Under the pieces are notes generated by a model, which was given only the letters and a program-made list of their open reading frames with translations, was not told where the DNA came from and did not search any database. Both the position numbers and the translations under genes were made by a program. A stretch of 64,000 nt of DNA from Paracoccaceae bacterium (GTDB lineage Bacteria > Pseudomonadota > Alphaproteobacteria > Rhodobacterales > Rhodobacteraceae): contig JABSSD010000002.1 of assembly GCA_013214575.1 (NCBI GenBank), forward strand, positions 62,001 to 126,000, read 5' to 3'. The first letter of the stretch is position 1. The number at the start of each line of letters is the position of its first letter. This document shows positions 1 to 64,000 of the stretch, piece by piece.

Positions 1-99
1 GCTGGCTGGCCCGCGACAGCTGCCGGGCACAGCGACCGCAGCTGGAAGGCGACGATCATCAGGTGGCCTGCTTCCATCCGCTGTAGGGCTCAATGTGCC

Positions 100-798
100 T
101 TAGCCGCCGGACCGCAGTTTTTCCTGCAATGAGGTTTTGGCATCATGGATATGCGCATAGGTGAGCTTGGCTGCCAGATCGGCATCGCCACTTTCGCAGG
201 CCTTCAGAATGGCCAGATGCTCCTGATTGCTGCGCTCAATACCATCGGTCATCACCAGCTGCGCCCGCAGGTGGCGGTCGATCCGGTCCATCGAGTTTTC
301 GATCACTGAAATATGATAGGGCAAGCCGCTGGCGCCATAGAGTGCGGAGTGGAAGCGGCGGTTCAGGTCGCCGTAATCCATCGGGTCCTGTGCGGCGGCA
401 AATTGTTCCAGAAAGCCGCGCGCATTGCTCAGGATCCCGGCTGTCATCTTGGGCACCGCAGCGCGGATCACCTCGGGTTCCAGCAGGCAGCGAAAGTCAA
501 AAATCTCGTCGGCTTCCTGCATCGACAGGCAGGCCACCACCGCCCCCTTATAGCGGATCGCTTTGACTAGACCCTGCTGCTCCAGCATGGTGATGGCTTC
601 GCGCACCGGGATCCGCGAGGTGTTGAAGGCGCGGGCTATTTCGTCCTGCCGCAATGGCGCGCCGTCACTCAGATCGCCCTCGATGATGGATTTGCGGAGC
701 GAGCGAAAGATGATGGTCGCCGCCGAGGCTGACTTGCCGATATCAACGGATTGAAATTTCAAGGTATTTGACCCGTGCTGAAGGTTTTTCACCGGCAA
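100..798 (-). CDS. GntR-family transcriptional regulator (FadR/FCD-like C-terminus)
   Basis: 232 aa ORF; N-terminal winged HTH 'GAPLRQDEIARAFNTSRIPVREAITMLEQQGLV' typical of GntR; FCD-like helical C-terminus. Confidence 0.9.
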   Translation of the reverse strand: MPVKNLQHGSNTLKFQSVDIGKSASAATIIFRSLRKSIIEGDLSDGAPLRQDEIARAFNTSRIPVREAITMLEQQGLVKAIRYKGAVVACLSMQEADEIFDFRCLLEPEVIRAAVPKMTAGILSNARGFLEQFAAAQDPMDYGDLNRRFHSALYGASGLPYHISVIENSMDRIDRHLRAQLVMTDGIERSNQEHLAILKACESGDADLAAKLTYAHIHDAKTSLQEKLRSGG

Positions 799-895
799 TT
801 ATAGCTTTGATGGGGCGCAATGCAATGACACTGCGCCCGCTGTCGAAATCTTGTGCATCTGGCCAAATGGGCCGATGTCTGGAGGCAGATGAGCC

Positions 896-1390
896 CTAGC
901 CCTGCATCTTGGCCAGAATCTTGGCGAGCAGGTCCATGCCCGAGGCCCAGCCCTTGTCCATGCCGACCATTGCTGCGGCAAAACAGGCCAGTTCAGCCGG
1001 GCTGGCGTTATGGGGCTGCCAGGTCAGTTTGAGCAGAGTTTTGTCGCCTTTTGCGGTGAAGGTGACCGTGGTCAGCAACACCCGGGGCCAATCGGGCATC
1101 ATCGGATTTTCCGCCGCCTGCCAGTCGGAATTTGCCACCGAGTGCAGCCAGACCAGACGCGCCGGGGGATCAACCACGGTGTAGTCCATCCGCTCGTAAT
1201 TTGAATTGCCGCCCCATTTCATTTCGTTCAGCCAAACCCCGCCGGGGGTCACATCCAGCTGGTGAATAACCGTCTCCACCCCGGGGCCATACCACTGCGA
1301 CAGCAGTTTGGCTTCGGTCCATGTGCGCCAGACCAGTTCGCGGGGGGCGTCAAATTCTCGTTCCAGAATATAGGTCGGTAAATCACTCAT
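896..1390 (-). CDS. SRPBCC / AHSA1 domain protein
   Basis: 'LEREFDAPRELVWRTWTEAKLLSQWYGP' start and 'LTTVTFTAKGDKTLLKLTWQ' are typical of AHSA1 proteins; overlaps the upstream ArsR gene. Confidence 0.85.
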   Translation of the reverse strand: MSDLPTYILEREFDAPRELVWRTWTEAKLLSQWYGPGVETVIHQLDVTPGGVWLNEMKWGGNSNYERMDYTVVDPPARLVWLHSVANSDWQAAENPMMPDWPRVLLTTVTFTAKGDKTLLKLTWQPHNASPAELACFAAAMVGMDKGWASGMDLLAKILAKMQG

Positions 1391-1790
1391 TTGGAGGCTC
1401 CTTTATGTCCGCCTGTTTCAATGTCTCCAGCAGCTCATCCAGTTGATCAAAGCTGACGGCCCAAAATTCTTTGAAATCCTCCAGCCAGTTGGCCGCCGCC
1501 GCCATTGGTTTGGCCCTTAGGCGGGCCGGCCGGCGCTGCTTATCAATGGCGCGTTCGATCAGACCGGCCCGTTCCAGCACTTTCAGGTGTTTTGAAATCG
1601 CAGGCTGGCTGATCTCAAAGGGCTCAGCCAGCTCATTCACCGCCGCGTCCCCAGCCGCCAGCCGGGACAGAATGGCACGGCGGGTGGGGTCTGCCAGCGC
1701 GGCAAAAATGGCATCCAGATTTTGAGGTGCGGCGGCGTGGTTGGAAAGTTGCATAACCAATTGGTTATATGGTGAGGTATGCTGAGTCAA
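1383..1790 (-). CDS. ArsR-family (HTH_20) transcriptional regulator
   Basis: 'IFAALADPTRRAILSRLAAGDAAVNELAEPFEISQPAISKHLKVLERAGLI'. Confidence 0.9.
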   Translation of the reverse strand: MTQHTSPYNQLVMQLSNHAAAPQNLDAIFAALADPTRRAILSRLAAGDAAVNELAEPFEISQPAISKHLKVLERAGLIERAIDKQRRPARLRAKPMAAAANWLEDFKEFWAVSFDQLDELLETLKQADIKEPPNE

Positions 1791-1797
1791 CCGGGCA

Positions 1798-1828
1798 CAA
1801 AAAAACGCAGGCCAGCGCGGCCTGCGTT
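1798..1828 (-). terminator. Rho-independent terminator downstream of the class III alcohol dehydrogenase gene
   Basis: Stem AACGCAGGCC (1804-1813) / GGCCTGCGTT (1819-1828), followed on the minus strand by a T run. Confidence 0.8.
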
Positions 1829-1859
1829 CTCAACTTCTCAGTTCCGGGTCTGGGGGAGA

Positions 1860-2972
1860 TTAATACTCCACCACGGCGCGGATGCTTTCGCCTTTGCGCA
1901 TCAGCTCAAAGCCTTCGTTGATCTGGTCCAGCGTCAGCTTGTGGGTGATCATCGGGTCGATCTCAATCTTGCCGTCCATGTACCAATCAACGATTTTGGG
2001 CACATCGGTGCGACCGGAGGCGCCGCCAAAGGCAGTGCCGCGCCAGGTCCGGCCGGTGACCAGCTGGAACGGACGGGTAGAGATTTCCGCCCCCGCCGGA
2101 GCCACCCCGATGATGATGCTTTCGCCCCAACCTTTGTGCGACGCCTCAAGTGCGGTGCGCATCACCTTGACGTTGCCGGTGGCATCAAAGGTGTAATCGG
2201 CACCGCCGCCGGTCAGCTCAACCAGATGCGCCACCAGATCGCCCTCGACATCGGCCGGATTGACAAAATGGGTCATGCCAAAATGGGTCGCCATCTCAAC
2301 CTTGCCGGGGTTCAGGTCAACGCCAACAATCTGATCAGCGCCGGCCAGCCGCAATCCCTGGACCACGTTCAGGCCAATGCCACCCAGTCCAAACACGATG
2401 GCGGTGGAGCCGATCTCCACCTTGGCGGTGTTGATCACCGCGCCAATGCCGGTGGTGACGCCGCAACCGATGTAGCAGATTTTGTCAAACGGCGCGTCCT
2501 TGCGGACCTTGGCCAGGGCGATTTCCGGCACCACGGTGTGATTGGCAAAGGTCGAGCAGCCCATGTAGTGATGGATCGGGGTGCCATCCAGCATCGAGAA
2601 CCGGGTGGAGCCATCCGGCAGCAGCCCCTGACCCTGGGTCGAGCGGATCGACTGGCACAGGTTGGTCTTGGGGTTCAGGCAGTAGTCACATTCGCGACAT
2701 TCGGGGGTATAAAGCGGGATCACGTGATCGCCGACTTCCAGGCTGGTGACGCCCTCGCCGAGTTCGATCACCACACCGGCGCCCTCATGGCCCAGGATAG
2801 CGGGAAAGATGCCTTCGGGATCATCGCCCGAGCGGGTGAATTCATCGGTGTGACACAGGCCCGTGGCCTTGATCTCAACCAGAACTTCGCCGGCTTTGGG
2901 GCCTTCGAGGTTTACTTCCATGACCTGCAGGGGCTGACCCGGTGCAACGGCAACGGCGGCGCGTGTTCTCAT
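1860..2972 (-). CDS. S-(hydroxymethyl)glutathione dehydrogenase / class III alcohol dehydrogenase
   Basis: 'RTRAAVAVAPGQPLQVMEV', 'LGHEGAGVVIELGEGV', zinc-binding 'CRECDYCLNPKTNLC', 'GLGGIGLNVVQGLRLAGADQIVGVDLN'; the ORF extends to 3236, but the conserved start is at 2972/2975. Confidence 0.93.
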   Translation of the reverse strand: MRTRAAVAVAPGQPLQVMEVNLEGPKAGEVLVEIKATGLCHTDEFTRSGDDPEGIFPAILGHEGAGVVIELGEGVTSLEVGDHVIPLYTPECRECDYCLNPKTNLCQSIRSTQGQGLLPDGSTRFSMLDGTPIHHYMGCSTFANHTVVPEIALAKVRKDAPFDKICYIGCGVTTGIGAVINTAKVEIGSTAIVFGLGGIGLNVVQGLRLAGADQIVGVDLNPGKVEMATHFGMTHFVNPADVEGDLVAHLVELTGGGADYTFDATGNVKVMRTALEASHKGWGESIIIGVAPAGAEISTRPFQLVTGRTWRGTAFGGASGRTDVPKIVDWYMDGKIEIDPMITHKLTLDQINEGFELMRKGESIRAVVEY

Positions 2973-3355
2973 CATTCCAATATCCCTTATTGTTAGCGGT
3001 ACCCAACTGAAACGCAGGGTGTCGGTTTGAAGGTGTCGATGAAAGGAGGCCGACTGCCGGTGCCCCTTCATAGCTGTTCCACGATCTACCCAAGCGGCTG
3101 CGGCAGCGCAAGTTCGTCTCCCATGCACATAGCATTTTCCGGCCCTGGCATGACCTGCAAAGGCGACAATTGGCTGAAATCTTGCGGCATTTGACCGGCG
3201 CGGCCGGGATTTTTTGCGGCGACAGGTCAGCCGCAAGACCGGGGTCGCTACAGTTTTGTGCCGGATCGGGAAGATTTTTTGCGACGCCCCCTTGACCTTC
3301 CTGCGACTGGAACCCTCATATGGGGGAGGATTGAATGATAGCCAAAGGGTTTCCC

Positions 3356-5869
3356 ATGTCCGCCACCACTCAGATTACACTGCAAATATCCGGCCTCAGC
3401 TGTGCCAGCTGCGTCGGTCGGACCGAGCGGGCACTGGCTGCCGTTGCCGGGGTGGAGGAGGTTTCGGTCAATCTGGCCAATGCCACCGCTCAGGTCACCG
3501 GCGCCGCAGACCTGCCGCCGGATGCGCTGACCATTGCGCTGGCAGATGCGCTGGCGGATGCGGGCTATCCGGCCGTCGAAACGCAGGTCTCGCTGCGGAT
3601 TGACAACCTCACCTGTGCCTCTTGTGTTGGCCGCGCCGAGCGCGCCTTGCAAGCGGTCCCCGGAGTGATCGAGGCCAGCGTCAATCTGGCCAGCCATAGC
3701 GCCGAGGTGCGCTATCTGTCCGGCAGCACCAGCGGTGGCGATTTGGCCAGAGCTGTCACCGCTGCGGGCTATCCGGGACAGGTGCGAAACCACGAGATAG
3801 ATGAGCAGGCGCAGGCTGATCAGCGCCGGGACGGAGAGATCCAGCAACTTGGACGGCAGGTGCTGATCGCGGCTGTGCTGACGCTGCCGGTGTTCCTGAT
3901 TGAAATGGGCGGCCATCTGATCCCGGCGCTGCATCACTGGATTGTGGCGACTATTGGCCAGCAGACCAGTTACCTGCTGCAATTTGTCCTGACCTCGGCT
4001 GTTTTGATCGGGCCGGGGCGGGCGTTCTACGTCAAAGGTTTGGCGGCGCTGATGCGGGGCGCGCCGGATATGAACTCGCTGGTGGCGATGGGGACGGCGG
4101 CGGCCTATGGCTTTTCTCTGGTCTCGACATTTGCGCCGTCGCTGCTGCCCGCTGGCACCGCCAATGTCTATTATGAGGCCGCAGCGGTGATTGTGGTGCT
4201 GATCCTGCTGGGCCGCTGGCTTGAGGCGCGCGCCAAGGGGCGCACCGGTGCGGCGATCCGCAAGCTGGTCGGGCTGCAGGCCCAAAGCGCGCTGGTGATC
4301 ATCGATGGCAAAGCGGTAGAGACTGCAATCGAGCAGATTTCCGTCGATGACCTGATCCGCACCCTACCGGGGGAACGCATCGCAGTGGACGGCGAGATCA
4401 CCTCGGGTCAGTCTTACGTGGACGAGAGCATGATCACCGGCGAGCCGGTGCCAGTTGCCAAATCCAAAGGTGATCCGGTCACTGCTGGCACGGTAAATGG
4501 CAATGGCGGCATTGAATATCGGGCAACCCGGGTTGGTCGCGATACCCTGCTGGCGCAGATCATCCAAATGGTAGAGCGGGCGCAGGGGGCCAAGCTGCCG
4601 GTGCAGGGTCTGGTTGACCGGATTACATTGTGGTTTGTGCCCGCGGTGATCGCGGCGGCGGCGCTGACCATTGTGGCCTGGGTGCTGTTTGGCCCCGATC
4701 CGGCGCTGTCCTTTGCGCTGGTGGCCGGGGTCTCGGTGCTGATCATTGCCTGCCCCTGTGCCATGGGGCTGGCGACGCCGACCTCGATCATGGTGGGCAC
4801 CGGACGCGCCGCTGAAATGGGGGTGCTGTTTCGCAAGGGCGATGCGCTGCAGCAATTGCAAGAGATCAAGCTGGTGGCACTGGACAAGACCGGGACGCTG
4901 ACCATGGGACGGCCAAGCCTGACCACATTCACCTGCGCCGAAGGTTTCAGCCGCGACATTGTCTTGCCGCTGGTGGCGGCCGCCGAGAGCCAGTCCGAGC
5001 ATCCGATTGCCCGCGCCCTGGTGGCGGCGGCTGGCCCGGATCTGGCAGCGGCCAGCAATGTCGAGGCGATCCCCGGATATGGGTTGCGGGCTGAGGTTGA
5101 CGGCCAAAGCCTGCTGATCGGAGCCGACCGGCTGATGCGGCGCGAAGGCATCGAGATCGGCGATCTCGCAGCAATCGGGGCGGCTTTGGCCAAACGCGGC
5201 GAGACGCCTCTTTATGCGGCAATAGACGGCCGGATCGCCGCGGTGATCGCCGTGGCCGACCCGATCAAACAGGGCAGCCGCGCCGCAATCCAGGCGCTGC
5301 ACGATCAGGGCCTCAAGGTGGCAATGATCACCGGTGACAATGCCGCGACCGCCGCTGTGATTGCCGCCGATCTGGGCATCGACGTGGTCAAGGCCGAATG
5401 TCTCCCGGCGCAAAAGGTCGAGGTGCTCGAGCAGTTGCAATCCGAGCATGGGGCGGTGGCTTTTGTCGGCGACGGCATCAATGATGCGCCGGCCCTGGCC
5501 ACTGCCGGGGTGGGGATTGCCATCGGCACCGGCACCGATGTCGCCATCGAGGCGGCCGATGTGGTGCTGATGTCCGGCGACCTGCGCGGCGTGGTCAATG
5601 CGCTGATGGTCAGCCGCGCCACCATGCGCAACATCCGCCAGAACCTGGTCTGGGCCTTTGGCTATAACGTGCTGCTGATACCGGTTGCGGCGGGGGTTCT
5701 GTACCCGCTGGGCGGGCCGCTTCTATCGCCCGCACTGGCCGCCGGGGCCATGGCCCTGTCCAGCGTCTTTGTGCTCAGCAACGCGCTGCGCCTGCGCCGC
5801 TTGCGCCCGGCATTGACCGAAACACCATCAGCCCCCGATGCGGTGCTGGTGGCAAACCCCGCAGCATAG
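3356..5869 (+). CDS. copA: Cu+-exporting P1B-type ATPase with two N-terminal HMA domains
   Basis: Two HMA motifs ('[12 protein letters not shown]', '[12 protein letters not shown]'), '[12 protein letters not shown]', 'DKTGTLT', '[10 protein letters not shown]'; ORF opens at 3335, start at 3356 more likely. Confidence 0.93.
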
Positions 5870-5878
5870 GAGCCAGCT

Positions 5879-6280
5879 ATGAACATCGGAGACGTCTCCA
5901 CCCGCTTGGGTCTGCCCGCCAAAACCATCCGCTACTACGAGGATATCGGCTTGATCAAACCGCTGCGCTCGGCCAATGGCTATCGCAGCTTTGTCGCCGC
6001 AGATGTGCACCGGCTGGCCTTTCTGGGCCGGGCCCGGGCGCTGGGCTTTAGCATCGAGGACTGCCGCACCCTGATGGCGCTCTATCGCGACGAGAGCCGC
6101 GCCAGCGCCGATGTCAAAGATCTCGCCAAGGAGCATCTGGGCAAGATCGAAGCCAAGATCCGCGATTTGCAGATGATGCACGCGACCCTGAGCGAACTGG
6201 TTGAAAGCTGCGCCGGTGATAATCGCCCCGACTGCCCCATCCTGAGCGACCTGTCCGGTCTCAGCGCGGCAATCGGTTAA
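5879..6280 (+). CDS. cueR: MerR-family copper-responsive regulator (CueR-like)
   Basis: 'MNIGDVSTRLGLPAKTIRYYEDIGLIKPLRSANGYR'; adjacent to the Cu ATPase; C-terminal Cys pair 'CAGDNRPDCP'. Confidence 0.88.
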   Translation: MNIGDVSTRLGLPAKTIRYYEDIGLIKPLRSANGYRSFVAADVHRLAFLGRARALGFSIEDCRTLMALYRDESRASADVKDLAKEHLGKIEAKIRDLQMMHATLSELVESCAGDNRPDCPILSDLSGLSAAIG

Positions 6281-6286
6281 AGCCCC

Positions 6287-6328
6287 GAAGCCCAGCCCTA
6301 AAACCCATGTGGGCCCAGGCTTCTTTTT
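6287..6328 (+). terminator. Rho-independent terminator after the MerR gene
   Basis: GAAGCC...GGCTTC stem with an internal CCC/GGG pairing, then TTTTT. Confidence 0.6.
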
Positions 6329-6390
6329 GCTAAAAATACTCACTCAAACCGCCGCCACCAATGCATCACTGGCGGCGGCGGCAGTTCGGG

Positions 6391-7221
6391 TCAGGCGGGG
6401 CGCAGCCCCAGGATCTGGCGCGCCTGGCTCCAGCTGGCGACCGGGCGTTCATATTTCTCGCATAACTCAGCCGCCCGGGTGACCAGCGCCGCATTGGAGG
6501 GGGCCAGCGTATCGCGGTTCAGGCGCATATTGTCTTCCAACCCGGTGCGGGTGTGACCGCCGGCGGCAATCGCCCATTCATTGACCAGGATCTGTCCGGC
6601 GCCAACACCGGCGCCGCACCACTGGGCCTCGGGCGCCAGTCGCTGCATGGTTTTGACGTAGTAATCAAACACATCCTTGTCCACCGGCATGGCGTTTTTC
6701 ACCCCCATCACAAACTGCACATACAGCGGGCCGGCAATGCGCCCGTCGCGGTTCATCTTCACCGCCTGATGAATATGCGACAGGTCAAAGGCCTCAATCT
6801 CGGGTTTGACCTCATATGTGCGCATTTCCGAGGCCAGCCAATCGACCAGATCCGGTGCGTTTTCATAGACCCGGGTGGGGAAATTGTTCGACCCCACCGA
6901 CAGCGACGCCATGTCGGGGCGCAGCGGCAACATGCCACCGCGATCCTTGCCGGCGCCGGATCGGCCGCCGGTGGACAGTTGTACGATCATGCCGGGGCAA
7001 TGTTTGTGCAGACCCTCCATCAGGCGGCCAAATTTCTCTGGATCCGAGGTCGGGGTCTCGTCGTCATTGCGCACATGACAATGGGCGATCGAGGCACCGG
7101 CCTCAAACGATTCCTGAGTGCTTTCGATCTGTTCGGCGATGGTCACCGGCACTGCAGGGTTGTTTTCCTTACGCGGGACCGAGCCGGTGATGGCGACGCA
7201 GATGATACAGGGGGTGCTCAT
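6391..7221 (-). CDS. BKACE family protein (3-keto-5-aminohexanoate cleavage enzyme-like, DUF849)
   Basis: 'CIICVAITGSVPRKENNPAVPVTIAEQIESTQESFEAGASIAHCHVRNDDE', 'GRSGAGKDRGGMLPLRPDMASLSVGSNNFP'. Confidence 0.88.
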   Translation of the reverse strand: MSTPCIICVAITGSVPRKENNPAVPVTIAEQIESTQESFEAGASIAHCHVRNDDETPTSDPEKFGRLMEGLHKHCPGMIVQLSTGGRSGAGKDRGGMLPLRPDMASLSVGSNNFPTRVYENAPDLVDWLASEMRTYEVKPEIEAFDLSHIHQAVKMNRDGRIAGPLYVQFVMGVKNAMPVDKDVFDYYVKTMQRLAPEAQWCGAGVGAGQILVNEWAIAAGGHTRTGLEDNMRLNRDTLAPSNAALVTRAAELCEKYERPVASWSQARQILGLRPA

Positions 7222-7700
7222 GAGTTGATCCTAGATGTCAGTAACCACAATGTCGTCCTCGCCATGACGGCGGATATCGAAATGTAAAACCGTTGTAGCA
7301 TGAGGTTCCACAGGCTGTGCAATCACTGTTTTTGCGCCGCTGTTATGGTTCGGTCCAATCGAGCCCGGGCGCTGCGGGGCCTGGCGGCGGACGGATCTGC
7401 TGACCGGTCCATAGACCATCTTCACCACATGGCCAGAACAACGGATTTTAGGGGATGTCCGGAAAAATAGGGCTTTGCGCATTGGGGCATTCAACCGATG
7501 CTTGTACGGCGCAGCGACATTTTTACAGTACATCGGCTTGGTCGTTTTTGTTGACAGGCAAAAAAATGACCCGTTACTCTGGTTTTGACGCCCCTTGGGT
7601 CGGCGCTTGTGGAGGAGCCCCGACCCGAAACCAATAGGGCGCGACCCGTCCGGCACTGTCCGGACATCGCAACGCTCTTTGGGGCGGGGGGGAGGACAAT

Positions 7701-8576
7701 TTGGATGTTTTGCAACTGCTGGTGAGCGGTCTGGCAAATGGCTGTGTTTACGGGTTGATCGCGCTTGGATTTGTGCTGATCTACAAGGCAACCGAGGCGG
7801 TGAATTTCGCCCAGGGTGATTTCATGATGCTGGGGGCTTTTGTCACCCTGGGCCTGACTAACGCGGACTACATGCACCTGCCATTCTGGCTGGCGGCACC
7901 GCTGGCGATCATGATCATGGCGGTGCTGGGCTATCTGCTGCATTTTTTTGTGCTGCGACATCTGTTTGGCCAGAGCCAGACCGCGGTGGTGATCCTGACC
8001 ATCGCGCTGGGCTTTGTGATCCGCTTTGTCGCCGGGGTGATCTGGGGCCATGAACCGCAGACACTGGAAAGTCCGCTGGCGATTGGAGACCTCCGGCTGG
8101 GCGGTGTGGTGCTGGGGCTGGCTGATGTGGCGGTGATTGTGGTGACGGTGCTGTTGACGCTGTTGCTGTACCAGTTCTTTCAGCGCACCAAACTGGGTCT
8201 GGCGATGCAGGCGGCCAGCCAGAACCAGATGGCGGCCTATTACATGGGCATCCCGGTGAAACGGGTGCAGGGGTTGGTCTGGGGCTTGTCCGGTGCCACG
8301 GCGGCGGTGGCGGGCATTCTGTTCGCCTCAAAAGGCGCCATAGACCCTAATGTGGGGCTATTGGGCATCAAGGCCTTTGCGGCGGCGGTGAGCGGCGGCT
8401 TTGGCTCTCTGCCCGGTGCGCTGGTTGGCGGGCTGATCGTCGGGGTGATCGAACCCTTTGCCTCGCGCTATTTTCCTGCGGGCTATTCGCAGATCGCGCC
8501 CTATGCCCTGTTGCTGATCGTGCTGGTGGTGCGCCCACATGGGCTGTTCGCCCAGGTGCGGATCAAGAAGGTCTGA
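7701..8576 (+). CDS. Branched-chain amino-acid ABC transporter permease (LivH-like)
   Basis: 'LVSGLANGCVYGLIALGFVLIYKATEAVNFAQGDFMMLGAF'. Confidence 0.92.
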   Translation: MDVLQLLVSGLANGCVYGLIALGFVLIYKATEAVNFAQGDFMMLGAFVTLGLTNADYMHLPFWLAAPLAIMIMAVLGYLLHFFVLRHLFGQSQTAVVILTIALGFVIRFVAGVIWGHEPQTLESPLAIGDLRLGGVVLGLADVAVIVVTVLLTLLLYQFFQRTKLGLAMQAASQNQMAAYYMGIPVKRVQGLVWGLSGATAAVAGILFASKGAIDPNVGLLGIKAFAAAVSGGFGSLPGALVGGLIVGVIEPFASRYFPAGYSQIAPYALLLIVLVVRPHGLFAQVRIKKV

Positions 8577-8580
8577 TCCC

Positions 8581-9666
8581 ATGCGCATCCTGTTCAAGAC
8601 CTCCTACAACGATGACATCCGCCTGTTCCCGGATCGCTGGGTGCTGCTGGTCTACGGCGCGCTGCTGGCGCTGGCGTTTGTGCTGCCGTTGCTGCTGGAC
8701 GCGTTTTATATCGGTGAGGTCACCAATGTGCTGATCTGGGCCATTGCCGGCCTGGGGCTGATGTTGCTGACCGGCCAGACCGGCCAGGTTAGCCTGGGCC
8801 ATGCGGCGTTTCTGGCGATCGGCTGTTACAGCAACACCATCCTGATCGAGATGGGGCTGCCGTTTATCCTGGCCTTTCCGCTGGCCGGGGTGATCACCGG
8901 CATTGTCGGTGCAATCATCGCCATCCCGGCGCTGCGGCTGCATGGGATCTATCTGGCGATTGCCACCATTGCGCTGTCGGTGCTGGCCGATGACATCATC
9001 GTGCTGCTGGATCCCTGGACCGGTGGCGTGTCCGGCAAATTCCCCGCAATGATCACCATATTCGGGTTGCAGATCGAGCGCTGGACGATGCCGGTGCGGT
9101 TCTACTATCTGGTGCTGGGGGTGACGGTCATCTGCACCCTGTTCTACCGCAACCTGCTGCGCTCGCCCTTGGGGCGGGCCTTTGCGGCGGTGCGCGACAG
9201 CGAGGTCTCGGCCACCGCGATGGGGGTGCATATCCTGCGCACCAAATGCAAGGCCTTTGGGCTGTCCTGCATGATCACCGGCTGGGCCGGGGCCCTGATG
9301 GGCTATTACGCCGGCGCCTTCAACAACGAGACGTTTTCGCTGGTGATTTCGATCACCCTGCTGATGATGATCGTGATTGGCGGGCTGGGCTCGATCCACG
9401 GCGCCTTCTTTGGCGCGGTGGTGGTGGCGTTTCTGCCGCAGGTGCTGTCGATCCTGAAGGGCGCGGTGCTGGGCGGAGGGGTTGCCATTCCGGGGCTGGA
9501 GACCGGGGTGTTTGGGATGATCCTGATCCTGTTTATCCTGTTTGAGCCGATGGGCCTTTACGGTCGCTGGCTGAAGATCCGCATCTGGTTTGAGCTGTTC
9601 CCGTTCGCGCGCAAAGATATGTTCCGCCGCCAGAAATCCTATCTGAAAACGGAGCGTCTGCGATGA
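8581..9666 (+). CDS. Branched-chain amino-acid ABC transporter permease (LivM-like)
   Basis: 'GLGLMLLTGQTGQVSLGHAAFLAIGCYSN', 'IGGLGSIHGAFFGA'; the ORF track start at 8539 overlaps livH, start at 8581 preferred. Confidence 0.92.
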   Translation: MRILFKTSYNDDIRLFPDRWVLLVYGALLALAFVLPLLLDAFYIGEVTNVLIWAIAGLGLMLLTGQTGQVSLGHAAFLAIGCYSNTILIEMGLPFILAFPLAGVITGIVGAIIAIPALRLHGIYLAIATIALSVLADDIIVLLDPWTGGVSGKFPAMITIFGLQIERWTMPVRFYYLVLGVTVICTLFYRNLLRSPLGRAFAAVRDSEVSATAMGVHILRTKCKAFGLSCMITGWAGALMGYYAGAFNNETFSLVISITLLMMIVIGGLGSIHGAFFGAVVVAFLPQVLSILKGAVLGGGVAIPGLETGVFGMILILFILFEPMGLYGRWLKIRIWFELFPFARKDMFRRQKSYLKTERLR

Positions 9667-10430
9667 GCCTGCTGCAGATCAAAGACGCGACGCTGAAGTT
9701 TGGCGGTGTGGTGGCGGTGAACAATCTCAGCTTCTCGGTCAACGAGGGTGAGGTCTATGCCATCGTCGGCCCTAATGGCGCCGGTAAATCCACTGTCTTC
9801 AACCTGATCTCGCGGTTCTACCAGCCGCATTCCGGCAGCTTCACCTTTGACGGTCAGGACCTGCTGCAGCGCAAGGCGGATCAGGTGGCGGATCTCGGGA
9901 TCGCCCGGACCTTTCAGAATATCGAGCTGTTTGACCATGCCACCGTGTTGCAGAACCTGCTGGTGGGGCGGCACCGGCACCGCAAGACATCGCTGGTTGA
10001 GGAGCTGTTTTTTACTGCCCGTGTTCGTCGTGAAGAGATCGCCCACCGTGAGGCGGTGGAGGAGGTAATCGATTTTCTCGACCTGCAGCCCTACCGCGAC
10101 AAAATGATTGCCGGGCTGCCTTATGGCATACGCAAGGTGGTGGAACTGGGGCGTGCCCTTGCCTCGGGGCCGCGACTGCTGCTGCTGGATGAACCGGCCT
10201 CGGGGCTGTCGGTGGAGGAAACCCAGGACATGCGCTGGTGGATTGACGACATCCGCAAGCAGATGGGCATCACCGTGCTGATGGTGGAACATGACATGGG
10301 GCTGGTGTCGTCGGTCTGTGACCAGGTGCTGGCGCTGGCCGATGGGGCTAAGCTGGCCGAGGGCACTCCGGCGCAGGTGCAGGCCGATCCGGCGGTGCTC
10401 GAGGCTTACCTGGGCGCGGGGGCGGTGTGA
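9663..10430 (+). CDS. Branched-chain amino-acid ABC transporter ATP-binding protein (LivG-like)
   Basis: Walker A 'GPNGAGKST', 'GIARTFQNIELF', 'LLLLDEPASGL'. Confidence 0.92.
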   Translation: MSLLQIKDATLKFGGVVAVNNLSFSVNEGEVYAIVGPNGAGKSTVFNLISRFYQPHSGSFTFDGQDLLQRKADQVADLGIARTFQNIELFDHATVLQNLLVGRHRHRKTSLVEELFFTARVRREEIAHREAVEEVIDFLDLQPYRDKMIAGLPYGIRKVVELGRALASGPRLLLLDEPASGLSVEETQDMRWWIDDIRKQMGITVLMVEHDMGLVSSVCDQVLALADGAKLAEGTPAQVQADPAVLEAYLGAGAV

Positions 10431-11203
10431 TGGGGCAGGCGCTGCTGGAGATCCGCAACCTGGAGAGCTTTTACGGGCCGATCATGGCCATTCGCGGTGT
10501 CTCTCTGAAGGTTGAGACGGGTCAGATCGTCACCGTTCTGGGCGCCAATGGGGCCGGGAAATCGACCCTGTTAAAGACCATTTCGGGCATTATGGAGCCG
10601 GAGAAGGGCCAGGTGCTGTTCAAGGGCGGTGAAATTCAGGGGCTGGAACCCCATAGGATTGTGCAACAGGGCATCGTGCATGTGCCCGAGGGCCGCGAGG
10701 TGTTTCCGCTGCTGACGGTGGACGAGAACCTGACGCTGGGGGCCTATACCCGCCATGACCGGGCCGGGATACAGCGCGACCGCGAGATGGTGTTTGAGTA
10801 TTTCCCCATCCTGGCTGAGCGGCGCAGTCAAGAGGCGGGCACCCTGTCGGGGGGGCAGCAGCAGATGCTGGCGATTGGCCGCGGGCTGATGCTGCGCCCT
10901 GCGCTGATGCTGCTGGACGAGCCCTCACTGGGGCTGTCGCCGCTGCTGGTGCAAGAGATCTTTGCCATCCTGCGGCGGCTGAACACGGACGAACAGGTGA
11001 CGATGATGCTGGTGGAGCAGAACGCCCGCATCGCACTGGAATTGGCGGATGTTGGCTATGTGATGGAGATCGGCCGCATTGTGATGGACGGCAGTGCTGA
11101 GCGGTTGCTGCAGAGCGAGGATATCAAGGCGTTCTACCTGGGCCACCAGGAGACGGGCCAACGGGGCGAGCGGCGTTGGAAACGCAAGAAAACCTGGCGA
11201 TAG
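10427..11203 (+). CDS. Branched-chain amino-acid ABC transporter ATP-binding protein (LivF-like)
   Basis: Walker A 'GANGAGKST', 'LSGGQQQMLAIGRGLM', 'LMLLDEPSLGLSPLL'. Confidence 0.92.
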   Translation: MMGQALLEIRNLESFYGPIMAIRGVSLKVETGQIVTVLGANGAGKSTLLKTISGIMEPEKGQVLFKGGEIQGLEPHRIVQQGIVHVPEGREVFPLLTVDENLTLGAYTRHDRAGIQRDREMVFEYFPILAERRSQEAGTLSGGQQQMLAIGRGLMLRPALMLLDEPSLGLSPLLVQEIFAILRRLNTDEQVTMMLVEQNARIALELADVGYVMEIGRIVMDGSAERLLQSEDIKAFYLGHQETGQRGERRWKRKKTWR

Positions 11204-11215
11204 GGAGGCGGGGCT

Positions 11216-13102
11216 ATGAACATGCAAATGGTTGAACATCCGCAGGTCAGCTTGAATGGTGTGTCCTACAACGCCACGCCGGGGCTACGGCCGCTGCGGG
11301 TGGATGGTTGTGACACCATCGTCAAACTGTTTGCCGCGCGCTGCGCTGAACTGGACGCAAGGGTGGCGCACCGGGAAAAACACATGGGCATCTGGAAGGC
11401 CTATTCCTGGGCCGCCTATTGGGCGCATGCAAAATGGCTGGGGCTGGGGTTGCGGGCGCTGGGCTTGCAGCGCGGCGAGGTGGTGTCGATCCTCAGCGAG
11501 GACCGCAAGGAATGGCTCTATGCGGATATGGGAATACAGGGCGTCGGCGGCATTGCCTCGGGGGTCTATACCACCGATTCCGCCGCGCAACTGGCCTATC
11601 TGCTGAACAACAGCGGCAGCCGGTTCCTGATTGTCGAAGATGACGAGCAGCTGGACAAGTATCTGGAAATTCAGCATCAGGTGCCGACCTTGGAAACAGT
11701 GGTGATCCTTGAACGCGACGGGCTGCACGACCTGCAGCATGGGCGCTGCATGTTCCTCGATGAGCTCTATGAGGCTGGTCGCAAATATGAGGCGGAAAAC
11801 CCGCAGAGTTTTGAAGATGAGATCCTGAAATCCAGACCGGATGACACCGCGCTGTTGATCTATACTTCGGGCACCACAGGCCAGCCCAAGGGCGCGATGC
11901 TGAGCCATGAGAACATCCTCGGCACCCTGGAATCCGGCGCCCGGGCACTGGCCACGATGCCCGATGACGAATTGCTGTGCTTTTTGCCGCTGTGCCATGT
12001 TCTGGAACGCAATGTGTCGGTCTATCTGCCCTTGGCGGCGCGCAGCACGGTGAATTTTGCCGAAAGCCCGGAAACCGTGTTCGACAATATGCGCGAGGTG
12101 TCGCCATCGACGTTCTTTGCGGTGCCACGGGTTTGGGAGAAGATCTATTCCAAGGTGCTGGTGATGGCACAAGAGGCCACACCGCTGGGGCGCTGGGCCT
12201 TTGCGCGGGCAATGGACGCAGGGGCGGCGCGCAGCGATTACCTGATGCAGCAGCGACCGGTTCCCGCCCTGGTGGCGCTGCGTTACGCGCTGTGGGATGT
12301 TGCTGTGCTGCGCAATCTGCGGCGGATGCTGGGGATGGACAGGATGCGGCGGGGCGGCACGGGGGCGGCTCCGATCTCGCCGGAATTGCTGAAATGGTAC
12401 TGGTCGATTGGGCTGCGACTGCTGGAGGGCTACGGTATGACCGAAAACGCCGGCCTCACCGCAACCAATATAGTCGAGGCCAACCGGCTTGGCACCGTTG
12501 GCCTGCCGGTGCCCGGTGTCACCGTGCGGATCGCAGACGACGGGGAAATCCAGACCCATGGGCTGAATAATTTTCAGGGCTACTGGCGCAACCCTGACAA
12601 AACCGCCGAGACCATAACCCGCGATGGCTGGCTGCGCACCGGCGACATTGGCCAGTTGGACGGCGACGGCTACCTGACCATCACTGGGCGGATCAAGGAC
12701 ATCATCATCACCGCAGGCGGCAAGAATATCACGCCGGCAGAGATCGAGAGCAGGCTGAAGTTCAGCCCCTATATCTCGGATGCGGTGGTGATCGGCGATC
12801 AGCGCAAATACCTGAGTTGTCTGATTATGATTGATCAGGAAAACGTGGAAAAATTCGCCCAGGATCATAAGATACCGTTTAGCGACTTTGCCTCGCTCTG
12901 CGCTGCTGCGCAGGTGGTGGACCTGATCGGGGCTGAGGTGGCGGTGGTGAACGCTGCCGTCGCCCGGGTCGAGCAGATCAAGCAATTCCGCCTGATAAAC
13001 CTGCTGCTGACAGCCCATGACGACGAGTTGACCGCCACCATGAAGCTAAAGCGCGACCTGGTGGTGAAAAAGCATAAGGCATTGATAGACCAGATGTATT
13101 GA
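11216..13102 (+). CDS. AMP-dependent long-chain acyl-CoA synthetase
   Basis: 'LLIYTSGTTGQPKGAMLSHENIL', 'GYGMTENAG', 'GWLRTGDIGQLDGDGYLTITGRIKDIIITAGGKNITP'. Confidence 0.92.
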   Translation: MNMQMVEHPQVSLNGVSYNATPGLRPLRVDGCDTIVKLFAARCAELDARVAHREKHMGIWKAYSWAAYWAHAKWLGLGLRALGLQRGEVVSILSEDRKEWLYADMGIQGVGGIASGVYTTDSAAQLAYLLNNSGSRFLIVEDDEQLDKYLEIQHQVPTLETVVILERDGLHDLQHGRCMFLDELYEAGRKYEAENPQSFEDEILKSRPDDTALLIYTSGTTGQPKGAMLSHENILGTLESGARALATMPDDELLCFLPLCHVLERNVSVYLPLAARSTVNFAESPETVFDNMREVSPSTFFAVPRVWEKIYSKVLVMAQEATPLGRWAFARAMDAGAARSDYLMQQRPVPALVALRYALWDVAVLRNLRRMLGMDRMRRGGTGAAPISPELLKWYWSIGLRLLEGYGMTENAGLTATNIVEANRLGTVGLPVPGVTVRIADDGEIQTHGLNNFQGYWRNPDKTAETITRDGWLRTGDIGQLDGDGYLTITGRIKDIIITAGGKNITPAEIESRLKFSPYISDAVVIGDQRKYLSCLIMIDQENVEKFAQDHKIPFSDFASLCAAAQVVDLIGAEVAVVNAAVARVEQIKQFRLINLLLTAHDDELTATMKLKRDLVVKKHKALIDQMY

Positions 13103-13148
13103 GATGCGGATCATTCGCATGACGACGATATCACCGGGAGGGTTTTGA

Positions 13149-14309
13149 ATGACTAAAATGACATCCATAGTGACCGCAGCAACCTTGGCTGTTGGCGGCG
13201 GCCTGGCGGCCCAGGCCGAGACCCAGGGGGTCAGTGACACCGAGGTGGTGATCGGCTCGGTCAATGATCTGAGCGGGGTTTTTGCCGCCGTAGGCGTGCC
13301 GGCCGTCAACGGCGCCAACCTGCGGTTTGCCCAGATCAACGCCGCAGGCGGCGTGCATGGCCGCCAGATCCGCTTTGTGGTCGAGGACAACGGCTATCAG
13401 ATCCCCCGCGCGATGCAGGGCTATAACAAGCTGCTGAATCGCGACAAGGTGTTTGCCATGCTGCTGTCGCTGGGCACCCCGATGAATACGGCGGGTTTTA
13501 GGTTGTTGGACCCCAAGGGGATCCCCAATATCAGCCCGCTTTCGGCCTCGGTGCAGATGCTGCAAGAACCCATCAGCAATAAATTCACCGGCTTCTCAAG
13601 CTATTGGGACCAGGTGCAGGCCGGGGTCCGCTATCTGGCCGCCGAGTTTGATGCAAAAGACATCTGTTCGATGTATATCCCGTCGGATTTTGGCAAGGAG
13701 ATCTCCGACAGCACCAAGGAGATCAGCGCCACTCTGGGGTTGAGCTTTGCGGCTGAGACCACCCATAAACCGGACGAGCTGGATTTTGTTGGCTCACTGA
13801 CCAAGCTCAAGGCGGCGGGTTGCGATGTTGTCACGCTGGCACTGGGCGTGCGTCAGGGTATCACCGTGGCAGGGACCGCAAAGAAGCTGGGCTGGACCGA
13901 TGTTAAGTTCCTGAACAGCTCGGCGGGCTTTCTGGGGGTGGTTGCTGCGGTGCCGGGTGGGGTCACCGAAGGGCTGTATGCCTCGGCGGGCTGGGTGGAT
14001 CTGGCGGCCCGCGCCGACGATGCGGTACCGGCTAAGTTCATCGCCGAATACGCCGCTGAATTTGGCAAGCCAGCCAGCGGCTTTGCCATGCTTGGCTATA
14101 CCGCCGCCGACACATTGATCCGAGCCCTTGATGCGGCGGGCCCGGATCTGACCCAGGATGCCTTTCTTGCCGGCATGGAAAGCCTGAGCTATTTTGACGC
14201 GCTCACCGACACTCAGATCACCTATGCAGCAGACGATCACCGCGGTGCCGATGACATCGTGATTTCGGTGGTCGAGGGCGGCATGTGGAAAGAGTTGAGC
14301 CGTCAATAG
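13149..14309 (+). CDS. Branched-chain amino-acid-type ABC transporter substrate-binding protein
   Basis: Signal-like N-terminus, 'DTEVVIGSVNDLSGVFAAVGVPAVNGANL' periplasmic ligand-binding fold; sits in the liv cluster. Confidence 0.9.
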   Translation: MTKMTSIVTAATLAVGGGLAAQAETQGVSDTEVVIGSVNDLSGVFAAVGVPAVNGANLRFAQINAAGGVHGRQIRFVVEDNGYQIPRAMQGYNKLLNRDKVFAMLLSLGTPMNTAGFRLLDPKGIPNISPLSASVQMLQEPISNKFTGFSSYWDQVQAGVRYLAAEFDAKDICSMYIPSDFGKEISDSTKEISATLGLSFAAETTHKPDELDFVGSLTKLKAAGCDVVTLALGVRQGITVAGTAKKLGWTDVKFLNSSAGFLGVVAAVPGGVTEGLYASAGWVDLAARADDAVPAKFIAEYAAEFGKPASGFAMLGYTAADTLIRALDAAGPDLTQDAFLAGMESLSYFDALTDTQITYAADDHRGADDIVISVVEGGMWKELSRQ

Positions 14310-14678
14310 CGGCCTGTTGCGGTCCATTGCAGAGATCGGGTCTGACGGCCCGACCTTTGCCCGCGCAGTCGCCGCGCTGCGTTTTTTAGGTGAGATAGGA
14401 TCTCAATTGCGTCCCCGCGCCTTGGCAAAAATCTGCTATAGAGTGATGGCAATAGCTATCTATGGTTGTGTTGCACCAAAAATCCACATGTTTTTTTTCC
14501 ACTGTGACCATAAAAGCTAAGGCGTTGAAATTTGACGATAACACACGTTAAGGGTGAGTAGAGATCATATTGTGTGCGTTATACGTATTGATTTTTTTAT
14601 GAGTTTCTTATTTACTAATAAATAGTACCTCTTTTTACCTCTTTTTTCTCTGTATCCCGTTGTTTGGGGAGTGTTTTT

Positions 14679-16343
14679 ATGACTACGCTACTGAAAGTTA
14701 GCCATTTTGGCGCCTTTGGCGTCTATGTCGCCAGCGGGGAGAATATTCCCTTAGGCGCCAAACACCAGGCCCTGATGGCCCTGTTGTCAAAAGCCGACGG
14801 GGGCATTCGAACCCGGGCTTTTTTGGAAAATACCCTGTGGAACCTGGCTCAACCTGAGCAGGCAAAAGCCAGCCTGCGGACGGCGCTCAGCACCCTGCGG
14901 CGCCATTTGGGCCGCGAGGCCTCGCAATTGCTGACCGCCAACCGAGAACGTGTGGTGTTGGATCTGGACCGGATCGAAATACTGGGCAACCAAGAGAATG
15001 GTGACTTCATGGAGGGGTTTGAGCTCCCACATGAGGCGCTGTTTCGCGAATGGCTGACGCAGGAACGGCAGGGCAACAGCTTTGACATGCCGCGTCGGCG
15101 GGCGCAAATGGGTGGCGGCCGAGACTATCGACGGGCGGTGCTGGACGATCTGCTGCCCCGCATCGCGGTGCTGCCCTTTGTCTACCGCGCCCCCAGCCAA
15201 GGCACCACGCCACTGGGCTCCATGTTGTCGGAAGAACTGGTGCGGCATCTGTCCCGCAGCCAGGCGTTTTCGGTGACCTCCTACCTTGCCTCGCGTCAGT
15301 TTGATCCGCTGTCGGTTCGCCCGACCGAGGTCGCCTCAATTGCTGGCATCACCTATCTGGTGTCGGGATTGGTCTATGTGACGGGACAGGAATTCCGTCT
15401 GAAAGTGGATTTGCAGGATGCCCGCCGCGAGCGTGTCCTGTGGTCGCGTGAATACAGCGGTTCGCTGGCGGAGCTGATGGTCGGAGACTGCGATGCCCTG
15501 CAGGATGTGTCGCAGCAGATTAGCCAAACGGCGGTTGGCGAAGCGGGTCGCCAGGTGAAGTTCAAACCGCTGGCAAACCTGGAGAGCCATACTCTGCTGA
15601 TGGCGGCGATTTCCCTGATTCAGGATATGCGGCCGGATCAGTTCAACGCCGCCCAGGATTTGCTGGGGGTGCTGCTGCAACGGGAGCCCGGTCATCCGCT
15701 GGCGCTGACCTGGATGGGGTTCTGGCATGTGATGCGGGTGCAAAAGGGCCTGTCGCACGACCGCCAGATGGACACTCAGCTGGCAACCCATCTGGCCGCC
15801 AGCGCATTGAATGTCGATCCGTCATTTTCCCTGGCACATACCTTGAAAGGGATGATCTCGAGCCATCTTCTGTTCCGCTTTGATCTGGCGCAGACCTCTT
15901 ACGATCTGGCGCTGAAGGACAACCCGAACGAAGCCCTGGCGCTGTTGCTGATGGGTGCCATGCGGGCGTTTCAGAATGCGCCGGATGAAGCGGTGGAATT
16001 CACCGATGCGGCCCGGCGCCTGGCCCCTCTGGGGCCGCAGCGCTATTTCTTCGATTCGGTATCGGCAACCGCGCAGCTGTCCGCCGGTCACTTTGCACGG
16101 GCGCTGGCGCTGGCCGACCGGTCGCTGATGGCAAACCGGGCCTATCCGTCCACATTGCGGACCAAGGCGATTGCGCTGGAGCTATCGGGGCGCGGCGAGG
16201 AAGCCCGGCAGGTGGTGCGGGACCTGTTGCAGGTGTCACCGGATTTCACCCTAAGCCGCTACCTCAGCGAGCACCCGGCGGCCATCACCTCGCGCGGACG
16301 TGGCTGGACCCGCGCCCTGCGGGCGGCTGGGGTGCCAGAGTAA
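14679..16343 (+). CDS. SARP-like transcriptional regulator with TPR-type repeats
   Basis: 'LKVSHFGAFGVYVASGENIPLGAKHQALMALLSKADGGIRTRAFLENTLW...ASLRTALSTLRRHLG' SARP/winged-helix N-terminus; ORF track start 14664, M at 14679. Confidence 0.7.
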   Translation: MTTLLKVSHFGAFGVYVASGENIPLGAKHQALMALLSKADGGIRTRAFLENTLWNLAQPEQAKASLRTALSTLRRHLGREASQLLTANRERVVLDLDRIEILGNQENGDFMEGFELPHEALFREWLTQERQGNSFDMPRRRAQMGGGRDYRRAVLDDLLPRIAVLPFVYRAPSQGTTPLGSMLSEELVRHLSRSQAFSVTSYLASRQFDPLSVRPTEVASIAGITYLVSGLVYVTGQEFRLKVDLQDARRERVLWSREYSGSLAELMVGDCDALQDVSQQISQTAVGEAGRQVKFKPLANLESHTLLMAAISLIQDMRPDQFNAAQDLLGVLLQREPGHPLALTWMGFWHVMRVQKGLSHDRQMDTQLATHLAASALNVDPSFSLAHTLKGMISSHLLFRFDLAQTSYDLALKDNPNEALALLLMGAMRAFQNAPDEAVEFTDAARRLAPLGPQRYFFDSVSATAQLSAGHFARALALADRSLMANRAYPSTLRTKAIALELSGRGEEARQVVRDLLQVSPDFTLSRYLSEHPAAITSRGRGWTRALRAAGVPE

Positions 16344-16377
16344 TCTGATCTCATCGGCTGCCGACCTCGGCTGCCAG

Positions 16378-16410
16378 AAAAAAGGCCCCGAAGCTGCTGC
16401 TCCGGGGCCT
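16378..16410 (-). terminator. Rho-independent terminator of the cytochrome c oxidase subunit I gene
   Basis: AGGCCCCG...C-GGGGCCT stem followed on the minus strand by TTTTTT. Confidence 0.85.
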
Positions 16411-16432
16411 ATTGGTTTGCTGCGACCGCGCT

Positions 16433-18106
16433 TTAGTGCGCCGGAGCTTTGTCCCAGTCTTCCTGCTTTGGCAGGATTTCAAAGGTGTGCTCTGGTGGCG
16501 GCGACGGCAGCGTCCACTCCAGGGTGTCGGCGTATTCGTTCCAGTAGTTGTTCTGGGTAATCCGGGCGCCACGCAGCAGGGCGTGGAACACGATACCAAA
16601 GAACAGCAGGAACGAGGCAAACGAGAGGAAGGCCCCCATCGACGACACATAGTTCCAGTAGGCAAAGGCCTCAGGATAGTCGATGTAACGGCGCGGCATG
16701 CCCTGACGACCCAGGAAGTGCTGTGGGAAGAAGGTCACGTTGGCACCGATGAAGAACATCCAGAAGTGCAGATGCGCAAACTTCTCAGAGTACTGACGAC
16801 CGGTCATCTTGCCGAAGTAGAAGTATACCCCGGCAAAGATGGCAAACACCGCACCCAATGACATCACGTAGTGAAAATGCGCCACCACGTAGTAGGTATC
16901 ATGGTAAGCACGATCCACTGCGGCCTGCGACAGCACCACACCGGTTACACCACCAACGGTGAACAGGAACAGGAAGCCAAAGGCGAACATCATTGGTGCT
17001 TTGAACTCGATCGAGCCGCCCCACATGGTGGCGATCCAACTGAACACCTTGACGCCGGTTGGCACCGCGATGACCATGGTGGCCAGCATGAAATAGGCCT
17101 GTTGGTTCAGCGACATGCCGACAGTGTACATATGGTGCGCCCAAACCACGAAGCCCAGAACACCGATCGCGATCAGCGCCCAGACCATTGGCAGGTAGCC
17201 AAACACCGGCTTGCGCGAGAAGGTCGCGATGACATGTGAGATGATGCCAAAGCCTGGCAGGATCACGATGTAGACTTCGGGGTGACCAAAGAACCACAGG
17301 ATGTGCTGATACAGGATCGGATCACCGCCACCGGCGGCATCAAAGAAGGTGAAGCCAAAATTGCGATCCATCAGCAGCATGGTGATGGCACCGGCCAAAA
17401 CGGGCAGCGACAGCAGGATCAGCCAGGCAGTGATAAAGATCGACCAGCTGAACAGCGGCACCTTGAATAGGGTCATGCCAGGGGCACGCATGTTCAGGAA
17501 GGTGGTGATCATGTTGATCGCGCCCAGGATCGACGAGGCCCCCGAGACGTGAACGGCGAAGATCGCCAGATCGAGAGAAAATCCGCCTTCGCTGGTGGAC
17601 AGTGGCGGGTATAGCACCCAACCGACGCCCGAGCCGAGCTGGTCGTTGCCGCCAGGGCTGAGCAGCGAGGCCACACCCAGCGATGTCCCGGCCACATAAA
17701 GCCAGAAGCTGAGGTTGTTCAGCCGTGGAAAGGCCATGTCCGGCGCGCCGATTTGCAACGGCATGAAATAGTTGCCAAAACCACCAAACAGGGCGGGAAT
17801 GACCACGAAGAACATCATCAGAACGCCGTGATAGGTGATCAACACGTTCCAGAGGTGCCCGTTCGGGGTGCATTCCAGGGTCGAGTCGGCGAACATACGT
17901 GCGCCCTCAAGACACATGTACTGAACGCCGGGTTCCATCAGTTCAAGCCGCATGTAGACGGTGAACATGACCGAAATCAAACCGACGAGCGCCGAAACGA
18001 CGAGGTAGAGAATGCCGATATCTTTATGGTTCGTACTCATGAACCAGCGGGTGAAAAACCCCCGCTCGTCCGCGTGATCGTTACCATGAATGGCTGCGTC
18101 TGCCAT
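16433..18106 (-). CDS. ctaD: Cytochrome c oxidase subunit I
   Basis: '[16 protein letters not shown]', '[21 protein letters not shown]', '[18 protein letters not shown]'; start M at 18106 within a longer ORF. Confidence 0.97.
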
Positions 18107-18405
18107 TTGGTGCCTCCTGTTGTATGGATAACGGCCCCGTGAGCGGACTCCGGGCACCTTGATTCATAGGGTTTTTAGAGTGGCTGAGCGGCGCCTTCAA
18201 TGGTGGAGTTTGATCTGGATCAAGAAAAATTGACGCGCCCCCCCAAAGGGTCGCTTGAAAAAGCACTTTGAGACGCCAATGGTATGCCAGAAAAGCACTT
18301 TTAGCGCCGGTCGCCGCTTTGAAACCGTTTGCAAGGCGGCAGAGTGTGATACTGAAATGCCGAACGGGGCCGCCCTCGGGCCCCAGCCATGTGAGGAACG
18401 ACCAG

Positions 18406-18837
18406 ATGTATGATCCGGACAATATTTTCGGCAAGATTTTGCGCGATGAAATTCCTGCAACACGGGTCTATGAGGATGACGACACCCTGGCCTTTATGGA
18501 TATCATGCCGCGCGCCGAAGGCCATGTGCTGGTCATTCCCAAAACCGCCTGCCGCAATATGCTGGATGCGACCGCCGAGCAGATCGCCGCAGTGATGAAG
18601 ACGGTTCAGCACCTGTCGCGGGCGCTGATGGTGGCCTTTGATGCGGATGGGATTACCCTGCAGCAGTTCAATGAGGCCGCCGGCGGGCAGGAGGTTTTCC
18701 ATCTGCATTTCCATCTGCTTGCCCGGCACGAGGGCAAGCGCCTTGGGGCGCCGGGACAGCTGGGTGACCAGGTGGTAATCCAGCAAAACGCAGCAAAAAT
18801 CCGAGCCGCGTTATCGGCGGTCAAAAAGGACGTGTAA
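18406..18837 (+). CDS. HIT-family protein
   Basis: '[42 protein letters not shown]', HIT motif '[11 protein letters not shown]'. Confidence 0.93.
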
Positions 18838-19059
18838 TGCATGTGTCAGCACTCTCTGTGGCTGAGTAAGGCCGCGGAGGGGGTATGCAATTTAAATACC
18901 AATTTCAGTTTGTTTGGTGACGTAAGGAAAGCCTGAAGGTAATGGGGTGGTAATCTACCGAATTGCAGTAAATGTTTGATTACTGACGGCGAGTGGTTAT
19001 GGTTTTGGTCGATGTTGTTTTGGTAAGATGTTGTTGCCGTAGAAAAGTTTGTCGCGCGT

Positions 19060-20850
19060 TTGGTTTATACAGTGAGGCCGATTTTATCTATATTGGGGAA
19101 CGATGTGACCACTGCGCGGCAGATACTGGCTTTGTCTCAGGAACAGACGATCGCTGCGATCTATGAAACGGTGATTCGAGCTGAGTTATGTGATCGTTTC
19201 ACCCGGCCTTCGGACAATGAACGGGTTGGATCTTCTTCTTTTTCTGCGGCAGCGTCTCAGCAGTCGCCGCGTCCAATTGATCCGGATTTGAAGGTGCATT
19301 TTGTTCGCGCGGCCGAAATCCTGGAGCAGCTCTGGGTCAGGTCTGGCCGACCAGAGCCTGCTCAGTTTTTTGAGAGTAGTGACAATTATTGGGTATTGTT
19401 AACCGCCTCCGGCGAACTGTGCCGGGCCAGCCGGGCGGCGCGGGCCACCTGGCGTGGCAGCGAAGAGAGCGGCCCGGACGATAGCGGCCTGGACGATAGC
19501 GGGTTGGCAGGTCTTGATCTGACTGGCCCGGCACAGGCCCGGATCGCGCACTGTCTGAGCCAACTCAGACAACAGCAAAACCTCGAGGCGGTCCCGGAAA
19601 TCTTGCCGACCCCGGATTCGTCGCGCAAATTGATGTGCCGGACCGTGCAATGCGGCGTCGGCTTGCAGGCCACCTATGGTTTGATGATTGAAGCTCTGGA
19701 TTTTTGCTGGTCCAGCCGCGCAGAGGAGATGCTGTCGGCGACCTTTGCGCTGCACCGGCAGGAAATTCAGCTGCTGGCGGGGCTTCTGGACGGCAAAACT
19801 CTGAGTGATATGGCCAGCCCGACCCATGGTGGAATTGCCAGTCTCAATGCGCAATTGCAGACCATCGTGGCCAAGTCCGGGGCACCAGGCCTTGCTGAAA
19901 TGTTTCGACTGTTCTGTTTTTTGATCGCCGAAGTCTCCTCGGACGTAAGGATCGCCAGGGGCGAGGTCGCCCCCGCCGAGGGCCAGATTGAAATTTCTGA
20001 CGACACCAACATGCAGTTCTTCAAGCTGGGCGCGGAAACCGGGCAGCCGGTCATTTTCCTGCATGGGCTGGTGGATGGGATCGCCGGGGTGCAGCGGCTT
20101 CAGTCTGAGTTCAGAACCGGTGGGTTCCGGGTCTATGCGCCGCTGCGATGTGGATACGGCCAATCTGGCCCGGTGCCACCGGTTGAATGCGGAATTGATG
20201 TGTTCATTGATCAGCTGGAAACCCTGATCGAGCGGGAAAACCTGCGACGGCCTATCCTGTTGGGGCATCGGGGAGGCGCCGCATTTACCCATATCGCCGC
20301 CCGCCGGCTGCGGGACAGGGTGGCCGGGGCTGTCATCGTCTCGGGGGTAAGCCCGGTGCGGAAAATGAGCGAATTATCGGCGCTGACAGTGTATTACAGG
20401 ATGATTGTATCGGCTGCGGCTTATGGTCCGGGACTGATGCCGTTGGCGGTCAAACTCTGGGCGCGATCCGTTCGCCGGAATGGGCCGATGACCCTGTTGA
20501 GACAGAAATCGCGGCCTGCCGGCAAACGGGCGGATCAGCACAGTGATCCCCAGCTGGCGGCGCTTTTGCAGGCCAGCCACGATCTGACCTTGCACCAGGG
20601 CGGAGCTGGTTTGATGGCGGATGCTCATTGGATTGTGAGCGACTGGTGCCGTCACATTGACGGCCATTCAGCGCCGGTTGTCTATCTGCATGGCGACGAA
20701 GATCAGGTGACGTCGGCTGAACGGCTGCAGCAGGCTATGGCCGGGCGCAAAAATGTGCAGGTGCGGCTTTGCCGGGGCAGCGGGTCGATGCTGCTATACT
20801 CGCGCCCGGAACTGGTGCTTGCCGCGCTTGAAGAAATGGCCGGGACATAG
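19060..20850 (+). CDS. Alpha/beta-hydrolase domain protein with an upstream LuxR-like HTH segment
   Basis: Hydrolase: 'PVIFLHGLVDGIAGVQRL', 'ILLGHRGGAAF', 'VVYLHGDEDQVTS'; LuxR-like spacing 'LHRQEIQLLAGLLDGKTLSDMASPTHGGIASLNAQLQTIVAKSG'. Confidence 0.65.
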   Translation: MVYTVRPILSILGNDVTTARQILALSQEQTIAAIYETVIRAELCDRFTRPSDNERVGSSSFSAAASQQSPRPIDPDLKVHFVRAAEILEQLWVRSGRPEPAQFFESSDNYWVLLTASGELCRASRAARATWRGSEESGPDDSGLDDSGLAGLDLTGPAQARIAHCLSQLRQQQNLEAVPEILPTPDSSRKLMCRTVQCGVGLQATYGLMIEALDFCWSSRAEEMLSATFALHRQEIQLLAGLLDGKTLSDMASPTHGGIASLNAQLQTIVAKSGAPGLAEMFRLFCFLIAEVSSDVRIARGEVAPAEGQIEISDDTNMQFFKLGAETGQPVIFLHGLVDGIAGVQRLQSEFRTGGFRVYAPLRCGYGQSGPVPPVECGIDVFIDQLETLIERENLRRPILLGHRGGAAFTHIAARRLRDRVAGAVIVSGVSPVRKMSELSALTVYYRMIVSAAAYGPGLMPLAVKLWARSVRRNGPMTLLRQKSRPAGKRADQHSDPQLAALLQASHDLTLHQGGAGLMADAHWIVSDWCRHIDGHSAPVVYLHGDEDQVTSAERLQQAMAGRKNVQVRLCRGSGSMLLYSRPELVLAALEEMAGT

Positions 20851-20903
20851 GCCCGGGCTGGCTTGCCTGCTTTTGCCGGCCCGTTCTGGTCAGCCTGCTT
20901 TGG

Positions 20904-21557
20904 TCAGCCCGGCTCGAAGACCTGTTCAAAGCTGTGACGCAGGGCGAGGTCGAGGTCATCCATACACACCGGCAGGCCCAGATCTATCAGGCTGGTCACC
21001 CCGTGCTCGGTAATGCCACAGGGCACAATGCCGTCGAAATGGCTCAGGTCAGGGTCCAGGTTGATCGAAATGCCGTGGAAACTGATCCATTTTCGCAACC
21101 GGATACCGATGGCGGCAATCTTGTCTTCGGGTTTGGCACCGGCAGGCGTCAGAGGCTTGTCGTGCCGCTCCACCCAAACACCAACCCGGCCTTCGCGGAT
21201 GTGCCCGGTCACGTTGAACTGGCTCAGTGCAAGGATCACCCAGTGCTCAAGCTGCTGCACAAAACACCGGACATCATGGCCGCGCTTGCCAACGTCAAGC
21301 ATCACATAGACCACCCGTTGCCCCGGTCCATGATAGGTATACTGACCGCCGCGTTTGCTGGAGTGGACGGGAAAACGATCCGGGTCGGTTAAATCTGCAG
21401 GTTTGGCCGAGGTGCCGGCCGTATACAGCGGCGGATGTTCAACCAGCCAGATGCATTCACTGGCCTCGCCGGCCGCGATGGCGGCCACCCGGGCCTCCAT
21501 AAAGTCGACCGCGGCTTCATAGCCCGTCAGCCCATCACTGGTAATCCATTCAACCAT
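20904..21557 (-). CDS. lipB: Octanoyltransferase LipB
   Basis: '[21 protein letters not shown]', '[21 protein letters not shown]', '[32 protein letters not shown]'; start M at 21557. Confidence 0.95.
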
Positions 21558-21913
21558 GTTCTGCCCGCGTTTTTTCTCGTTCCTCGTGATAGGGGCATTC
21601 GGGCGATGGTTGCCAGTCTTTTTTGAGATGGGGCAGGGAGATGGGGCAGGGTGGTGTGCTGCCAGCCGAAAACGGGTTTGAGCATTTTTCGGAGGCTCAG
21701 GACCAGACCCGCGCGCGACCCCGGGCGCGACGAGAGCTCTTCCCGGCTTCAATTTTGTGCTGTCCACCCGGTTTTGAGGCCTTGCCGGCAAGCTGAGAGG
21801 ACGGCTGAATTTGGCGGCGGCAGGGATCTGTGCAGAAACTGCAAAAGCCGGTGATTTTTGGCTTCACATCACCGCGCGGCTCGTCTATACGGCGCCCTAC
21901 CAAGCCTGACAGT

Positions 21914-21999
21914 GCGGTCGTGGCGGAATGGTAGACGCGCAGCGTTGAGGTCGCTGTGGGGTAACACCCGTGGAAGTTCGAGTCTTCTCGACCGCACCA
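21914..21999 (+). tRNA. tRNA-Leu (anticodon GAG), encoded CCA
   Basis: Acceptor GCGGTCG/CGACCGC, anticodon arm CAGCG-TTGAGGT-CGCTG, long variable arm, T-arm GAAGTTCGAGTCTTC, A + CCA. Confidence 0.95.
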
Positions 22000-22002
22000 T
22001 TG
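21978..22002 (+). repeat. att site, copy 1 (tRNA-Leu 3' end): TCGAGTCTTCTCGACCGCACCATTG
   Basis: 25-bp exact direct repeat with 47509-47533; core also at 61082-61099. Confidence 0.92.
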
Positions 22003-22080
22003 CCTTGTGCAATGTATCTCCTTGATTTACAATAAATCCCTATATTGCAAGGCTTTCCGGCATCGCTGGGCCGTTGTTTT

Positions 22081-22112
22081 TTGCACATGCTTTGCACAAA
22101 GTTTGCACAAAA
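22081..22112 (+). promoter_or_regulatory. Putative integrase arm-type sites (element 1, left): TTGCACAT, TTTGCACAAA, TTTGCACAAAA
   Basis: Three direct repeats just upstream of the likely integrase GTG start (22124); the same motif occurs twice near the right end (47407-47428). Confidence 0.6.
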
Positions 22113-22123
22113 GGGTATTTCCA

Positions 22124-23806
22124 GTGGAGAAGAAGGTAAAAGGCGCGCGCAGAATCGGGCAGACATGGCATTACAATATCCGCGTTTCAAAGCGGCTGTC
22201 TGATGCCTATGACCTCTGCCATGCCTTCTCCAGCTACAAAGGTGGGTTCATTCGAGGAACCATGCGGACCAAGTGTCCAGATGAGGCCGAGCGCAATGTC
22301 AGGGCCGTTCTTGCGAAATTGGACCAGATGGCGGCTAAACTGGATTCCATTTCTTCTCGGATCAAATCGTTTGGTGAGCTGAGTGAAGTGGAGCAGGGCA
22401 GGCTGGGGGACGATCTAGACGCTCGTATTGCCAAACTACCTCATGACCTAAAGAAGTTGTTGAAGGGCGAAGGTGGTGTTTGGAAGGCGGGCCAGAAGCT
22501 AAAACAGTTCAAAACCGAAGCTGCATTCCTAGAGGCCGGGGCAGGTTCCGAGTACGAAATTATGGAAGCACTCGGCAAAGAGTACGACCCAGAAGATCGC
22601 GATGATGACGAAGCGCAGGAGCGCTTTGACATAGAACGCGCGCAGCAGAAGGCAGGCAAATACGAGAAAGCACTGACTGCCGCTGGTGTGATTGAGCTAT
22701 CCGCTAATGCGGTCATGGGTTTTCGCTCCTTGATGGACAAACTCTGCAACGCCAAGGGGTACGTTCATTCTGTCAAGGCAAAGAACAAGACCCGGGGGCA
22801 GTATGAATATGCGGTACGTCGGTTTGTAGAGTATCATGGCGACCTGCCGATTTCAGAGTTGACCCGAAAGCACCTGTCAGATTTCAGCATGGACTTTCTG
22901 AAGCTGCCAGTATCGTCACGAAAGGATATCCGTCCCTTGGCATTTTGGGAAGCTGTTCGGGCAGCAGACCGGGAAGGTTTACCACGCGCGTCAATCAGGA
23001 CACGTGACCAAAATTTGATCTTGTTGAAATCTGTACTGGCCTTCGCGTTTAAGGAGGGTGATCGATTGGGCGTTGACCCATGGGCTGGTTATGAGCCGAC
23101 TGTGGCGAAGCAGAAGGTCAGTGCGGTGCTGGAGAAACACCGGCATGTGTTTAGTCGCCACGAAGTGCAGGCCATAATTGCGTTTACCAGCAAGACCCGT
23201 GACCCGAACACGATTGATTATTGGGGGCCGCTCTTTGGAGTGTACTATGGGTTGCGATTGGAGGAGATTTCTCAGGTTCGCACGGTGGATCTACCAAATG
23301 AAGAAGGTTTCCTTTGCGTCACTATTACAGACGCAGGTGAACTTCAGACGGTGAAGAACTCAAACTCGTTTCGTACTATTCCCATCCATCAAGATTTGAT
23401 CGGGCTAGGCTTTGGCGAATTTGTGGAGCGCCGTAGCAAGGCGAGCGGTGATATGCTCTTCATGGAAGCCGATCGTTGGCGCGGCTCGTTACATGAAATC
23501 AAACCAGATGGTCAAGGTCGGCACGGTACAATGTATGGGTCTCGTTTCGCAGACAAAGAATATGGTGTATTGGCAAAACTCAATATCATCGGGCACAAAG
23601 CTGGATTCCACAGCTTTCGGCATGCGTGGACGGACCTAGCGCGCAATGCTGGTATTAATCCGGAACACAGACGTGCATTGGCGGGCCGGGACAGCGAGGC
23701 CGAAAGCGAAGGTGTGCGAACTGACAACACTGAAAACAGGTATGGTCATGGGTTTGCTATTGCTGAGTTAGCTAAAAGCTTGAACCAACTGAAGCCTCTA
23801 GGCTGA
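22124..23806 (+). CDS. Tyrosine-type site-specific integrase (element 1)
   Basis: C-terminal catalytic signature 'LRLEEISQVRTVDL', 'HKAGFHSFRHAWTDLARNAG', 'NRYGHG'; adjacent to tRNA-Leu att; in-frame GTG at 22124 preferred over ATG at 22007. Confidence 0.9.
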   Translation: MEKKVKGARRIGQTWHYNIRVSKRLSDAYDLCHAFSSYKGGFIRGTMRTKCPDEAERNVRAVLAKLDQMAAKLDSISSRIKSFGELSEVEQGRLGDDLDARIAKLPHDLKKLLKGEGGVWKAGQKLKQFKTEAAFLEAGAGSEYEIMEALGKEYDPEDRDDDEAQERFDIERAQQKAGKYEKALTAAGVIELSANAVMGFRSLMDKLCNAKGYVHSVKAKNKTRGQYEYAVRRFVEYHGDLPISELTRKHLSDFSMDFLKLPVSSRKDIRPLAFWEAVRAADREGLPRASIRTRDQNLILLKSVLAFAFKEGDRLGVDPWAGYEPTVAKQKVSAVLEKHRHVFSRHEVQAIIAFTSKTRDPNTIDYWGPLFGVYYGLRLEEISQVRTVDLPNEEGFLCVTITDAGELQTVKNSNSFRTIPIHQDLIGLGFGEFVERRSKASGDMLFMEADRWRGSLHEIKPDGQGRHGTMYGSRFADKEYGVLAKLNIIGHKAGFHSFRHAWTDLARNAGINPEHRRALAGRDSEAESEGVRTDNTENRYGHGFAIAELAKSLNQLKPLG

Positions 23807-23892
23807 AAGTAAGGGTTGGCCCTCTATTGGGGCACTAGTGCTAGCAAGGTCAACTGGCCGCCAAACTGACATGGCTCACTGCGGGGGCACCA

Positions 23893-24789
23893 ATGTTTAT
23901 CGACAATGAGTGGGCGGACCTGTTAGCCGCGAGGGCGACGCTGAGAGTGTCAGATTTTAGGAGACGAGATTTGGAACCGGATCGTATTTCACTGTCGTAC
24001 GTGGTCCATTGCCTGCTCCAAGGTAAGAATTTGGAGAGCGATTCTGCGAAGAAGGGCATGGTCTACGAGTTCCCCGACGATATCGAATTTTCTGAGCCGC
24101 TGATAAAGGCATTGCAGACAGGTGAAATCGAAGCTCGAGGTACATTTTCTCGTGTTCGGTTAGACTATCCTATATTCGAGAAAGGCGATTCCAATGTTCA
24201 ACTCTCCCTGCTGTCCGCCGACTATCGAAGTAGGCACGATGTCATCATTGGAATAGGAGAAGAGGCTGCACCATCGGATATCCCGCGCTCCTTATGGTCG
24301 TATGAGGGCGCTATCTGGGAGAAATCGATACTATGGGTTGTAGATCCAAAGGCTCTCGAGGAAAGCCGAGGGCGCGGCCTCAAGATCGAACGGACTGCCC
24401 CATTTCCACCGGAACGGCCCTTCGACTTCGTGGAACTGACCTGCTTCGATGGTGTTACGTTGAACTTGTCGGAAGCCTTAGGTTGGGCCAATGGTCAGGC
24501 TCTCCGAGGTGCCAAAAAGCCTACGAAAAATGACCGAAATGCCGGGGTAAAAGCAAAAGAAGATTGGAAGGTCATTGAAAAATGGCTTGAGAAGAAAATT
24601 GAATCTGGGCAGATTTGGAACAACTGGGATGACGTTTGGTATAGTCTCCAACATCTTCTCAAAACCGCCAAATCCACGAAGACTCCCGCCCAGCCTTACA
24701 AGCCATTGGAAAAACGGCTGCGTGATCACAACACGAAACTTCTCGTTGCTCTAAGGCGGCAGATCAAAACATCTCGGACAAAGAAGTGA
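23893..24789 (+). CDS. Hypothetical protein
   Basis: 298 aa ORF between integrase and primase, no recognisable motif. Confidence 0.6.
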   Translation: MFIDNEWADLLAARATLRVSDFRRRDLEPDRISLSYVVHCLLQGKNLESDSAKKGMVYEFPDDIEFSEPLIKALQTGEIEARGTFSRVRLDYPIFEKGDSNVQLSLLSADYRSRHDVIIGIGEEAAPSDIPRSLWSYEGAIWEKSILWVVDPKALEESRGRGLKIERTAPFPPERPFDFVELTCFDGVTLNLSEALGWANGQALRGAKKPTKNDRNAGVKAKEDWKVIEKWLEKKIESGQIWNNWDDVWYSLQHLLKTAKSTKTPAQPYKPLEKRLRDHNTKLLVALRRQIKTSRTKK

Positions 24790-24920
24790 GGGCTTCGGGT
24801 GAACCTGAAAGTACGATTTAATCGGTACTAAGTACAGATTAACTCATTCTAATCGTTCAGTTTAATTTTCAAAACTACGTTGCTACAACATCCTCACATC
24901 CAGTCACAAAGGAGTTTGAG

Positions 24921-27900
24921 ATGTCACTTGGTTTTAAAAACCTACCCCCTGTGGAAGCCTCCACAACCACACCGATCCAACCTCGCGCGCTGGGCGCCGA
25001 TACGTCAGATCAGATCGAAACCCCGTTGTGTGTTCCAAATGTCACCAACGGCCTGACTGCTGATCGGAACGACACGGTCATCGACGTGTCAGAAGCATTC
25101 ATCAGAGAACAGGCGCACAACGCCCGAGACAATGCTGGTGACATGGCCGAAGACGCCGCTGGCGCTGCGCACAAGGCTCAGGCTGCGTCAGAGGGCGCGG
25201 ACAGTGATGTTGCGCCCAATAGCGCACATGGCACCCAACACACTGGCTTCGAACCTTACAAGTTCAATGACGCCGTGGTTCTTGGTGACCTAGAAAGCGT
25301 GGCGTGTGATGCGCTATTGAACAAGACAATTGTTGTTGCTGGATCCCAGTACGCGCCACGCATCAGCGCGGACAAATGGGTTCGGCGGGAATGGACTTGG
25401 GCCGAGTTGTTCGCCACTACATCCCTTCATCCGATCTCACCAAACAAAGATGGTTCCGCAATATTCTTTGCGGAAACCGAGCTGACCGGCAAGACACAAA
25501 CTGGCAAGGTCGGCGCTGATATCATCACCACTGAATTTGTCTACAAGCTGAAAGACAAGGTGCTCCGCATCCATGCCGTTGCAATCGATGTTGACGGTAC
25601 TGACAAAGTGGGTCGGCTGGTAGCTGTTCTGCAGGAGATGGGGTTGTTGGCTCTGGTCTACACGACACATTCCCATGCCCTCAAAAAGACGGCTACTGGG
25701 GATCGGTTCCGGATAATTGTTCCCTTGGACGAACCGTTCGACTACGCACTTTATAGCAACCACAGAGAGGCGGAGAACGCGTGGAAGAGCCGTTATGTTG
25801 GGTTTGTCGAGCAGCTCGGCCTGACTGACTTTGACGTCGCTGGAATGCGCCCCACCCAGCTTATGTACATGCCACGCCGTGCATCAAAGGATGCGGAGTT
25901 CCAGCATTACATTATCGCAGGTCGTGGGTTGCGCGTTGAAGACATGCCCAAAGGTGATGCGTCGATATATTGCAAGGGGAGTGGATCACGCTCCGGCAAA
26001 ACATACGATGATGCGGACACCGGCAAGCCAGCTTTTCTGTCTGACGGTTTTGATGTCCGGGCATGGTTTGACGACTGGGGGCAACATTTCCTGCTGGAGG
26101 ATCTCATAGACTGGATCGGATGGGACAACTACGGCAGTGCAGGAGATGGTTTCAACGTCGTCTGTCCCAATGACGCGGCCCACTCAAATGCCGGTGAACA
26201 GGACACCGCAACGTGGGCTTGCGAAGGCGATCCGGACAATGACGCCGGGTTTGTCATCACCTGCCACCATGACCATTGTGCTCAGCTTTGCACATGGGAT
26301 TTCACCCGCATGATCGAGGAGAACTGTGCGCTGCCTGATGACTGCGAGACGTTGTCGGACCTGTTATGCGCTGACTACCTGTATCCGAATGACATCGGGG
26401 CTGAGGTCTTCAAGGAAGACTACATCGATTTCACACCGGTGATTGAGCATCTCAAGACACCTGAAGCCGTCAAACGGGCATTCAAAAACGTGTCTGAGAG
26501 AGCTTCTGAAGATGCCTATGCGGCCCTCTATGCAGGGGTTCAGAAAAGTGGGTCACGGCAAAAAGCACAGGTAACGCTTGATGAGCTGATGAGAGGCGTT
26601 GGCGCGTTCAACGCAAATGATCTGAAGCGGCTGAAAAAGCGCGGTGAAGACATGCTGCAGGCCGACAGGGCCGCTCAGGTGGCGGAGCAGGCAGCCGAAC
26701 GAGTGGTGCAGAACAAGGAAGCCCTCAGCCGGACTGATCTTGCGAACCCGTCCATGGACGTGGCTGAACCTTTGGGCGACACCCTCGAGGAGGCACTGGC
26801 GACACTTGGGAACCGTTTTGCCCTATGTGACTTGGATGGCAAATTCCGCGTTGTACGGAAGCCTGACCTTTCGGCGCTAAACGCCGACTACAAGGGCAGC
26901 ACGATCATTGTCAGTACCAAGGAAGATTTCATCGCGCTGCATGATGATCGTGTTATCCCGAACGTCGATGGTCCGGGGTTCACCCATCCGGCGAAAGAGT
27001 TTCTTTGGACTGAGAAACGGAAGTCAGGCATCGTTTTTGCCCCGCATCCCGTCACTGCCGGACCGAACGATTTCAATATGTACTCCGGGCGGACACTGAA
27101 AAGTAAGGCCGGGGATTGGTCGACCATCAAGGACTTCATTTTCCGCATCGTCTGTAAGAAGGACCCGATGAAATATGCGTTCACCCTGTTGTGGATGGCG
27201 CACATGGTCCAGTATCCGGGGATCAAGCCCGGCACTGCGATTATCTGCCGTGGCGCAGGCGGATGCGGTAAGAGCACCTTCGGTGAGATATTGGCCAAGC
27301 TGGTTTCTCCACATGTGAAAATCCTCGAAAAGGAGGAGCATGTCGTTGGGAGATTTGCCGGAGAACACCTGAGTAAGTGTATCCTAGCAGTCGTGACTGA
27401 GGCTGTGTTCGGCGGGAACCCCAAGGTGGCCAGCGAGCTGAAGTCGATGGTGACGTCCAGCACGGTACAGGCCGAGGCCAAGGGAATGGCTGTTGTGACC
27501 CTCCCATCTTATCAGCGGACATACTTCGACTCCAACGGCGACCTTGTTGTTCTGATCGAAGGCAACGGCTCTGAGCGGCGGTATTTCGTGATGGAAATCT
27601 CGAAGGCTGAAAAAGGCCAGAAGGACTACTTCAAGAATCTGTATGCAGCGATTGAAGGTGACGAAATGGCGGCCCTGTTGGACTATCTGGAATCCTATAA
27701 TCCGGCGGATCATGGGCAGGACTGGAGCGCCTTGCGCTGCGCACCCCACACAGCAGAGCGCGACCTGATGGCCTACCACACGCTGCGTGCCCCTGTGCGC
27801 CGGTTGCTGGAAGTGATCCGTGATGGTGAAGTCACCCTTGGCCAACGTGATGTGGCGGAGGATTTCACATTCGTCGATGGGGTCAACATCAGAGTCCCTC

Positions 27901-28181
27901 GGCCCTTGTTCCGAGAGTATATCCGGTCAGTGGGCAATTCCAACAGGGCTGCTGATGGGGACATCGGCGCAATGATGCTCCAGCTCTTCAAGGTCGAAGA
28001 GGTGGATGTTGGAGGCGACCGCATGCCGCTCGTGCGTGAGCGGCGAGGAAAGGTTGGCTCGGATGCCAATGGATGGTTCTTTGAGTTCCCACCCCGGGAT
28101 GTCTTGTTGCCGCTGCTCGTGATTGATCCAAATGAGGGACAACCGGAAAAGGTTGCGGGGCCTGAGCCAGTTTCAGATTGA
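24921..28181 (+). CDS. Large primase-helicase (AEP/PrimPol-like N-terminus, DUF5906/D5-like helicase C-terminus)
   Basis: 'AVAIDVDGTD', 'LVYTTHSHALKKTATGDRFRIIVPLDEPF' primase-like; Walker A 'CRGAGGCGKSTFGEIL'; D5-like C-terminus. Confidence 0.8.
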   Translation: MSLGFKNLPPVEASTTTPIQPRALGADTSDQIETPLCVPNVTNGLTADRNDTVIDVSEAFIREQAHNARDNAGDMAEDAAGAAHKAQAASEGADSDVAPNSAHGTQHTGFEPYKFNDAVVLGDLESVACDALLNKTIVVAGSQYAPRISADKWVRREWTWAELFATTSLHPISPNKDGSAIFFAETELTGKTQTGKVGADIITTEFVYKLKDKVLRIHAVAIDVDGTDKVGRLVAVLQEMGLLALVYTTHSHALKKTATGDRFRIIVPLDEPFDYALYSNHREAENAWKSRYVGFVEQLGLTDFDVAGMRPTQLMYMPRRASKDAEFQHYIIAGRGLRVEDMPKGDASIYCKGSGSRSGKTYDDADTGKPAFLSDGFDVRAWFDDWGQHFLLEDLIDWIGWDNYGSAGDGFNVVCPNDAAHSNAGEQDTATWACEGDPDNDAGFVITCHHDHCAQLCTWDFTRMIEENCALPDDCETLSDLLCADYLYPNDIGAEVFKEDYIDFTPVIEHLKTPEAVKRAFKNVSERASEDAYAALYAGVQKSGSRQKAQVTLDELMRGVGAFNANDLKRLKKRGEDMLQADRAAQVAEQAAERVVQNKEALSRTDLANPSMDVAEPLGDTLEEALATLGNRFALCDLDGKFRVVRKPDLSALNADYKGSTIIVSTKEDFIALHDDRVIPNVDGPGFTHPAKEFLWTEKRKSGIVFAPHPVTAGPNDFNMYSGRTLKSKAGDWSTIKDFIFRIVCKKDPMKYAFTLLWMAHMVQYPGIKPGTAIICRGAGGCGKSTFGEILAKLVSPHVKILEKEEHVVGRFAGEHLSKCILAVVTEAVFGGNPKVASELKSMVTSSTVQAEAKGMAVVTLPSYQRTYFDSNGDLVVLIEGNGSERRYFVMEISKAEKGQKDYFKNLYAAIEGDEMAALLDYLESYNPADHGQDWSALRCAPHTAERDLMAYHTLRAPVRRLLEVIRDGEVTLGQRDVAEDFTFVDGVNIRVPRPLFREYIRSVGNSNRAADGDIGAMMLQLFKVEEVDVGGDRMPLVRERRGKVGSDANGWFFEFPPRDVLLPLLVIDPNEGQPEKVAGPEPVSD

Positions 28182-28310
28182 AATAGGATTGGGCGCGTCA
28201 GCGCCCTTTCCCCTTTCGGGTGTTCCGCCTCCTCCCGCCTCCAAGTGTCCCAAGATGGGTGGTAGTGTGAAACGCCTGCCTTTCCTCAGTAAAACATCGC
28301 TCTTATCTAT

Positions 28311-28344
28311 AACCTCCAAACCTCCAAACCTCCAAACCTCCAAA
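28311..28344 (+). repeat. Four tandem 8-bp repeats (AACCTCCA)x4
   Basis: AACCTCCAAACCTCCAAACCTCCAAACCTCCAAA; inverted copy TTTGGAGG at 28529-28536. Confidence 0.85.
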
Positions 28345-28580
28345 GAGTCTGATTTGGTTCAGGATTGCCAAGCACACACACCGTGTCCGGTCGGTTAATG
28401 GGTAGTGTGTGTCTCATCTCCAATCCTGACGACAAAGGGGCCGAGTGGAGGTCTGGGGGGTAGGGCCAGAATACACTGCGTTTATGCTTCAGTTCAGGCA
28501 TTTGCCGCCCTCCAACTCTGGTGGGGCGTTTGGAGGCGGGGTGAGGCGACAGAACAGCACCAGAAAGAAACACGGTACAT

Positions 28581-29171
28581 ATGCCTCACACACACGACAT
28601 CTTAGACAGCGCCCGTCTCCAGCTCACGAAGGAACAGGGAACGGTCGCATCAATCAAACCCACTTGGTTGAGCGACGTTATTAAAAAGCGATACCCAGAT
28701 GCATACACTTTTGGACGCTTACACACTCATGAAGTTTATTACCCGACAGATGTCACTGACGAGGTTGAAGCTGCGATTTTTGCAGCAGCATGGAAACTGG
28801 GCGGCTGGCCTCTTAGGCAGAAGTTCGGAAACGAGGGAGTGATCTCACTTTTTCTCCGCTTTCAGCCTTATGACTTGTTGCGCAGCGGCCTCCGCATTCC
28901 TCGTGAAATTTCCGTTCACCGAGGAACAGACGACAGTAATTTTGCACAGGACAAATCCCCAATGTCATGGACTACTTCGAAGCCCATCGCTCGACAATTT
29001 GCCCTCAATAACGAAAAGTCCAACCCGTTGTTGGTCAGCGGCACTGTATCTTCGGAAGACGTATTAATGAGTTTACGAAATGATGCTGAGAAAGAGGTCG
29101 TGGTGCTTCCCGGGTCGGTAAGCGTTGGCAAATGCACCCGGCCTCGAAACCCCGCATTTGAATTTCAGTGA
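28581..29171 (+). CDS. Candidate ADP-ribosyltransferase-fold protein (R-S-E type)
   Basis: 'ISVHRGTDDS', 'SPMSWTTSKPIARQFA', 'AEKEVVVLPGSV' in the order and spacing of R / S-x-T / E-x-E motifs. Confidence 0.5.
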   Translation: MPHTHDILDSARLQLTKEQGTVASIKPTWLSDVIKKRYPDAYTFGRLHTHEVYYPTDVTDEVEAAIFAAAWKLGGWPLRQKFGNEGVISLFLRFQPYDLLRSGLRIPREISVHRGTDDSNFAQDKSPMSWTTSKPIARQFALNNEKSNPLLVSGTVSSEDVLMSLRNDAEKEVVVLPGSVSVGKCTRPRNPAFEFQ

Positions 29172-30200
29172 GCAACTCTCATACGTCCCTGCCGGAAGAG
29201 GTTGAGACAGGCGGCGGTACAGGCGTACAGAAAATCCCAGATGTCCGGATCAACCACGCCAAGCTGGAACTGTAATGTGACGACATGGTGAGATAGCACG
29301 CGTCTGAACCAGTAGAGGTCCCTTGTCGGGGGCCTTAAGAGACTTGTCCGTCACACCCTGTCGCCCGGCTCGGACTTGCACAACACACTTCACATCCACG
29401 CCGCTGGGAGTTGTCATGCCAGCGGTCAACTTGACGTAATAGGCATGAAATTTGGCATACTCGCGCTAAAACAGCCAGAATTAAGCAAATCAGGAGCAGC
29501 AAGCCTGTGACAGTGCAACCTGTCCATAATGTCGCTGCATATCACTAGCAGCCCGATACGCGGGCAATCACCAAAAGCCCTGAGGGAGGCGCAGACCATC
29601 TTCCAAACCGCCCGTGCAACTTTCCGACACAAGATCGACCGCCGCTAGGAATCTTGGCTATTGCTCAACGCAAATGGCTGGCTGTTTCGAACAGTTGTGA
29701 TTTCTTCATATAGGAAAACATGCATGCGGAGATGTTGCTCAGTACCCACGGCCCAATGATACGGTCAGATGGTCGCTAAAGAGTCCAAAAACTATCTTGG
29801 TGAGCGCCAGCATTTGATACGAAGGCCGGTTTGCAGACTTGCGCTTCGATCTGCACGGACGACGGGGAGTGCTACAAAACAGCCGATTGCTCAAATTCCG
29901 CCGCAAGGTGTGAAGGCCATTCTTTGGCCCGTAGCGGTTCAATTTTGACCACGTCGACTGCCGCGACGACTCAGCGGAATTGCAATCCAAAGAATTTAGC
30001 TGATTTCATTGAATAAATTTGAAAAATGATCCGCAGGTTGCCTGTGGGGTATCAGTGGATTAGTCGCTGAATGTAAAATGACACTACATACACCCAAGGC
30101 TGCATTTCGTGGGTCATTAACTCAAAACCCTCGACGCCAAACACATCGAAGTTGACTTTGTGCATCTCACAGGCCACCTTTTCTGAAGGAGTGGATATGA

Positions 30201-31349
30201 ATGAGCAAATTATTGAAGGCCCTGCTTTCTGATACATGGATTGCACACATCGGGCGACTTGGAGCAATTCTTTTCGGATTCTACTCACTATACTCTGCTT
30301 CAGGTGACTTTAAGATTTGGTTTGACAACAGTTTCGGGCAAAATCTGAGCGTTAAGGTGCTGACCGTTTTGATGATCTTCTTCCTTGGATCGTGGTTGGT
30401 TTCACTCAGGCACAACATTAATGAGTTGCTCCCAGAAATTAGAAACTTGCGAGAGCGTGATGCTGAAAGGATGCTACAAATTGAGCAATTTGAAGCTCAA
30501 CCTGATGCTCCTTCAATTGAGACAACGTTTATAGATTCGTTTACTGAATATGCAGGTAAGCTAATCGACGACCGCCGCTACGCACATGTCCTGCGGCTCA
30601 GAGAAACTCTCTCTAGATACCTATGGATTGAAGGGCTTCTCAGAGCGCGTGTGTCACTTGGTCGAGTAGCAGAGACTGCGGCTGCAAGGACTGGGGACAA
30701 AAGCACACAAATTGCAGTACTTATTGATGATCTCGGTTGGACGCTGGCGGCCCAAGGTGAATTTGCTCAGGCAAAAGAAAAAATCGAATTTGGCCTCAAG
30801 CTTGCTGAACAGGGTACCCAATATTATTGGATTTCCAAAGCGCACCGCCATCTTGCTGGTATTCTTACAATGTCTCGAGATTTTAAGGAAGCAAAGGAAC
30901 ATATCAAAAAAGCAAGAAATGCGGTAGAGCAAATAGAAGATGCCAATCAAAAAACAGAAATGTTGGGGGGGCTTTCGCATGCCGAAGCCGTTACAGACTT
31001 ATTCTCGGGAAATTTTGAAGGGGCAATGGCAAAGGTTAAAGACGCCGAAAATCTCTTCTTAAGAACCGGAGATCAAGCTAGATTGCTCAGATCATATGCT
31101 ATGAAAGGAAAGATACTTTTGGCTTCCGGTGGCATATCTGCCCGGACTGAAGCTAGAAGCAATTTCCTTCGCGGGCTAGAAGAAGCACGTTCTTTAGGTC
31201 GGAGAGATGAGGTCGTAAGAAACCTAAATGGCCTCATCCGCCTCGCTGATCTCGAGGGAGAGACTAGCTCTGCGCAAAAGTACCGAGAAGAAGTGGCTGT
31301 TCTTATTGGCGAGACACCAGTTCCTTTTGAAATCGTTGATCAAGTATAG
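30201..31349 (+). CDS. Membrane-anchored TPR-repeat protein
   Basis: Two N-terminal hydrophobic segments, then TPR-like repeats ('LIDDLGWTLAAQGEFAQAKEKIEFGLKLAEQG'). Confidence 0.65.
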   Translation: MSKLLKALLSDTWIAHIGRLGAILFGFYSLYSASGDFKIWFDNSFGQNLSVKVLTVLMIFFLGSWLVSLRHNINELLPEIRNLRERDAERMLQIEQFEAQPDAPSIETTFIDSFTEYAGKLIDDRRYAHVLRLRETLSRYLWIEGLLRARVSLGRVAETAAARTGDKSTQIAVLIDDLGWTLAAQGEFAQAKEKIEFGLKLAEQGTQYYWISKAHRHLAGILTMSRDFKEAKEHIKKARNAVEQIEDANQKTEMLGGLSHAEAVTDLFSGNFEGAMAKVKDAENLFLRTGDQARLLRSYAMKGKILLASGGISARTEARSNFLRGLEEARSLGRRDEVVRNLNGLIRLADLEGETSSAQKYREEVAVLIGETPVPFEIVDQV

Positions 31350-31352
31350 GAG

Positions 31353-32000
31353 ATGAAAATGGTAGAAGAGATTGTTGATTTCTTTGACGAAAATTACAAA
31401 AAAGTTGGTGAAGCCGGGAAAAAGAAGACCCGGGCCGAAGGTCTCTGGGTGCACTCGTTCCACTGTTGGATAGTCTCTACTAAAGGAACTCCTTCAATGC
31501 TTCTTCAGAAGCGATCATCCAAGAAGGCTCTCTTCCCTGACTGTTTAGACATAAGTGCTGCAGGTCACCTCCAGACAGGAGAAGCCGTCGCCGACGGAGT
31601 AAGGGAGATAGAGGAAGAAATTGGTCTGCATGTTGTGTACGATGAACTAATAAGTCTTGGTGTAAAAATGGATGTTGCAAAGATTGGAAACATCATCAAT
31701 AGGCAATTTGCGAACGTATTTTTATACCAATTTGATGGAGACATCGACGACTTAGACTTAGATGCTGTCGAGTTAGATGGAATGCTAATGATGCCTGTCA
31801 AGGATGGGTTGGATCTATTTAGTGGTAAAGTGCCTTCTGTGTCTGTGTCTGGCATAGAGAAGGATGACGATGGCCAATGGGGCAGGATCACAAAACAAGT
31901 GTCACCTAGAGATTTCATTCCGAGGGTCGACCCATACTACTATAAGATGTTCATTAATGCCGATCTACTTCTGAACGGCTATTCACATCTTTCAATATAG
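31353..32000 (+). CDS. NUDIX hydrolase
   Basis: Nudix box 'GHLQTGEAVADGVREIEEEIGL' matches GX5EX7REUXEEXGU; 3 nt after the TPR gene. Confidence 0.9.
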   Translation: MKMVEEIVDFFDENYKKVGEAGKKKTRAEGLWVHSFHCWIVSTKGTPSMLLQKRSSKKALFPDCLDISAAGHLQTGEAVADGVREIEEEIGLHVVYDELISLGVKMDVAKIGNIINRQFANVFLYQFDGDIDDLDLDAVELDGMLMMPVKDGLDLFSGKVPSVSVSGIEKDDDGQWGRITKQVSPRDFIPRVDPYYYKMFINADLLLNGYSHLSI

Positions 32001-32007
32001 CTTAACG

Positions 32008-32625
32008 ATGATGATTCGTTTACTGCGACATGCGGAGGCACAAAAAAATGTGGAAAATAGACATGGGGGTAGTGGAAGTGGATTGACTGAGAATGGTTTA
32101 ATTCAGATATCCAACTATGTGGTCCTCAATTCTCATCCTCAATTCCAAGACGCTTCGCAAAATATTTATTACGTCGATCGTCCTCAATGTAAACAATCGG
32201 CGATCACACTAGCAGCAAATTATGGCACCGAGCCATGCGTTTTGGGCAACATTGCACCATTCCATTTGGGTGTTCTGGAAGGGCTTTCTGAGGATGAAGC
32301 ACTTCAAAAGCATCCCGAGGAAGCCAGCCGAATTTCGCTCTGGAGGGCGGGCTTAATAGATATTTCGGAGTTGAAGCTGCCCGGGTCCACTGATGAGAGA
32401 GAGTTCTTCAGAGTGGGGCTGCTGGCTTTGAAAAATCTAACCAAGAACCTCGAAAATATTGTGATTGTTGGTACCAGATCCATTCTGGTGCTCTTTTGGA
32501 ACATTCTCAGCGGCCACACCCCTGAAAGTGGCGGTGGTTATGTCGAAATGCCTTGGCCAAACATGCACTTTATAGACTTCGATTTTGACAGAGAGAAAAT
32601 TGGGATGTTACTCAAAAACACATAA
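32008..32625 (+). CDS. Histidine phosphatase (phosphoglycerate-mutase-like) family protein
   Basis: 'MMIRLLRHAEAQKN', 'HLGVLEGLSEDEA'; 7 nt after the NUDIX gene. Confidence 0.75.
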   Translation: MMIRLLRHAEAQKNVENRHGGSGSGLTENGLIQISNYVVLNSHPQFQDASQNIYYVDRPQCKQSAITLAANYGTEPCVLGNIAPFHLGVLEGLSEDEALQKHPEEASRISLWRAGLIDISELKLPGSTDEREFFRVGLLALKNLTKNLENIVIVGTRSILVLFWNILSGHTPESGGGYVEMPWPNMHFIDFDFDREKIGMLLKNT

Positions 32626-33759
32626 CTTGCCATCAAAATAGACTTGAATCACTTCAATTTCATTGTTGGTTATCAATAGGTTGGCTATACATCCTTCAGA
32701 GACTCTTCCAAGTTTCTGAGCGCGGCAAATCACATTGGCAGGATAAAGGCTCGCCATTCTTAGTGCTTCTGTCCGTGGAATTCCACCTTGTTGAACGCTC
32801 CGTTTGACCATCGTGGAAAGTGGGTGGCAGGAGCCTGCAAGAATACCGTCAGAATTGACGCAAACGCCATTTTTCTTAGTCACTGTTTTTCCTGCAATTA
32901 CACCGGTGTCCGCTTCAGAACCTGCAAGCGAATTTGCGTCCGAAACCCAGAATGCTTTCCCCCTGTTCGTACCGCGAAGGCTTCGTTTGACATTGCTCCA
33001 ATGAACGTGACATCCATCGCCAATTAGTGAGAACTGGGACTTTGAGTCCAATGTCGCCCCAACTAGGCCCGGCTCTCTTGCTGAAAGAGGCGTCATCGCA
33101 TTGAATAAGTGAGTAGTACCCACAGCTCCGGCGGAAAATGCCTCCAGTGCTGTGGCATAGGATGCTTCAGAATGGCCCAAGAATACTATTACACCTGATT
33201 TTGACAAATTCTCGATAATTGAATTTCCAACAATTTCGGGAGCTAGAGTGACAATTGTGGGAATTAGCTTCGCGCTCTGTAGGTAAAAGGAGATTATTTC
33301 ATCTAGGTCGAATGTCTGAGGTTCGTGAGCCCCAGCCTTTTCAGGATTGATAAGAGGTCCTTCGAAGTGAATTCCGCAGACTGCTTCGGCTTTGTCGTTT
33401 TTCTTGAATTCTAAGCAGCTCCATAGCAGTTGTTTCATAGTTGCTATGGGTGCCGAGAAGACAGTTGGGCAAATACTTGTGGTTCCATACTTGCGGTGTG
33501 TGTTAACAACGCTTGTGATCGCATTTAGGCTTGGGTCGTCGTTGAACAGGATTCCGTCTCCGCCATTGACTTGCAAATCCACCAGTCCGGGAGAAACGCT
33601 TGCTCCTTTAAGATCGATGACGATTTCGCTGGGGCGTACGATTTCTTCTCCGCATAAATGAACTAATCCCCCCCTGAGTGCTAAGGATTGTCGAGTCAAA
33701 ACTTCGTCGCCCGAAAAAATGTCGCAGTTAGTCAAAATCGTCATTTTCATACAGTTCAT
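32608..33759 (-). CDS. nagA: N-acetylglucosamine-6-phosphate deacetylase-like amidohydrolase
   Basis: 'SPGLVDLQVNGGDGILFNDD', 'GIHFEGPLINPEKAGAHE', 'LGHSEASY', 'GTTHLFNAMTPLSAREPGLVG'. Confidence 0.9.
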   Translation of the reverse strand: MNCMKMTILTNCDIFSGDEVLTRQSLALRGGLVHLCGEEIVRPSEIVIDLKGASVSPGLVDLQVNGGDGILFNDDPSLNAITSVVNTHRKYGTTSICPTVFSAPIATMKQLLWSCLEFKKNDKAEAVCGIHFEGPLINPEKAGAHEPQTFDLDEIISFYLQSAKLIPTIVTLAPEIVGNSIIENLSKSGVIVFLGHSEASYATALEAFSAGAVGTTHLFNAMTPLSAREPGLVGATLDSKSQFSLIGDGCHVHWSNVKRSLRGTNRGKAFWVSDANSLAGSEADTGVIAGKTVTKKNGVCVNSDGILAGSCHPLSTMVKRSVQQGGIPRTEALRMASLYPANVICRAQKLGRVSEGCIANLLITNNEIEVIQVYFDGKLCVFE

Positions 33760-34300
33760 TTGTTAATGTTCTGACCACTTTTGAAGGCGATCCCATGGAA
33801 AGAGTTCTTGGAGGTATATCTTCGCGTATCAAGGAATGAGCTGCAATCACAGAACTCTTCGAAATGGTCACGCCATCCAAAATCGTTACTCTAGCGCCTA
33901 GCCATACATTTTGATCAATGTGTATTCCAAGTGCTGATTCTCCCAGAAAGCGAAAGGCTTCATCCCCATCAAGGATATGCGAAGCAGCATTTACTAGTAT
34001 GTATGGGCCAAAAATACAGTTATCACCGATGAAAACGCCTCCGTGTGCCGCAACAATGGAATATTCGCCAATCGAAACGCGATGCCCGATACGGATATTG
34101 TTCCCGTAGCCATGTAGGAGGCAACCCGCCTTGATTTTTGATCTAGAACCAATGTGGATGAGACCAGTCTCCCCATTTCCAGTATTCAACACGACTCCTC
34201 GCTCTATGCTTGCGAAAGGACCAATGACTATCCTGCCGTTTCCTCGTATCTCTAAATCTGGTGAGATCAGCGCTTCGGGCGATATTTCAATTGTCGGCAA
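33728..34300 (-). CDS. Left-handed beta-helix (hexapeptide) acyltransferase
   Basis: 'IRIGHRVSIGEYSIVAAHGGVFIGDNCIFGPYILVNAASHILDG...NVWLGARVTILDGVTISKSSVIAAHS'. Confidence 0.88.
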   Translation of the reverse strand: MPTIEISPEALISPDLEIRGNGRIVIGPFASIERGVVLNTGNGETGLIHIGSRSKIKAGCLLHGYGNNIRIGHRVSIGEYSIVAAHGGVFIGDNCIFGPYILVNAASHILDGDEAFRFLGESALGIHIDQNVWLGARVTILDGVTISKSSVIAAHSLIREDIPPRTLSMGSPSKVVRTLTNELYENDDFD

Positions 34301-35242
34301 TACGTGCTCTCCACATCACCATAAAACGCCACAAGGAAAACAATCGACGATCCGAGAGGCAATGTCGGTTTTGACATGGATGATGGTAACGATTTTGCTA
34401 GCGCAGGCAAACCCTGAAATCTAGCGACGATTGAGACAGTCAAAGGGCGCGGAAATCTGTCCCATAAAATGAAAGATGCGATAACAACGTTCCTTGGTAA
34501 TGACGCTGACCAAGGAGACAGCAAGGCTCACATTAATTATCTGGGGGAGTGGGACACAAAAACTTGATGAACGCAGGGAACGGACGAGCCTGCAACGTGT
34601 TCGCCAAAGAGTCTTCCCGCCGATGAACCGCATCAAAGACATTCCTGCGAGATATGGAAGTGTTTGACCCAGCTTAAGAACCCAAGCGGGGTCAAATCAG
34701 GCGGTCCGAGAAGTTGTGACAAAAGTATGCATGATACAAGCGAAGTGCGATGTAACGCGCAAATGCGCTTCCACAGCGCCTGTCCATGCCTCCAGCGTAC
34801 TTTTCGTGCGAAGTTAGCATTGGCTTTGGACTAATCGCAGGCCACACTAATTACGACATCATCACATCACATTTACACCCGCTAACGCTGGACAGCGCAT
34901 CACTGCCCGCCTTGACAAAGGTAACTGGTTTTTTTGACCAGCGCGTACTTTTTCTTTTGACGCCCAACTAATATGTTTTGATGTTTGGCCATTTGCATGG
35001 GGCGTGCGCTTCTTGCGAAGATCCAAGTGCTCCATCATAGCTCATATATCTCGATAGTGCCTTTGTATCCCGCTAACGCGGGTATCACTAATCCACCACA
35101 TAGGGCGGCATCAACCATCAGCACCATGTATGGCAGGTCGAACACCCTCTAATTCGCCAGCCTTGTTCGGATCACCGTAAGGTGAGCGAAACGTGTCCGA
35201 ACTGTGTACACTCTCACGAGGCACTCGAAACATGTCCATTAG

Positions 35243-35309
35243 TGTCCGATTAGACTTGCAGAATCACTTATCGGACAGGTAGGGTTTATGAGACAGTCAA
35301 ATCGGACAG
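35243..35309 (+). promoter_or_regulatory. Candidate res/crossover region for the adjacent serine recombinase
   Basis: TGTCCGAT (35243) and inverted TTATCGGACA (35268-35277), plus ATCGGACAG (35301-35309), immediately upstream of the recombinase gene. Confidence 0.5.
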
Positions 35310-35321
35310 AAAGGACAGATT

Positions 35322-35891
35322 ATGGGCGAAATGATCGGATATGCGCGGGTCTCATCACGTGGACAGGACCTGACCATCCAGACCGACGCCCTGACGGGCG
35401 CTGGCGTTCATCCGGATCATCTTTATCAAGAGAAGGTCAGTGGAACCAAACGTGTGGGTCGTGCAGCGCTGGAAGACTTGCTGGCGCGTGGTATCCGCAA
35501 AGGTGATACGGTTGTCGTAACCCGGTTGGACCGGCTGGCACGCTCTACCCGTGATCTTCACAACATAGCCCACACCTTGAGTGAGAAAGGAGTCGGCCTC
35601 CGGGTTCTCGAACAGAACATCGACACTACCACACCAGAGGGCCGCATGTTCTTTACTATGCTCTCAGCAGTGGCCGAATTTGAAACCGAGATACGAAAAT
35701 CAAGGCAGCGGGAAGGCATCGACGCAGCGCTGGCCAAAGGTCCTGACAGCCCGTTCAAGGGCAGGCCTGCGACAATCGATGCAGAAAGGGTTGCTGGCCT
35801 GCGTGGGCACGGCATGACGCCCACTAACATTGCCAAGGAGCTGGGCATCGCCCGCTCATCGGTCTATCGGTACTTGGGACGGCAAGGTTAG
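35322..35891 (+). CDS. Serine recombinase (resolvase/invertase family)
   Basis: 'GYARVSSRGQDLTIQTDAL', 'VTRLDRLARSTRDLHNIA', C-terminal HTH 'MTPTNIAKELGIARSSVYRYLG'. Confidence 0.93.
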   Translation: MGEMIGYARVSSRGQDLTIQTDALTGAGVHPDHLYQEKVSGTKRVGRAALEDLLARGIRKGDTVVVTRLDRLARSTRDLHNIAHTLSEKGVGLRVLEQNIDTTTPEGRMFFTMLSAVAEFETEIRKSRQREGIDAALAKGPDSPFKGRPATIDAERVAGLRGHGMTPTNIAKELGIARSSVYRYLGRQG

Positions 35892-35896
35892 GCCAG

Positions 35897-36295
35897 CTAC
35901 TCGTTTACCTTTCGTTCCAGTATTTCGTTCACGTCGCGTTCAAGTTGCCATCCTCCACTGACTTTTATCATTTTGCACCCGGCCAACCGCTTGATTGCCT
36001 GCTGCATTGCTTCAATAGCGCTGCGCTTGTCCTGCTGAGCTTCAAACGTATTCTCACCGATGGGCCATAGATCAACCCATTTTAAGAACCTACGTGCATT
36101 GCCATCGGCATACAAAAAGCCACCGAAGTAGCCGGAATACCCGTAGTTGGCATTACCGCCTTTGACCGCCATTCTGCCCTTCGCGTCCAGCTTGGACTGA
36201 ATCAAAATGTCGCCTTCTTGAAGTTCATCGGGATCAATAAGATCATCTTTGAATTCGTTGTAGTGGTGAAATCGTCCGGTAAGTTCGACCTGCAT
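35897..36295 (-). CDS. Hypothetical protein
   Basis: ORF opens at 36349; M at 36295 ('MQVELTGRFHHYNEF') plausible; no recognised family. Confidence 0.45.
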   Translation of the reverse strand: MQVELTGRFHHYNEFKDDLIDPDELQEGDILIQSKLDAKGRMAVKGGNANYGYSGYFGGFLYADGNARRFLKWVDLWPIGENTFEAQQDKRSAIEAMQQAIKRLAGCKMIKVSGGWQLERDVNEILERKVNE

Positions 36296-36620
36296 ATGTG
36301 CCTCTTTGGTTGTGTGGTGCAAACATATCTTCCAACTACTGTAACGCAACTTGAGAACCTAACTGGAAATCAGCTTTGTCGCGAAATATAACCAGTTCAC
36401 TCGCCCTAGTTGGCATTAATCTCAAGAGCAAGATTGATTATGAAGAATTCCCCGCAGACGCCAGTCGTAAGTGGTCTCAGCGCGGCGTCCCTAACCGAAG
36501 CTAGCAGTGCATCGCCCCGTCAAAGCATCGGCTGACTCCGACCGAAAATATCGTGGCAAGAAACCATCATATGACCGCACGGTATTTGAATCGGTTCAAA
36601 CATTGTTGGCTCAGAATGCC

Positions 36621-36820
36621 TGCACGGTCAGCCAGACCGCACGAGAAGCAGGGTTGTCCCGTCAGGCAGTTCTGCGCATCCGTGACACGCAGACGCTGCT
36701 GAGACTGCCCTGTGCAGGTGGGGGATGTGAAGAAAAGCGGAGGGACCCAAAGGGGGTATCCCCCTCTCATTATCTGACGTGTGCAGGTGCCGCGCCACAG
36801 TGCAAGTGCAACTTTACCCT
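36621..36820 (+). repeat. Serine-recombinase 3'-remnant repeat, copy A
   Basis: Encodes 'CTVSQTAREAGLSRQAVLRIRDT', then a 1-bp deletion relative to copies B and C, followed by the shared downstream segment (GGGACCC...hairpin...CCACAGTGCAAGTGCAACT). Confidence 0.85.
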
Positions 36821-36961
36821 GACAATCGCCAAACAGGAATTGGACCAGCACATGAAAGACGTCAACCCGATCGCTAGCGCGATTCCATCTGCAGCGGAAA
36901 TTGGCGCTCGCAGAACTGCAGAATCCGACGTATCAAGGGCTGAAAAATTGAGGGGTGCTAA

Positions 36962-37930
36962 GTGTTTTTTCGATACCGGATTATTCAAAATGTAGCGTCT
37001 ATTCTGCTTGTTTCATTTTTCGCCTCTCATTTGAGCGCTCAAACATCAGACGAAATCGGAGCTGGTGACGTGGCAAAACTCTTTCTAGAAAAAGCAATTC
37101 TTGGGGAATCATTTTATGCGAAGTCTCTCATAACCAACGAGGATAGAAACCGAAAATACCCATTCGGAGATTTGACGCCCATGGTTAAGCTCCAACCTAT
37201 TTTCCCATCTCTGTGGGACGCAGAAGTTATCTCCGTTGTTGTCGACGGAGATGAAGCCGAAGCACACATCTCAATTGCTTTTCCGGAAATAGAAATTCTA
37301 GCGGCAGAGCGTTATGGGGCGATCAATATAGATCAAGCATTCTTGGATTCGTACAGAAACAAGGATGTCCCAATGTCCAGCCGGGATTTTTCTGTCAATT
37401 TGGTGCTCGATGAAGAGGGAAGTTGGAGTGTATCAACTGGTTCCGAACGCTATGAATGGAACCGAGAGAAACTTCGATTCTCGAGAGCCAACAGTACGTC
37501 TCCAAGCTTAGCGGAGGCGATGGCACTTCGCGACGATCTGTTGAAGAGATTTCCAACGCGTTCTGACGAGATTGAAAGCCTTGTGAATCCGTTGCTTGCA
37601 ACTGCGACCGTCGTGGCGAATGCGGTGTTTACCGATGTCACGATTGACTCGGACAGCCCCAAATGGGTTCAAGGCACCTACGACGTTGCTTTCACTTTTG
37701 CGAACCCAACTGAGTACACAGTTGAGTTTCTAAAAGTCCTGATCATTTTGCGTGATGCAAAGGGTTTGATTGTTGAACGTGATGATCTGCAGGTATTCTA
37801 TTCTGGTAGTCTGCCCCAAGGGCTACGCCCCGGTGAGCGCCTAAGAGAGAGGCATCCGCTAAGTGCACAAAACCCAGAAATTGACGCAGTATCCGCCGAA
37901 ATTTCGATTTTGGAAGTTAAAGCGCGTTAA
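36962..37930 (+). CDS. Secreted hypothetical protein
   Basis: Signal-peptide-like N-terminus 'NVASILLVSFFASHLSAQ'; C-terminal beta-rich domain; between repeat copies A and B. Confidence 0.6.
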   Translation: MFFRYRIIQNVASILLVSFFASHLSAQTSDEIGAGDVAKLFLEKAILGESFYAKSLITNEDRNRKYPFGDLTPMVKLQPIFPSLWDAEVISVVVDGDEAEAHISIAFPEIEILAAERYGAINIDQAFLDSYRNKDVPMSSRDFSVNLVLDEEGSWSVSTGSERYEWNREKLRFSRANSTSPSLAEAMALRDDLLKRFPTRSDEIESLVNPLLATATVVANAVFTDVTIDSDSPKWVQGTYDVAFTFANPTEYTVEFLKVLIILRDAKGLIVERDDLQVFYSGSLPQGLRPGERLRERHPLSAQNPEIDAVSAEISILEVKAR

Positions 37931-37950
37931 GTTGCTCAAGTGGACCTGAT

Positions 37951-38146
37951 CTGCGCATCCGTGACACGCCAGTCGCTGCTGAGGCTGCCCTGTGCAGGTG
38001 GGGCATGTAACAAAGGGTAGGAGGGGACCCAGAGGGGGGTATTCCCCTCTCTTCGTCCGAATTTCTCAGGTGCCGCGCCACAGTGCAAGTGCAACTTTAC
38101 CCTTGTATATTGAAGAGAAGGGACACGGCGGGAAACAGGGTACCCC
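37951..38146 (+). repeat. Serine-recombinase 3'-remnant repeat, copy B
   Basis: Encodes 'LRIRDTPVAAEAALCRWGM*' (37951-38010), then the shared hairpin and downstream segment. Confidence 0.87.
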
Positions 38147-38669
38147 AAGTTTTAGAACCAATATGGCTTTTGGAAATTCTCAAAAATTCTTGCCCAACAG
38201 AATACCGTTTGGCGCACAACGCTAGGAAATCCTTCCACTAGCGGTCGCAACCCAACGGACCATGCTGGGCGATCTCAATTTCTCCGCCGGTCCATTCCCT
38301 TGTTATGACACAATGGATGGAGTGAACCCATTTGGGGAAGTTTCATATCCTATTGCCCGCTGTTTTCCCAGTCACAGTAGCGGAACCCTATGACGGATGT
38401 TAATCAAGCCACTCAACTTTGGATCGTTTTCACCTTGCGCAAAGCAGAGGATGAAAAAATGCTTGATTTCCCAACCAAGTGGTGGTTCCGTAGGGTGTCC
38501 GTGGAGATCACTGTATGCGCCCCGGATAACTATCGGCTTTGCGAATCCTAGGTCCATTCGGATCGCAAGCCACTGAGATCAAACAGAATCTTCTATAGTT
38601 CAGGTTGTCTCGTTTTGCCAAGGACCTCGCTTCTAGAGAATAACAACTGCCTAGAGGAGATCTTATTCT

Positions 38670-39386
38670 ATGAAGAAATCAACATATGTAGTGACAACGA
38701 CCGAAGCGTTGTCAAATGCAGCGACGTCTGTTCTGGCGCGTTTTGAGGCGACTGAGGGGAAGCTGTCAAAGAACGGCGTGCTAGATTGTTTCGCAAAAGC
38801 AATAATGGGCGATCGGGCTAGTTGGGGAGGCGTTGTCCAGAAGGAAATCGTGCATGGAAATGGTGTCCCACCAGTAAATTTCTTAGAGAAACTTGAAGCG
38901 GGCAACAATGAAGAGGGTGCCGCCTCTGAAAGGGTCCTAGCAGATCCACCGATTGGCTCCCCGGTCCGCTACATTGTAGGTGATATGAAGATTACGGAAT
39001 ACGATGTTCAGGGCCTTAAAGTCGGGTTTGAGCTGCTAGGTGGGAGGCGAGAGGATCCAAGGGAGGACGGTGATCCCCTTTATGGCTTATTCCGACCTCT
39101 ATTGTCCGCCGGGGCAAATCGTAACATTTTTAAAACGGACAATTATGCTGCCAATGAAGGGGAGCTGCTAAGGGGTCTGCTTCGTGCTGTTTTGTGGCGA
39201 GAAAATGAAGACATAATGCGTTCAGCTTTGGATATCTGGGTTGCAAGCCGGTTTCCTGTCGAGGGGTTTGAGGATCGCGATCTTAGACTTTTCCAGATTC
39301 ATGAGTGTTTGGTGAGACACGGTATTATTGAGAGGGTTCTATATGCTACTAGCGAAGGGAGTTTAGATGCTCCGGCCGCTGAGTAA
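38670..39386 (+). CDS. Hypothetical protein
   Basis: 238 aa ORF between repeat copy B and the Gabija-like pair; no recognised family. Confidence 0.55.
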   Translation: MKKSTYVVTTTEALSNAATSVLARFEATEGKLSKNGVLDCFAKAIMGDRASWGGVVQKEIVHGNGVPPVNFLEKLEAGNNEEGAASERVLADPPIGSPVRYIVGDMKITEYDVQGLKVGFELLGGRREDPREDGDPLYGLFRPLLSAGANRNIFKTDNYAANEGELLRGLLRAVLWRENEDIMRSALDIWVASRFPVEGFEDRDLRLFQIHECLVRHGIIERVLYATSEGSLDAPAAE

Positions 39387-39612
39387 AGCTTAGGATTATT
39401 TCAGCGCGGTGGTTTTTCCAAGCCCCGCTGTGCTACGGCGGGACTTGGTTGCATCAAAATCAGAGGGTGGCTAGAAGTCGAGCACTCCCATTCTTGACAT
39501 AGCCTCATTCTCTCGAGTGTTGGTTGCAAGATTCTGTAGAGGGGCAATATCTGATATTTGGCTGCGCATTACGACGCCACCCGGGAAGGCGCATCATATC
39601 CGAAGAAAAGAC

Positions 39613-41535
39613 TTAAGTCACCGTTGGGATGCCGATCTCGGCTAAGAAGCGCGAGGGCTGCTGAAACCGTAGGGTTTTCCAAGGCATCATTCTTTGTTTT
39701 GGGTAACTCATGAAGATCCAACGTTTTGCACGTGTCACGGCTACGAAAGCAGTGTTTCTTTCTTCTTCGATTTTTTGGGGAGTCGTAGCTCGATAATCTG
39801 GAAACACTCCTTCACACATCCCAATGAGAAACACGATGTCTTTCTCTAGGCCTTTCATTGTGTGGACAGTACTCAACATTAGCCCATCTGATGTCTTTTG
39901 GGTATTCAGTTTACCCAGAGCCGCAGCGTTCCGAAAGGCACCTAGCGAACTTCCCAGCCCTAACTTGCGGAAGTTTACCCATGATGCTGAAAACTCCTCA
40001 AGTTCTTCAAGGCTTCTTTCAATGTCTGACTGAATGCCATTCTCGTGAACCTTGTCGGCTAATGCTTCGAGTTCGGCAGAGAAAGTAGACACAAGTTTGC
40101 GGATGTTAGGTTTCTCTTTGTCGAGACCGTCAATTGCTGTCAGCAATTCGCTGAGAATATGATCTATACCGCTTTCCCGGTTCTTCAGGCTATCAGAAAA
40201 CTGCTGCAGGAGCGCACTGTCCCCCCAAGTGCTAGGCGGCTGTATGCTTAAAGTATGGCACAGCTTTCTTCCGTCCACCCAATCTTTCGGATTGAGATTA
40301 AACCGAATTGCGTAGTCTAGTGTTTTTCCGAACCTTGAGGTTGGGTCTTTCGCCCGCTCGCCTTGCCTAAGGTGAAAATCGATTTCTGCATCCTCGAGCG
40401 CCTTCTCTAGCGTAGAGAAAACGAAACGGTTTCTGGCAATAATGACCATCTTATCGGTAGAAATCTTGCCTTCGATTTCTGGGTGATTGCCAATCTCGAG
40501 GAGCCTGTTTATCGAAGAGACAATCCATGCAGCTTCCTGATGTTCGTCGCCATGCCCATACACTTTTGCTACTCCGTCAAGGGCATAGTCGTGCACTTTC
40601 TGGGAGTTGGGGCGGAGTTTGTTCGCGATATGCACTACGGCCTTTGTGCTTCTGAAATTTTCTGTGAGCCGGAACTGCGCGGGTTTGAAATCTGATACGA
40701 AGTGATCACACATGTAAGTTGCTGACGAACCATTGAAGCCGTAGATCATTTGATCGGGATCACCGACCATCATGACACTCTTGATAGTGTCTCCAGCAAG
40801 CGCCTTAACAAATTCGTACTGGATTTTGTTCAGGTCTTGGGCTTCATCGACGCAGATATGTTTGAATTTGGCGCGATAGATATCCCCGACCCAGTCTTGA
40901 GTCGAAAGGATGCGATGGGCAAACTTGAGAATATCGTCGTAGTCAATTCCACCACTGTTGATCAAAGCACTCTGATAGTCTGTGAATACCCGCCAAACAT
41001 CTGGAGCATCGGGAAAATTATCGGCGATATCCTCTTCCGACAACATGTCCCGTTTGATGGAAGAAAAGCCATCCATGTAGTTCTGAAGGTTGCGTTCACG
41101 GCTTCGTTTTTCTTTGGCGTCGTCGACGTCGAGATAGTCGTCGATATTCACGCCATCAGAACGCAGGGCTTCGAGAAAGACCTCCATGCGGTCTTTGTCT
41201 TTTTCGTAAATCTGGAATTCTGGTGGCAGTCCAATAGTGTGACCGTATTGCTCCAGAATACGTTGTGCGATTGAGTGAACAGTGCCAATCCATATCCGTT
41301 CAGCAGGCGCGCCGAGAAGATCTAGCCGAGTTGACATCTCTTCCGCCGCTTTGTTTGTAAATGTAAGGCCGATCACGCCCACTTTTTTTGTGTTGGACAG
41401 GATATGATTGATCCGTTCCGTTAGAACGCGTGTTTTGCCGGACCCTGCCGATGCGAGGACCTGTACCGCAGTGTCCGTCGTATATTCCACTACGGCGCGT
41501 TGAGCATCAGAGAGTTGAGTATTCATATCAGCCAA
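39613..41535 (-). CDS. gajB: UvrD/Rep-type superfamily 1 helicase, GajB-like
   Basis: 'ASAGSGKTRVLTERINHIL', 'VDEAQDLNKIQYEF', 'GDPDQMIYGFNG', 'LSTVHTMKGLEKDIVFLIG', 'FVAVTRAKRWIFMSYPK'; overlaps the upstream OLD-family gene. Confidence 0.82.
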   Translation of the reverse strand: MADMNTQLSDAQRAVVEYTTDTAVQVLASAGSGKTRVLTERINHILSNTKKVGVIGLTFTNKAAEEMSTRLDLLGAPAERIWIGTVHSIAQRILEQYGHTIGLPPEFQIYEKDKDRMEVFLEALRSDGVNIDDYLDVDDAKEKRSRERNLQNYMDGFSSIKRDMLSEEDIADNFPDAPDVWRVFTDYQSALINSGGIDYDDILKFAHRILSTQDWVGDIYRAKFKHICVDEAQDLNKIQYEFVKALAGDTIKSVMMVGDPDQMIYGFNGSSATYMCDHFVSDFKPAQFRLTENFRSTKAVVHIANKLRPNSQKVHDYALDGVAKVYGHGDEHQEAAWIVSSINRLLEIGNHPEIEGKISTDKMVIIARNRFVFSTLEKALEDAEIDFHLRQGERAKDPTSRFGKTLDYAIRFNLNPKDWVDGRKLCHTLSIQPPSTWGDSALLQQFSDSLKNRESGIDHILSELLTAIDGLDKEKPNIRKLVSTFSAELEALADKVHENGIQSDIERSLEELEEFSASWVNFRKLGLGSSLGAFRNAAALGKLNTQKTSDGLMLSTVHTMKGLEKDIVFLIGMCEGVFPDYRATTPQKIEEERNTAFVAVTRAKRWIFMSYPKQRMMPWKTLRFQQPSRFLAEIGIPTVT

Positions 41536-43307
41536 CTTTCCACTTTTTTGAAGGCCTCTTGGAGGGCGGTTGGGACCAATTCTTCTCTGGTTCGGCCAAA
41601 TTTGTTCTCGGCGATCACGTCCCCAAGGATAGATGAGTAGCCCGTCTTCACGCTTCGCATTTTTTCCAAGAGCTGGTCTGCCGTCATTTTGTCCAGTTCA
41701 CTTTTTTTGGCGGCCAAGTAATCTCGGTGGGTGCTCACTTCTTTTGCGATTCTGAGAAAGGCCTCTTTCACCTCTTCGAGAAGCCCCATCGCGTGTATGA
41801 TCTCAGCTTCAAAATCGTTCGGATCGCTTAGGTACTGGATTGCAAACCAGTCAGCAGATCGCTTTAGTGGTGTTTCAGCCTCCATCTTGGTGAGCTGGCC
41901 TTCAACAATGGTTTTCGTGGAAACGCCGTTCTTTGTGTCGTTGTCGCTGATTATCGCAATCGGTATTCCAAGACTTCCGGCCAGTTTGACATAAGGGCCG
42001 TAGTTCCTACCGTTAACCGCAACCATACTGACGCCTTTTGCAAAGGCAGAATCGCCAAACCAAACTTCAAACATATCTGGAACGAGCTGCTCTTCGGTTT
42101 GCCCTTCAAACAATATCAACGCTTTAGCGAAAAGCGTTTCCCCTTTATGTCTCATAACCTCCCGGTGGAGGGTCTTTAGCTCGCTTGGCGCAAGGCCATC
42201 CATTAGTTGAAAGCACACAGTGTGCCCCCCACGTGTTGATAAGCACCGCAAATTTGGCAATTCACACATTGCTGCCAAGAAGGGAGAGTGGGTGCTAACG
42301 ATGGTTTGTCCATGAACACTCTGCATTTGCTGAAAAAGGAAACGTTGAGCATTTGGATGTAGGTGGGCTTCAGGCTCCTCAGCCGCAAGGATAGGGTGAA
42401 AAGGTTCCGCTTCCGACTTATGGTGCTCTGCCATCAGCTCGGTGAACGCTTTCACTGCCAGCATGGAGGCCCAACTCCGCGTCCCCATCCCGTGGTACTC
42501 CATTGAAAAAGAGCTAGCACTCGAATTGCCAAAGTGTACGCTGAAGTTCTTTGATAAATCGCGTAGTTTTTTTGGGAATGGCGTGACCTCTACGATACCG
42601 GAGCTGCCAAAAGATTCGTTGAGAGCTGACAGATGTTCTTTCAAGCGGGTAAGTGGAACACTCTTGGCGACAGCCTCATCGTTGATGCCTGCAATCATTT
42701 TTTCTAGCTTGGCGACCTCTTTGCTATCATACTGAACTTGCGAAAGAACTCGGCCAACAAAAGATGACTTTTCATTCAGTTCGTGATGGATATCACGCTG
42801 CGCGTCTATGGAGATGAACGGCACCAAGTCCGAATGTGTTGAGAGTTTCTGCGATGCCGATGGTGTAATAGAGGTCCAATTCGAAAAATCCACCCATTCC
42901 TGCAACCAAAAGCGCTCAATCAAAAAGCCAGTCTTTGCTGGGTGGGGTTTGGCACTGGTGCGGAGGCCGAAAAATTGATTGCCGTCAGCATCCGCTTGAA
43001 TTTTGTCACCAAATTCTATTGCCCAATCGTCATCAAATTTCTTTTCGCTTTTCCCCACAACGTCTAACGGAACGATACGAACGTCTATGAGTATTTTTTC
43101 CGTCCGTTTGTCGGCATCATCGATGTTGAAATCTTCATCTGACAAACGTCGTGCGTAGTCACCGAGGGCCAGTTGCATGGCTTTGATAACCGATGTCTTA
43201 CCACAGTTGTTTGGGCCAATTAGGACCGTGGTCCGCGGGAGGTTCATCTCGAAATTTCGAATCCCACGAAACCCAAAAATTCTAACTTTGTCGATTAGGA
43301 TGGGCAA
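41523..43307 (-). CDS. gajA: OLD-family ATPase-TOPRIM nuclease, GajA-like
   Basis: Walker A 'LIGPNNCGKTSVIKAMQLAL', 'AAEEPEAHLHPNAQRFLFQQ', TOPRIM 'ALILFEGQTEEQLVPDMF...AIISDNDTKNG'. Confidence 0.83.
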   Translation of the reverse strand: MPILIDKVRIFGFRGIRNFEMNLPRTTVLIGPNNCGKTSVIKAMQLALGDYARRLSDEDFNIDDADKRTEKILIDVRIVPLDVVGKSEKKFDDDWAIEFGDKIQADADGNQFFGLRTSAKPHPAKTGFLIERFWLQEWVDFSNWTSITPSASQKLSTHSDLVPFISIDAQRDIHHELNEKSSFVGRVLSQVQYDSKEVAKLEKMIAGINDEAVAKSVPLTRLKEHLSALNESFGSSGIVEVTPFPKKLRDLSKNFSVHFGNSSASSFSMEYHGMGTRSWASMLAVKAFTELMAEHHKSEAEPFHPILAAEEPEAHLHPNAQRFLFQQMQSVHGQTIVSTHSPFLAAMCELPNLRCLSTRGGHTVCFQLMDGLAPSELKTLHREVMRHKGETLFAKALILFEGQTEEQLVPDMFEVWFGDSAFAKGVSMVAVNGRNYGPYVKLAGSLGIPIAIISDNDTKNGVSTKTIVEGQLTKMEAETPLKRSADWFAIQYLSDPNDFEAEIIHAMGLLEEVKEAFLRIAKEVSTHRDYLAAKKSELDKMTADQLLEKMRSVKTGYSSILGDVIAENKFGRTREELVPTALQEAFKKVESWLI

Positions 43308-43545
43308 AAGTCAGTCTCCTTATCTTGGAGTAACAAGCGCAATGGGTGTATGTGTAAGTGTTTGAAACAAAAGTTAAAGTACTAAGGTGGGAACTGGTTG
43401 GATTTTCTGATGTTAAAGGAGTGAGGCCGGGAGTAGAAAATCGACACTGGAAATTGATAGTGTACCCATAATCTCCCAAATTTACACACGCTAACGGACG
43501 AAAAATGGCCAATACTGCGGATCAGTGTTCATTCGATCGTCTCCC

Positions 43546-43789
43546 TGCACGGTCTTCCATCGCGCGAGAAACAGGGTTGTCCCGTCTGGCGATTCTGCTC
43601 ATCCGCGACACGCCAGAAGCCGCTGAGGCTGCCCTGTGCAGGTGGGGGATGTGAAGAAAAGCGGAGGGACCCAAAAGGGGTATTCCCCTCTCGTTATCTC
43701 ACGCGAGCAGATGCTACGCCACAGTGCAAGTGCAACTATCCCCTTGTATATTAAGGGGAAAACCCCCTTCGAGTAGTGGGGTGCCCCCA
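43546..43789 (+). repeat. Serine-recombinase 3'-remnant repeat, copy C
   Basis: Encodes '...ARETGLSRLAILLIRDTPEAAEAALCRWGM*' (stop at 43654), then the shared hairpin and downstream segment. Confidence 0.87.
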
Positions 43790-44149
43790 TGATTCAGAAA
43801 AACCAGACCTTTGAAAAATTTTGAAAATCACTTAACATTCTTGCATAGCCCAAGCTTCCATGGCCGTGGTGTTAGCGCAGTCACACACTCTCCTAATTGA
43901 TCGGGCATAGCGACCGTTAGGGCAGGCGGCCAGTGACTCAAAATTGGCATGTGAGGGCGACAACCCAGTACTTCATTAGGAAAAAGTTTTGTGTGGGGTC
44001 GACACGTTGTCGGTGGTGGGCATCTCATGCTAGCATGCAACCAAAGCGATAATGGGGGTGATGCCCTCGCGATCTTCGAACACATAGTCAGATAGAGATG
44101 TATCAGTTTTCCCTCTTTTATTTAGAGCAAGCGAGCGGGTGATTTTCCA

Positions 44150-46429
44150 ATGAGAGACGCACAGAAACCAAACCAATTTACACTGAACAACCTGCTTTCT
44201 CGACTGAAGGATGGTCGGTTTGTAGTTCCCGACTTTCAGCGTGAGTTCGAGTGGAAGCCATGGGACATACGTGACCTCATGCGCTCAATTTTTCTTGATT
44301 ACTACGTGGGCAGTCTGCTCTTGTGGAAAGGCAAAGAAGAGAATTTTGCTGGTCTCGCCTGCGAGCCAATCTATGGTCATTCAGGTGGTGGATCCCCTGA
44401 GCATATTGTGTTGGATGGTCAGCAGCGTTTGACCGCTCTCTACTATGCCTGCGTTGCGCCCGACGTGCCGCTTCCAGATCGTGCTAACCATGCGATTTAT
44501 TTCATCAATGTCGATCGTTTTATGCGGGAAGAGTACGATGATGCATTTGGATACGACTGGAAAACAAAGCGTATCGAGAAACTGACCAAAGACCCGTCTT
44601 TGCAGTACCGAGAGCACATTTTCCCGCTTTCAGTGATCGGTGCTGGTGGTTGGGAAATGCCGACTTGGGTGCAGGGCTACACAAAATACTGGCAGGACAA
44701 GGCCGCCGCAGCGAAGGAACGGGGGGATAATGAAGCGGTAAGTCAGTGTGAACTCCACGCTGATAATGCGGAAAAATTCGGTCAAGAACTCAAGGATCTG
44801 ACGGAACAGTATCAGGTTTCCTACATCGAACTGGACAAGGAATTAGGGCTAGATAAAATTTGCGATATTTTCACGCAGATCAACAGCAAAGGTATCAGAC
44901 TGGACGTTTTTGATCTACTCAATGCCTTGCTGAAGCCCCGGGACCTACAACTTAAGTTTATGTGGCGAAAGGCAAAGGGGCGGCTTGAATTTGTCGATAG
45001 TCCGAAGTTGAACGTCTACATCTTGCAAGTCATGTCTATCCTAAAGCAGGCATACTGCTCGCCCAAATACCTTTACTATCTAATGCCGGGTCATCAGAAG
45101 ACGATCCGGACTGCTGACGGTAAGATTGAAAAAGAGATCCTCGTGCAGACCACAGAGGAGTTTGTCCAACTTTGGGACACTTCGGTTTCAGCGTTGGAGC
45201 GTGCAATCACAATGCTGCGGCATCCACAGGAGTTTGGGGTCACCTCGTCAAAATACCTACCCTACGTATCGATCCTGCCTGCGTTCTCCGCGTTGCAGGA
45301 GTATGTCAGGACGTCGCCAGCAGATAAACGTCTGGATGCGCAACGTATGGTGCGCTTCTGGTATTGGGCAGCAATTTTCACAAAACGCTATTCTGGTTCG
45401 GTCGAGTCAACCGCCGCGCGCGATTTTCAAAACGTGAAAGCATGGATCGAAGATAGCACAAAAGAACCTCCGTTGATCCAAGAGTTTAAATCACGTTTCA
45501 AAAACCTCGAACTGCGAAGCGAGACCAAATCCGGCTCGTCGATCTATAACGGTATATTTAATTTGCTAGTTCTGAATGGCGCTCGAGATTGGATCACTGG
45601 CAATATTCCCGAGAATGAGACGCTGGACGATCATCACATCATTCCTGCGTCATGGGTTGAGGCAAATCTTCAAGATAGATCAGGTCATTCGATCCTGAAC
45701 CGAACACCGCTTCTGGATGAGACGAACAGACATGTCATTGGGGACAAACTGCCCAACGAATATCTGCCTGACCTGATCGAAAGGAACGGCGAGAATCGTG
45801 TGCGCTCTATCTTGGAGAGCCACCTGATATCGCCAGCCGCCTTTGATATTCTTATGCGGAATGATTTTTCACCGGATGACTTCGAAGAATTCATAAATGA
45901 GCGCCAAAGAACGTTTGTTGAAGCAATCGAGTCATTGCTAATCAAGGAGCGTCTTGATCTGTCGCCGGGCCTTCGCGATCTGGATGCGCGAGTTGAGACC
46001 GCAGAAATTGGACTGCGCTCGCGGATTGAGGTATCTCTGATAGATGAAGAAAACCCATTTCCTCAGCACGTTAAGGACAAGGTCCAGCATCGACTAAGTA
46101 GAGCGCAAAAGAAGAACCCAGCGTTTGATAAGGACCGCTATTCGACCATTGGTGGCATGTTGGAATATTGTGATTTGCAGGAACTGAAGGACATCATACT
46201 CTCGAAATCCAATTGGCATTACTTCGTAGATGTTTTCATGTCGAAAGAGGATCTATCCAAACGGGTCGATCAACTTGCTGAGATGAGGAATGGAATCCGG
46301 CATAGCAGAACCATCGATGAGATTTCAAAAAAAGACGGTGAAGCAGCGCTCCTGTGGTTTGAAACGGTGAAGGAAATTGTCGGGAAACGTTTGGAAATTG
46401 TGCGCAGCAATAATAGTATTCTCGGATGA
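44150..46429 (+). CDS. DUF262-DUF1524 (GmrSD/type IV restriction-like) protein with candidate C-terminal HEPN region
   Basis: DUF262 'FTLNNLLSRLKDGRFVVPDFQREFEWKPWDIRDLMRSIF' and 'IVLDGQQRLTALYYA'; DUF1524 HNH 'LDDHHIIPASWVE...ILNRTPLLDETNR'; C-terminal 'MRNGIRHSR'. Confidence 0.85.
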   Translation: MRDAQKPNQFTLNNLLSRLKDGRFVVPDFQREFEWKPWDIRDLMRSIFLDYYVGSLLLWKGKEENFAGLACEPIYGHSGGGSPEHIVLDGQQRLTALYYACVAPDVPLPDRANHAIYFINVDRFMREEYDDAFGYDWKTKRIEKLTKDPSLQYREHIFPLSVIGAGGWEMPTWVQGYTKYWQDKAAAAKERGDNEAVSQCELHADNAEKFGQELKDLTEQYQVSYIELDKELGLDKICDIFTQINSKGIRLDVFDLLNALLKPRDLQLKFMWRKAKGRLEFVDSPKLNVYILQVMSILKQAYCSPKYLYYLMPGHQKTIRTADGKIEKEILVQTTEEFVQLWDTSVSALERAITMLRHPQEFGVTSSKYLPYVSILPAFSALQEYVRTSPADKRLDAQRMVRFWYWAAIFTKRYSGSVESTAARDFQNVKAWIEDSTKEPPLIQEFKSRFKNLELRSETKSGSSIYNGIFNLLVLNGARDWITGNIPENETLDDHHIIPASWVEANLQDRSGHSILNRTPLLDETNRHVIGDKLPNEYLPDLIERNGENRVRSILESHLISPAAFDILMRNDFSPDDFEEFINERQRTFVEAIESLLIKERLDLSPGLRDLDARVETAEIGLRSRIEVSLIDEENPFPQHVKDKVQHRLSRAQKKNPAFDKDRYSTIGGMLEYCDLQELKDIILSKSNWHYFVDVFMSKEDLSKRVDQLAEMRNGIRHSRTIDEISKKDGEAALLWFETVKEIVGKRLEIVRSNNSILG

Positions 46430-46544
46430 GCCTCCTCTGAACGACCTTACGAGCGTTTAGGAACAGATCAGGACATCTTGCACGAAATGGAATTTACTCA
46501 AGGGTGAGGCTTTGCGGAATGCCACTGACAAACATGGATAGAGC

Positions 46545-47249
46545 ATGAAGATTGTGATCTGGAATTGCATGAACGGCATGGGGGACCCCAAACAGATCGA
46601 GTACTTCAAAGATCTTAGAGCAGATTTGGCTATCATTCCTGAATTGAAGCAGAAAAATCTCGATCAGCTTCAACCCAACAATGCTGTTTGGGTAACCAAC
46701 AACCACACTAACAAAACGCCCAAAGGATTGGGAGTTTTGAGCTTTGGCAGCGTGGAGTTGTTTGAGTTAGATCGAGACATAGAGATGGAACTTTATGTTC
46801 CGGTCAAAGTGAGGAGTCCTTCCTTTGATTTCAATTTGTTAGCAGTGTGGAATTTCTACCATGCGTGCAAACAAGGTCGGTTCAGAGGTGCTAAGGGTGA
46901 AGAGGCATTGGAATGGGCCGCCATAAACCGATACACTCGACAGCTCGATGAGCCATGCCTAGTTGGTGGCGATTGGAACTTTGGACCGACCTTTTCCAAG
47001 CCAGCGTTTCTTAGGATGTGTAGCATGTTTAAGGAGGCTGGTTACATGAGCCTCTACCATGAACACTATGGCCTCGATTGCTCCGAGACGGAGCATTCAA
47101 CATTTCGCTCTCCTTCAAAGCATTACCATCATCTTGACCATTTTTTTGGCACAAGATGTTTTGTTAACAAAATGTCCGAGTTCGACATCCCCAGCGTAGA
47201 CGATGCTATTCTTTCTGACCATTCACCAGTCGTGTTGACTGTTGATTAG
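46545..47249 (+). CDS. Endonuclease/exonuclease/phosphatase (EEP) family protein
   Basis: 'MKIVIWNCMNGMG', 'ADLAIIPELKQ', 'LVGGDWNFGPTF', 'HHLDHFFGTR', 'LSDHSPVVLTVD'. Confidence 0.88.
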   Translation: MKIVIWNCMNGMGDPKQIEYFKDLRADLAIIPELKQKNLDQLQPNNAVWVTNNHTNKTPKGLGVLSFGSVELFELDRDIEMELYVPVKVRSPSFDFNLLAVWNFYHACKQGRFRGAKGEEALEWAAINRYTRQLDEPCLVGGDWNFGPTFSKPAFLRMCSMFKEAGYMSLYHEHYGLDCSETEHSTFRSPSKHYHHLDHFFGTRCFVNKMSEFDIPSVDDAILSDHSPVVLTVD

Positions 47250-47406
47250 GCAATGACATTGTCGGCTTCAAGCGCGGTTAACTGTAGTGGGCAACAGTTC
47301 GGAAACTGGTTGGTGCCCCATGGGCTGTGCTTGCTAAGCGGTGACACCGGCACTGGAATTTCCGGGTGTGATGCGTGCCCTTTCCTGTGCCGGAGGTGTG
47401 CGCGAA

Positions 47407-47428
47407 ACTTGCACAAACTTTGCACAAA
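47407..47428 (+). promoter_or_regulatory. Putative integrase arm-type sites (element 1, right): ACTTGCACAAA CTTTGCACAAA
   Basis: Two direct repeats of the motif found at the element 1 left end (22081-22112). Confidence 0.6.
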
Positions 47429-47508
47429 TCCCAACCCGGTGAGGTGCGCTTTCATCTAAGTTATTGATATTCATGGTAAAATTTATGTGCAGTGGAAGTC
47501 ATCGACTA

Positions 47509-47533
47509 TCGAGTCTTCTCGACCGCACCATTG
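47509..47533 (+). repeat. att site, copy 2 (junction of elements 1 and 2)
   Basis: TCGAGTCTTCTCGACCGCACCATTG, identical to 21978-22002. Confidence 0.92.
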
Positions 47534-47585
47534 TCAAGGCCTAAGGCCTTGACGCATTGCATTTCTCTCGTTGACGCTAGTTACT

Positions 47586-47607
47586 AGCCCCACATCCAGC
47601 CCCACAT
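47586..47607 (+). promoter_or_regulatory. Putative integrase arm-type sites (element 2, left): AGCCCCACAT x2
   Basis: Two copies 12 bp apart; matched by GGCCCCACA/AGCCCCACA 12 bp apart at the right end (60947-60967). Confidence 0.6.
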
Positions 47608-47610
47608 TGG

Positions 47611-47916
47611 TTAGGCGGGGTTTGATGAGCCCTCAATCCACTTATTCACCTCCGTGACTTTGAGAAGAGATCTGCTTCCCGCCTTGTAGATATTGATGCT
47701 CCCTTTTTTCCTCGCTCGGTAAACGGTGTCGCGGGAAATGCCGAACCATTTTGGAGCTTCGATCAAAGGTACGTAGAGTGGAGAAAACTCGGGCATTTCT
47801 TTAGCGGCTTCACGAATTTCAGTGATGTCACGCTCATCAACTTCGGCCGTCGCATCGCTTGGGTCTTGGGGCACAAAAAACTCACTTTTCTTCATTGCTT
47901 GCCCTCGCTCTTGCAA
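47611..47916 (-). CDS. Excisionase/HTH_17-type DNA-binding protein
   Basis: 'PLIEAPKWFGISRDTVYRARKKGSINIYKAGSRSLLKVTEVNKWIEG'. Confidence 0.75.
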   Translation of the reverse strand: MQERGQAMKKSEFFVPQDPSDATAEVDERDITEIREAAKEMPEFSPLYVPLIEAPKWFGISRDTVYRARKKGSINIYKAGSRSLLKVTEVNKWIEGSSNPA

Positions 47917-48328
47917 CCAAAAGTGAGATCAGATTTTGAATAGGTGAGACGTCAGGTTCGACGCCGGGTTCGTATTTCTGGAGTGTTTTCCTGACAGTAT
48001 ACTCCAGAAGCTGAAATCTAATCTGGCTACCTGCGGCTCGCAGCTCTTGAATTTCATGAAGACTGAGGATCTTAAGATCCCTATCCATTTTTGACGAACT
48101 ATTTAGGCCGTCGGTGAAGCGCTCGATAACCACTGAAAAGGCTAGGTCGCTTCTCTTGTGTACGGAGAGGCCAAAGGACATGTCGTCGCTATTTTCATCA
48201 ATTTGGGCGTCAAGGCGCTCAAGTTCCGCTTGTAGGTCAGGAAGCGGTAAGCAGTCCAAGAAATCCAAGTATCGTTGCTCGGGAGGATTCTGGACTTCAC
48301 TGCGCTGAGGGATGGAAATTGTAGGCAT
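47882..48328 (-). CDS. Hypothetical protein
   Basis: 148 aa ORF overlapping the excisionase-like gene start. Confidence 0.5.
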   Translation of the reverse strand: MPTISIPQRSEVQNPPEQRYLDFLDCLPLPDLQAELERLDAQIDENSDDMSFGLSVHKRSDLAFSVVIERFTDGLNSSSKMDRDLKILSLHEIQELRAAGSQIRFQLLEYTVRKTLQKYEPGVEPDVSPIQNLISLLVARARASNEEK

Positions 48329-48766
48329 TGTGTTTCCTATGATCGTTATTTTCGCCTAGAGGCGGTATTCAGTATAATTCGGATCACACCCACCCTTAGT
48401 GCGGCCTGTTCATGACCGTAGATGCGTCAATTGGTGGTGGTGGTGGTGATGCAGCTCCATCGAGGAGCATTTGAAGTGCTATGGGGGCATAGCTTTTGGT
48501 TCCGCGAAAGCGGGGAGGTGTACTATAATCAATGGTGGCTTCCTTACTTTTTGGGCGTTTGGCCGGGATCGACTTGTGCAGTGTTAGTCTGCGATATTCG
48601 ATTTTTCCTTGAACGCTGCCGTTGATGTCTAAAGGCTAAATTGAGCGTGGAAGATCGGCAATCCGGCGAAATAAAATAGCTCAAAAATCACTGATAGTCG
48701 CCAATTCGGCCCTCGCAAGAATTGAAAAAGCTTGACAAGGATAGCAGGTCGGCAAAAGGCGAATTG

Positions 48767-48865
48767 CAAGGATAGTGCAAGAACTGCCTTGGAGTTTTCC
48801 ATGGATAGTCCAAGGATAGCCCAAGAATAGTGCAAGGTTTGATCAAGAATAGACCAAGAATAGGT
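48767..48865 (+). repeat. Tandem array of nine 11-bp units (iteron-like), consensus CAAGGATAGNN / CAAGAATAGNN
   Basis: CAAGGATAGTG CAAGAACTGCC TTGGAGTTTTC CATGGATAGTC CAAGGATAGCC CAAGAATAGTG CAAGGTTTGAT CAAGAATAGAC CAAGAATAGGT; extra CAAGGATAG at 48736. Confidence 0.88.
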
Positions 48866-49429
48866 GCCACTCTCTTGTGACTTCAATGTGACATCCACGC
48901 AACATTGGCCGGAAAAGTGACTATCCAAGTTTCTCTGATTGCTAAAAATTAGTGGCCCTGAACAGTCGATTAGCACCGATAATGACAGGTCCTCTGAACT
49001 TTTTGTGTCATCAGGTTGGGGACCTACATATTTTTTTTCTCAACACCCAGTATTGTTTGATTGACGATTTTGAGAGGCGGAATGGTGCTTTCACTCGGAT
49101 ATAGTATTTCAATAATTGGATTTTCATGAAGTGATCATGAGTGCACCTATATCCCATAATCTTTAATCGCATTTTGCGACCCGAGGTTAACAGGTGTTCA
49201 GCGCAAACCTCAGATCAAAAGTGCATTGCGAACAAGCTCGATTAGGGTCGAGCAAACATAAACGACAACGCAAACTTCATGCAGTTGATGGAAACGAGTT
49301 TGGGCAAATTTGATCATGGGGCTTCTTTCTGAGAGTACTATGCGTATAGTGTGTATAGTTATCTTTTGTTGCAGTCAAGATATTTGACACACTATGTGTA
49401 TGATGTGAGGGAAAAGCAGGAGGAAAATT

Positions 49430-49618
49430 ATGAAGAAGCTAAGTGACAAGCCCCCAAATCGACTGCAGCTACTAATGACCGACGAAGAGTTGGCAGATGT
49501 AAAATCATACCAACACCAACAAGAGCTGTATGGAAGGTCAGAAGCATTACGTCGGCTTATCAAGATTGGCCTCGATACCGAGGAAACCGCTGACAACTGG
49601 AGGAGACCTAACGACTGA
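49430..49618 (+). CDS. Small ribbon-helix-helix/CopG-like protein
   Basis: 'RLQLLMTDEELADVKSYQHQQELYGRSEALRRLIKIGLD'. Confidence 0.5.
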   Translation: MKKLSDKPPNRLQLLMTDEELADVKSYQHQQELYGRSEALRRLIKIGLDTEETADNWRRPND

Positions 49619-49960
49619 GAGGGTGAAAAAGCCGGCTGTGGAAAATTCGTACACACTGGTGGAAGTTTCGTTCTTTTGGAGGGAGCAATGGGGGGAGGAC
49701 GTCAAAAATCGTTTTTGGTTCAGCCCCTCATGAAAGCCCCCAACGAGGTATTTCTTCGACGCCATTTTCAATAATCAGAAAATTTAAATCTTTGCGAAAA
49801 CCCACCCGTCATATGAAATGGGAGCGGGGCAATAAAGTAGTATTCGGGAAAATTCATTCCAAAAAACCTCGCAGAAAATCTGATCGAGGGATCCCCACCA
49901 GAACAGACTAAGACACTGTTTTTAGGCTTCATGGACCAGTCCTCGATCCACTAATCGAGG

Positions 49961-51388
49961 ATGTTGGACATGAGCCAATCTAACGGGGGTATTGCCCACG
50001 GCCAAGGAAGATCTGCCCGCAATTCGGTCGCCGACCCAGGCGAAACAGTGACCGTAATTAAGGGTCATGAAATCGTTGAAGGTGGAGTCAATCTGCAGAA
50101 AGTTGGCTCGCAAGCTGCATACAGGGGAGGGTTCAAATTTTGCACTGGTTCTCTTAACCACCGTGAAAAAACTCAAATCGTGATGAACATGGGAGACCGG
50201 GTTGGCATCTGTCTCAGGAGAAGTGTGACCAAGAAATCCGCTCAGTTCTTACTTGGATTGCCCGAAGGCGAATACCTTGCAATTATCTATGACGCTCCTG
50301 CACACAGCAAGCATCTCCCGTCCACCGCCATGGTTGACTGTAAGCAAGCAACAGCGAACATCCTCTACTACCTTGAGGCCAAGATGGAGTGCACTTCTCA
50401 GTTAGCAGCACTCACTTTCCCAGCTTTGGCGGCTCGCGTCACGGTGGACAATATTAGAGATAGCATCAAGCTGGCTTTTGAACGCTACAATACAGTCAAA
50501 AAGCGCCTGTCGGAATCTGGGTACGGCGAATTCCTGTATGGCCAGCTAGAGGTGGCCTACAATGAAGAAGATGGATCTTTCTATCTTCATTTTCATGTCT
50601 TCCTCGAGATTGGTAAATATGACGCGAACCGGCTTCATGCACTAGGGATCTTGAAGGCAAGTATGCCATGGCTTGGGGATAACGCAGGCATCCTGCTGAA
50701 ACAGGTCAAAGCTGTGGATGCAATGCGCTTTGTCAGATATGGCACTAAGCCTAGCGAAACCGCGGTCTCTATTGCTCAGGCGGGACACGACGAGGTGTTC
50801 AAGGCCTACTACGACGCAACCAAAGGTGTTCGCCTGACGCGTACTGAAAAGCAGTTGAAAGCTTGCTTGGTCCAGCTGAAAACGAAGGACCTACGAGCAA
50901 AAATACTAAACTGCGAAAAAACAGGAGAGGCGCGCGTGGTGCTTGTTGAAAAACGGCACCGAGATCTAGTGGACGAGCCCGAAGACGTGGTAGACATTGG
51001 CCAGGAACCGGAAAGAGGCAAATCCGACCCGGTATCACCAAAGGCCACAAATATCTTCTGTGGAAGCAGTTCAGCCTCTCCTTCGCCGGCTGGCAGGCTT
51101 TTGGCTTTCGGAATGGTGCAGAATTTTGATGACGAGTATCTCCATGAACTGTTCGCAAAAAAAGGGCAGCGCAATCTTTTCCATGCCAATGAAACTGCGC
51201 GGGTAGCCTGGGAGAAAAACACGGGCGAGGCTCTCGACCTTAAGAAGTTTTTAACCCCTTTGGCGGCTGATATTTCGGCTGCAATTCGCGCCTCTGAATT
51301 TAAGAGTTACACGGTAATAGCAAGTTTCAATGTTTTGAAAATTCTGGGGGAGATCGAGGCAGAAGCCGGCAGATTACTAAGTGAGTAG
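49961..51388 (+). CDS. Rolling-circle replication initiator-like (Rep_1/pC194-type HUH) protein
   Basis: 'LAALTFPALAARVTVDNIRDSIKLAFERYNTVKKR...GYGEFLYGQLEVAYNEEDGSFYLHFHVFLEI' (HUH motif) and later 'AMRFVRYGTKP' (candidate Tyr). Confidence 0.65.
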   Translation: MLDMSQSNGGIAHGQGRSARNSVADPGETVTVIKGHEIVEGGVNLQKVGSQAAYRGGFKFCTGSLNHREKTQIVMNMGDRVGICLRRSVTKKSAQFLLGLPEGEYLAIIYDAPAHSKHLPSTAMVDCKQATANILYYLEAKMECTSQLAALTFPALAARVTVDNIRDSIKLAFERYNTVKKRLSESGYGEFLYGQLEVAYNEEDGSFYLHFHVFLEIGKYDANRLHALGILKASMPWLGDNAGILLKQVKAVDAMRFVRYGTKPSETAVSIAQAGHDEVFKAYYDATKGVRLTRTEKQLKACLVQLKTKDLRAKILNCEKTGEARVVLVEKRHRDLVDEPEDVVDIGQEPERGKSDPVSPKATNIFCGSSSASPSPAGRLLAFGMVQNFDDEYLHELFAKKGQRNLFHANETARVAWEKNTGEALDLKKFLTPLAADISAAIRASEFKSYTVIASFNVLKILGEIEAEAGRLLSE

Positions 51389-51502
51389 GCTGACAACAAG
51401 TGATGATCAGTAGCCTGCCCTAACCCATCAAAAATGGCGTTCGTTGATGGGCGAAAGCGTTGATCCCAAATTTCTCCTGAGTTCGCTAAAGAGTGAGAGA
51501 GT

Positions 51503-52228
51503 TTAATGCCCCGAAGGGTTTATCTCAGCTACAACAAAGAGTTTTGGATAAGAGGGGCGACCGTTGACGCGGAAAACTTTAGCGTTAAAAGATCCATGTA
51601 TTAGCCAATGCCTTACGATTTCAGCGTGACAGGTGTTGACATACCCAAATCGATTACCGTTCAAATCGACGATTTCAACTGCATTCTGGTCATGTTCGTT
51701 GGCAGGATCTGCGCGGAATTCTGCGAAATCGCCCGCAAATACCTCTGGAGTGAGATCAAAACTATGCCGACGACCCGCTACATCGAAAATGTATTGAAAA
51801 GGTCTGTCGAAGCCCTCGAATGTATCAGCAAAGCTGAAGGAATCGCTCACTTGGCGCCCACCTGTGTAAGCGAGCAAGCTTAACGTTGGTAGACTATACT
51901 CAGGCAGTAAACCAAAACGAGCTAAGTAGTCAGCATAGTCCGGCCTGTCTGAATTCAGCAATCTGCGACCAAGAGTGTGAATCGCGTCGGTTGTGTCTTC
52001 CCGGTCCAATGGAATACCGTAATATCCCTCGAAACCTTCGCTGCGAGCTTTTTCAAACGAGGAACTATCTTTTAGATAACTAAATGTGACAGATCCGTCT
52101 TCCTTCGCGCGCAAAAGCGCGACGGGCAGCCGTCGTCGGCTTCCGGCTCCATCAAGAGGACTTTGCCAAATAAGATGTGCAGATTTTGTGTGGATTGGGT
52201 TGTTGATCACGGGCTTTCCTCTAAGCAT
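51503..52228 (-). CDS. HipA N-terminal subdomain-like (HipS-like) + HIRAN domain fusion protein
   Basis: N-term 'RRLPVALLRAKEDGSVTFSYLKDSSSFEKARSEGFEGYYGIPL'; HIRAN-like 'FAEFRADPANEHDQNAVEIVDLNGNRFGYVNTCHAEIVRHWL'; overlaps the kinase gene by 22 bp. Confidence 0.6.
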   Translation of the reverse strand: MLRGKPVINNPIHTKSAHLIWQSPLDGAGSRRRLPVALLRAKEDGSVTFSYLKDSSSFEKARSEGFEGYYGIPLDREDTTDAIHTLGRRLLNSDRPDYADYLARFGLLPEYSLPTLSLLAYTGGRQVSDSFSFADTFEGFDRPFQYIFDVAGRRHSFDLTPEVFAGDFAEFRADPANEHDQNAVEIVDLNGNRFGYVNTCHAEIVRHWLIHGSFNAKVFRVNGRPSYPKLFVVAEINPSGH

Positions 52229-53196
52229 CGGATAACCCGAGATTGTCCAATGCGCAACAAGCTTGCGATCTGATCTTTTCGCTGATGAGACATGTGTGCT
52301 TCAGGTGGGATACCAACAAGCCCGAGGATGTCGGCGAACACAGCTTCTAAGAGTGTCATATCGAGGCTGGCAATTGCTTCAAATTCTCCACGTATCGTCG
52401 GGTTTTCTTCCAGTACAATCTGTGCAAGCTCGGTGAAACCGTAGCGCCTTGCTCCGTTTCGGATGTGATGGCATCCTCTTCGGGCATATTTTTCGACCTT
52501 AGAATTTTGGATTTCACCTTTTGAATTGAACCATTTCTCAAGGCCAATCTCTTCGACCTCACAGCCCATACTTGAAGCGTTGTCGAAGAAGGGCGCCATG
52601 AAGTCGTAGGGGGTTGAGACGATATCTGTCTCATCGATTGATGTTGAAAATGCCCAATTTTCAGCGTGTCGGTCTGTGTTAGATATTAGTGTATCAAAGG
52701 CAATCGTTCGTCCCCAGTATAGTTTGTACTCTTTACTGGCCATGTGCAAAGGCCCCTCTTGGCGCTTAGAGCCTAAAAATTCGTCGTGAATTTGAGTAAT
52801 GAGTTGCCAAGTATGTCGTGTTCCAACTTCGGGATCAAATTCTGAGTCATAGTGCTTGCAAAGTAACTCACCAGGAAGGAAGCTCTGCTTCTTTGGATCA
52901 AAGATATATTCAAGTAGGTTCCCAATTCTACCATCCCGCATTGCAATGCGGGAGTGTTGAACAGGCCAGCCCAATAGATCCCCGCAGATATATGATGCTA
53001 ATAACTCTGACCAGATTTGAGCTTCTCGGCGTTCCTTGGGCTCCTTAAAAACAAAAAGCGTGTCAGTTTCGGGGTTCACGGCTGTTTGTTTGGCCCTTGA
53101 ACCTGCCAAACCTTCGTCAAGGAAGTACCAGTCGCTGATATTAACGACCTCACTTAGATCAATAGAATTGTAACTTGTCATAGGGATTTTTCTCAA
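52207..53196 (-). CDS. HipA-like serine/threonine kinase (HipT-like)
   Basis: Catalytic-loop-like 'AFDTLISNTDRHAENWAF', metal-binding-like 'APFFDNASSMG', nucleotide-binding 'LFVFKEPKERREAQIWSELLASYI'. Confidence 0.7.
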   Translation of the reverse strand: MRKIPMTSYNSIDLSEVVNISDWYFLDEGLAGSRAKQTAVNPETDTLFVFKEPKERREAQIWSELLASYICGDLLGWPVQHSRIAMRDGRIGNLLEYIFDPKKQSFLPGELLCKHYDSEFDPEVGTRHTWQLITQIHDEFLGSKRQEGPLHMASKEYKLYWGRTIAFDTLISNTDRHAENWAFSTSIDETDIVSTPYDFMAPFFDNASSMGCEVEEIGLEKWFNSKGEIQNSKVEKYARRGCHHIRNGARRYGFTELAQIVLEENPTIRGEFEAIASLDMTLLEAVFADILGLVGIPPEAHMSHQRKDQIASLLRIGQSRVIRCLEESP

Positions 53197-53358
53197 CGTG
53201 ATGGCTGAAAGTTCTTATGCTGGCAAAAAACTACGTTCAGCCAAATTGGTCAATCTATTGAATCTCAACTGTATCTTGGATGATCAAGTAAGCCAAACGT
53301 CATGACCATCTTTGGGAAAAGCAGGCCATTTGTGTGATCTGGAGTAGAACGCAATAAG

Positions 53359-53937
53359 CTAAACCTGTGCGGACGGGACCACAGCCAGTTCCTTACGGAT
53401 CCTATAAACAGACGCGACTCCAACATTGGCGAACGTGGCAATCTGGGCTGGGGCGACTCCAGCTGACAGCATTTGACCAATGGCACCGCGGTCGATTGTC
53501 CTCGGCTTCCCTTTGTACTTTCCAGCTTTCTTCGCCTTCGCAATCCCCTCACGTTGGCGTTGGCGGATCAGACTGCGCTCAAATTCTGCGATGGCGCCTA
53601 GTACTTGCATCATAAGTCGACCTGCGAAATCTTGCTTATCGCTGGAGAAGGTCAGATTCTCTTTCAGGAAATGTACTGAAGCACCTGTTTCCACCATCTC
53701 ATCCACGATGTTGGTCAAGTCCGTAAGTGACCTGGCCAAACGATCAATGCTGTAAACATAGACTTCGTCGCCAGGTTCAATCCGACGCAGCAGTTCTGCC
53801 AGTTCCGCCCGTGCAGTCCTGCTGCCTGCCGATACCTTCTCCTCGTACATGTTCTTTGCAGAAATGTCGCCCGGTAGTTCTTGACGATCTGTGGATTGAT
53901 CTTCTGATGAAACGCGCTTGTACCCAAGTTTTGCCAT
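53359..53937 (-). CDS. Serine recombinase (resolvase/invertase family)
   Basis: 'LGYKRVSSEDQSTDRQEL', 'VYSIDRLARSLTDLTNIV', 'IRQRQREGIAKAKKAGKYKGKP', C-terminal HTH. Confidence 0.93.
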   Translation of the reverse strand: MAKLGYKRVSSEDQSTDRQELPGDISAKNMYEEKVSAGSRTARAELAELLRRIEPGDEVYVYSIDRLARSLTDLTNIVDEMVETGASVHFLKENLTFSSDKQDFAGRLMMQVLGAIAEFERSLIRQRQREGIAKAKKAGKYKGKPRTIDRGAIGQMLSAGVAPAQIATFANVGVASVYRIRKELAVVPSAQV

Positions 53938-53971
53938 TGATGCTCTTCTTTTACCGTTAGACTCTTAAGTT

Positions 53972-53995
53972 AACTGATAAACGTTTCTATCAGTT
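53972..53995. promoter_or_regulatory. Inverted repeat AACTGATA-N8-TATCAGTT upstream of the serine recombinase (candidate res/crossover subsite)
   Basis: 8-bp perfect inverted repeat about 35 bp upstream of the recombinase start. Confidence 0.5.
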
Positions 53996-54305
53996 TTAAA
54001 TGGACCCTATTGGTAGGACTTTTCCGGATCTGGGCGGCTATCGTTTGGGTGTACCCTAATGACGGGCCCCGCAAGGTCGAGGTCATCCAAGTAGGCGGTC
54101 TATAGTCAAAGCGTTTCAAGATTGGTCTACAACTCCGTGCCTACCAGTGCATCAGGTCCCTCGGGTGGTTTAGTCGAAGCCACACCGCAACAGATAGCCG
54201 ACTTCGACGGAACTTTGTGTCCGAACTTGGTAGGGTAACTTAGGGAGGTAAGCTCAAGTCTCACGTTCACATCCGCCACAACTCCGTTTGAATGAACGTT
54301 AGATC

Positions 54306-56018
54306 TCACGGTAATGATTGGGCGAACTTGACCGAAAGGATTTGAAAGCTAAGGAGACGCTTCAACATGTGTTCTAGATCACTTTTCTTGGCTTGTTGAG
54401 CCTCCAGATTGACTCTCAATATTGCGAGCCTCTCAGAAACCCTGTTGTACTTTAAGGACGCCAACCTCAAAGTCCCATAAGTGGTTTCCAAGTCAATCGT
54501 GTGATCCAATAGTTCCATCCGGGCAGTGCTGAGGTGCTGCTTCAACTCTTCGATTTCAAGTTTTTGAGATCTAATTGCCTCACGGAGTTCTCGACGAAGA
54601 TTCATTCTTATTCTTCGGTCCTTCAAATTTGCCTGGAATGTGCCATTGTTGATTGGTATGGTTTCTAATAATTTCAGTTCGCTTTGATATAGCTTTGCAA
54701 GCTCTAGATAGGCTGAGTTTATCAATTTCACCATCTTGTTTTGGTCGACGGTTTTTGATTGGCGATCTGCCATTATTTTTGAGATTCGTTCCTTTATTCC
54801 TGAGATGGTTTGTTTCTGAATGTCACGTTGCACCTCTGTATCTTTCAACGATTCAGATAAGTGCAGCAAGGCCGGTGCTAGTGACTTAGTTTCTTCTCGG
54901 GCGTCAAGTATTAAGGCGGTGACAGGGTCCATTAACAAGTTGAATTGACTCTCTATAAGGCCGCGTAATTTCGACATGGATCCTGATTTTTCAATCTCAG
55001 ATGATAGTCGTGCAATATTATCCGCAAGCTTCGAGGCCGTTGATATGTCGTCAGCAATGTTTGAAATATTATCTTTGTTTGGCTGGTTTTCCTTAAAAGG
55101 TACGTGACGTATAAAAAAGGGTTTGTGGCTGATGTCCAAGCCACCAGTGTTAATATTGATCCCCGTTGTGTATGGGTGAATGCCATCCAATGGTGCGCTC
55201 CAGTGACTGAGTTCACTGGAGATGTTAGGGGTTCCAGTATCCGAAAATACATGTCCGACCTTGAGGAAGTATTCGCGCCAGTCCAACGCGTCTTGAAATT
55301 TTGAAGGATCCCTAAATCCATTTCTTACTTCAAAATTGCTATTGCATGAAGTGTCAAATTTAGGTGAAATTGCACGGTAGTGAGACGACCAAGCACTTTC
55401 GATTGGGTCTGCAGCGACTGCCTGGAAGGTGGAGCCGGGGTTGGTAACCGCATTCTGTAATTGAAGAGCCGCTGGGCTAATACCGGCTTGGTGGGAAGTA
55501 GTGGATACATTAGCACTGTGTTGAACACGAGCAGCGAATTCACCCTGGAGTTTCAACCTATCGCTTAAGTTACGCGAGGCGATTGATAGGAAGGAAATAA
55601 CTTCAAGTTTTCTTTCCCTGACGACAAGTAATTCCATGGCATACTCAAGATTGGTAAGCTTGGATTTCAATAGATTATACCGAGATCGGACGGACTTGGT
55701 TGTCCAAACCCGACCATCAATTTTCATGAAGGTTGGCTCGTCCCAATTGAATTTTTGCAAAATGCGGTCATACTTATCAAGTTCACTAGCCTCTAATCTC
55801 CCGATTGGACGATATGGAGATTTTGGGTAACCTAAGTATTGAGTAGTAGTGAAAGGTGAAGTGTGTCTAGCAAAAAAGTCGAAGATGTGTTCACCTGGAT
55901 TCGGCCCCGTTGGTACACACGATGTATGCCAATTTGCTAACGACGTTTGCGCCTGTAGTAGCGTCGAGACAAAAACTAAAGGAACAGAAAATAAAATTGC
56001 TTTAAGGTTATAGTTCAT
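54306..56018 (-). CDS. Secreted coiled-coil hypothetical protein
   Basis: Signal peptide 'NLKAILFSVPLVFVSTLLQAQ' from M at 56018; long heptad-rich C-terminus; overlaps upstream gene by 11 nt. Confidence 0.65.
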   Translation of the reverse strand: MNYNLKAILFSVPLVFVSTLLQAQTSLANWHTSCVPTGPNPGEHIFDFFARHTSPFTTTQYLGYPKSPYRPIGRLEASELDKYDRILQKFNWDEPTFMKIDGRVWTTKSVRSRYNLLKSKLTNLEYAMELLVVRERKLEVISFLSIASRNLSDRLKLQGEFAARVQHSANVSTTSHQAGISPAALQLQNAVTNPGSTFQAVAADPIESAWSSHYRAISPKFDTSCNSNFEVRNGFRDPSKFQDALDWREYFLKVGHVFSDTGTPNISSELSHWSAPLDGIHPYTTGININTGGLDISHKPFFIRHVPFKENQPNKDNISNIADDISTASKLADNIARLSSEIEKSGSMSKLRGLIESQFNLLMDPVTALILDAREETKSLAPALLHLSESLKDTEVQRDIQKQTISGIKERISKIMADRQSKTVDQNKMVKLINSAYLELAKLYQSELKLLETIPINNGTFQANLKDRRIRMNLRRELREAIRSQKLEIEELKQHLSTARMELLDHTIDLETTYGTLRLASLKYNRVSERLAILRVNLEAQQAKKSDLEHMLKRLLSFQILSVKFAQSLP

Positions 56019-57438
56019 TGAGATTATCCTTGAGGATAGAAATTGTTTCGAAAATGTTGTCGTAGTTATATTGGGCTGTCTCGAATGCACTTTCATCCCT
56101 AATTTGTTTTTCAACAATTCCCCATCGTGCTTTCAATGTAGACACTTCGGTATTTGTTTGTTTTAGTTCAAAATTAATGCCTGCGATTGCAGTCTGCGAT
56201 GCGCGGATGGAGCTTTCTACTCTCGAAATCTCCAACTCCAAATTTGAGATTTTCTGAGAGTATCGGGATATAGATCGAGAGGCGCGCCTCTTTTTGTCAT
56301 GATCTTTCGGCCACTCTTGGCGTGCTGTCGTTGATTTCGAAGTGTTGCAAATGTATGCACTATCAACCATTCTAAATGGGTCGTTGTGGTGTGCGCCGCC
56401 GCCACAGTCGTAAGGGAAATGGCCACGTATTCTTCGTTGTGCGGAGTTGAAATCCGACTGAGCGGCTCTCATGAGTTTTTGAGCTTGAGAACGTTGATGT
56501 GCAAGGTCAGAAAGTTTTTCCGATCTTAGTGAAATATTCCTATTTAAATCTTTCTTTTCAGCCTTAAGTAACGTGATGTGCGAATCTAGTTGTTCGATTG
56601 TCTCGGAAAGTTCACCGAATACCCGCTCGAGTTCCTCTTGATCCTTGATCGTCTGCGCGAGTATTAGTTCCGCTACAATCAGCGTATTTTGACTACGTTT
56701 AATTTGTGTACCCACAATTTCTGATAATTCGAGATCCCGTTTGCGGATCTCCTTTTCTAATAACCTGATTTTTCTATTTACGTTACTTCTAGTTTTCGAC
56801 CATGTTGGTATTACGATGAGCTCCAATTCAGCTCTCGTAAAATTGGCGTAAACTTTGTACAGTTTCAAAAACCAGTCGTCATCAGTGGTTGGTATGAAAA
56901 ATTTCGAAAACGCTCTAAGTGATACTATGCGCTTATGCAGTTCTGTAGGAATTTTCTTCAGCTTCTTGAGTTGTTCTCTTGCGTCGTCCAAAGCGATTAT
57001 CTGGTTTTGCAGGTCCCATAGGAAAATGGAAGTTGATTTTGGGGTGATGGGAAAATCACTTGGTGCTATAGGAAGGGGGGCAAACTGGAAATTTACTTTA
57101 TTAAAGTGTGCGCTAATTTTATTTGCCTGTTTAGTGAGTTCTTTTGAGGTTGGGCTTGAATTGTAAAATGGCGGGGTTACATCGATAACATCTTCTGGTT
57201 TGTCTAAAACAATCCCATGCCTGCTCCTTTCGAACCAGCCATACCATGCCTGAGCTTTCTCGATATCCTTCCACAGACTTCTGAAATCCTTGGCCCATTT
57301 GTACACCTGATGGGAGCTTGCAGATAGACCGTTGTTTGTATCTTGTGCATTGAGATAAGTTGGGGAAATGTACATTACTGCAAAAGATATCAATATGGGG
57401 ATAGTTGTTTTTCTTAAATACTTCCTAATGTTGAGCAC
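56008..57438 (-). CDS. Secreted coiled-coil hypothetical protein
   Basis: Signal peptide 'KTTIPILISFAVMYISPTYLNAQ'; extensive coiled coil. Confidence 0.65.
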   Translation of the reverse strand: MLNIRKYLRKTTIPILISFAVMYISPTYLNAQDTNNGLSASSHQVYKWAKDFRSLWKDIEKAQAWYGWFERSRHGIVLDKPEDVIDVTPPFYNSSPTSKELTKQANKISAHFNKVNFQFAPLPIAPSDFPITPKSTSIFLWDLQNQIIALDDAREQLKKLKKIPTELHKRIVSLRAFSKFFIPTTDDDWFLKLYKVYANFTRAELELIVIPTWSKTRSNVNRKIRLLEKEIRKRDLELSEIVGTQIKRSQNTLIVAELILAQTIKDQEELERVFGELSETIEQLDSHITLLKAEKKDLNRNISLRSEKLSDLAHQRSQAQKLMRAAQSDFNSAQRRIRGHFPYDCGGGAHHNDPFRMVDSAYICNTSKSTTARQEWPKDHDKKRRASRSISRYSQKISNLELEISRVESSIRASQTAIAGINFELKQTNTEVSTLKARWGIVEKQIRDESAFETAQYNYDNIFETISILKDNLNEL

Positions 57439-57639
57439 AAATTTTTCCTCGCGATAATAGTGGTATAGGAAATTGACTCACATCCTGTAGGGTCCTTGTG
57501 TCACAATCAAGGGTGTAGGGGCTGTGTTCAGCTGCAGCGACGCCACGTATTAAAGACGCTTGAGTTCTGCTTTTTGATTTTCTTGTACCCTACTTCGGCG
57601 CGGAAGGTTGCTTGTAGAAGAGTCACTTACCGTAGCCTG

Positions 57640-58040
57640 CGGTCTACCTGGCGGGGCGAAATTCTTTCGTTTGTGGTTTGATTTTATCCCAAATCTTCGG
57701 GGGAGTCCCAAGTTGGGTCAGTGTGGACTCTCTAATGGCTTCGATCTCAGCCAGCGGTTCGTCATGGAGCTTGAGATGTTCCTCAAATTTTTTTGATCCC
57801 ATATTTGGGTCCGTGGACATTCGTCTTGATGCGCTGAGGGCGGCAACAAGGTTCCAATTTGCGACATTTCTGCTATCGGTGTTGTCGTAACGCGTTGTGA
57901 TAACGCGAAATATTTTGATCCTTGCGAAGTGATTTTTGACCAGTCGCCGCCAACGGTAAGCATCCACATCGTAGTCCGTTGTATTATTCGGTTCGATTTT
58001 GGTGGTATGACTACAGTCACATATCTATCCATTTTGGTCC
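57640..58040 (-). pseudogene. IS5-family transposase C-terminal remnant, frameshifted
   Basis: 'YVTVVIPPKSNRI' in one frame and 'DAYRWRRLVKNHFARIKIFRVITTRYDNTDSRNVANWNLVAALSASRR' in the next frame. Confidence 0.75.
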
Positions 58041-58087
58041 GGGTGGAAAAATTACCCCCTGGGCCAATCTTCCTTTTTTGTCACTCA

Positions 58088-59449
58088 TTATGCATGCCCC
58101 ATGTCGTTGTGACGTTCATCGATTAGCTGCTTGATCAGTTCAGAGAGGACCCGAACCGATTTGTGCCGCGGGAAAGTGCTTTCGAGATATTCGATGTCGC
58201 CTGATGTCAGGTCGAGAAAGCGTCGATCAACTCCCAGGTTGTTAGCGTAATCGCCGATGATTGATGTGATGATCGGTCGGACCTGTTCCTGCTGCGGAGC
58301 ATCAATGGAGTACACCGTGCATCGCGATAATAAGGGGGCTGGGATAGTGTTCAAAGTATTCGCTGTGAACATCCATGAAACTCTGCTTGCATTCACCTCG
58401 CAGGCGAGGAACTTCTCATACCAGTGTGAATTTTCACTTGGTTCAAGAAGGGGAAGCAGCGCACCGTGAAGGTCACCATTGTGCGAGCTATCTGCTTTGT
58501 CAATTTCGTCAATCACCATTAGAGGATTGATCATCTTTCCGTCAGCCATTGCTGCAGTGACGCAGCTCGGCGTTGCTGTCGACCAACCTGCAGATACTCC
58601 GAAAATATTTGAATCGCGCATACCAGCAACGTTGAGAGTTGCCATGTAAACGCCGAGAATTTGTCCAATCTGTTGAAGTAACTGGGTTTTGCCGATGCCT
58701 GGCGGGCCCACCAAGATTGTTGGTCGAAGTTGAATTTCGTCCTGGCCAAAGTTCCAGCGCCGAAGGAGCTGGGATGCGATACCCATGATCGCAAGTTCTG
58801 CATTTGGAAAAGTATTCTTCAAGGCCTCGAGTTCCTTAATCTGGCCAATGCCATGGAGCCTTGCGACTTCCAGTGGTTTGAAGATGCGCTTAATGCGGGT
58901 GTTTAGTTCTCTCTTCACAGAGCGTTCGAGCTCATTTTCAGGTTTTTTCAAATACAACTCAAACTGCAGATCGGACACAGTCTGATCTAGAGGGATGACT
59001 GTTTTGCCTCGCATAGCGCTCTCCCGTTCAGCGACGATCTTCTTTAGAAACGACAAAGGAGTTTTGCGAATCATCTGACGCCAAGTGCGCCGCCAGGATA
59101 AAGGGTTGCCTGTTGCCGCGATGGCAAATCCGATATTGGATGACAACTGCTCATCATTATCTGAGAAGTGCGATTTCTCGAACTCTACCCATGGATCTTG
59201 GTCGGATTTCGAATGAAAATGGTGAGCCAGCGTTGTCAGATCGCAAGCTTCAAGAATTGTAGACTTGATCCATTCAAGATCGTCGTAGTCGAGCTTTTCG
59301 AAAATGTCACTTAAGCGGATTTCATCAAACGGATCGCCGTTGGACCAACGCTCGATCATTTCAATCCAACGAGGATCTTTGTCATTCTCTGGCGTGCTTC
59401 CGTAAGGTTTAGCGTCTTCTTGCGCTGCATGCTTGTCTTTGGCTGGCAT
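58088..59449 (-). CDS. Lon-like AAA+ ATPase without protease domain
   Basis: Walker A 'LVGPPGIGKTQLLQQIG', Walker B 'LMVIDEIDKAD', 'SWMFTANTLNTIPAPLLSRCTVYSID'. Confidence 0.85.
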   Translation of the reverse strand: MPAKDKHAAQEDAKPYGSTPENDKDPRWIEMIERWSNGDPFDEIRLSDIFEKLDYDDLEWIKSTILEACDLTTLAHHFHSKSDQDPWVEFEKSHFSDNDEQLSSNIGFAIAATGNPLSWRRTWRQMIRKTPLSFLKKIVAERESAMRGKTVIPLDQTVSDLQFELYLKKPENELERSVKRELNTRIKRIFKPLEVARLHGIGQIKELEALKNTFPNAELAIMGIASQLLRRWNFGQDEIQLRPTILVGPPGIGKTQLLQQIGQILGVYMATLNVAGMRDSNIFGVSAGWSTATPSCVTAAMADGKMINPLMVIDEIDKADSSHNGDLHGALLPLLEPSENSHWYEKFLACEVNASRVSWMFTANTLNTIPAPLLSRCTVYSIDAPQQEQVRPIITSIIGDYANNLGVDRRFLDLTSGDIEYLESTFPRHKSVRVLSELIKQLIDERHNDMGHA

Positions 59450-59473
59450 TCCAGACTCCTCCGATGAAGTAAA

Positions 59474-59569
59474 TGGTAGGAGGGCAGGGACTCGAACCCT
59501 GATGTGTCACAGTAATCTGCTGCCGACGAAGAAGGGGTATAAACCCGACCACCGCACCTGCGCCCTCCC
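59474..59569 (-). tRNA. tRNA-like sequence (possibly degenerate), encoded CCA, long variable arm
   Basis: Minus strand: acceptor GGGAGGG/CCCTCCT, T-arm CAGGG-TTCGAGT-CCCTG, then A + CCA; variable-arm hairpin GTCggCAG...CTGtGAC; D-arm not convincing. Confidence 0.4.
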
Positions 59570-59761
59570 AAAGAATTGGGTACATATCTGCTTAGGCAGA
59601 TATGTTTTGGGACGCGGTATGGTTGAGCGCGGTCATCATGGTTCTTGTAGAATAGGCCTCTTCATTTTGCCCGTCAATATAGAAGACGTTTAGCCGGACC
59701 GTCGCGTGAAGCAGAGAAAAATCTTCGAAATACTCCCAGACTTGTGTGTCGCCCACTCAGA

Positions 59762-60934
59762 CTAAGGGCATACAAATTGTGACCATTTCAGCATTAGCGC
59801 CCGCCTAGGGGCCAATAAGTCCGAACGATGATACGACCGTTCAACTGTGCCGCCTACAACATGTGACAACGATGTTTCTGCGACTTGCCATGTACCTGCC
59901 TCTGTCTCTCGCGTCCAATCTTTGAAGCTGCTTCTGAAGCCGTGTGGGCGGCCTTCTTCGCCCATTTCGTTGAGAACTTTTAAGAGTGCATTCCCATGGA
60001 TGGCTTTGTTCCGGTGCCCAGGGAAGAGGAAACCATTTTTACTGCGCCTTCGACAGTCTTCAGCAATTCGAAGTGCTTCTAGAGAAAGAGGAATGCGAAC
60101 TTCCTTGGTCTTGCCCTCTCTGCCCTTGATGCGCAGGGGGGGGACTGTCCAAACATCGTTTTCGATTTCTGAGAACTGAGCCCCGCAGATACTGGCAGCG
60201 CGTGCTGCTGTTAGGATCAGAAAACGTAGTGCGAGATGACTCGATGTTTTCTTATGTAGGCGCCCGTAGACAGAAGGCACATCTTCCCAGGGCGTGGCCT
60301 CAATATGCCTTGTCACGTGGCTTTGGGCCCCGAGTTGCTCCGTAGCCTTATTTACGATTTGGGGATCAACTGTGCACTCATGTAAATGACAGTGCTTGAG
60401 AACGAGTCGTGTCCTTTGCGCGACTTTCTCCGAAGTTGGCACTTTGGATTTCCATAAAGGAGCCAGTACTCTCTTGATGTCCGCTACCGTAAGCGTCGAG
60501 ACGCGCCGCTTGCCTAATTTCGGGATAACATGAACATCCAATGGGGACCGCCACCGCCCCGCTTTTCCTCCCCTTTTTAGGTCGTCTTTGTTGTTTTCGA
60601 GCCAGTGGTCAATCGCTTTGGCAACGGTCGGGTCATATTTGTTCTGTTGGAAATTTTCCTTCGCCCGTTCTTCGTCTCGAGCCGAGATGGGGTCAATGCC
60701 GCGGTTTTTCTTTCTTTCCCATGCATCCCTCTGACTACGAGCATCGGCAAGGCCAATTGAAGGATAAGTCCCAAGGCCCATGTCCCTTCGGTTTCCGATC
60801 AGGCAATAACGATAGATCCATTTTCCCCGGTTTTTCCCATACATCTGAAGTTGTAGGCCGCCACCGTCATACAACACTCCGATTTCGGTATTCTTGATTT
60901 TTGTTACACTTAGTTTGTGCCTTGCTCTACTCAT
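59762..60934 (-). CDS. P4-type tyrosine integrase (DUF4102 N-terminus), element 2
   Basis: 'KIKNTEIGVLYDGGGLQLQMYGKNRGKWIYRYCLIGNRRDMGLGTYPSIGLADAR'; catalytic 'GRPHGFRSSFKDWT', 'LSHVVGGTVERSYHRSD'; M at 60934 preferred over 61009. Confidence 0.9.
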   Translation of the reverse strand: MSRARHKLSVTKIKNTEIGVLYDGGGLQLQMYGKNRGKWIYRYCLIGNRRDMGLGTYPSIGLADARSQRDAWERKKNRGIDPISARDEERAKENFQQNKYDPTVAKAIDHWLENNKDDLKRGGKAGRWRSPLDVHVIPKLGKRRVSTLTVADIKRVLAPLWKSKVPTSEKVAQRTRLVLKHCHLHECTVDPQIVNKATEQLGAQSHVTRHIEATPWEDVPSVYGRLHKKTSSHLALRFLILTAARAASICGAQFSEIENDVWTVPPLRIKGREGKTKEVRIPLSLEALRIAEDCRRRSKNGFLFPGHRNKAIHGNALLKVLNEMGEEGRPHGFRSSFKDWTRETEAGTWQVAETSLSHVVGGTVERSYHRSDLLAPRRALMLKWSQFVCP

Positions 60935-60946
60935 AGATATTTCTCT

Positions 60947-60967
60947 GGCCCCACAATTAGCCCCACA
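60947..60967 (+). promoter_or_regulatory. Putative integrase arm-type sites (element 2, right): GGCCCCACA, AGCCCCACA
   Basis: Same motif and 12-bp spacing as 47586-47607; just upstream of the likely integrase start. Confidence 0.6.
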
Positions 60968-61039
60968 CTTAGCATGCAATTCTGTGCATCTTGTCGCGAC
61001 TGGCTGCAACGGTCATGTATGTAACCTATTGAAAATAAA

Positions 61040-61753
61040 CTATTCATGCGTTGCTCCGCGACAGTCTGCAGCACCAAGTGTGTCTTCTCGACCGCACCAA
61101 AATCCAATTGATAACATTGGATGAAATACCCTAAACTTAAGTTTAGGCCCCACTCTGGCCCCCACTTTAAACGTCGCTTGGCGGCGTATACAATGTGTCG
61201 ATCCGTGCGCCGGAAAGACCGGGCGCGCAGCCTTGTAGGGAAAAACCTTTTTGATCAGCCCATCGCGCACCATCTTATAGAAGGTGTCCTTCTGAAGGGT
61301 CCACCGCGGTGAACGGATCGCCTCAACCCCGGTTGCGAAGTGCCAGGGCTGAACCGGCTGGGTTGGTGGCTGATCGTTATCGACCCGCTCTTTTGCATGT
61401 CGATGCATCACGGGGTTTTCGACGGCGACACGGGGGATGTGTGGTACGTTCCAAATCGCTGAGAGCAGCTTCACCCCGTCATCCAGCTCATTCCACATGT
61501 CATCTAAGCTGCGCCCAGTTGGTGGACTTGCAAGCCAGCGCACTCCGCTGTTGCACAGGCGCGTGATGGGTGGATGCATAACCGCCATCAGATCCCAGTC
61601 ATTCTGCATGATATCGAGGATGTCTCCTTGAATGTGACGATTGGTCGGCCGGTCGGCTGCCAGTTGGTCGCAGGACCAAGCGTGGTGACCAGAGGCCAGA
61701 AAGGCATCACGGACGATCCCGCTGGTTTCACATCCAATGAGTATTCCTGCCAT
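61040..61753 (-). CDS. Phage-type protein resembling DNA methyltransferase-like family (C-terminus runs through att)
   Basis: 'GCETSGIVRDAFLASGHHAWSCDQLAADRPTNRHIQGDI', 'HPPITRLCNSGVRWL', 'VAVENPVMHRHAK'; the 3' end crosses att copy 3. Confidence 0.5.
   Translation of the reverse strand: MAGILIGCETSGIVRDAFLASGHHAWSCDQLAADRPTNRHIQGDILDIMQNDWDLMAVMHPPITRLCNSGVRWLASPPTGRSLDDMWNELDDGVKLLSAIWNVPHIPRVAVENPVMHRHAKERVDNDQPPTQPVQPWHFATGVEAIRSPRWTLQKDTFYKMVRDGLIKKVFPYKAARPVFPAHGSTHCIRRQATFKVGARVGPKLKFRVFHPMLSIGFWCGREDTLGAADCRGATHE
61082..61099 (+). repeat. att site, copy 3 (junction of elements 2 and 3), GTCTTCTCGACCGCACCA
   Basis: 18-bp exact match to the 3' part of the tRNA-Leu att repeats. Confidence 0.87.
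61145..61166 (+). promoter_or_regulatory. Putative integrase arm-type sites (element 3, left): AGGCCCCACT, TGGCCCCCACT
   Basis: Related to the element 2 motif and at a similar distance (about 47 bp) downstream of the att copy. Confidence 0.45.
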
Positions 61754-62031
61754 GCTACGTGTTTCCTTTGGCAGGTTGGTGGGGCGCGGCTATTTCAGCT
61801 GACTCAGTGCTGGGCAGGCGGTGTTCAATCAGGTGCGCTGCGCGCAGGCGGCTGGTGTATTCTTCTGGCTACTACGCAACGTTGCGGGCCGTTTCAATGA
61901 TCATTTTTTGTTGAGCAGACATCTAATTCTCGTTCATTTTGCAACCCCGCTGGGTACGCGTTTTTCGTATCGGTCGCGCTTGTCTTGCGTGAATTTGAAC
62001 TGGGTGTTCACACCCTTGGTTTGGTGGCGTG

Positions 62032-62328
62032 TTAGTCGAGGTGCTTCAGTATCTCTTGAAGAACCTCGGAGGGCAGTCGAGCGGGATCTCCGCCGAGGAT
62101 GAAATTATAGTCGACCTGGAATGCAGAAAGAAAATAGGTCATTAACTGCACTGATGGTGAGCCAGCTTGTTCTTGCGAACGAAATGTCGTGTATTTAATG
62201 CCCGCAGCTGAGGCGAGCTCTTTTTGGCTGAAACTCGACATCATGCGGGCCGCAACTAGGCGTTGATGAATGGCCTCAGGGGAGGTGTCTCCGCGGCGGC
62301 AGCGTTTTTCGATCTCTAAATAGTCCAT
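62032..62328 (-). CDS. XRE-family HTH phage-repressor-like protein
   Basis: 'AARMMSSFSQKELASAAGIKYTTFRSQEQAGSPSVQLMTYFLSAFQVD'. Confidence 0.75.
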   Translation of the reverse strand: MDYLEIEKRCRRGDTSPEAIHQRLVAARMMSSFSQKELASAAGIKYTTFRSQEQAGSPSVQLMTYFLSAFQVDYNFILGGDPARLPSEVLQEILKHLD

Positions 62329-62415
62329 GGTAATGTATCCGTCAAAATTCGATTTATTCGCACTAATTTTCAGTCACACTGATGAAAATGCGAAAATATC
62401 GTATTGCCAACCTGC

Positions 62416-62649
62416 ATGACCACTCGAAATTTGATCCAAACGCCGGGCGGTTGCCGCGCCGTAGCCACGCGTCTTAACAAAAAACCGACCACTGTGCACA
62501 GGCACATGCAGGAGGGTGTTATCCCTGCTTCCTGGTCTGACGCGCTGTGCCGGATGGCCCGGGAACAGGGGATAGAAGAGCCACCGCGCTCGATGTTCTC
62601 TTTTTTCCAAGTCGCGCCTGACGAAGCAAAGGGGAGGGACGCAGCATGA
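62416..62649 (+). CDS. Small Cro-like/HTH phage protein
   Basis: 'GGCRAVATRLNKKPTTVHRHMQEGVIPASWSDALCRMARE'; divergent from the XRE repressor. Confidence 0.55.
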   Translation: MTTRNLIQTPGGCRAVATRLNKKPTTVHRHMQEGVIPASWSDALCRMAREQGIEEPPRSMFSFFQVAPDEAKGRDAA

Positions 62650-62849
62650 GCCGTCCTCGCCCGACCTTTGGTCCTCGCCCGTTTCCACAGTCCACGAGAC
62701 GTGGCGCTGGTTGCGATGTGAGCTTTCAAACAGCGCTGAACTGGTGGGGAGCGGTTCCCTCACCAGCCAGCCACATTGCCTTGCTGGTGATCCTGACTGA
62801 TCCGGGTGCGCCTGCATTTTTTGCGCAAGCGAGGGAGAGGGCAGCATGA
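62646..62849 (+). CDS. Small phage hypothetical protein
   Basis: 67 aa ORF overlapping the upstream stop by 4 nt. Confidence 0.4.
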   Translation: MSRPRPTFGPRPFPQSTRRGAGCDVSFQTALNWWGAVPSPASHIALLVILTDPGAPAFFAQARERAA

Positions 62850-62933
62850 GTATTGAACTCTACTCGCTGATCAGGCGCCGTCTTGTCGCTCCCTTCGACC
62901 CGGGCATCTCCTGCACCCCTATCGGTGCAGGAG

Positions 62934-63335
62934 ATGCACCCAAACCATCCTTTTAACCATTATAGAACCTTATGTCCGGCTGACGCCGACCACACACAAG
63001 ACTTAGATTTTGATTTTCAGGGATTCATTTCCAAGTTCTCGAGTGCCTATCCCCGAATGGGCGCCGCCGAGAAAACCGAGGATGAACTGCGTACCGCGCT
63101 GGGCGAGGGGGCTGACCCGCTGGAAGTGCTGGCAGGGGCCAAAGCCTATGCGGTTGAGCAGGAAGGCAACAAGCCTCGGTTCATCCTCTATTCCGAAAAC
63201 TGGCTGAAACAGAAACGCGGGCGCCAGCATGTCACGAAACCCAAAGAGCCAGTGGATCCAAAGAAGATCGTTGAAGCCCGAGCCAAGACCATCCTGGAAG
63301 GCATCCGATACAGCTTACCGGGTGACGGCCAGTGA
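62934..63335 (+). CDS. Phage early-region hypothetical protein
   Basis: M at 62934 directly preceded by GCAGGAG; 'EDELRTALGEGADPLEVLAGAKAYAVEQEGNKPRFILYSENWLKQ'. Confidence 0.6.
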   Translation: MHPNHPFNHYRTLCPADADHTQDLDFDFQGFISKFSSAYPRMGAAEKTEDELRTALGEGADPLEVLAGAKAYAVEQEGNKPRFILYSENWLKQKRGRQHVTKPKEPVDPKKIVEARAKTILEGIRYSLPGDGQ

Positions 63336-63480
63336 GTTGCGCCAGTTCATCGAACGCCTTGAGCGCCTGGAGGCTGAAAAGAAAGATCTCGGCGATCAAA
63401 TGAAAGAGGTGTTCGCCGAAGCCAAAGGCCGCGGCTACGACACCAAGCTGCTGGCCCTGGCCGCCCAGCGCGCAGGGTGA
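63322..63480 (+). CDS. GapR/DUF2312-like protein, apparently short at the C-terminus
   Basis: From GTG at 63322: 'VTASELRQFIERLERLEAEKKDLGDQMKEVFAEAKGRGYDTKLLALAAQRAG*'. Confidence 0.6.
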   Translation: MTASELRQFIERLERLEAEKKDLGDQMKEVFAEAKGRGYDTKLLALAAQRAG

Positions 63481-63541
63481 TGTCTAGGAGCGCGCGAAGT
63501 TGCTTGATTTCTTCCCGCTGCTCTTGCACGACACCCATGCT

Positions 63542-63958
63542 TTAGCCCTTTGCCCGGGTGATCAGGATCTCTATTCCCTGCGCCGACAGAATAGCCTTTA
63601 TCAGCTTGAACTTTTCGGTTTCGTGGCCTTTGCGACCCTCGACCACCATGGTGCCCAGCGCATTATCGGCATAGACAAAGTCGGCACTGTAGATCCGCTG
63701 CTGGCACCCGCTGTCTGTCAGAACTGGACCGTCGCGAGTGATCAGGCCGATATCTACCTGACGGCGCAACCCGCAGATATCACCTGCCTCCTGTAGCAAC
63801 AGTAATTCCTGCCAGCGCCGGGCCTCTGTCTTGCTGTCAAAGGTTATCCCGTCCACCTCGGTGCGCTTGGTGCGCCTCGCCCTGCGGCGGTCCTCTGGTT
63901 GGCCGGCTGTTTTGGACTGCCCGTACTGCTGTGCTGTCATCCGCTCTGTCATGCTCAC
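63542..63958 (-). CDS. DUF1064 phage protein
   Basis: 'VDGITFDSKTEARRWQELLLLQEAGDICGLRRQVDIGLI...YSADFVYADNALGTMVVEGRKGHETEKFKLIKAILSAQG'. Confidence 0.8.
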   Translation of the reverse strand: MSMTERMTAQQYGQSKTAGQPEDRRRARRTKRTEVDGITFDSKTEARRWQELLLLQEAGDICGLRRQVDIGLITRDGPVLTDSGCQQRIYSADFVYADNALGTMVVEGRKGHETEKFKLIKAILSAQGIEILITRAKG

Positions 63959-64000
63959 ATGCCCAACGCTTCTTTATACATTTCCAGAACCGCCTCTTCC

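Follow-up and report, generated by a model that had tools for sequence, protein, structure and literature searches.

A probable tandem accretion array of integrative elements at the 3' end of a tRNA-Leu(GAG) gene in a Rhodobacteraceae genome

The tandem accretion of ICEs, IMEs and CIMEs at tRNA genes or other sites has been reviewed, including a tandem at a tRNA-Lys gene in which the integrases are less than 30% identical and composite excision occurs between the outer att sites (PMC5704250). The island arrays of Dehalococcoides, which sit at ssrA, are marked by 20-bp repeats of the RNA-gene 3' end and use a single serine recombinase family, DsiB (PMC3146451). P4-like satellites with defence hotspots are a third point of comparison (PMC9122126).

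The 64-kb stretch of DNA analyzed here (the window), from a marine bacterium of the Rhodobacteraceae, contains a tRNA-Leu(GAG) gene followed by three units (Table 1). As in ICE/IME/CIME accretion, the units stand in tandem, distantly related integrases share the same target, one neighbour is decayed and the att sites are chimeric; unlike in those systems, the elements look phage- or satellite-like, and the larger ORFs scanned with Pfam included no relaxase or conjugation genes. The array shares with the Dehalococcoides islands the presence of several islands behind one RNA gene, the older far-end parts probably being fixed, but it has two unrelated-looking tyrosine integrases in opposite placement rather than DsiB serine recombinases. 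With P4-like satellites it has in common a P4-type integrase (element 2), a primase-like backbone gene (element 1) and anti-phage cargo such as Gabija, yet the P4-type integrase and the primase sit in different elements. Element 2 has the P4-type integrase of such satellites and the integrase of element 1 differs; the element 2 ORFs scanned gave no match to a P4 alpha-type or other primase, and the primase-like protein of element 1 accompanies an integrase of another type. The general gene searches also brought up no P4 packaging or regulatory genes. Stacks of this kind are well described from other bacteria, and the tRNA-Leu array is a further case of tandem accretion at a tRNA site. Our search of a literature collection for tandem islands at tRNA-Leu in Rhodobacteraceae found none, and a broader roseobacter search returned nothing relevant by title or abstract.

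Attachment sites and the two proximal elements

The original prediction was that the tRNA-Leu 3' end is repeated exactly at a second site and that an 18-bp core recurs at a third, and both repeats were recovered as proposed. The 25-bp sequence TCGAGTCTTCTCGACCGCACCATTG had one further exact match in the window (0 expected in shuffles), and the core GTCTTCTCGACCGCACCA recurred exactly at copy 3; allowing up to 3 mismatches to this 18-mer gave 3 matches, where 0.06 were expected. The 17-mer common to the three copies occurs exactly three times in the whole 5.59-Mb assembly, always at the tRNA-Leu array and in one orientation, and the genome has no further exact core copies. The G+C content is ~60% to the left of the tRNA gene versus roughly 43-55% to its right. 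Two core types can be distinguished: type 1 spans 22 bp, from TCGAG to CCA, and type 2 spans ~16-18 bp, copy 3 being without the left 4-5 bp (TCGA(G)) of the type-1 core. Because these lengths match those used by relatives of each integrase type elsewhere, copy 2 resembles an attR of type 1 and copy 3 an attR of type 2, and each would have been generated by the element to its left.

Table 1. Features of the tRNA-Leu(GAG) array, in window coordinates.
Feature	Position	Strand	Evidence or predicted role
tRNA-Leu(GAG)	21914..21999	+	attB gene, its 3' end forming the proximal att copy; sole ARAGORN tRNA in the window
att copy 1 (25 bp, TCGAGTCTTCTCGACCGCACCATTG)	21978..22002	+	attL of element 1
Element 1, 25.5 kb	22003..47508	+	att copies, arm-site-like repeats, related elements; integrase, DUF5906/primase, serine resolvase, Gabija, other cargo
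Int1, divergent tyrosine recombinase	22007..23806	+	phrog_1 E 2.7e-18; 599 aa is the longest ORF, true start may differ
Element 1 left arm-site-like pair, TTGCACAAA at 22092 and 22103	22092..22111	+	Repeat search
Primase/helicase-like protein (DUF5906)	24921..28181	+	DUF5906; phage primase families
Serine resolvase/invertase, element 1	35322..35891	+	Domain search; present in related elements too
Gabija GajB	39613..41535	-	PADLOC E 4.7e-259
Gabija GajA	41523..43307	-	PADLOC E 1.8e-216
GmrSD_N-domain protein	44150..46429	+	Pfam E 8.5e-31
Element 1 right arm-site-like pair, TTGCACAAA at 47409 and 47420	47409..47428	+	Repeat search
att copy 2 (25 bp)	47509..47533	+	attR of element 1 / attL of element 2
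Element 2, 13.5 kb	47534..61081	+	HTH_17 gene, HIRAN/HipA_C pair, serine resolvase, AAA ATPase, P4-type integrase
Element 2 left arm-site-like pair, GCCCCACA at 47587 and 47599	47587..47606	+	Repeat search
HTH_17 protein	47611..47916	-	Pfam HTH_17 E 4.6e-6
HIRAN protein and HipA_C-like protein	51503..53196	-	PADLOC candidate defence pair PDC-M03B/A, E 3.3e-25 and 4e-34
Int2, P4-type tyrosine integrase	59762..61009	-	Pfam Arm-DNA-bind_3 + Phage_integrase; N-terminus toward copy 3; G225 and L112 share the layout
Element 2 right arm-site-like pair, GCCCCACA at 60948 and 60960	60948..60967	+	Repeat search
Truncated DNA methyltransferase	61040..61753	-	phrog_757 E 8.5e-28; homology only in residues 4-143; open frame crosses copy 3
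att copy 3 (18-bp core, GTCTTCTCGACCGCACCA)	61082..61099	+	attR of element 2 / left end of unit 3
Unit 3, window part	61100..64000	+	Left end of decayed phage-derived element; arm pair, phage genes, integrase remnant on C125
Holliday-junction-resolvase-like phage protein	63542..63958	-	DUF1064

Element 1 had been expected to carry its integrase at its left end, and its first gene, beside the tRNA, encodes Int1, a divergent recombinase that matched only phrog_1 and phrog_216 in profile searches and had no match in Pfam or NCBIfam. The window has four exact copies of the motif TTGCACAAA and no more, arranged as 11-bp-spaced pairs ~90 bp inside both ends of the element. As a control for such arm-like repeats, whose motifs were chosen after looking, we counted the 9-mers shared by random pairs of 250-bp segments from the element interior; 14 of 1910 pairs shared as many as the two ends of element 1, whose motif had been noticed beforehand. 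The Gabija GajA/GajB pair (39613-43307) looks complete, and a separate cluster at 30201-33759 contains genes for a TPR protein, a NUDIX protein, a histidine phosphatase and an amidohydrolase.

The P4-type integrase anticipated at the right end of element 2 is Int2, which lies at the far right end, points left and has the Arm-DNA-bind_3 and Phage_integrase domains. It had been described as unrelated-looking next to Int1, and BLASTP found no significant similarity between the two (best E 0.45), yet both match phrog_1. Inside both ends of element 2, GCCCCACA is present four times in 12-bp-spaced pairs, although the random-pair control was weak here, 122 of 1806 random 250-bp pairs equalling the two ends in shared 9-mers. 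Judging from its domain, the HTH_17 protein is a possible AlpA-like excisionase of this element. Other genes of element 2 code for an AAA ATPase and a second serine resolvase of the array. Three consecutive genes (54306-59449) encode proteins of 603 aa (no match), 476 aa (a coiled coil with a weak LmuB match) and 453 aa (an AAA ATPase with a weak DolB match), and are possibly an undescribed defence operon.

The third unit and the sister-species locus

Phage-type genes were also expected after copy 3, as was a third element. The genes are present, largely as fragments, and the element has its own arm pair and is a decayed remnant, part of which would lie beyond a contig break. The arm pair, GCCCCAC (61147) and GCCCCCAC (61159), matches in kind the pairs of element 2 and of the second element that the sister species described below carries. 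Unit 3 also encodes a repressor-like protein, followed by fragments of lysozyme, terminase and IS110 transposase at the end of the contig (C112:126882), 882 bp beyond the window; its window part consists mainly of phage-gene fragments and has no integrase. From the fit of the contig ends, unit 3 would continue past the C112 end into C125:1-~2232. Contig C125 starts inside IS110, followed on the minus strand by a broken P4-type integrase (~1718-2171) with Phage_int_M and Arm-DNA-bind_3 domains and 38% identity to Int2, and then, from 2233, by synteny with the sister species (G003), in which the integrase remnant is partly shared.

We take C112 and C125 to be contiguous, a join made by elimination and without overlap, because the C112 tail (...GACGCCATT) and the C125 head (ATTTGTGAAGC...) are consistent with a single copy of IS110 from which 12 bp are absent, going by the C114 copy, and because C23 and C114, the sole competing contig ends with the same IS110 repeat, are contiguous in G003. 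A continuation from C112 into C114 was rejected despite a 130-bp end overlap, since C23 has the same overlap and adjoins C114 in G003. No core copy with up to 4 mismatches was found in C125:1-15000, and the attR of unit 3 is for this reason taken as lost.

Comparison with a relative that lacks the elements had been suggested as a check, and the sister species, which is 94% identical at lipB-tRNA, provides it: its locus has the same tRNA gene and right flank (the matching flank lying on C125) with different DNA between them, and neither element 1 nor element 2 has a match there. The other genomes of the genus in the comparison all differ to the right of tRNA-Leu as well. G003 has a stack of its own at this gene, with a second core copy (two mismatches) and a P4-type left end, a fragment without a family match that on visual inspection resembles a truncated integrase and, likewise judged by eye, an IS3-like insertion. 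The same array encodes a caspase-like, Sel1-repeat protein (L036:4735-7041). REP-like dispersed repeats of ~65 bp, which match at more than 30 places in the genome, were seen at L036 ~17196-17261 and 19485-19566 and on many G000 contigs.

The failure to find an attR and the fragmentary, integrase-free window part would suit a reading with two elements only, in which copy 3 closes the array and the DNA after it belongs to old chromosome or to the remains of an unrelated prophage. We regard this as unlikely, since the arm-type pair after copy 3 lies at a distance similar to that in element 2 and in G003's own second element, and the presumed right end has what is left of a P4-type integrase, oriented as expected.

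Related elements in Rhodobacteraceae

A genome search recovered relatives of Int1 in 10 other genomes among 397 of the family, versus none by a pattern scan of genome contigs with Int1. In 6 of the 10 genomes the relative lies beside tRNA-Leu(GAG); the rest are at tRNA-Thr (2), tRNA-Pro and tRNA-Cys. Three genomes (G294, G172 and G067) have an int1 gene, a large primase and a serine resolvase between tRNA-Leu(GAG) and an exact copy of TCGAGTCTTCTCGACCGCACCA, in elements of 12.9, 14.7 and 25.0 kb, respectively. The end repeats of the G172 element are stronger, with 17 shared 9-mers, a count that none of 1823 random pairs reached. The layout is mirrored in G225 and in Thalassobius vesicularis (locus L112), where an Int2-like integrase adjoins the left side of a distal core copy that is shorter. 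Relatives of both types are found at the same tRNA, in the same orientation and with the matching distal core (22 bp for type 1 and ~16-18 bp for type 2).

The exact core was present in 167 of 298 family genomes, with at least two copies in about 14 and three copies only in the present genome. Among 76 lipB-tRNA loci, 5 had an integrase of the Int1 or Int2 type within the downstream DNA covered. The tRNA-Leu(GAG) site is used now and then, and the triple stack is rare; decayed copies escape this count.

Proposed assembly, history and possible mobility of the array

We consider it very likely that the locus is a tandem accretion array, in which three separate integrative elements entered the same tRNA-Leu(GAG) 3' end at different times. 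The tRNA end is followed by two same-orientation copies of its 3' end; Int1 and Int2 are intact and a third integrase, if the contig join holds, is broken on C125; and relatives lack the units at this site or have other DNA there. The original prediction of a tandem array at one attachment site is supported by the use of this tRNA by both integrase types, with the same polarity and the same core copy elsewhere, and by the arm-site-like pairs, which elements 1 and 2 have at each end and unit 3 at its left end. The different DNA between tRNA and right flank in G003 agrees with it too. In such an array, a tyrosine integrase would recombine the attP core of its element with the tRNA 3' end, leaving the element downstream, closed off at the far end by a copy of the core, and restoring the tRNA, which would be free for the next insertion. 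Int1 (proximal, with TTGCACAAA arm pairs and the 22-bp core) would have brought in element 1, and the distal, P4-type Int2 (with GCCCCACA arm pairs and the ~16-18-bp core) element 2. A third element of phage origin, also with a P4-type integrase, would have arrived first and then decayed through truncation of its methyltransferase, lysozyme and terminase, insertion of IS110, breakage of its integrase and loss of its attR.

We infer the order of arrival from comparison with the sister species. Since G003 has part of the integrase remnant too, unit 3 or an ancestor of it would already have been in place when the two species separated. Elements 1 and 2 probably arrived after unit 3, because they have no match at the G003 locus, and the proximal element 1 perhaps came last.

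Both elements 1 and 2 are apparently intact, and their anatomy suggests that excision of single units is likely. Composite excision may be possible, given the published precedent at the tRNA-Lys gene (PMC5704250); we go no further than that because copy 3 is without the left part of the type-1 core. The same precedent, in which integrases as dissimilar as <30% identical did not prevent excision between the outer sites, lends something to a reading in which the three blocks arrived in one event, as a composite island built by earlier accretion and transferred whole, and still move as one. We think this quite improbable, as elements 1 and 2 each have their own integrase and arm repeats, copy 3 is without TCGA(G), G003 shares part of the remnant at the right end of unit 3 and has neither element 1 nor element 2 at this locus, and single int1 elements occupy the same tRNA in three relatives. 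That the repeats are chance or tRNA-gene remnants rather than attachment sites deserves hardly any credence: tRNA-end copies may be left by other events, but the excess over the 0.06 matches expected, together with only three exact copies in the assembly, rules out chance, and integrases and arm-like repeats adjoin the copies in a layout repeated in other genera.

Within tandem accretion, a more speculative proposal, which we hold only tentatively, is that element 1 belongs to a little-described family of Rhodobacteraceae elements targeting tRNA-Leu(GAG), perhaps phage satellites, with a divergent integrase without Pfam match, a large primase, a serine resolvase and defence cargo. As part of this same tentative proposal, the two integrase types would partition the tRNA end by core length and opposite placement, and the stacked units would excise independently.

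The locus is a well-bounded natural example of defence-carrying elements piling up behind one tRNA gene, with two apparently intact units that have separable recombination sites beside a decayed unit partly common to a sister species. It yields exact attP and attB predictions and draws attention to a family of elements in Rhodobacteraceae with a preference for tRNA-Leu(GAG).
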